In this document: positions 1 through 37,278 of the stretch, piece after piece
Layout: each line of letters begins with the position of its first letter
Position numbering within the stretch: position 1 is the first letter of the stretch
From: Saccoglossus kowalevskii
Taxonomy: Eukaryota; Hemichordata; Enteropneusta; Harrimaniidae
Length of the DNA stretch: 37,278 bases
Assembly (NCBI RefSeq): GCF_000003605.2
Contig: NW_003148241.1
Coordinates: 1 to 37,278, forward strand
Direction of reading: 5' to 3'
Notes under the pieces: generated by a model
Databases searched by the model: none
What the model saw: only the letters and a program-made list of their open reading frames with translations
What the model was told of the DNA's origin: nothing
Program-made: the position numbers and the translations under genes

Positions 1-12
1 CTTAAAGAGAGC

Positions 13-97
13 CATCCCCGGTGGGATTCGAACCCACAGCCCCCGAATAACTTTTTCAACTAGAATTCCGACTCGCTATCCGTTGCGCCACAGAGAC
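13..97 (-). tRNA. tRNA-Arg(UCU), copy 1, divergent
   Basis: This is an 85-bp gene: 73 mature positions plus a 12-nt intron directly after position 37. It is the most divergent copy at the array's left side. Position 25 is A, breaking the D-stem pair with G10. C32 is A. Two acceptor pairs are only wobbles. Downstream there is only TTT instead of the usual TTTT terminator. It may be decaying. Confidence 0.75.
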
Positions 98-293
98 ACT
101 GCATAACGCCTGCTTCGTATGCAAGGTAATTTTTATTTTTTACATCACAACGTTTGACCAGATCACACTGTTCCTTTCGATCTTGACTCATAATTGAATA
201 CACAATATGTATTTTGAATAACAAAATTTATATTTTATTATAACGTATTATGTACACGAAATTAGAATGACTAACCACGAATAAATGCTTTTC
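98..293. other. Homeobox unit 1 3' UTR and tRNA 5' flank
   Basis: This AT-rich stretch lies between the homeobox stop codon and the tRNA 5' end. It contains the poly(A) signal and otherwise no ORF or RNA that I can recognise. The same 195-bp block lies between tRNA and stop codon in each full unit. Confidence 0.8.
234..239 (-). promoter_or_regulatory. Poly(A) signal AATAAA of homeobox unit 1
   Basis: AATAAA on the minus strand lies 55 nt after the TGA stop. The same hexamer stands at the same distance in the full units (for example 2884-2889, 10086-10091, 32981-32986), so a functional 3' end is plausible. The hexamer is in an AT-rich tract, which lowers certainty. Confidence 0.55.
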
Positions 294-1246
294 TCAAACA
301 GAATATGAAGCTTCGCAAATGACTAATGGACACAAAGTACGATCTAAATCAGTAATTCCATTAAATGACAAATCTGATGACACGTCTTTACAAGGTGTAC
401 TATATATTTCTATTTCACTTTGATAGACGTCTGTCAGGATACCACTGGAATGTGTACTGCAATTTTGTATCTTCGTATCACTACAATGCCTTGGTGTACT
501 ACTGGATTGTGTAACACTAATATATTCACTGAGGGAAGGCGTTGCTGGTAGGACATCAAGTCGAGTGTCCACTGATTTTCCTCGACTTTGCACGGACGGA
601 AAACGCGTCGTCGATTCTTTCAACTTTTGTATTGGTGCTTGATGGTGCTTAGCATATAACACGGCATCTCTTTCCCGTTTTTGCCTCCGTTTTTGACTCC
701 GACGATTCTGAAACCACTTCTGAAAAGTGAATAAAATAGATTATTGTATAATATAATGAACAACAAGAAACTGTTCGCTTACATTATAACATACTTTGGT
801 GCATACATAATGCTCTCACTTACCATAATTGACTTTTCCGATAAGTTGGTAATTATGGCGATACGCTTGCGCATGTCGCGATTTAGATACTCTGTAGTAG
901 TTGTAAATATTACTTCTAATAAAACCGACTGTGTCTCGCTGTAGATATAGCGACTTGATTTCCTGCCAACATAACTACCTGTAAAAATAAAAAAAAAACA
1001 TATTTGTGTCTGTAGCAATCGTGATACAACATTACGTGACCTAAACCACTATAATCCATTTTGAAGTTAATTCGGTGAGACATAATTATTTAAAGTAGAG
1101 CACATTTACTTACCTTTGCTGTGCGATTTACCATCTACGTAACCGCAGACATTCTTCCAATCAAACCGACCAGCAATATCTAACACCGGTAATAAGTTCA
1201 ACATAACATTGGCTGTGAAATGGGTGTTGTCAATATGTAATGCCAT
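294..1246 (-). CDS. Single-homeodomain protein, unit 1 (3 exons, intact)
   Basis: Exon 1 is 1114..1246, exon 2 is 824..978 and exon 3 is 294..719. The introns (135 and 104 nt) are GT-AG with GTAAGT donors and pyrimidine-rich acceptors. Phases match: exon 1 ends with one base completing Gly45, and exon 2/3 join between codons. Spliced length is 714 nt, 237 aa. Residues 50-110 form a homeodomain with R5, Y8, Q12, L16, F20, Y25, L26, L40, W48, F49, Q50, N51 and R53 in place. One extra residue sits in the helix 1-2 loop (TTTTE). A basic RKR follows it, then a Ser/Thr/Cys-rich tail with no domain I recognise. The N-terminus has FTANVML, weakly like an eh1 repressor motif. It is presumably a nuclear DNA-binding transcription factor. 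The start is the ATG at 1246 (A at -3, G at +4); the open frame upstream has no ATG. Compared with the other copies, unit 1 has several private tail changes (FPSVQS, YISVTQ, EIYSTP). A class cannot be assigned. Confidence 0.86.
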
Positions 1247-1325
1247 AGTATTCTTTATACGATACACATGGGACGAGAAAGCGTGTAGCAATGATACACA
1301 TGTGGTATGTTTTGGTTGGTTTATA
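1247..1325 (-). promoter_or_regulatory. Core promoter and 5' UTR of homeobox unit 1 (TATA + Initiator)
   Basis: TATAAA on the minus strand is at 1320..1325. An Initiator-like TCATTG lies with its A at 1292, 33 bp after the TATA box. This would give a 5' UTR of about 46 nt before the ATG at 1246. The spacing fits a TATA/Inr promoter. It is conserved in all complete copies: 3965-3970, 6249-6254, 8526-8531, 11168-11173, 13811-13816, 17017-17022, 19300-19305, 21577-21582, 24587-24592, 27227-27232, 29505-29510, 31786-31791 and 34022-34027. The start site itself is inferred. Confidence 0.6.
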
Positions 1326-2308
1326 GTTTCGAATTCTTATACCAATTTTCGCATTTGTAAGGATATTCAAGAAAACTTTGTCAATGGATTGCCGCCCCCT
1401 TCTGTAAAATGCCGTCTGTTTACTTGCGCCATAAATGTGTTAACTCGCAGTGTTGTTATGCCAATTAACACTCCATATAACGTGAAAAGACACAGGAACT
1501 CGGATGTGTAATGCTGTTGATGATTGAACTTGCCGGTATTCACCGAGTGATGGCGCTTCGACAAAACAAAAAAAAAAACGTCTACTGGCTGCGGCGATTT
1601 TGTTGTGTTTATTAATGAGTATACCATTTCAAAATGTGTATGGAATTATAAATCTCATCCGACGCTCTTCTCTCGTTGGTGTTCTTTAATTATTGATACA
1701 TAGGTAAGATACTGCTGTTTAATTCGGACAGAACACTGACGTTAAATTGAACAAAACAATCCAATAGAGAACTGCTTTTCTTTCAAAAATGCCGGCTTTC
1801 TAATATCATGGCAAATGTGTTAACTTTTGGCAAATGTGTTAATAATTGGAATGCTAATTAATAATCCGCGGATCGTGAAAACTCACTAACTCTGTGATTG
1901 TTCCGGTTGATTATGTTTCAACTCACCAACATTTACCGAGTGACGGTGCTTCAACAACATGTTAAAGAGCATTCAACGTTATTCCATGTAGACGTTGGGG
2001 ATAAGCAAGGACATGTATGTTGATGGAATTAGGTAATTATTTTTATATTTCGGTTGATCTTACAAAGGCTCGTGTAGAACACGTATCAAACACCTAGTAT
2101 CGCTACAATCAGTTGGCTTTTTATACCATTAGTAGCCATTTTTGTATTTGGTTCATTACATCAAAATCCGTGTAGAATATTTTAATCTCAGTCGACGGTC
2201 TCGGTCTTTCTAATTATTAGCACCGAGGAGAGCTACAACTGTCCAATATGTTAAGACCATTGACGACAATTTGAACAAAACATGTCCATCGTGACTTAAA
2301 AGAAGAGC
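1326..2308. repeat. Intergenic spacer of unit 1 (reference copy)
   Basis: I see no gene here. It holds a tandem pair of TGGCAAATGTGTTAA (1809-1823 and 1828-1842), a TAATTAATAAT site (1855-1865), the palindrome ATCCGCGGAT (1864-1873), the inverted repeat CAACGT(T/C)...GACGTTG (1974-1997, one mismatch in this copy), and a CTCGGT...ACCGAG inverted repeat around TAATTATTAG (2200-2227). Near 1545 and 1930 are two diverged copies of one segment (ATT(C/T)ACCGAGTGA(T/C)GG(C/T)GCTTC), suggesting an old internal duplication. Short ORFs on both strands break at an A-tract of variable length (1565-1578). Confidence 0.8.
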
Positions 2309-2393
2309 CATCTCCGGTGGGATTCGAACACACAGCCTCCGAATAACTTTTTCAACTAGAAGTCCGACGCGCTATCCGTTGCGCCACGGAGAC
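2309..2393 (-). tRNA. tRNA-Arg(UCU), copy 2
   Basis: Anticodon TCT with a 12-nt intron after A37 (GTTGAAAAAGTT form). G52 is T, so one T-stem pair is lost and the B box is altered. TTTT follows about 10 nt after the 3' end. This copy belongs to a mini-unit whose 5' flank leads straight into spacer sequence. Confidence 0.8.
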
Positions 2394-2671
2394 ACAGCAT
2401 ACCGCCTGCTTCATATGCAAGATATTTTTATTTGTTACATCACAACACCAAACACCTTGTATCGCTACAACCAGTTGGCTTTTTATACCATTGGTAGCCA
2501 TTTTTTATATTGGTTCATTCCATCAAAATGCATGCAGAATATTTTAATCTCAGTCGACGGTCTCGGTCTTTCCTAATTATTAGTACCGAGGAGAGCTACA
2601 ACTGTCCAATATGTTAAGACTATTGACGACAATTTGAACAAAACATGTCCATCGTGACTTAAAAGAAGAGC
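2309..2671. repeat. 363-bp tRNA mini-unit
   Basis: A tRNA and about 278 bp of spacer end, directly followed by the next tRNA. After the flank TTACATCACAAC the sequence jumps to CACCAAACACCTTGTATCGC, which in full units lies about 1.9 kb further on. The homeobox gene is therefore missing. Sister copies are at 7237-7600, 9511-9873, 12155-12517, 15530-15894 and 25572-25935. Confidence 0.9.
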
Positions 2672-2756
2672 CATCTCCGGTGGGATTCGAACCCACAGCC
2701 TCCGAATAACTGTTTCAACTAGAAGTCCGACGCGCTATCCGTTGCGCCACGGAGAC
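2672..2756 (-). tRNA. tRNA-Arg(UCU), copy 3 (consensus)
   Basis: This is the reference sequence for the family. Acceptor GTCTCCG pairs with CGGAGAT (G1-U72 wobble). The D stem is GCGC/GCGC, the anticodon stem TCGGA/TTCGG, the loop CTTCTA plus A38, and the T arm GTGGG-TTCGAAT-CCCAC. The 12-nt intron (GTTGAAACAGTT) follows A37, the usual eukaryotic site and also where vertebrate tRNA-Arg-UCU introns lie. The A box TGGCGCAACGG and B box GGTTCGAATCC are intact, and a TTTT terminator lies about 10 nt downstream. It decodes AGA/AGG. Confidence 0.95.
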
Positions 2757-2943
2757 ACTACATATCGCCTGCTTCGTGTGCAAGGTATTTTTATTTTTTA
2801 CATCACAACGTTTGACCAGATCACACTGCTCCTTTCGATCTTGACTCATAATTGAATACACAATATGTATTTTTTATTTATATTTTATTATAACGTATTA
2901 TGTACACGAAATTAAAATGACTAACCACGAATAAATGCTTTTC

Positions 2944-3891
2944 TCAAACAGAATATGAAGCTTCGCAAATGACTAATGGACACAGAGTACGATCTAAATC
3001 AGTAATTCCATTAAATGACAAATCTGATGACACGTCTTTACAAGGTGTACTACATATTTCTATTTCACTTTGACAGACGTCTGTCAGGATACCACTGGAA
3101 TGTGTACTGCAATTTTGTATCTTCGTATCACTACAATGCCTTGGTGTACTACTGGATTGTGGAACACCAATATATTCCCGGAGGGAAGGCGTTGCTGGTA
3201 GGACATCAAGTCGAGTGTCCACTGATTTTCCTCGACTTCGCACGGACGGAAAACGCGTCGTCGATTCTTTCAACTTTTGTATTGGTGCTTGATGGTGCTT
3301 AGCATATAACACGGCATCTCTTTTCCGTTCTTGCCTCCGTTTTTGACTCCGACGATTCTGAAACCACTTCTGAAAAGTGAATAAAATAGATTATTGTATA
3401 ATGAACAACAAGAAACTGTTCGCTTACATTATAACATACTTTGGTGCATACATAATGCTCTCACTTACCATAATTGACTTTTCCGATAATTTGGTAATTA
3501 TGGCGATACGCTTGCGCATGTCGCGATTTAGATACTCCGTAGTAGTTGTAAATATTACTTCTAATAAAACCGACTGTGTTTCGCTGTAGATATAGCGACT
3601 TGATTTCCTGCCAACATAACTACCTGTAAAAATAAAAAAAAAACATATTTGTGTCTGTAGCAATCGTGATACAACATTACGTGACCTAAACCACTATAAT
3701 CCATTTTGAAGTTAATTCGGTGAGACATAATTATTTAAAGTAGAGCACATTTACTTACCTTTGCTGTGCGATGTACCATCTACGTAACGGCAGACATTCT
3801 TCCAATCAAACCGACCAGCAATATCTAACACCGGTAATAAGTTCAACATAACATTGGCTGTTAAATGGGTGTTGTCAATATGTAATGCCAT
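2944..3891 (-). CDS. Single-homeodomain protein, unit 2 (intact)
   Basis: Exons 3759..3891, 3469..3623 and 2944..3369 (exons 1 to 3) give 237 aa with all splice sites kept. Differences from the common form: F10 is L in the eh1-like stretch, GYVDGK is RYVDGT at the end of exon 1, N39 of the homeodomain is K (TKLSEK), and the tail has SLREYI and VCQSEI. The exon 1 changes are shared only with unit 4, so the two exons 1 come from one recent copy. All fold and base-contact residues are unchanged. Confidence 0.85.
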
Positions 3892-3970
3892 AGTATTCTT
3901 TATACGATACGCATGGGACGAGAAAGCGTGTAGCAATGATACACATGTGGTATGTTTTGGTTGATTTATA
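3892..3970 (-). promoter_or_regulatory. Core promoter and 5' UTR, homeobox unit 2
   Basis: TATAAA lies at 3965-3970 and the Initiator-like TCATT at 3935-3939, with spacing identical to unit 1. Confidence 0.55.
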
Positions 3971-4954
3971 GTTTCGAATTCCTATACCAATTTTCGCATT
4001 TGTAAGGATATTCAATAAAACTTTGTCAATGGATTGCCGCCTCCTTCTGTAAAATGCCGCCTGTATAATTACGCTACAAATGTGTTAACTGGCAGTGTTG
4101 TTATGCCAATTAACACTCCATATAACGTGAAAAGACATTGGAACTCGGATGTGTGAAGCTGTTAATGATTGATCTTGCCGGCATTCACCGAGTGATGGCG
4201 CTTCGACAAAACAAAAAAAACGTATACTGGCTGCGGCGATTTTGTTGTGTTTATTAATTGAGTATACCATTTCAAAATGTGTATGGAATTATAAATCTCA
4301 TCCGACGCTCTTCTCTATTTGGTGTTCTTTAATTATTGACACTTAGATAAGATACTGCTGTTTAATTCGGACAGAACACTGACGTTAAATTGAACAAAAC
4401 AATCCAATAGAGAACTGCTTTTCTTTCAAAAATGCCGGCTTTCTAATATCATGGCAAATGTGTTAACTTTTGGCAAATGTGTTATCAATTGGAATGCAAA
4501 TTAATAATCCGCGGATCGTGAAAACTCACTATCTCTGTGATTGTTCCGGTTGATTATGTTTCAACTCACCAACATTTACCGTGTGACGGTGCTTCAATAA
4601 CATGTTAAAGAGCATTCAACGTCACTCCATGTAGACGTTGGGGATAAGCAAGGACATGTATGTTGATGGAATTAGGTAATTAATTTTATATTTCGGTTGA
4701 TCTTACAAAGGCTCGTGTAGAACACATATTAAACACCTTGTATCGCTACAACCAGTTGGCTTTTTATACCATTGGTAGCCATTTTTTTTATATTGGTTCA
4801 TTCCATCAAAATGCGTGCAGAATATTTTAATCTCAGTCGACGGTCTCGGTCTTTCCTAATTATTAGTACCGAGGAGAGCTACAACTGTCCAATATGTTAA
4901 GACTATTGACGACAATTTGAACAAAACATGTCCATCGTGACTTAAAAGAAGAGC
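3971..4954. repeat. Intergenic spacer, unit 2
   Basis: No gene is seen. The elements of the unit 1 spacer are all present. The CAACGTC/GACGTTG inverted repeat is perfect here (4617-4640), with stems of 7 bp and a loop of 10 nt. Confidence 0.75.
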
Positions 4955-5039
4955 CATCTCCGGTGGGATTCGAACCCACAGCCTCCGAATAACTGTTTCA
5001 ACTAGAAGTCCGACGCGCTATCCGTTGCGCCACGGAGAC
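4955..5039 (-). tRNA. tRNA-Arg(UCU), copy 4 (consensus)
   Basis: It matches the consensus copy at 2672 in every stem, the anticodon, both internal promoter boxes and the 12-nt intron. TTTT follows downstream. Confidence 0.95.
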
Positions 5040-5226
5040 ACTGCATATCGCCTGCTTCGTATGCAAGGTATTTTTATTTTTTACATCACAACGTTTGACC
5101 AGATCACACTGTTCCTTTCGATCTTGACTCATAATTGAATACACAATATGTATTTTGTATTCATATTTTATTATAACGTATTATGTACACGAAATTAAAA
5201 TGACTAACCACGAATAAATGCTTTTC

Positions 5227-6175
5227 TCAAACAGAATATGAAGCTTCGCAAATGACTAATGGACACAGAGTACGATCTAAATCAGTAATTCCATTAAATG
5301 ACAAATCTGATGACACGTCTTTACAAGGTGTACTACATATTTCTATTTCACTTTGATAGACGTCTGTCAGGATACCACTGGAATGTGTACTGCAATTTTG
5401 TATCTTCGTATCACTACAATGCCTTGGTGTACTACTGGATTGTGGAACACCAATATATTCACTGAGGGAAGGCGTTGCTGGTAGGACATCAAGTCGAGTG
5501 TCCACTGATTTTCCTCGACTTCGCACGGACGGAAAACGCGTCGTCGATTCTTTCAACTTTTGTATTGGTGCTTGATGGTGCTTAGCATATAACACGGCAT
5601 CTCTTTTCCGTTCTTGCCTCCGTTTTTGACCCCGACGATTCTGAAACCACTTCTGAAAAGTGAATAAAATAGATTATTGTATAATGAACAACAAGAAACA
5701 GTTCGCTTACATTATAACATACTTTGGTGCATACATAATGCTCTCACTTACCATAATTGACTTTTCCGATAAGTTGGTAATTATGGCGATACGCTTGCGC
5801 ATGTCGCGATTTAGATACTCCGTAGTAGTTGTAAATATTACTTCTAATAAAACCGACTGTGTCTCGCTGTAGATATAGCGACTTGATTTCCTGCCAACAT
5901 AACTACCTGTAAAAATAAAAAAACCCACATATTTGTGTCTGTAGCAATCGTGATACAACATTACGTGACCTAAACCACTATAATCCATTTTGAAGTTAAT
6001 TCGGTGAGACATAATTATTTAAAGTAGAGCACATTTACTTACCTTTGCTGTGCGATTCACCATCTACGTAACCGCAGACATTCTTCCAATCAAACCGACC
6101 AGCAATATCTAACACCGGTAATAAGTTCAACATAACATTGGCTGTAAAATGGGTGTTGTCAATATGTAATGCCAT
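5227..6175 (-). CDS. Single-homeodomain protein, unit 3 (intact)
   Basis: Exons 6043..6175, 5752..5906 and 5227..5652 give 237 aa. The only coding difference from the common form that I noticed is K to E near the end of exon 1 (GYVDGES). The homeodomain and tail are the common sequence, so this is close to the family consensus. Intron 1 has the A-tract variant AAAAAAACCCAC before the exon 2 acceptor, shared with unit 5. Confidence 0.86.
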
Positions 6176-6254
6176 AGTATTCTTTATACGATACGCATGG
6201 GACGAGAAAGCGTGTAGCAATGATACACATGTGGTATGTTTTGGTTGATTTATA
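6176..6254 (-). promoter_or_regulatory. Core promoter and 5' UTR, homeobox unit 3
   Basis: TATAAA lies at 6249-6254, with the Initiator-like TCATT 33 bp further and the ATG at 6175. Confidence 0.55.
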
Positions 6255-7236
6255 GTTTCGAATTCCTATACCAATTTTCGCATTTGTAAGGATATTCAAG
6301 AAAACTTTGTCAATGGATTGCCGCCCCCTTCTTTAAAATGCCGTCTGTTTACTTGCGCTACAAATGTGTTAACTCGCAGTGTTGTTATGCCAATTAACAC
6401 TCCATATAACGTGAAAAGACACAGGAACTCGGATGTGTAAAGCTGTTAATGATTGAACTTGCCGGCATTCACCGAGTGATGGCGCTTCGACAAAACAATA
6501 AAAACGTCTACTGGCTGCGGCGATTTTGTTGTGTTTATTAATGAGTATACCATTTAAAAATGTGTATGGAATTATAAATCTCATCCGACGCTCTTCTCTA
6601 TTTGGTGTTCTTTAATTATTGACACATAGGTAAGATACTGCTGTTTAATTCGGACAGAACACTGACGTTAAATTGAACAAAACAATCCAATAGAGAACTG
6701 CTTTTCTTTCAAAAATGACCGGCTTTCTAATATCATGGCAAATGTGTTAACTTTTGGCAAATGTGTTAACAATTGGAATGCTAATTAATAATCCGCGGAT
6801 CGTGAAAACTCACTAACTCTGTGATTGTTCCGGTTGATTATGTTTCAACTCACCAACATTTACCGAGTGACGGTGCTTCAACAACATGTTAAAGAGCATT
6901 CAACGTCATTCCATGTAGACGTTGGAGATAAGCAAGGACATGTATGTTGATGGAATTAGGTAATTATTTTTATATTTCGGTTGATCTTACAAAGGCTCGT
7001 GTAGAACACGTATCAAACACCTAGTATCGCTACAATCAGTTGGCTTTTTATACCATTAGTAGCCATTTTTGTATTTGGTTCATTACATCAAAATCCGTGT
7101 AGAATATTTTAATCTCAGTCGACGGTCTCGGTCTTTCCTAATTATTAGCACCGAGGAGAGCTACAACTGTCCAATATGTTAAGACCATTGACGACAATTT
7201 GAACAAAACATGTCCATCGTGACTTAAAAGAAGAGC
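6255..7236. repeat. Intergenic spacer, unit 3
   Basis: No gene is seen. It is a standard spacer of 982 bp with the paired TGGCAAATGTGTTAA repeats, the TAATTAATAAT site, the ATCCGCGGAT palindrome and both hairpins. Confidence 0.75.
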
Positions 7237-7321
7237 CATCTCCGGTGGGATTCGAACCCACAGCCTCCGAATAACTGTTTCAACTAGAAGTCCGACGCGC
7301 TATCCGTTGCGCCACGGAGAC
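7237..7321 (-). tRNA. tRNA-Arg(UCU), copy 5 (consensus)
   Basis: All stems, anticodon, intron and internal promoter boxes match the consensus. It starts a 364-bp mini-unit without a homeobox gene (the next tRNA is at 7601). Confidence 0.94.
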
Positions 7322-7600
7322 ACAGCATACCGCCTGCTTCATATGCAAGATATTTTTATTTGTTACATCACAACACCAAACACCTTGTATCGCTACAACC
7401 AGTTGGCTTTTTATATCATTGGTAGCCATTTTTTTATATTGGTTCATTCCGTCAAAATGCGTGCAGAATATTTTAATCTCTGTCGACGGTCTCGGTCTTT
7501 CCTAATTATTAGTACCGAGGAGAGCTACAACTGTCCAATATGTTAAGACTATTGACGACAATTTGAACAAAACATGTCCATCGTGACTTAAAAGAAGAGA

Positions 7601-7685
7601 CATCTCTGGTGGGATTCGAACCCACAGCCTCCGAATAACTTTTTCAACTAGAAGTCCGACGCGCTATCCGTTGCGCCACGGAGAC
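7601..7685 (-). tRNA. tRNA-Arg(UCU), copy 6
   Basis: G67 is A, giving a C6-A67 mismatch in the acceptor stem; the rest is intact. Its 5' flank is of the mini-unit type and leads into spacer sequence that is then fused to a truncated homeobox gene (unit 4). Confidence 0.82.
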
Positions 7686-7892
7686 ACAGCATACCGCCTG
7701 CTTCGTATGCAAGATATTTTTATTTGTTACATCACAACACCAAACACCTTGTATCGCTACAACCAGTTGGCTTTTTATACCATTGGTAGCCATTTTTTTT
7801 ATTGGTTCATTCCATCAAAATGCGTGCAGAATATTTTAATCTCAGTCGACGGTCTCGGTCTTTCCTAATTATTAGTACCGAGGAGAGCTACC
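7686..7892. repeat. Spacer tail fused to exon 3 remnant
   Basis: This is mini-unit type spacer (CACCAAACACCTTGTATCGC onward) carrying the CTCGGT/ACCGAG hairpin. It stops abruptly at GAGAGCTAC, where homeobox exon 3 begins. The region usually lying here (spacer end, tRNA, 3' UTR, exon 3 tail) is deleted. Confidence 0.85.
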
Positions 7893-8452
7893 TGCCTCCG
7901 TTTTTGACACCGACGATTCTGAAACCACTTCTGAAAAGTGAATAAAATAGATTATTGTATAATGAACAACAAGAAACTGTTCGCTTACATTATAACATAC
8001 TTTGGTGCATACATAATGCTCTCACTTACCATAATTGACTTTTCCGATAAGTTGGTAATTATGGCGATACGCTTGCGCATGTCGCGATTTAGATACTCCG
8101 TAGTAGTTGTAAATATTACTTCTAATAAAACCGACTGTGTCTCGCTGTAGATATAGCGACTTGATTTCCTGCCAACATAACTACCTGTAAAAATAAAAAA
8201 AACACATATATGTGTCTGTAGCAATCGTGATACAACATTACGTGACCTAAACCACTATAATCCATTTTGAAGTTAATTCGGTGAGACATAATTATTTAAA
8301 GTAGAGCACATTTACTTACCTTTGCTGTGCGATGTACCATCTACGTAACGGCAGACATTCTTCCAATCAAACCGACCAGCAATATCTAACACCGGTAATA
8401 AGTTCAACATAACATTGGCTGTTAAATGGGTGTTGTCAATATGTAATGCCAT
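7865..8452 (-). pseudogene. Homeobox unit 4, tail deleted by fusion to spacer
   Basis: Exon 1 (8320..8452) and exon 2 (8030..8184) are intact. Exon 3 keeps only its first 13 codons (to 7892); a junction at 7891-7893 joins it to spacer sequence GAGGAGAGCTA. Translation then runs VALLGTNN into TAG at 7865-7867. The predicted product is 117 aa: the N-terminus and nearly the whole homeodomain (to Q59, S54 changed to C), but without the 120-odd residue tail and without the normal poly(A) signal. Exon 1 shares the L/R/T changes of unit 2. It could still encode a DNA-binding competitor if transcribed and polyadenylated; that is inference. More likely it is a broken copy. Confidence 0.8.
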
Positions 8453-8531
8453 AGTATTCTTTATACGATACGCATGGGACGAGAAAGCGTGTAGCAATGA
8501 TACACATGTGGTATGTTTTGGTTGATTTATA
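8453..8531 (-). promoter_or_regulatory. Core promoter and 5' UTR, homeobox unit 4
   Basis: TATAAA (8526-8531) and the Initiator-like TCATT are kept, so the truncated copy still has its promoter. Confidence 0.5.
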
Positions 8532-9510
8532 GTTTCGAATTCCTATACCAATTTTCGCATTTGTAAGGATATTCAAAAAAACTTTGTCAATGGATTGCCG
8601 CCCCCTTCTGTAAAATGCCGTCTGTTTACTTGCGCTACAAATGTGTTAACTCGCAATGTTGTTATGCCAATTAACACTCCATATAACGTGAAAAGACACA
8701 GGAACTCGGATGTGTAAAGCTGTTAATGATTGAACTTGCCGGCATTCACCGAGTGATGGCGCTTCGACAAAACAAAAAAACGTTTACTGGCTGCGGCGAT
8801 TTTGTTGTGTTTATTAATGAGTATACCATTTAAAAATGTGTATGGAATTATAAATCTCATCCGACGCTCTTCTCTATTTGGTGTTCTTTAATTATTGACA
8901 CATAGGTAAGATACTGCTGTTTAATTCGGACAGAACACTGACGTTAAATTGAACAAAACAATCCAATAGAGAACTGCTTTTCTTTCAAAATGACCGGCTT
9001 TCTAATATCATGGCAAATGTGTTAACTTTTGGCAAATGTGTAAGAATTTGAATGCTAATTAATAATCCGCGGATCGTGAAAACTCACTAACACTGTGATT
9101 GTTCCGGTTGATTATGTTTCAACTCACCAACATTTACCGTGTGACGGTGCTTCAATAACATGTTAAAGAGCATTCAACGTCATTCCATGTAGACGTTGGG
9201 GATAAGCAAGGACATGTATGTTGATGGAATTAGGTAATTTTTTTTATATTTCGGTTGATCTTACAAAGGCTCGTGTAGAACATATATCAAACACCTAGTA
9301 TCGCTACAATCAGTTGGCTTTTTATACCATTAGTAGCCTTTTTTTGTATTTGGTTCATTACATCAAAATCCGTGCAGAATATTTTAATCTCAGTCGACGG
9401 TCTCGGTCTTTCTAATTATTAGCACCGAGGAGAGCTATAACTGTCCAATATGATAAGACCATTGACGACGATTTTAACAAAACAAATCCATCGTGACTTA
9501 AAAGAAGAAG
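8532..9510. repeat. Intergenic spacer, unit 4
   Basis: No gene is seen. It is a standard spacer. The second TGGCAAATGTGT repeat has decayed (GTAAGAATTTG). Confidence 0.75.
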
Positions 9511-9595
9511 CATCTCTGGTGGGATTCGAACCCATAGCCTCCGAATAACTTTTTCAACTAGAAGTCTGACGCGCTATCCGTTGCGCCATGGAGAC
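9511..9595 (-). pseudogene. Probable tRNA-Arg(UCU) pseudogene, copy 7
   Basis: The family outline, anticodon and 12-nt intron are visible, but four stems are damaged: C6-A67 and A7-C66 in the acceptor, A29-C41 in the anticodon stem, and A49-C65 in the T stem. It starts a mini-unit. Confidence 0.75.
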
Positions 9596-9873
9596 ACAGC
9601 ATACCGCCTGTTTCATATGCAAGATATTTTTATTTGTAACATCACAACACCAAACACCTTGTATCGCTACAACCAGTTGGCTTTTTATACCATAGGAAGC
9701 CATTTTTTATATTGGTTCATTCCATCAAAATGCGTGCAGAATATTTTAATCTCAGTCGACGGTCTCGGTCTTTCCTAATTATTAGTACCGAGGAGAGCTA
9801 CAACTGTCCAATATGTTAAGACTATTGACGACAATTTGAACAAAACATGTCCATCGTGACTTAAAAGAAGAGC

Positions 9874-9958
9874 CATCTCCGGTGGGATTCGAACCCACAG
9901 ACTCCGAATAACTGTTTCAACTAGAAGTCCGACGCGCTATCCGTTGCGCCACGGAGAC
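9874..9958 (-). tRNA. tRNA-Arg(UCU), copy 8
   Basis: All stems are intact. The one change is G46 to T in the variable loop, which could weaken a tertiary contact. A TTTT terminator is present. Confidence 0.9.
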
Positions 9959-10145
9959 ACTGCATATCGCCTGCTTCGTATGCAAGGTATTTTTATTTTT
10001 TACATCACAACGTTTGACCAGATCACACTGTTCCTTTCGATCTTGACTCATAATTGAATACACAATATGTATTTTGTATTCATATTTTATTATAACGTAT
10101 TATGTACACGAAAATAAAATGACTAACCACGAATAAATGCTTTTC

Positions 10146-11094
10146 TCAAACAGAATATGAAGCTTCGCAAATGACTAATGGACACAGAGTACGATCTAAA
10201 TCAGTAATTCCATTAAATGACAAATCTGATGACACGTCTTTACAAGGTGTACTACATATTTCTATTTCACTTTGATAGACGTCTGTCAGGATACCACTGG
10301 AATGTGTACTGCAATTTTGTATCTTCGTATCACTACAATGCCTTGGTGTACTACTGGATTGTGGAACACCAATATATTCACTGAGGGAAGGTGTTGCTGG
10401 TAGGACATCAAGTCGAGTGTCCACTGATTTTCCTCGACTTCGCACGGACGGAAAACGCGTCGTCGATTCTTTCAACTTTTGTATTGGTGCTTGATGGTGC
10501 TTAGCATACAACACGGCATCTCTTTTCCGTTCTTGCCTCCGTTTTGGACCCCGACGATTCTGAAACCACTTCTGAAAAGTGAATAAAATAGATTATTGTA
10601 TAATGAACAACAATAAACTGTTCGCTTACATTATAACATACTTTGGTGCATACATAATGCTCTCACTTACCATAATTGACTTTTCCGATAAGTTGGTAAT
10701 TATGGCGATACGCTTGCGCATGTCGCGATTTAGATACTCCGTAGTAGTTGTAAATATTACTTCTAATAAAACCGACTGTGTCTCGCTGTAGATATAGCGA
10801 CTTGATTTCCTGCCAACATAACTACCTGTAAAAATAAAAAAACCCACATATTTGTGTCTGTAGCAATCGTGATACAACATTACGTGACCTAAACCACTAT
10901 AATCCATTTTGAAGTTAATTCGGTGAGACATAATTATTTAAAGTAGAGCACATTTACTTACCTTTGCTGTGCGATTTACCATCTACGTAACCGCAGACAT
11001 TCTTCCAATCAAACCGACCAGCAATATCTAACACCGGTAATAAGTTCAACATAACATTGGCTGTAAAATGGGTGTTGTCAATATGTAATGCCAT
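10146..11094 (-). CDS. Single-homeodomain protein, unit 5 (intact, consensus)
   Basis: Exons 10962..11094, 10671..10825 and 10146..10571 give 237 aa. As far as I can see the protein is the common form of the array with no private replacement, which makes it the best reference copy. Splice sites, start context and poly(A) signal (10086-10091) are all kept. Confidence 0.88.
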
Positions 11095-11173
11095 AGTATT
11101 CTTTATACGATACGCATGGGACGAGAAAGCGTGTAGCAATGATACACATGTGGTATGTTTTGGTTGATTTATA
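11095..11173 (-). promoter_or_regulatory. Core promoter and 5' UTR, homeobox unit 5
   Basis: TATAAA lies at 11168-11173 with standard spacing to the Initiator-like TCATT and the ATG at 11094. Confidence 0.55.
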
Positions 11174-12154
11174 GTTTCGAATTCCTATACCAATTTTCGC
11201 ATTTGTAAGGATATTCAAGAAAACTTTGTCAATGGATTGCCGCCCCCTTCTGTAAAATGCCGTCTGTTTACTTGCGCTACAAATGTGTTAACTCGCAGTG
11301 TTGTTATGCCAATTAACACTCTATATAACGTGAAAAGACACAGGAACTCGGATGTGTAAAGCTGTTAATGATTGAACTTGCCGGCATTCACCGAGTGATG
11401 GCGCTTCGACAAAACAAAAAAAAACGTCTACTGGCTGCGGCGATTTTGTTGTGTTTATTAATGAGTATACCATTTCAAAATGTGTATGGAATTATAAATC
11501 TCATCCGACGCTCTTCTCTCGTTGGTGTTCTTTAATTATTGACACATAGGTAAGATACTGCTGTTTAATTCGGACAGAACACTGACGTTAAATTGAACAA
11601 AACAATCCAATAGAGAACTGCTTTTCTTTCAAAGATGCCGGCTTTCTAATATCATGGCAAATGTGTTAACTTTTGGCAAATGTGTTAACAATTGGAATGC
11701 TAATTAATAATCCGCGGATCGTGAAAACTCACTAACTCTGTGATTGTTCCGGTTGATTATGTTTCAACTCACCAACATTTACCGAGTGACGGTGCTTCAA
11801 CAACATGTTAAAGAGCATTCAACGTCATTCCATGTAGACGTTGGGGATAAGCAAGGACATGTATGTTGATGGAATTAGGTAATTATTTTTATATTTCGGT
11901 TGATCTTACAAAGGCTCGTGTAGAACACATATCAAACACCTAGTATCGCTACAATCAGTTGGCTTTTTATACCATTAGTAGCCATTTTTGTATTTGGTTC
12001 ATTACATCAAAATCCGTGTAGAATATTTTAATCTCAGTCGTCGGTCTCGGTCTTTCTAATTATTAGCACCGAGGAGAGCTATAACTGTCCAATATGTTAA
12101 GACCATTGACGACGATTTTAACAAAACAAATCCATCGTGACTTAAAAGAAGAAC
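11174..12154. repeat. Intergenic spacer, unit 5
   Basis: No gene is seen. All spacer elements are present; near the end GTCGAC has become GTCGTC. Confidence 0.75.
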
Positions 12155-12239
12155 CATCTCCGGTGGGATTCGAACCCACAGCCTCCCAATAACTTTTTCA
12201 ACTAGAAGTCCGACGCGCTATCCGTTGCGCCATGGAGAC
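12155..12239 (-). tRNA. tRNA-Arg(UCU), copy 9, weakened
   Basis: G7 is A (mismatch with C66) and C41 is G (G29-G41 mismatch in the anticodon stem). Anticodon and intron are kept. It may be a pseudogene. It starts a mini-unit. Confidence 0.7.
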
Positions 12240-12517
12240 ACAGCATACCGCCTGCTTCATATGCAAGATATTTTTATTTGTTACATCACAACACCAAACA
12301 CCTTGTATCGCTACAACCAGTTGGCTTTTTATACCATTAGTAGCCATTTTTGTATTTGGTTCATTACATCAAAATGCGTGCAGAATATTTTAATCTCAGT
12401 CGACGGTCTCGGTCTTTCCTAATTATTAGCACCGAGGAGAGCTACAACTGTCTAATATGTTAAGACTATTGACGACAATTTGAACAAAACATGTCCATCG
12501 TGACTTAAACGAAGAGC

Positions 12518-12602
12518 CATCTTCGGTGGGATTCGAAACCACAGCCTCCGAATAACTGTTTCAACTAGAAGTCCGACGCGCTATCCGTTGCGCCACGGAG
12601 AC
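12518..12602 (-). pseudogene. Probable tRNA-Arg(UCU) pseudogene, copy 10
   Basis: C5-A68 is mismatched in the acceptor, and G53 is T, breaking the conserved G53-C61 closing pair beside the B box. The downstream terminator is reduced to TTT (TTAAACGAAG on the plus strand). The acceptor change and weak terminator are shared with copy 18 at 28213. Confidence 0.7.
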
Positions 12603-12789
12603 ACTGCATATCGCCTGCTTCGTATGCAAGGTATTTTTATTTTTTACATCACAACGTTTGACAAGATCACACTGCTCCTTTCGATCTTGACTCATAATTG
12701 AATACACAATATGTATTTTTTATTTATATTTTATTATAACGTATTATGTACACGAAATTAAAATGACTAACCAAGAATAAATGCTTTTC

Positions 12790-13737
12790 TCAAACAGAAT
12801 ATGAAGCTTCGCAAATGACTAATGGACACAGAGTACGATCTAAATCAGTAATTCCATTAAATGACAAATCAGATGACACGTCTTTACAAGGTGTACTACA
12901 TATTTCTATTTCATTTTGATAGTCGTCTGTCAGGATACCACTGGAATGTGTACTGCAATTTTGTATCTTCGTATCACTACAATGCCTTGGTGCACTACTG
13001 GATTGTGGAACACCAATATATTCACTGAGGGAAGGCGTTGCTGGTAGGACATCAAGTCGAGTGTCCACTGATTTTCCTCGACTTCGCACGGACGGAAAAC
13101 GCGTCGTCGATTCTTTCAACTTTTGTATTGGTGCTTGATGGTGCTTAGCATACAACACGGCATCTCTTTTCCGTTCTTGCCTCCGTTTTGGACCCCGACG
13201 ATTCTGAAACCACTTCTGAAAAGTGAATAAAATAGATTATTGTATAATGAACAACAAGAAACTGTTCGCTTACATTATAACATACTTTGGTGCATACATA
13301 ATGCTCTCACTTACCATAATTGACTTTTCCGATAAGTTGGTAATTATGGCGATACGCTTGCGCATGTCGCGATTTAGATACTCCGTAGTAGTTGTAAATA
13401 TTACTTCTAATAAAACCGACTGTGTCTCGCTGTAGATATAGCGACTTGATTTCCTGCCAACGTAACTACCTGTAAAAATAAAAAAAACACATATTTGTGT
13501 CTGTAGCAATCGTGATACAACATTACGTGACCTAAACCACTATAATCCATTTTGAAGTTAATTCGGTGAGACATAATTATTTAAAGTAGAGCACATTTAC
13601 TTACCTTTGCTGTGCGATTTACCATCTACGTAACCGCAGACATTCTTCCAATCAAACCGACCAGCAATATCTAACACCGGTAATAAGTTCAACATAACAT
13701 TGGCTGTAAAATGGGTGTTGTCAATATGTAATGCCAT
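12790..13737 (-). CDS. Single-homeodomain protein, unit 6 (intact)
   Basis: Exons 13605..13737, 13315..13469 and 12790..13215 give 237 aa. The tail differs by SSSAPRH and DDYQNEIEI; the T-to-A and S-to-N changes recur only in unit 12, some 15.7 kb away, together with matching 3' UTR and tRNA changes. The homeodomain is the common form. Confidence 0.86.
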
Positions 13738-13816
13738 AGTATTCTTTATACGATACGCATGGGACGAGAAAGCGTGTAGCAATGATACACATGTGGTATG
13801 TTTTGGTTGATTTATA
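13738..13816 (-). promoter_or_regulatory. Core promoter and 5' UTR, homeobox unit 6
   Basis: TATAAA lies at 13811-13816 with standard spacing. Confidence 0.55.
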
Positions 13817-14731
13817 GTTTCGAATTCCTATACCAATTTTCGCATTTGTAAGGATATTCAAGAAAACTTTGTCAATGGATTGCCGCCCCCTTCTGTAAAA
13901 TGCCGTCTGTTTACTTGCGCTACAAATGTGTTAACTCGCAGTGTTGTTATGCCAATTAACACTCCATATAACGTGAAAAGACACAGGAACTCGGATGTGT
14001 AAAGCTGTTAATGATTGAACTTGCCGGCATTCACCGAGTGATGGCGCTTCGACAAAACAAAAAAAAACGTCTACTGGCTGCGGCGATTTTGTTGTGTTTA
14101 TTAATGAGTATACCATTTCAAAATGTGTATGGAATTATAAATCTCATCCGACGCTCTTCTCTCTTTGGTGTTCTTTAATTATTGACACTTAGGTAAGATA
14201 CTGCTGTTTAATTCGGACAGAAGACTGACGTTAAATTGAACAAAACAAGCCAATAGAGAACTGCTTTTCTTTCAAAAATGCCGGCTTTCTAATATCATGG
14301 CAAATGTGTTAACTTTTGGCAAATGTGTTAATAATTGGAATGCTAATTAATAATCCGCGGATCGTGAAAACTCACTAACTCTGTGATTGTTCTGGTTGAT
14401 TATGTTTCAACTCACCAACATTTACCGAGTGACGGTGTTTCAACAACATGTTAAAGAGCATTCAACGTCATTCCATGTAGACGTTGGGGATAAGCAAGGA
14501 CATGTATGTTGATGGAATTAGGTAATTATTTTTATATTTCGGTTGATCTTACAAAGGCTCGTGTAGAACACGTATCAAACACCTAGTATCGCTACAATCA
14601 GTTGGCTTTTTATACAATTAGTAGCCATTTTTGTATTTGGTTCATTACATCAAAATCCGTGTAGAATATTTTAATCTCAGTCGACGGTCTCGGTCTTTCT
14701 AATTATTAGCACCGAGGAGAGCTACAACTGT
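13817..14731. repeat. Intergenic spacer, unit 6, first copy
   Basis: No gene is seen. The spacer runs to GAGAGCTACAACTGT and then, instead of reaching a tRNA, restarts inside another spacer. Confidence 0.8.
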
Positions 14732-15529
14732 AATGTTGTTGATGATTGAACTTGCCGGTATTCACCTAGTGATGGCGCTTCGACAAAACAAAAAAAAAAC
14801 GTCTACTGGCTGCGGCGATTTTGTTGTGTTTATTAATGAGTATACCATTTCAAAATGTGTATGGAATTATAAATCTCATCCGACGCTCTTCTCTCGTTGG
14901 TGTTCTTTAATTATTGATACATAGGTAAGATACTGCTGTTTAATTCGGACAGAACACTGACGTTAAATTGAACAAAACAATCCAATAGAGAACTGCTTTT
15001 CTTTCAAAAATGCCGGCTTTCTAATATCATGGCAAATGTGTTAATTTTTGGCAAATGTGTTAATAATTGGAATGCTAATTAATAATCCGCGGATCGTGAA
15101 AACTCACTAACTCTGTGATTGTTCCGGTTGATTATGTTTCAACTCACCAACATTTACCGAGTGACGGTGCTTCAACAACATGTTAAAGAGCATTCAACGT
15201 CATTCCATGTAGACGTTGGGGATAAGCAAGGACATGTATGTTGATGGAATTAGGTAATTATTTTTATATTTCGGTTGATCTTACAAAGGCTCGTGTAGAA
15301 CACGTATCAAACACCTAGTATCGCTACAATCAGTTGGCTTTTTATACCATTAGTAGCCATTTTTGTATATGGTTCATTACATCAAAATCCGTGTAGAATA
15401 TTTTAATCTCAGTCGACGGTCTTGGTCTTTCTAATTATTAGCACCGAGGAGAGCTACAACTGTCCAATATGTTAAGACCATTGACAACAATTTGAACAAA
15501 ACATGTCCATCGTGACTTAAAAGAAGAGC
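14732..15529. repeat. 798-bp partial spacer duplication, unit 6
   Basis: At 14729-14731 (shared TGT) the sequence jumps back to AATG(T)TGTTGATGATTG, the middle of a spacer, and repeats it to its end. The duplicate has no promoter and no gene. It carries a second set of the TAATTAATAAT, ATCCGCGGAT and hairpin elements. The same junction recurs at 22493-22495. Confidence 0.9.
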
Positions 15530-15614
15530 CATCTCCGGTGGGATTCGAACCCACAGCCTCCGAATAACTGTTTCAACTAGAAGTCCGACGCGCTATCCGT
15601 TGCGCCACGGAGAC
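15530..15614 (-). tRNA. tRNA-Arg(UCU), copy 11 (consensus)
   Basis: It matches the consensus in stems, anticodon, intron and internal promoter boxes. It starts a 365-bp mini-unit. Confidence 0.94.
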
Positions 15615-15894
15615 ACAGCATACCGCCTGCTTCATATGCAAGATATTTTTATTTGTTACATCACAACACCAAACACCTTGTATCGCTACAACCAGTTGGC
15701 TTTTTATACCATTGGTAGCCATTTTTTTTATATTGGTTCATTCCATCAAAATGCGTGCAGAATATTTTAATCTCAGTCGACGGTCTCGGTCTTTCCTAAT
15801 TATTAGTACCGAGGAGAGCTACAACTGTCCAATATGTTAAGACTATTGACGACAATTTGAACAAAACATGTCCATCGTGACTTAAAAGAAGAGC

Positions 15895-15979
15895 CATCTC
15901 CGGTGGGATTCGAACCCACAGCCTCCGAATAACTGTTTCAACTAGAAGTCCGACGCGCTATCCGTTGCGCCACGGAGAC
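15895..15979 (-). tRNA. tRNA-Arg(UCU), copy 12 (consensus)
   Basis: It matches the consensus. The flank after its 5' end is cut at ATGCAAG (16007), where a misplaced exon 2 fragment begins. Confidence 0.94.
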
Positions 15980-16006
15980 ACTGCATATCGTCCGCTTCGT
16001 ATGCAA

Positions 16007-16112
16007 GTAGTTGTAAATATTACTTCTAATAAAACCGACTGTGTTTCGCTGTAGATATAGCGACTTGATTTCCTGTCAACATAACTACCTGTAAAAATAA
16101 AAAAAACACTTT
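16007..16112 (-). repeat. Misplaced homeobox exon 2 fragment with intron 1 end
   Basis: 16007-16088 is the 5' half of exon 2 (from its acceptor to TTACAACTA), and 16089 to about 16109 is the end of intron 1 with its A-tract. It replaces the 3' UTR and the last 117 nt of exon 3 of unit 7. Flanking junctions show only short microhomology (AG at the left). It retains an acceptor-like CAG but has no role I can support. Confidence 0.85.
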
Positions 16113-16184
16113 TATTTCACTTTGATAGACGTCGGTCAGGATACCACTGGAATGTGTACTGCAATTTTGTATCTTCGTATCACT

Positions 16185-16943
16185 TCAATGCCTTGGTGTA
16201 CTACTGGATTGTGGAACACCAATATATTCACTGAGGGAAGGCGTTGCTGGTAGGACATCAAGTCGAGTGTCCACTGATTTTCCTCGACTTCGCACGGACG
16301 GAAAACGCGTCGTCGATTCGTTCAACATTTGTATTGGTGCTTGATGGTGCTTAGCATATAACACGGCATCTCTTTTCCGTTCTTGCCTCCGTTTTTGACT
16401 CCGACGATTCTGAAACCACTTCTGAAAAGTGAATAAAATAGATTATTGTATAATGAACAACAAGAAACTGTTCGCTTACATTATAACATACTTTGGTGCA
16501 TACATAATGCTCTCACTTACCATAATTGACTTTTCCGATAAGTTGGTAATTATGGCGATACGCTTGCGCATGTCGCGATTTAGATACTCCGTAGTAGTTG
16601 TAAATATTACTTCTAATAAAACCGACTGTGTCTCGCTGTAGATATAGCGACTTGATTTCCTGCCAACATAACTACCTGTAAAAATTAAAAAAAAACATAT
16701 TTGTGTCTGTAGCAATCGTGATACAACATTACGTGACCTAAACCACTATAATCCATTTTGAAGTTAATTCGGTGAGACATAATTATTTAAAGTAGAGCAC
16801 ATTTACTTACCTTTGCTGTGCGATTTACCATCTACGTAACCGCAGACATTCTTCCAATCAAACCGACCAGCAATATCTAACACCGGTAATAAGTTCAACA
16901 TAACATTGGCTGTAAAATGGGTGTTGTCAATATGTAATGCCAT
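16185..16943 (-). pseudogene. Homeobox unit 7, nonsense mutation and replaced 3' end
   Basis: Exons are 16811..16943, 16521..16675 and 16185..16421. In the tail the Cys codon of RHCSD is TGA (16185-16187), so the product would be 174 aa with an intact homeodomain but half the tail. Beyond the stop, homology continues to 16113 and then switches to the misplaced exon 2 fragment, so the normal stop and poly(A) signal are gone. The tail also has K-to-M and K-to-N changes (QMLNES); the K-to-M change is shared with units 8 and 13. Confidence 0.85.
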
Positions 16944-17022
16944 AGTATTCTTTATACGATACACATGGGACGAGAAAGCGTGTAGCAATGATACACATGT
17001 GGTATGTTTTGGTTGATTTATA
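16944..17022 (-). promoter_or_regulatory. Core promoter and 5' UTR, homeobox unit 7
   Basis: TATAAA lies at 17017-17022; the elements are intact although the gene is broken. Confidence 0.5.
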
Positions 17023-18004
17023 GTTTCGAATTCCTATACCAATTTTCGCATTTGTAAGGATATTCAAGAAAACTTTGTCAATGGATTGCCGCCCCCTTCT
17101 GTAAAATGCCGCCTGTTTACTTGCGCTATAAATGTGTTAACTCGCAGTGTTGTTATGCCAATTAACACTCCATATAACGTGAAAAGACACAGGAACTCGG
17201 ATATGTAATGCTGTTGATGATTGAACTTGCCGGTATTCACCGAGTGATGGCGCTTCGACAAAACAAAAAAAAAACGTCTACTGGCTGCGGCGATTTTGTT
17301 GTGTTTATTAATGAGTATACCATTTCAAAATGTGTATGGAATTATAAATCTCATCCGACGCTCTTCTCCCGTTGGTGTTCTTTAATTATTGATACATAGG
17401 TAAGATACTGCTGTTTAATTCGGACAGAACACTGACGTTAAATTGAACAAAACAATCCAATAGAGAACTGCTTTTCTTTCAAAAATGCCGGCTTTCTAAT
17501 ATCATGGCAAATGTGTTAACTTTTGGCAAATGTGTTAATAATTGGAATGCTAATTAATAATCCGCGGATCGTGAAAACTCACTAACTCTGTGATTGTTCC
17601 GGTTGATTATGTTTCAACTCACCAACATTTACCGAGTGACGGTGCTTCAACAACATGTTAAAGAGCATTCAACGTCATTCCATGTAGACGTTGGGGATAA
17701 GCAAGGACATGTATGTTGATGGAATTAGGTAATTATTTTTATATTTCGGTTGATCTTACAAAGGCTCGTGTAGAACACGTATCAAACACCTAGTGTCGCT
17801 ACAATCAGTTGGCTTTTTATACCATTAGTAGCCATTTTTGTATTTGGTTCCTTACATCAAAATGCATGCAGAATATTTTAATCTCAGTCGACGGTCTCGG
17901 TCTTTCTAATTATTAGTACCGAGGAGAGCTACAACTGTCCAATATGTTAAGACTATTGACGACAATTTGAACAAAACATGTCCATCGTGACTTAAAAGAA
18001 GAGC
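17023..18004. repeat. Intergenic spacer, unit 7
   Basis: No gene is seen. It is a standard spacer of 982 bp with all elements. Confidence 0.75.
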
Positions 18005-18089
18005 CATCTCCGGTGGTATTCGAACCCACAGCCTCCGAATAACTGTTTCAACTAGAAGTCCGACGCGCTATCCGTTGCGCCACGGAGAC
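18005..18089 (-). tRNA. tRNA-Arg(UCU), copy 13, T-arm change
   Basis: C61 is A, breaking the G53-C61 pair that closes the T loop; C61 is nearly invariant in tRNAs and part of the B box. The rest is intact, with a TTTT terminator. It may be poorly transcribed or non-functional. Confidence 0.72.
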
Positions 18090-18276
18090 ACTGCATATCG
18101 CCTGCTTCGTATGCAAGGTATTTTTATTTTTTACATCACAACGTTTGACCAGATCACACTGCTCCTTTCGATCTTGACTCATAATTGAATACACAATATG
18201 TATTTTTTATTTATATTTTATTATAACGTATTATGTACACGAAATTAAAATGACTAACCACGAATAAATGCTTTTC

Positions 18277-19226
18277 TCAAACAGAATATGAAGCTTCGCA
18301 AATGACTAATGGACACAGAGTACGATCTAAATCAGTAATTCCATTAAATGACAAATCTGATGACACGTCTTTACAAGGTGTACTACATATTTCTATTTCA
18401 CTTTGATAGACGTCTGTCAGGATACCACTGGAATGTGTACTGCAATTTTGTATCTTCGTATCACTACAATGCCTTGGTGTACTACTGGATTGTGGAACAC
18501 CAATATATTCACTGAGGGAAGGCGTTGCTGGTAGGACATCAAGTCGAGTGTCCACTGATTTTCCTCGACTTCGCACGGACGGAAAACGCGTCGTCGATTC
18601 TTTCAACATTTGTATTGGTGCTTGATGGTGCTTAGCATATAACACGGCATCTCTTTTCCGTTCTTGCCTCCGTTTTTGACCCCGACGATTCTGAAACCAC
18701 TTCTGAAAAGTGAATAAAATAGATTATTGTATAATGAACAACAAGAAACTGTTCGCTTACATTATAACATACTTTGGTGCATACATAATGCTCTCACTTA
18801 CCATAATTGACTTTTCCGATAATTTGGTAATTATGGCGATACGCTTGCGCATGTCGCGATTTAGATACTCCGTAGTAGTTGTAAATATTACTTCTAATAA
18901 AACCGACTGTGTTTCGCTGTAGATATAGCGACTTGATTTCCTGCCAACATAACTACCTGTAAAAATAAAAAAACAACACATATTTGTGTCTGTAGCAATC
19001 GTGATACAACATTACGTGACCTAAACCACTATAATCCATTTTGAAGTTAATTCGGTGAGACATAATTATTTAAAGTAGAGCACATTTACTTACCTTTGCT
19101 GTGCGATTTACCGTCTACGTAACCGCAGACATTCTTCCAATCAAACCGACCAGCAATATCTAACACCCGTAATAAGTTCAACATAACATTGGCTGTAAAA
19201 TGGGTGTTGTCAATATGCAATGCCAT
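18277..19226 (-). CDS. Single-homeodomain protein, unit 8 (intact)
   Basis: Exons 19094..19226, 18802..18956 and 18277..18702 give 237 aa. Differences are LLRVLD (P to R) in exon 1, homeodomain N39K, and QMLKES in exon 3. All three recur in unit 13, about 12.5 kb away, marking a shared recent origin. Confidence 0.86.
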
Positions 19227-19305
19227 AGTATTCTTTATACGATACGCATGGGACGAGAAAGCGTGTAGCAATGATACACATGTGGTATGTTTTGGTTGAT
19301 TTATA
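19227..19305 (-). promoter_or_regulatory. Core promoter and 5' UTR, homeobox unit 8
   Basis: TATAAA lies at 19300-19305 with standard spacing. Confidence 0.55.
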
Positions 19306-20285
19306 GTTTCGAATTCCTATACCAATTTTCGCATTTGTAAGGATATTCAAGAAAACTTTGTCAATGGATTGCCGCCCCCATCTGTAAAATGCCGGCTGTT
19401 TACTTGTGCTACAAATGTGTTAACTCGCAGTGTTGTTATGCCAATTAACACTCCATATAACGTGAAAAGACACTGGCACTCGGATGTGTAAAGCTGTTAA
19501 TGATTGAACTTGCCGGCATTCACCGAGTGATGGCGCTTCGACAAAACAAAAAAACGTATACTGGCTGCGGCGATTTTGTTGTGTTTATTAATGAGTATAC
19601 CATTTCAAAATGTGTATGGAATTATAAATCTCATCCGACGCTCTTCTCTATTTGGTGTTCTTTAATTATTGACACTTAAGTAAGATACTGCTGTTTAATT
19701 CGGACAGAACACTGACGTTAAATTGAACAAGACACCAATAGAGAACTGCTTTTCTTTCAAAAATGCCGGCTTTCTAATATCATGGCAAATGTGTTAACTT
19801 TTGGCAAATGTGTTAATAATTGGAATGCTAATTAATAATCCGCGGATCGTGAAAACTCACTAACTCTGTGATTGTTCCGGTTGATTATGTTTCAACTCAC
19901 CAACATTTACCGAGTGACGGTGCTTCAACAACATGTTAAAGAGCATTCAACGTCATTCCATGTAGACGTTGGGGATAAGCAAGGACATGTATGTTGATGG
20001 AATTAGGTAATTATTTTTATATTTCGGTTGATCTTACAAAGGCTCGTGTAGAACACGTATCAAACACCTAGTATCGCTACAACCAGTTGGCTTTTTATAC
20101 CATTGGTAGCCATTTTTTTTATATTGGTTCATTCCATCAAAATGCGTGCAGAATATTTTAATCTCAGTCGACGGTCTCGGTCTTTCCTAATTATTAGTAC
20201 CGAGGAGAGCTACAACTGTCCAATATGTTAAGACTATTGACGACAATTTGAACAAAACATGTCCATCGTGACTTAAAAGAAGAGC
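19306..20285. repeat. Intergenic spacer, unit 8
   Basis: No gene is seen. It begins as a normal spacer and changes near 20080 to the CTACAACCAGTTGG...ATTGGTAGCC type otherwise typical of mini-units, indicating recombination between the two spacer types. Confidence 0.75.
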
Positions 20286-20370
20286 CATCTCCGGTGGGAT
20301 TCGAACCCACAGCCTCCGAATAACTGTTTCAACTAGAAGTCCGACGCGCTATCCGTTGCACCACGGAGAC
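20286..20370 (-). tRNA. tRNA-Arg(UCU), copy 14
   Basis: C11 is T, leaving a U11-G24 wobble in the D stem and altering the A box slightly. Everything else is consensus. Confidence 0.88.
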
Positions 20371-20557
20371 ACTACATATCGCCTGCTTCGTATGCAAGGT
20401 ATTTTTAATTTTTACATCACAACGTTTGACCAGATCACACTGTTCCTTTCGATCTTGACTAATAATTGAATACACAATATGTATTTTTTATTTATATTTT
20501 ATTATAACGTATTATGTACACGAAATTAAAATGACTAACCACGAATAAATGCTTTTC

Positions 20558-21504
20558 TCAAACAGAATATGAAGCTTCGCAAATGACTAATGGACACAGA
20601 GTACGATCTAAATCAGTAATTCCATTAAATGACAAATCTGATGACACGTCTTTACAAGATGTACTACATATTTCTATTTCACTTTGATAGACGTCTGTCA
20701 GGATACCACTGGAATGTGTACTGCAATTTTGTATCTTCGTATCACTACAATGCCTTGGTGTACTACTGGATTGTGGAACACCAATATATTCACTGAGGGA
20801 AGGCGTTGCTGGTAGGACATCAAGTCGAGTGTCCACTGATTTTCCTCGACTTCGCACGGACGGAAAACGCGTCGTCGATTCTTTCAACTTTTGTATTGGT
20901 GCTTGATGGTGCTTAGCATATAACACGGCATCTCTTTTCCGTTCTTGCCTCCGTTTTTGACCCCGACGATTCTGAAACCACTTCTGAAAAGAGAATAAAA
21001 TAGATTATTGTATAATGAACAACAAGAAACAGTTCGCTTACATTATAACATACTTTGGTGCATACATAATGCTCTGACTTACCATAATTGACTTTTCCGA
21101 TAAGTTGGTAATTATGGCGATACGCTTGCGCATGTCGCGATTTAGATACTCCGTAGTAGTTGTAAATATTACTTCTAATAAAACCGACTGTGTCTCGCTG
21201 TAGATATAGCGACTTGATTTCCTGCCAACATAACTACCTGTAAAAATAAAAAAACACATATTTGTGTCTGTAGCAATCGTGATACAACATTACGTGACCT
21301 AAACCACTATAATCCATTTTGAAGTTAATTCGGTGAGACATAATTATTTAAAGTAGAGCACATTTACTTACCTTTGCTGTGCGATTTACCATCTACGTAA
21401 CCGCAGACATTCTTCCAATCAAACCGACCAGCAATATCTAACACCGGTAATATGTTCAACATAACATTGGCTGTAAAATGGGAGTTGTCAATATGTAATG
21501 CCAT
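20558..21504 (-). CDS. Single-homeodomain protein, unit 9 (intact)
   Basis: Exons 21372..21504, 21083..21237 and 20558..20983 give 237 aa. Private changes are DNSHFT and LNILPV in exon 1 (conservative) and CSTSCKD in the tail. The intron 2 donor context has GTAAGTCAGAGC rather than GTAAGTGAGAGC, which should still splice. Confidence 0.86.
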
Positions 21505-21582
21505 AGTATTCTTTATACGATACGCATGGGACGAGAAAGCGTGTAGCAATGATACACATGTGGTATGTTTTGGTGCTTTATA
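21505..21582 (-). promoter_or_regulatory. Core promoter and 5' UTR, homeobox unit 9
   Basis: TATAAA lies at 21577-21582, one base closer to the ATG than in other units, with a changed flank (AAAGCACC instead of AAATCAACC). Confidence 0.5.
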
Positions 21583-22495
21583 GTTTCGAATTCCTATACC
21601 AATTTTCGCATTGTAAGGATATTCAAGAAAACTTTGTCAATGGATTGCCGCCTCCTTCTGTAAAATGCCGTCTGTTTACTTGCGCTACAAATGTGTTAAC
21701 TGGCAGTGTTGTTATGCCAATTAACACTCCACATAACGTGAAAAGACACAGGAACTCGGATGTGTAAAGCTGTTAATGATTGAACTTGCCGGCATTCACC
21801 GAGTGATGGCGCTTCGACAAAACAAAAAAAACGTCTACTGGCTGCGGCGATTTTGTTGTGTTTATTAATGAGTATACCATTTCAAAATGTGTATGGAATT
21901 ATAAATCTCATCCGACGCTCTTCTCTCTTTGGTGTTCTTTAATTATTGACACTTAGGTAAGATACTGCTGTTTAATTCGGACAGAAGACTGACGTTAAAT
22001 TGAACAAAACAAGCCAATAGAGAACTGCTTTTCTTTCAAAAATGCCGGCTTTCTAATATCATGGCAAATGTGTTAACTTTTGGCAAATGTGTTAATAATT
22101 GGAATGCTAATTAATAATCCGCGGATCGTGAAAACTCACTAACTCTGTGATTGTTCTGGTTGATTATGTTTCAACTCACCAACATTTACCGAGTGACGGT
22201 GTTTCAACAACATGTTAAAGAGCATTCAACGTCATTCCATGTAGACGTTGGGGATAAGCAAGGACATGTATGTTGATGGAATTAGGTAATTATTTTTATA
22301 TTTCGGTTGATCTTACAAAGGCTCGTGTAGAACACGTATCAAACACCTAGTATCGCTACAATCAGTTGGCTTTTTATACCATTAGTAGCCATTTTTGTAT
22401 TTGGTTCATTACATCAAAATCCGTGTAGAATATTTTAATCTCAGTCGACGGTCTCGGTCTTTCTAATTATTAGCACCGAGGAGAGCTACAACTGT
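21583..22495. repeat. Intergenic spacer, unit 9, first copy
   Basis: No gene is seen. It shares private variants with the unit 6 spacer (for example GTTCTGGTTGATTATG and GGTGTTTCAACAAC), showing block copying. Confidence 0.8.
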
Positions 22496-23293
22496 AATGC
22501 TGTTGATGATTGAACTTGCCGGTATTCACCTAGTGATGGCGCTTCGACAAAACAAAAAAAAAACGTCTACTGGCTGCGGCGATTTTGTTGTGTTTATTAA
22601 TGAGTATACCATTTCAAAATGTGTATGGAATTATAAATCTCATCCGACGCTCTTCTCTCGTTGGTGTTCTTTAATTATTGATACATAGGTAAGATACTGC
22701 TGTTTAATTCGGACAGAACACTGACGTTAAATTGAACAAAACAATCCAATAGAGAACTGCTTTTCTTTCAAAAATGCCGGCTTTCTAATATCATGGCAAA
22801 TGTGTTAATTTTTGGCAAATGTGTTAATAATTGGAATGCTAATTAATAATCCGCGGATCGTGAAAACTCACTAACTCTGTGATTGTTCCGGTTGATTATG
22901 TTTCAACTCACCAACATTTACCGAGTGACGGTGCTTCAACAACATGTTAAAGAGCATTCAACGTCATTCCATGTAGACGTTGGGGATAAGCAAGGACATG
23001 TATGTTGATGGAATTAGGTAATTATTTTTATATTTCGGTTGATCTTACAAAGGCTCGTGTAGAACACGTATCAAACACCTAGTATCGCTACAATCAGTTG
23101 GCTTTTTATACCATTAGTAGCCATTTTTGTATTTGGTTCATTACATCAAAATCCGTGTAGAATATTTTAATCTCAGTCGACGGTCTCGGTCTTTCTAATT
23201 ATTAGCACCGAGGAGAGCTACAACTGTCCAATATGTTAAGACCATTGAGGACAATTTGAACAAAACATGTCCATCGTGACTTAAAAGAAGAGC
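22496..23293. repeat. 798-bp partial spacer duplication, unit 9
   Basis: Same junction, same length and nearly the same sequence as 14732-15529, so both derive from one original duplication event. No gene is present. Confidence 0.9.
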
Positions 23294-23378
23294 CATCTCC
23301 GGTGGGATTCGAACCCACAGCCTCCGAATAACTGTTTCAACTAGAAGTCCGACGCGCTATCCGTTGCGCCACGGAGAC
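23294..23378 (-). tRNA. tRNA-Arg(UCU), copy 15 (consensus)
   Basis: Stems, anticodon, intron, A and B boxes and TTTT terminator all match the consensus. Confidence 0.95.
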
Positions 23379-23797
23379 ACTGCATATCGCCTGCTTCGTA
23401 TGCAAGGTATTTTTATTTTTTACATCACAACGTTTGACCAGATCACACTGTTCCTTTCGATCTTGACTCATAATTGAATACACAATATGTATTTTTTATT
23501 TATATTTTATTATAACGTATTATGTACACGAAATTAAAATGACTAACCACGAATAAATGCTTTTCTCAAACAGAATATGAAGCTTCGCAAATGACTAATG
23601 GACACAGAGTACGATCTAAATCAGTAATTCCATTAAATGACAAATCTGATGACACGTCTTTACAAGGTGTACTACATGTTTCTATTTCACTTTGATAGAC
23701 GTCTGTCAGGATACCACTGGAATGTGTACTGCAATTTTGTATCTTCGTATCACTACAATGCCTTGGTGTACTACTGGATTGTGGAACACCAATATAT

Positions 23798-24513
23798 TCA
23801 CTGAGGGAAAGGCGTTGCTGGTAGGACATCAAGTCGAGTGTCCACTGATTTTCCTCGACTTCGCACGGACGGAAAACGCGTCGTCGATTCTTTCAACTTT
23901 TGTATTGGTGCTTGATGGTGCTTAGCATATAACACGGCATCTCTTTTCCGTTCTTGCCTCCGTTTTTGACCCCGACGATTCTGAAACCACTTCTGAAAAG
24001 TGAATAAAATAGATTATTGTATAATGAACAACAAGAAACAGTTCGCTTACATTATAACATACTTTGGTGCATACATAATGCTCTCACTTACCATAATTGA
24101 CTTTTCCGATAAGTTGGTAATTATGGCGATACGCTTGCGCATGTCGCGATTTAGATACTCCGTAGTAGTTGTAAATATTACTTCTAATAAAACCGACTGT
24201 GTCTCGCTGTAGATATAGCGACTTGATTTCCTGCCAACATAACTACCTGTAAAAATAAAAAAACACATATTTGTGTCTGTAGCAATCGTGATACAACATT
24301 ACGTGACCTAAACCACTATAATCCATTTTGAAGTTAATTCGGTGAGACATAATTATTTAAAGTAGAGCACATTTACTTACCTTTGCTGTGCGATTTACCA
24401 TCTACGTAACCGCAGACATTCTTCCAATCAAACCGACCAGCAATATCTAACACCGGTAATAAGTTCAACATAACATTGGCTGTAAAATGGGTGTTGTCAA
24501 TATGTAATGCCAT
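23798..24513 (-). pseudogene. Homeobox unit 10, frameshifted in the tail
   Basis: Exons are 24381..24513, 24092..24246 and 23798..23992. One extra A in GGGAAAGG (23805-23811) shifts the frame after LPATP; the new frame reads FPQ and stops at 23798-23800. The predicted product is 160 aa with a full homeodomain and a shortened tail. The old frame stays open beyond the insertion to 23566, so the break is recent. An assembly indel is possible because it lies in a short homopolymer. Confidence 0.8.
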
Positions 24514-24592
24514 AGTATTCTTTATACGATACACATGGGACGAGAAAGCGTGTAGCAATGATACACATGTGGTATGTTTTGGTTGATTTATA
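24514..24592 (-). promoter_or_regulatory. Core promoter and 5' UTR, homeobox unit 10
   Basis: TATAAA lies at 24587-24592 with standard spacing. Confidence 0.5.
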
Positions 24593-25571
24593 GTTTCGAA
24601 TTCCTATACCAATTTTCGCATTTGTAAGGATATTCAAGAAAACTTTGTCAATGGATTGCCGCCCCCTTCCGTAAAATGCCGACCGTTTACTTGCGCTACA
24701 AATGTGTTAACTCGCAGTGTTGTTATGCCAATTAACACTCCATATAACGTGAAAAGACACAGGAACTCGGATGTGTAATGCTGTTGATGATTGAACTTGC
24801 CGGTATTCACCGAGTGATGGCGCTTCGACAAAACAAAAAAAAAACGTTTACTGGCTGCGGCGATTTTGTTGTGTTTATTAATGAGTATACCATTTCAAAA
24901 TGTGTATGGAATTATAAATCTCATCCGACGCTCTTCTCTCGTTGGTGTTCTTTAATTATTGATACATAGGTAAGATACTGCTGTTTAATTCGGACAGAAC
25001 ACTGACGTTAAATTGAACAAAACAATCCAATAGAGAACTGCTTTTCTTTCAAAATGCCGGCTTTCTATATCATGGCAATGTGTTAACTTTTGGCAAATGT
25101 GTTAACAATTTGAATGCTAATTAATAATCCGCGGATCGTGAAAACTCACTAACTCTGTGATTGTTCCGGTTGATTATGTTTCAACTCACCAACATTTACC
25201 GAGTGACGGTGCTTCAACAACATGTTAAAGAGCATTCAACGTCATTCCATGTAGACGTTGGGGATAAGCAAGGACATGTATGTTGATGGAATTAGGTAAT
25301 TATTTTTATATTTCGGTTGATCTTACAAAGGCTCGTGTAGAACACGTATCAAACACCTAGTATCGCTACAATCAGTTGGCTTTTTATACCATTAGTAGCC
25401 ATTTTTGTATTTGGTTCATTACATCAAAATCCGTGTAGAATATTTTAATCTCAGTCGACGGTCTCGGTCTTTCTAATTATTAGCACCGAGGAGAGCTACA
25501 ACTGTCCAATATGTTAAGACCATTGACGACAATTTGAACAAAACATGTCCATCGTGACTTAAAAGAAGAGC
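24593..25571. repeat. Intergenic spacer, unit 10
   Basis: No gene is seen. It is a standard spacer with a few single-base deletions around the TGGCAAATGTGTTAA pair (CATGGCAATGTG). Confidence 0.75.
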
Positions 25572-25656
25572 CATCTCCGGTGGGATTCGAACCCACAGCC
25601 TCCGAATAACTGTTTCAACTAGAAGTCCGACGCGCTATCCGTTGCGCCACGGAGAC
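25572..25656 (-). tRNA. tRNA-Arg(UCU), copy 16 (consensus)
   Basis: Consensus throughout. It starts the last mini-unit of the window (364 bp). Confidence 0.94.
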
Positions 25657-25935
25657 ACAGCATACCGCCTGCTTCATATGCAAGATATTTTTATTTGTTA
25701 CATCACAACACCAAACACCTTGTATCGCTACAACCAGTTGGCTTTTTATACCATTGGTAGCCAATTTTTTATATTGGTTCATTCCATCAAAATGCATGCA
25801 GAATATTTTAATCTCAGTCGACGGTCTCGGTCTTTCCTAATTATTAGTACCGAGGAGAGCTACAACTGTCCAATATGTTAAGACTATTGACGACAATTTG
25901 AACAAAACATGTCCATCGTGACTTAAAAGAAGAGC

Positions 25936-26020
25936 CATCTCCGGTGGGATTCGAACCCACAGCCTCCGAATAACTGTTTCAACTAGAAGTCCGACGCGCT
26001 ATCCGTTGCGCCACGGAGAC
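25936..26020 (-). tRNA. tRNA-Arg(UCU), copy 17 (consensus)
   Basis: Consensus throughout, with a TTTT terminator. Confidence 0.95.
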
Positions 26021-26207
26021 ACTGCATATCGCCTGCTTCGTATGCAAGGTATTTTTATTTTTTACATCACAACGTTTGACCAGATCACACTGTTCCTTTC
26101 GATCTTGACTCATAATTGAATACACAATATGTATTTTTTATTTATATTTTATTATAACGTATTATGTACACGAAATTAAAATGACTAACCACGAATAAAT
26201 GCTTTTC

Positions 26208-27153
26208 TCAAACAGAATATGAAGCTTCGCAAATGACTAATGGACACAGAGTACGATCTAAATCAGTAATTCCATTAAATGACAAATCTGATGACACGTC
26301 TTTACAAGGTGTACTACATATTTCTATTTCACTTTGATAGACGTCTGTCAGGATACCACTGGAATGTGTACTGCAATTTTGTATCTTCGTATCACTACAA
26401 TGCCTTGGTGTACTACTGGATTGTGGAACACCAATATATTCACTGAGGGAAGGCGTTGCTGGTAGGACATCAAGTCGAGTGTCCACTGATTTTCCTCGAC
26501 TTCGCACGGACGGAAAACGCGTCGTCGATTCTTTCAACTTTTGTATTGTTGCTTGGTGGTGCTTAGCATATAACACGGCATCTCTTTTCCGTTCTTGCCT
26601 CCGTTTTTGACCCCGACGATTCTGAAACCACTTCTGAAAGTGAATAAATAGATTATTGTATAATGAACAACAAGAAACTGTTCGCTTACATTATAACATA
26701 CTTTGGTGCATACATAATGCTCTCACTTACCATAATTGACTTTTCCGATAAGTTGGTAATTATGGTGATACGCTTGCGCATGTCGCGATTTAGATACTCC
26801 GTAGTAGTTGTAAATATTACTTCTAATAAAACCGACTGTGTCTCGCTGTAGATATAGCGACTTGATTTCCTGCCAACATAACTACCTGTAAAAATAAAAA
26901 AAAAACATATTTGTGTCTGTAGCAATCGTGATACAACATTACGTGACCTAAACCACTATAATCCATTTTGAAGTTAATTCGGTGAGACATAATTATTTAA
27001 AGTAGAGCACATTTACTTACCTTTGCTGTGCGATTTACCATCTACGTAACCGCAGACATTCTTCCAATCAAACCGACCAGCAATATCTAACACCGGTAAT
27101 AAGTTCAACATAACATTGGCTGTAAAATGGGTGTTGTCAATATGTAATGCCAT
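26208..27153 (-). CDS. Single-homeodomain protein, unit 11 (intact)
   Basis: Exons 27021..27153, 26731..26885 and 26208..26633 give 237 aa. Differences are HHQATIQ (P to T) just after the homeodomain and A to T at homeodomain position 35 (RKRITII). Intron 2 is two bases shorter than usual in its A-runs; both splice sites are kept. Confidence 0.86.
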
Positions 27154-27232
27154 AGTATTCTTTATACGATACGCATGGGACGAGAAAGCGTATAGCAATG
27201 ATACACATGTGGTATGTTTTGGTTGATTTATA
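27154..27232 (-). promoter_or_regulatory. Core promoter and 5' UTR, homeobox unit 11
   Basis: TATAAA lies at 27227-27232 with standard spacing. Confidence 0.55.
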
Positions 27233-28212
27233 GTTTCGAATTCCTATACCAATTTTCGCATTTGTAAGGATATTCAAGAAAACTTTGTCAATGGATTGCC
27301 GCCCCCTTCTGTAAAATGCCGTCTGTTTACTTGCGCTACAAATGTGTTAACTCGCAGTGTTGTTATGCCAATTAACACTCCATATAACGTGAAAAGACAC
27401 AGGAACTCGGATGTGTAAAGCTGTTAATGATTGAACTTGCCGGCATTCACCGAGTGATGGCGCTTCGACAAAACAAAACAAAAACGTCTACTGGCTGCGG
27501 CGATTTTGTTGTGTTTATTAATGAGTATACCATTTCAAAATGTGTATGGAATTATAAATCTCATCCGACGCTCTTCTCTTGTTGGTGTTCTTTAATTATT
27601 GACACATATGTAAGATACTGCTGTTTAATTCGGACAGAACACTGACGTTAAATTGAACAAACAATCCAATAGAGAACTGCTTTTCTTCAAAGATGCCGGC
27701 TTTCTAATATCATGGCAAATGTGTTAACTTTTGGCAAATGTGTTAACAATTGGAATGCTAATTAATAATCCGCAGATCGTGAAAACTCACTAACTCTGTG
27801 ATTGTTCCGGTTGATTATGTTTCAACTCACCAACATTTACCGAGTGACGGTGCTTCAACAACATGTTAAAGAGCATTCAACGTCATTCCATGTAGACGTT
27901 GGGGATAAGCAAGGACATGTATGTTGATGGAATTAGGTAATTATTTTTATATTTCGGTTGATCTTACAAAGGCTCGTGTATAACACATATCAAACACCTA
28001 GTATCGCTACAATCAGTTGGCTTTTTATACCATTAGTAGCCATTTTTGTATTTGGTTCATTACATCAAAATCCGTGTAGAATATTTTAATCTCAGTCGTC
28101 GGTCTCGGTCTTTCTAATTATTAGCACCGAGGAGAGCTACAACTGTCCAATATGTTAAGACTATTGACGACAATTTGAACAAAACATGTCCATCGTGACT
28201 TAAACGAAGAGC
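27233..28212. repeat. Intergenic spacer, unit 11
   Basis: No gene is seen. The ATCCGCGGAT palindrome is broken here (ATCCGCAGAT). The GTCGTC variant near the end is shared with the unit 5 spacer. Confidence 0.75.
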
Positions 28213-28297
28213 CATCTTCGGTGGGATTCGAACCCACAGCCTCCGAATAACTGTTTCAACTAGAAGTCCGACGCGCTATCCGTTGCGCCACGGAGAC
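28213..28297 (-). tRNA. tRNA-Arg(UCU), copy 18, weakened
   Basis: There is a C5-A68 acceptor mismatch, and the downstream T-run is reduced to TTT. The T arm is intact, unlike its relative at 12518. Its status is uncertain. Confidence 0.75.
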
Positions 28298-28484
28298 ACT
28301 GCATATCGCCTGCTTCGTATGCAAGGTATTTTTATTTTTTACATCACAACGTTTGACAAGATCACACTGCTCCTTTCGATCTTGACTCATAATTGAATAC
28401 ACAATATGTATTTTTTATTTATATTTTATTATAACGTATTATGTACACGAAATTAAAATGACTAACCAAGAATAAATGCTTTTC

Positions 28485-29431
28485 TCAAACAGAATATGAA
28501 GCTTCGCAAATGACTAATGGACACAGAGTACGATCTAAATCAGTAATTCCATTAAATGACAAATCTGATGACACGTCTTTACAAGGTGTACCACATATTT
28601 CTATTTCATTTTGATAGACGTCTGTCAGGATACCACTGGAATGTGTACTGCAATTTTGTATCTTCGTATCACTACAATGCCTTGGTGCACTACTGGATTG
28701 TGGAACACCAATATATTCACTGAGGGAAGGCGTTGCTGGTAGGACATCAAGTCGAGTGTCCACTGATTTTCCTCGACTTCGCACGGACGGAAAACGCGTC
28801 GTCGATTCTTTCAACTTTTGTATTGGTGCTTGATGGTGCTTAGCATACAACACGGCATCTCTTTTCCGTTCTTGCCTCCGTTTTGGACCCCGACGATTCT
28901 GAAACCACTTCTGAAAAGTGAATAAAATAGATTATTGTATAATGAACAACAAGAAACTGTTCGCTTACATTATAACATACTTTGGTGCATACATAATGCT
29001 CTCACTTACCATAATTGACTTTTCCGATAAGTTGGTAATTATGGCGATACGCTTGCGCATGTCGCGATTTAGATACTCCGTAGTAGTTGTAAATATTACT
29101 TCTAATAAAACCGACTGTGTCTCGCTGTAGATATAGCGACTTGATTTCCTGCCAATATAACTACCTGTAAAAATAAAAAAACACATATTTGTGTCTGTAG
29201 CAATCGTGATACAACATTACGTGACCTAAACCACTGTAATCCATTTTGAAGTTAATTCGGTGAGACATAATTATTTAAAGTAGAGCACATTTACTTACCT
29301 TTGCTGTGCGATTTACCATCTACGTAACCGCAGACATTCTTCCAATCAAACCGACCAGCAATATCTAACACCGGTAATAAGTTCAACATAGCATTGGCTG
29401 TAAAATGGGTGTTGTCAATATGTAATGCCAT
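28485..29431 (-). CDS. Single-homeodomain protein, unit 12 (intact)
   Basis: Exons 29299..29431, 29010..29164 and 28485..28910 give 237 aa. The tail has SSSAPRH and YQNEIEICG; exon 1 has TANAML (V to A) and the start of exon 2 has SYIGRK. The first two tail changes pair it with unit 6. Confidence 0.86.
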
Positions 29432-29510
29432 AGTATTCTTTATACGATACGCATGGGACGAGAAAGCGTGTAGCAATGACACACATGTGGTATGTTTTGG
29501 TTGATTTATA
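29432..29510 (-). promoter_or_regulatory. Core promoter and 5' UTR, homeobox unit 12
   Basis: TATAAA lies at 29505-29510; the Initiator-like motif reads TGTCATTG here, still matching TCATT. Confidence 0.55.
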
Positions 29511-30491
29511 GTTTCGAATTCCTATACCAATTTTCGCATTTGTAAGGATATTCAAGAAAACTTTGTCAATGGATTGCCGCCCCCTTCTGTAAAATGCCGG
29601 CTGTTTACTTGCGCTACAAATGTGTTAACTCGCAGTGTTGTTATGCCAATTAACACTCCATATAACGTGAAAAGACACAGGAACTCGGATGTGTAAAGCT
29701 GTTAATGATTGAACTTGCCGGCATTCACCGAGTGATGGCGCTTCGACAAAACAAAAAAAACGTCTACTGGCTGCGGCGATTTTGTTGTGTTTATTATTGA
29801 GTATACCATTTCAAAATGTGTATGGAATTATAAATCTCATCCGACGCTCTTCTCTCTTTGGTGTTCTTTAATTATTGACACTTAGGTAAGATACTGCTGT
29901 TTAATTCGGACAGAAGACTGACGTTAAATTGAACAAAACAAGCCAATAGAGAACTGCTTTTCTTTCAAAAATGCCGGCTTTCTAATATCGTGGCAAATGT
30001 GTTAACTATTGGCAAATGTGTTAACAATTGGAATGCTAATTAATAATCCGCGGGTCGTGAAAACTCACTAACTCTGTGATTGTTCTGGTTGATTATGTTT
30101 CAACTCACCAACATTTGTCGAGTGACGGTGCTTCAATAACATGTTAAAGAGCATTCAACGTCATTCCATGTAGACGTTGGGGATAAGCAAGGACATGTAT
30201 GTTGATGGAATTAGGTAATTTTTTTTATATTTCGGTTGATCTTACAAAGGCTCGTGTAGAACACATATCAAACACCTAGTATCGCTACAATCAGTTGGCT
30301 TTTTATACCATTAGTAGCCATTTTTTTATATTTGTTCATTCCATCAAAATGCATGCAGAATATTTTAATCTCAGTCGACGGTCTCGGTCTTTCCTAATTA
30401 TTCGTACCGAGGAGAGCTACAACTGTCCAATATGTTAGACTATTGACGACAATTTGAACAAAACATGTCCATCGTGACTTAAAAGAAGAGC
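29511..30491. repeat. Intergenic spacer, unit 12
   Basis: No gene is seen. The palindrome is ATCCGCGGGT (broken), a variant shared with units 14 and 15, the start of a distinct right-end spacer type. Confidence 0.75.
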
Positions 30492-30576
30492 CATCTCCGG
30501 TGGGATTCGAACCCACAGCCTCCGAATAACTTTTTCAACTAGAAGTCCGACGCGCTATCCGTTGCGCCACGGAGAC
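30492..30576 (-). tRNA. tRNA-Arg(UCU), copy 19
   Basis: All stems are consensus; the intron is the GTTGAAAAAGTT form. A TTTT terminator is present. Confidence 0.94.
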
Positions 30577-30763
30577 ACTGCATATCGCCTGCTTCGTATG
30601 CAAGGTATTTTTATTTTTTACATCACAACGTTTGACCAGATCACACTGCTCCTTTCGATCTTGACTCATAATTGAATACACAATATGTGTTTTTTATTTA
30701 TATTTTATTATAACGTATTATGTACACGAAATTAAAATGACTAACCACGAATAAATGCTTTTC

Positions 30764-31712
30764 TCAAACAGAATATGAAGCTTCGCAAATGACTAATGGA
30801 CACAGAGTACGATCTAAATCAGTAATTCCATTAAATGACAAATCTGATGACACGTCTTTACAAGGTGTACTACATATTTCTATTTCACTTTGATAGACGT
30901 CTGTCAGGATACCACTGGAAAATGTACTGCAATTTTGTTTCTTCGTATCACTACAATGCCTTGGTGTACTACTGGATTGTGGAACACCAATATATTCACT
31001 GAGGGAAGGCGTTGCTGGTAGGACATCAAGTCGAGTGTCCACTGATTTTCCTCGACTTCGCACGGACGGAAAACGCGTCGTCGATTCTTTCAACATTTGT
31101 ATTGGTGCTTGATGGTGCTTAGCATATAACACGGCATCTCTTTTCCGTTCTTGCCTCCGTTTTTGACCCCGACGATTCTGAAACCACTTCTGAAAAGTGA
31201 ATAAAATAGATTATTGTATAATGAACAACAAGAAACTGTTCGCTTACATTATAACATACTTTGGTGCATACATAATGCTCTCACTTACCATAATTGACTT
31301 TTCCGATAATTTGGTAATTATGGCGATACGCTTGCGCATGTCGCGATTTAGATACTCCGTAGTAGTTGTAAATATTACTTCTAATAAAACCGACTGTGTT
31401 TCGCTGTAGATATAGCGACTTGATTTCCTGCCAACATAACTACCTGTAAAAATAAAAAAAAACACATATTTGTGTCTGTAGCAATCGTGATACAACATTA
31501 CGTGACCTAAACCACTATAATCCATTTTGAAGTTAATTCGGTGAGACATAATTATTTAAAGTAGAGCACATTTACTTACCTTTGCTGTGCGATTTACCAT
31601 CTACGTAACCGCAGACATTCTTCCAATCAAACCGACCAGCAATATCTAACACCCGTAATAAGTTCAACATAACATTCGCTGTATAATGGGTGTTGTCAAT
31701 ATGTAATGCCAT
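30764..31712 (-). CDS. Single-homeodomain protein, unit 13 (intact)
   Basis: Exons 31580..31712, 31289..31443 and 30764..31189 give 237 aa. It shares LLRVLD, N39K and QMLKES with unit 8, and adds HYTANV in exon 1 and KKQNCSTFSS in the tail. The F-to-Y change alters the first residue of the eh1-like motif. Confidence 0.85.
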
Positions 31713-31791
31713 AGTATTCTTTATACGATACGCAAGGGACGAGAAAGCGTGTAGCAATGATACACATGTGGTATGTTTTGGTTGATTTATA
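31713..31791 (-). promoter_or_regulatory. Core promoter and 5' UTR, homeobox unit 13
   Basis: TATAAA lies at 31786-31791 with standard spacing. Confidence 0.55.
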
Positions 31792-32768
31792 GTTTCGAAT
31801 TCCTATACCAATTTTCGCATTTGTAAGGATATTCAAGAAAACTTTGTCAATGGATTGCCGCCCCTTCTGTAAAATGCCGGCTGTTCACTTGTGCTACAAA
31901 TGTGTTAACTCGCAGTGTTGTTATGCCAATTAACACTCCATATAACGTGCAAAGACATAGGCACTCGGATGTGTAAAGCTGTTAATGATTGAACTTGCCG
32001 GCATTCACCGAGTGATGGCGCTTCGACAAAACAAAAAAACGTATACTGGCTGCGGCGATTTTGTTGTGTTTATTAATGAGTATACATTTCAAAATGTGTA
32101 TGGAATTATAAATCTCATCCGACGCTCTTCTCTATTTGGTGTTCTTTAATTATTGACACTTAAGTAAGATACTGCTGTTTAATTCGGACAGAACACTGAC
32201 GTTAAATTGAACAAAACAAGCCAATAGAGAACTGCTTTTCTTTCAAAAATGCCGGCTTTCTAATATCATGGCAAATGTGTTAACTTTTGGCAAATGTGTT
32301 AATAATTGGAATGCTAATTAATAATCCGCGGATCGTGAAAACTCACTAACTCTGTGATTGTTCCGGTTGATTATGTTTCAACTCACCAACATTTACCGAG
32401 TGACGGTGCTTCAACAACATGTTAAAGAGCATTCAACGTCATTCCATGTAGACGTTGGGGATAAGCAAGGACATGTATGTTGATGGAATTAGGTAATTAT
32501 TTTTATATTTCGGTTGATCTTACAAAGGCTCGTGTAGAACACGTATCAAACACCTAGTATCGCTACAATCAGTTGGCTTTTTATACCATTAGTAGCCATT
32601 TTTGTATTTGGTTCATGACATCAAAATCCGTGTAGAATATTTTAATCTCAGTCGACGGTCTCGGTCTTTCTAATTATTAGCACCGAGGAGAGCTACAACT
32701 GTCCAATATGTTAAGACCATTGACGACAATTTGAACAAAACATGTCCATCGTGACTTAAAAGAAGAGC
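31792..32768. repeat. Intergenic spacer, unit 13
   Basis: No gene is seen. It is a standard spacer with all elements. Confidence 0.75.
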
Positions 32769-32853
32769 CATCTCCGGTGGGATTCGAACCCACAGCCTCC
32801 GAATAACTGTTTCAACTAGAAGTCCGACGCGCTATCCGTTGCGCCACGAAGAC
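32769..32853 (-). tRNA. tRNA-Arg(UCU), copy 20
   Basis: C5 is T, leaving a U5-G68 wobble; otherwise consensus. The 5' flank starts as mini-unit type (CAGCATACCGCC...TTTGTTACATC) and then continues into a normal homeobox 3' UTR, so the crossover between unit types lies at about 32900. Confidence 0.9.
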
Positions 32854-33040
32854 ACAGCATACCGCCTGCTTCATATGCAAGATATTTTTATTTGTTACAT
32901 CACAACGTTTGACCAGATCACACTGTTCCTTTCGATCTTGACTCATAATTGAATACACAATATGTATTTTTTATTTATATTTTATTATAACGTATTATGT
33001 ACACGATATTAAAATGACTAACCACGAATAAATGCTTTTC

Positions 33041-33948
33041 TCAAACAGAATATGAAGCTTCGCAAATGACTAATGGACACAGAGTACGATCTAAATCAGT
33101 AATTCCATTAAATGACAAATCTGATGACACGTCTTTACAAGGTGTACTACATATTTCTATTTCACTTTGATAGACGTCTCTCAGGATACCACTGGAATGT
33201 GTATTGCAATTTTGTATCTTCGTATCACTACAATGCCTTGGTGTACTACTGGATTGTGGAACACCAAGTCGAGTATCCACTGATTTTCCTCGACTTCGCA
33301 CGGACGGAAAACGCGTCGTCGATTCTTTCAACTTTGGTATTGGTGCTTGATGGTGCTTAGCATATAACACGGCATCTCTTTTCCGTTTTTGCCTCCGTTT
33401 TTGACTCCGACGATTCTGAAACCACTTCTGAAAAGTGAATAAAATAGATTATTGTATAATGAACAACAAGAAACTGTTCGCTTACATTATAACATACTTT
33501 GGTGCATACATAATGCTCTCACTTACCATAATTGACTTTTCCGATAACTTGGTGATTATGGCGATACCCTTGCGCATGTCGCGATTTAGATACTCTGTTG
33601 TAGTTGTAAATATTACTTCTAATAAAACCGACTGTGTCTCGCTGTAGATATAGCGACTTGATTTCCTGCCAACATAACTATCTGTAAAAATAAAAAAAAA
33701 CATATTTGTGTCTGTAGTAATTGTGATACAACATTACGTGACCTAAACCACTATAATCCATTTTGAAGTTAATTCGGTGAGACATAATTATTTAAAGTAG
33801 AGCACATTTACTTACCTTTGCTGTGCGATTTACCATCTACGTAACCGCAGACATTCTTCCAATCAAACCGATCAGCAATATCTAACACCGGTAATAAGTT
33901 CGACATAACATTGGCTGTAAAATGGGTGTTGTCAATATGTAATGCAAT
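33041..33948 (-). pseudogene. Homeobox unit 14, start codon lost, 13-codon deletion
   Basis: Exons are 33816..33948, 33527..33681 and 33041..33427. The ATG is ATT (33946-33948); the next in-frame ATG would be codon 15 at 33904-33906, dropping the N-terminus and eh1-like motif. An in-frame 39-nt deletion in exon 3 (TRL joined to GVPQSS) removes 13 tail residues. Further changes are SNLLPV and ADRFDW in exon 1, TDSYVG at the splice-spanning codon, and R33G plus N39K in the homeodomain. It could still be translated as a shorter homeodomain protein, but accumulated changes suggest decay. Confidence 0.75.
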
Positions 33949-34027
33949 AGTATTCTTTATACGATACGCATGGGACGAGAAAGCGTGTAGCAATGATACA
34001 CATGTGGTATGTTTTGGTTGATTTATA
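33949..34027 (-). promoter_or_regulatory. Core promoter region, homeobox unit 14
   Basis: TATAAA (34022-34027) and TCATT are retained although the start codon below them is lost. Confidence 0.45.
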
Positions 34028-35006
34028 GTTTCGAATTCCTATACCAATTTTCGCATTTGTAAGGATGTTCAAGAAAACTTTGTCAATGGATTGCCGCCTC
34101 CTTCTGTAAAATGCCGCCTGTTTAATTGCGCTACAAACGTGTTAACTCGCAGTGTTGTTATGCCAATTAACACTCTTAATAACGTGAATAGACACTGGAA
34201 CTCGGATGTGTGAAGCTGTTAATGATTGAACTTGCCGGCATTCACCGAGTGATGGCGCTTCGACAAAACAAAAAAACGTATACTGGCTGCGGCGATTTTG
34301 TTGTGTTTATTAATGAGTATACCATATCAAAATGTGTATGGAATTATAAATCTCATCCGACGCTCTTCTCTCATTGGTGTTCTTTAATTTTTGACACTTA
34401 GGTAATATACTGCTGTTTAATTCGGACAGAACACTGACGTTAAATTGAACAAAACAAGCCAATAGAGAACTGCTTTTTTTTCAAAAATGCCGGCTTTCTA
34501 ATATCATGGCAAATGTGTTAACTGTTGGCAAATGTGTTAACAATTGGAATGCTAATTAATAATCCGCGGGTCGTGAAAACTCACTAACTCTGTGATTGTT
34601 CTGGTTGATTATGTTTCAACTCACCAACATTTGCCGAGTGACGGCGCTTCAATAACATGTTAAAGAGCATTCAACGTCATTCCATGTAGACGTTTGGGAT
34701 AGGCAAGGACATGTATGTTGATGGAATTAGGTAATAATTTTATATTTCGGTTGATCTTACAAAGGCTCCTGTAGAACATATATCAAACACATAGTATCGC
34801 TACAACCAGATGGCTTTTTATACCATTAGTAGCCATTTTTGTATTTGGTTCCTTACATCAACATGCGTGCAGAATATTTTAATCTCAGTCGACGGTCTCG
34901 GTCTTTCCTAATTATTAGCACCGAGGAGAGCTACAACTGTATAATATGTTAAGATTATTGACGACGATTTGAACAAAACAAGTCCATCGTGACTTAAAAG
35001 AAGAGA
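34028..35006. repeat. Intergenic spacer, unit 14 (right-end type)
   Basis: No gene is seen. This more divergent spacer has ATCCGCGGGT, TTTGCCGAGTGACGGCGC and GACGTTTGGG, so both the palindrome and the CAACGTC/GACGTTG hairpin are damaged. Confidence 0.75.
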
Positions 35007-35091
35007 CATCTCTGGTGGGATTCGAACCCACAGCCTCCGAATAACTTGTTCAACTAGAAGTCCGACGCGCTATCCGTTGCGCCACGGAGAC
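35007..35091 (-). tRNA. tRNA-Arg(UCU), copy 21
   Basis: C6-A67 acceptor mismatch as in copy 6; the intron is GTTGAACAAGTT. It is the only tRNA of the gene-less unit. Confidence 0.8.
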
Positions 35092-35245
35092 ACTGCATAC
35101 CGCCTGATTCGTATGCAAGATATTTTTATTTGTTACATCACAACACCAAACACCTTGTATCGCTACAACCAGTTGGCTTTTTATACCATTGGTAGCCAAT
35201 ACCTGTAAAAATAAAAAAAAAAAAACATATTTGTGTCTGTGGCAT
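35092..35245. repeat. Scar of a deleted homeobox gene
   Basis: Mini-unit spacer runs to GGTAGCCAA (about 35199), then come the last 3 nt of exon 2's acceptor side and about 42 nt of intron 1 (CTGTAAAAATAAAA...TTTGTGTCTGTGGCA), then at about 35245 sequence from upstream of the promoter (TCCTATACCAATT). Exons 1-3, the TATA box and the ATG are missing. Confidence 0.88.
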
Positions 35246-36214
35246 CCTATACCAATTGTCGCATTTGTAAGGATATTCAAGAAAACTGTGTCAATGGATT
35301 GCCGCCTCCTTCCGTAAAATGCCGCCTGTTTAATTGCGCTACAAATGTGTTAACTCGCAGTGTTGTTATGCCAATTAACACTCCATATAACGTGAAAAGA
35401 CACTGGAACTCGGATGTGTGAATCTGTTAATGATTGAACTTGCCGGCATTCACCGAGTGATGGCGCTTCGACAAAACAAAAAAACGTATATTGGCTGCGG
35501 CGATTTTGTTGTGTTTATTAATGAGTATACCATTTCAAAATGTGTATGGAATTATAAATCTCATCCGACGCTCTTCTCTATTTGGTGTTCTTTAATTATT
35601 GACACTTAGTAAAATACTGCTGTGTAATTCGGACAGAACAGTGACGTTAAATTGAACAAAACAATCCAACAGAGAACTGCTTTTCTTTCAAAAATGCCGG
35701 CTTTCTAATATCATGGCAAATGTGTTAACTTTTGGCAAATGTGTTAACAATTGGAATGCTAATTAATAATCCGCGGGTCGTGAAAACTCACTAACTCTGT
35801 GATTGTTCTGGTTGATTATGTTTCAACTCATCAACATTGGCCGAGTGACGGCGCTTCAATAACATGTTAAAGAGCATTCAACGTCATTCCATGTAGACGT
35901 TGGGGATAGGCAAGGACATGTATGTTGATGGAATTAGGTAATAATTTTATATTTCGGTTGATCTTACAAAGGCTCCTGTAGAACATATATCAAACACCTA
36001 GTATCGCTACAACCAGTTGGCTTTTTTATACCATTAGTAGCCATTTTTGTATTTGGTTCATTACATCAAAATGCGTGCAGAATATTTTAATCTCAGTCGA
36101 CGGTCTCGGTCTTTCCTAATTATTAGCACCGAGGAGAGCTACAACTGTCTAATATGTTAAGACTATTGAAGACGATGTGAACAAAACAAGTCCATCGTGA
36201 CTAAAAAGAAGAGC
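35246..36214. repeat. Intergenic spacer of the gene-less unit
   Basis: No gene is seen. It is a right-end type spacer (ATCCGCGGGT, GGCCGAGTGACGGCGC). The CAACGTC/GACGTTG hairpin is intact here. Confidence 0.75.
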
Positions 36215-36299
36215 CATCTCCGGTGGGATTCGAACCCACAGCCTCCGAATAACTTTTTCAACTAGAAGTCCGATGCGCTATCCGTTGCGCCTCGGAGAC
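36215..36299 (-). tRNA. tRNA-Arg(UCU), copy 22, U8 changed
   Basis: All stems pair. U8, nearly invariant in tRNAs (U8-A14 tertiary pair and A box), is A, and G26 is A. The downstream T-run is TTTTT. Function is doubtful because of U8. Confidence 0.75.
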
Positions 36300-36486
36300 A
36301 CTGCTTATCGCCTGCTTCGTATGCAAGGTATTTTTATTTTTTACATCACAACGTTTGACCAAATCACACTGTTCCTTTCGATCTTGACTCATAATTGAAT
36401 ACACAATATGTATTTTTTATTTATATTTTATTATAACGTATTATGTACACGAAATTAAAATGACTAACCACGAATAAATGCTTTTC

Positions 36487-37278
36487 TCAAACAGAATATG
36501 AAGCTTCGCAAATGACTAATGGACACAGAGTACGATCTAAATCAGTAATTCCATTAAATGACAAATCTGATGACACGTCTTTACAAGGTGTACTACATAT
36601 TTCTATTTCACTTTGATAGACGTCTGTCAGGATACCACTGGAATGTGTACTGCAATTTTGTATCTTCGTATCACTACAATGCCTTGGTGTACTACTGGAT
36701 TGTGGAACACCAAGTCGAGTGTCCACTGATTTTCCTCGACTTCGCACGGACGGAAAACGCGTCGTCGATTCTTTCATCTTTTGTATTGGTGCTTGATGGT
36801 GCTTAGCATATAATACGGCATCTCTTTTCCGTTTTTGTCTCCGTTTTTGACTCCGACGATTCTGAAACCACTTCTGAAAAGTGAATAAAATAGATTATTG
36901 TATAATGAACAACAAGAAACTGTTCGCTTACATTATAACATACTTTGGTGCATACATAATGCTCTCACTTACCATAATTGACTTTTCCGATAAGTTGGTG
37001 ATTATGGCGATACCCTTGCGCATGTCGCGATTTAGATACTCTGTAGTAGTTGTAAATATTACTTCTAATAAAACCGACTGTGTCTCGCTGTAGATATAGC
37101 GACTTGATTTCCTGCCAACATAACTACCTGTAAAAATAAAAAAACAAACATATTTGTGTCTGTAGCATTCGTGATACAAGATTACGTGACCTAAACCACT
37201 ATAATCCATTTTGAAGTTAATTCGGAGAGACATAATTATTTAAAGTAGAGCACATTTACTTACCTTTGTTGTGCGATT
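36487..37278 (-). CDS. Single-homeodomain protein, unit 15 (cut by window end)
   Basis: Exon 3 is 36487..36873, exon 2 is 36973..37127, and exon 1 is visible only from its donor end, 37264..37278. It carries the same 39-nt in-frame tail deletion as unit 14, R33G in the homeodomain, and QKMKES after it. What is visible is open and spliceable; start codon and promoter lie outside the window. If exon 1 is normal, the protein would be 224 aa. Confidence 0.8.

Follow-up and report, generated by a model that had tools for sequence, protein, structure and literature searches.

A spliced homeobox gene and tRNA-Arg(UCU) genes sharing one tandem repeat unit in the hemichordate Saccoglossus kowalevskii

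DUX4 in D4Z4 is a homeobox macrosatellite made of kilobase units. Divergent homeobox genes also occur in tens of tandem copies in Lepidoptera: the Shx genes, which derive from zen and lie within the Hox cluster, are co-duplicated with repeat elements in some species according to the available portion of PMC9977156, and the word 'tRNA' is absent from the main text of that paper. In the rabbit, LEUTX forms a large tandem homeobox array with 367 gene-conversion events among the duplicates (PMC8208926, in part); no mention of a tRNA in LEUTX or ETCHbox arrays was found in the accessible sections of that report. Arrays of tRNA genes include the macrosatellite of human and mouse (human 1q23.3), a kilobase-scale tandem tRNA-gene unit whose units are 98% alike, and which is GC-rich and reported without transcripts besides tRNAs in the excerpted text of PMC4041453. 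In Entamoeba almost all tRNA genes lie in tandem arrays, the units of which combine short repeats with tRNA genes and in some cases 5S RNA, a protein gene not being mentioned in the available part of PMC2652664. A published repeat unit pairing a spliced homeobox gene with a tRNA gene, of which an earlier note on this DNA knew no description, was likewise not found in the literature searched (titles and the starts of abstracts).

Such a unit recurs along the whole of the stretch of DNA analysed here, a window of 37,278 nt (positions 1-37278 of contig C3844), with main pieces about 93-99% identical; because no array match was found on C3844 past 37,278, the window is probably the entire contig. 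Rfam (22 tRNAs over its cut-off), ARAGORN (21 tRNA-Arg(tct)) and exon matches bear out the 22 tRNA-Arg(UCU) and 15 homeobox copies first noticed, all on the minus strand, and chance is excluded as the source of the array pattern. A tandem unit of 2.28 kb is indeed common, but the strict alternation of the two genes that had been described fails, because units carry one tRNA (2.28 kb) or two (2.64 kb), these being the commonest sizes. Both programs recognise tRNA-Arg(UCU) genes at 11..98, 2307..2394 and 2670..2757 (a doublet's second and first tRNA, respectively), 4953..5040, 7235..7322, 7599..7686, 9510..9595, 9872..9959, 12154..12240, 15528..15615, 15893..15980, 18003..18090, 20284..20371, 23292..23379, 25570..25657, 25934..26021, 28211..28298, 30490..30577, 32767..32854, 35005..35092 and 36213..36300; the tRNA-Arg(UCU)-like copy at 12516..12603 is found by Rfam and not by ARAGORN.

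Within the window exon 1 of the homeobox gene has 14 matches, exon 2 has 16 (one a stray piece) and exon 3, with the 3' end of the homeobox, has 15, two of them truncated. As first counted, 10 of the 14 exon-1-bearing copies are intact, each starting with an ATG, having GT-AG ends on both introns and running to 238 codons including the stop: copies 1 (294..1246; exons 1246-1114, 978-824 and 719-294), 2 (2944..3891), 3 (5227..6175), 5 (10146..11094), 6 (12790..13737), 8 (18277..19226), 9 (20558..21504), 11 (26208..27153), 12 (28485..29431) and 13 (30764..31712). Copy 4 (7893..8452) has an exon 3 truncated after 38 nt; copy 7 (16006..16943) combines an early stop, a truncated exon 3 and the stray exon-2 piece (16006-16088); and copy 10 (23566..24513) has a frameshift in exon 3. 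The start codon and intron-1 acceptor are lost from copy 14 (33041..33948), which also has a 39-nt in-frame deletion, and copy 15 (36487..37127), cut by the window end, retains exons 2-3 only and has a 39-nt deletion.

The array continues on contigs C3970, C4681, C1193, C2584 and C3211, and at the end of C1554, a 577-kb contig in which one array edge is anchored; the gene at this anchor gives only weak TROVE and methyltransferase matches, under the Pfam cut-offs. The six array contigs (C3844 included) total 155 kb and hold 62 exon-1 copies, 43 intact homeobox genes and 96 tRNA matches (some partial), all 96 pointing the same way as the homeobox gene, as in a same-strand, head-to-tail tandem array. 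C4526 holds a single array tRNA together with its 3' flank and spacer; no exon matches were found on this contig, which may be another edge of the array or just a stray fragment. This anatomy supports the proposal that a spliced homeobox gene was co-amplified with a tRNA-Arg gene as one repeat, and their pairing looks real and unusual.

The encoded protein matches Pfam PF00046 (E = 4e-11, residues 51-108), and W48, F49, Q50, N51 and R53 are retained in 43/43 intact copies, placing it among homeobox genes; there is a single homeodomain stretch per protein, and not the two of DUX4/D4Z4. The highest-scoring named PDB structures are HHEX, Hox-A13 and DUX4, the Pfam and PDB matches being shallow. 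A phase-0 intron lies directly before K47-W48 of the homeodomain, which by our own reading is the same position as in PRD-like genes. Introns at this point, dividing residue 46 from 47, are associated with the PRD class. This association was sought in PMC4901127 and not found there. The sole non-array match to the homeobox gene in the genome is a Hox11/13-like gene on C2346, a different contig from C1554 with its array edge.

Across the six contigs, all three exons were located in 61 copies, of which 43 are intact, encoding 40 distinct proteins, and 18 are broken by stops, frameshifts, truncation or the loss of splice sites, start codons or the terminator. Every splice-site end is retained in 57/61 copies, an AATAAA lies 54 nt past the stop codon in 58/58 full copies, and a TATA-like box is conserved across the 56-unit alignment. 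The tRNA copies likewise have the features of tRNA-Arg(UCU) genes, namely an A box (83/92), a B box (81/92), a TTTT (83/92) and a TCT anticodon (91/93). The common mature tRNA sequence is matched exactly by 36/93 copies, with mean mature differences from it of 1.00 in single tRNAs, 0.72 in the first and 1.85 in the second of a doublet; nucleotide diversity is modestly lower in the tRNA body (0.036) than in the 50-bp flanks (0.060-0.066; 92/96 copies). These sequence signals predict Pol II transcription of the homeobox gene (which has a TATA-like box, GT-AG introns and a poly-A signal) and Pol III transcription of the tRNA, each from its own promoter.

A broad tRNA-Arg(UCU) pattern gave 81 matches in the whole genome, of which 79 lie in the six array contigs, one in an array fragment and one elsewhere, and its reversed-pattern control gave 0; thus the array is nearly the sole detected source of tRNA-Arg(UCU). 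With a narrow pattern 70/71 matches fell in array contigs, and with a middle one 80/83 (reversed control, 1 match); in a one-tRNA similarity search, in which 40 of 96 candidates were scored, all 40 scored matches were inside the array. The patterns miss 17 of the 96 array copies and may therefore overlook tRNA-Arg(UCU) genes elsewhere; one non-array candidate is at C1156:4029. We raise only tentatively the possibility that the array is the one working nuclear source of tRNA-Arg(UCU), with an essential tRNA and a fast-changing homeobox family locked in one dosage unit. If true, a change in tRNA copy number would alter homeobox copy number, and selection on either would drag the other. Of the matches to a tRNA-Lys pattern, 49/55 lie in two contigs, with spacing that is likewise tandem.

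Selection among the homeobox copies was assessed in 49 of the 61, the 12 of differing length being left out. The overall pN/pS is 0.89; the homeodomain taken alone gives 0.86 and exon 1 gives 1.40. N:S counts, at 82:24, agree with the ratio of 3.05 expected under neutrality (p = 0.74). The dN/dS comparison that the earlier note had suggested as a check thus reveals no codon-level purifying selection, and we reject such selection as proof of homeobox function. Indel events are about three-fold rarer in coding sequence than in introns (10 in 714 bp vs 11 in 234 bp; 58 copies, p = 0.008), and 2 nonsense variants were observed vs 5.9 expected (p = 0.07). Within the unit, diversity is lowest along the transcribed homeobox region, exons and introns alike (0.005-0.025; spacer 0.02-0.09), introns (0.0105-0.015) being as low as exons (0.009-0.017). 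Overall, there is next to no sign that differences among the homeobox copies are being removed by selection. The earlier argument from intact frames to function is therefore left with weak signs of constraint in its favour, the rarer coding indels and few nonsense variants, but with neutral-like pN/pS and N:S against it; a function for the homeobox copies is weakly supported, and less so than was first thought. The mean distance between units is 2.85%, and within contigs divergence does not change with how far apart units lie, the result that array-wide exchange would give.

We lean towards the explanation that the detected nuclear tRNA-Arg(UCU) genes lie almost all in this array and that a captured homeobox gene, divergent, with two introns and a single homeodomain and on the tRNA strand, rides along while exchange homogenises both. 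A homeobox gene beside a tRNA-Arg gene would have been caught within one unit of the tRNA-Arg array; unequal crossover and gene conversion would amplify and homogenise both genes; demand for tRNA-Arg(UCU) supply would keep the array large; and the homeobox gene would persist as a transcription-ready, highly redundant family, single copies of which are nearly free to change. In favour of this explanation we count the array anatomy, the intact homeobox genes with their conserved signals and homeodomain residues, the concentration of tRNA-Arg(UCU) matches in the array, the tandem tRNA-Lys matches, the closeness of single and first-of-doublet tRNAs to the common sequence, and the flat divergence within contigs. 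Against the tRNA as driver, exact copies are a minority, and tRNA diversity is only modestly under that of the flanks; the diversity valley along the transcribed homeobox region could point to the gene, rather than the tRNA, as the favoured part. That selection acts on the homeobox gene, as a fast-evolving multi-copy family amplified for dosage on the model of lepidopteran Shx or rabbit LEUTX, with the tRNA as passenger or boundary element, seems to us unlikely, though this valley, the share of intact copies and the shortage of coding indels agree with it. Big homeobox arrays are known (up to 165 Shx loci, PMC9977156; rabbit LEUTX, PMC8208926) and mammalian tRNA genes are reported to act as barriers (PMC4041453), as far as the available portions of these papers extend; however, N:S equals the neutral expectation, homeodomain pN/pS is hardly under the whole-gene value, and introns are no more diverse than exons.

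The neutral-like N:S and the broken copies would also suit a decaying passenger, captured intact, not effectively expressed, and intact in appearance only because conversion and recent expansion spread a few good copies; we consider this improbable, as the depletion of coding indels, the AATAAA of every full copy and the splice-site ends so widely kept all speak against it. An assembly artefact, in which a small number of units were multiplied or collapsed, or separate contigs represent two stacked haplotypes, would account for six contigs made of array units and a large contig ending in array, and for 97.3-97.4% matches over 10-14 kb, between and within contigs. However, the closest pair among 56 aligned units is 0.42% apart, the intact copies encode many distinct proteins, and across the seven contigs there are no repeats of at least 3 kb at 99% identity (the longest such match spans 2,487 bp, and self-matches were recovered as a control) or of at least 1 kb at 99.5%. 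These results disfavour the stacking of near-identical haplotypes, as well as the collapse or expansion that had initially been a worry, and we regard an artefact as very improbable indeed. Given the long 97.3-97.4% matches, some of the units counted separately could still be alleles that differ by about 2-3%.

Set beside the known systems, the locus resembles the human/mouse macrosatellite, as far as the latter's available description goes, in its kilobase tandem unit with tRNA genes, but differs in having a spliced homeobox gene per unit, one tRNA type and a GC content of 36-40%. Like Shx, again in the part of the account available, it multiplies a divergent homeobox gene in tens of tandem copies; unlike Shx, it belongs to a hemichordate and has a tRNA gene in the unit. 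The rabbit LEUTX and ETCHbox arrays, from the sections at hand, share the large tandem homeobox layout and frequent gene conversion, and are mammalian and CRX-derived; DUX4/D4Z4 differs from the single homeodomain and two introns seen here; and the tRNA arrays of Entamoeba, a protist, differ, on the portion available, from a unit with a homeobox protein gene. The compared arrays amplify a protein gene or small-RNA genes, whereas here a developmental-type transcription factor gene is amplified together with apparently almost all of the genome's supply of a single tRNA. Should this hold, the array would allow a direct test of whether demand for a tRNA can raise a regulatory gene to high copy number, and the animals known for mass homeobox amplification would come to include a deuterostome outside the vertebrates.

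The array fills the window from end to end (1-37278), with its genes on the minus strand. In gene order, each unit carries a homeobox gene of three exons (133, 155 and 426 nt) separated by two introns, then usually 186 bp of 3′ sequence, a tRNA-Arg(UCU) gene of 88 bp including a short intron, and a spacer of about 1.06 kb; over all contigs the distance from exon 3 to the tRNA is exactly 186 bp in 50 of 62 cases. The earlier count of 22 tRNA-Arg and 15 homeobox copies on one strand was reproduced (22 tRNAs by Rfam, 21 by ARAGORN; 15 exon-3 and 14 exon-1 copies), as were the 10 of 14 complete copies with an intact frame across two introns. The alternation in a repeat of about 2.28 kb, which the earlier note had described, holds for one-tRNA units only: most unit lengths (n = 56) cluster near either 2.28 kb or 2.64 kb, and in the longer class a second tRNA lies about 365 bp past the first. 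Units outside both classes, shorter or longer, are few and measure 1.2-3.5 kb. At 35005-36300 of the window an irregular unit holds a tRNA pair 1,208 bp apart with just a short gene fragment in between, and at 13738-15615 the spacer is duplicated; both would be expected under unequal exchange.

A genome-wide protein search, with the best candidates scored, placed array exons on six contigs (C3844, which holds the window, C3970, C4681, C1193, C2584 and C3211; 154,833 bp in total) and at the extreme end of a seventh, C1554 (576,650 bp), which terminates within exon 3 of an array copy. Unique sequence joins the array inside intron 1, at about C1554:575,931, and open frames adjoining this edge (C1554:566001-576000) gave no Pfam match above the cut-off, with weak TROVE and methyltransferase domain matches only. 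The seven contigs combined hold 62 exon-1, 67 exon-2, 65 exon-3 and 96 tRNA matches (partial ones counted), in a single orientation within each contig; alleles 2-3% apart could be hidden in these counts. Where all three exons were located, 43 of 61 copies are intact (238 codons including the stop) and encode 40 distinct proteins; the remaining 18 are broken by frameshifts or stops, by loss of the start, a splice site or the terminator, or by truncation. Unit divergence is about 2.6-2.9% at any distance within a contig and 2.9% between contigs; this flatness fits exchange across the array, which appears to be strongly homogenised.

A single homeodomain (Pfam PF00046, E = 4e-11) is recognised in the array protein, and among solved structures it scores best with HHEX, Hox-A13 and DUX4; alignments to HHEX and Hox-A13 give it one additional residue, in what we take to be the loop after helix 1. 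A phase-0 intron lies directly before K47-W48. The sole non-array genome match, among the best candidates scored, is a gene on C2346 (38%, E = 4.7e-4) that reads as Hox11/13-like. A TATA-like box about 80 bp upstream of the ATG is nearly invariant, and AATAAA stands 54 nt past the stop in 58/58 full copies.

Intact frames had been taken to argue for function, an argument that is weakened at the amino-acid level, where no pressure within the array is apparent from the copies themselves. Among 49 full-length copies (12 of 61 were left out for other length), pN/pS was 0.89 for the whole coding sequence; by part, it was 1.40 for exon 1, 0.86 for the homeodomain and 0.73 for the tail. The distinct coding variants (82 nonsynonymous, 24 synonymous, 2 nonsense) have an N:S ratio that agrees with the 3.05 predicted under neutrality by the non-coding spectrum (p = 0.74), with 2 nonsense variants against 5.9 expected for that variant total (p = 0.07); 7 N and 3 S variants are present in at least 5 copies. 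At the full non-coding rate 192 nonsynonymous, 63 synonymous and 15 nonsense variants would be expected, and every class, synonymous included, falls below this because the spacer is more variable; diversity in the unit is at its minimum over the homeobox transcription unit, introns included. Coding indels are depleted: over 58 copies the coding sequence had 10 events (1.40 per 100 bp), against 4.4 and 5.1 per 100 bp for the two introns, 5.3 for the 3′ flank and 10.2 for the upstream sequence (p = 0.008 against both introns, where some intron-1 events resemble homopolymer slippage and favour the contrast; p = 0.028 against intron 2 alone; p = 0.004 against the 3′ flank). This suggests weak pressure against truncation. 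Selection is expected to be weak on any single one of some 60 redundant copies, so the neutral-like pattern does not show the family to be useless.

Among the 92 of 96 array tRNAs that are ungapped and have flanks, the A-box form is present in 83, the B box in 81 and a TTTT within 25 nt in 83. The TCT anticodon is kept in 91 of 93 copies, and 36 of 93 match the common mature sequence; copies at C3970:35795 and C2584:5589 have TTT instead, and ARAGORN calls both tRNA-Lys. A broad pattern (CTTCTA plus T-arm) gave 81 genome matches, and its reversed control none: the six array contigs account for 79; of the other two, one is on C4526, where array flank and spacer adjoin it, and one at C1156:4029-4068, the sole match outside these. 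Since this pattern recovers only 79 of the 96 array copies, mutated or unusual tRNA-Arg(UCU) genes elsewhere would be missed too. A narrow pattern gave 71 matches (70 in the array, one on C4526) and a middle one 83 (80 in the array, one each on C129, C1156 and C4526); the reversed middle pattern also gave one match, which makes chance a possible source of the short C129 match.

A tRNA-Lys pattern, run for comparison, had 55 genome matches (22 on C874, 27 on C4166, 6 elsewhere); for both tRNA types tested, then, most matches are in tandem. The tRNA-Lys-like matches occupy the first 10 kb of C874 and run along C4166, on one strand, many spaced about 500-530 bp apart. A second homeobox tandem array lies on C2714. 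Its six homeodomain matches switch strand from one to the next across 10 kb; the unit, about 3.9 kb long, holds two distinct PRD-like genes, one on each strand, and each seems to have an intron before residue 47. No tRNA was found in C2714:1-4200.

On our best reading, a divergent homeobox gene would have been captured by a tRNA-Arg array. In the main rival, the array is a homeobox one and the tRNA is carried along. The pairing of homeobox gene and tRNA stands under both alike.

The same assembly includes a mitochondrial contig (C4830, 17,037 bp) whose COX1, found by its Pfam family, lies on the strand opposite to neighbouring genes; names given to other open frames would put ND2 before ND1. 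Its COX1 has ATA at several sites that are presumably isoleucine in other animals, and its sole AAA stands at a lysine site. An inverted COX1 and a transposed ND1 or ND2 are described for Saccoglossus kowalevskii in PMC3121625, as are AUA for Ile and AAA for Lys (same code facts in PMC2697986). On these grounds the source is probably S. kowalevskii, or else a close relative.

Titles and abstract beginnings searched, with most subscription literature outside the search, contained neither a homeobox-tRNA repeat, in agreement with the earlier note, which knew of no described unit pairing a spliced homeobox gene with a tRNA gene, nor Saccoglossus homeobox or tRNA arrays. In the main text of the hemichordate genome paper (PMC11175523) the word 'homeobox' occurs two times, and 'tandem' and 'tRNA' are absent. 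Set beside this literature, the new point is the pairing of a homeobox gene and a tRNA in one repeat.
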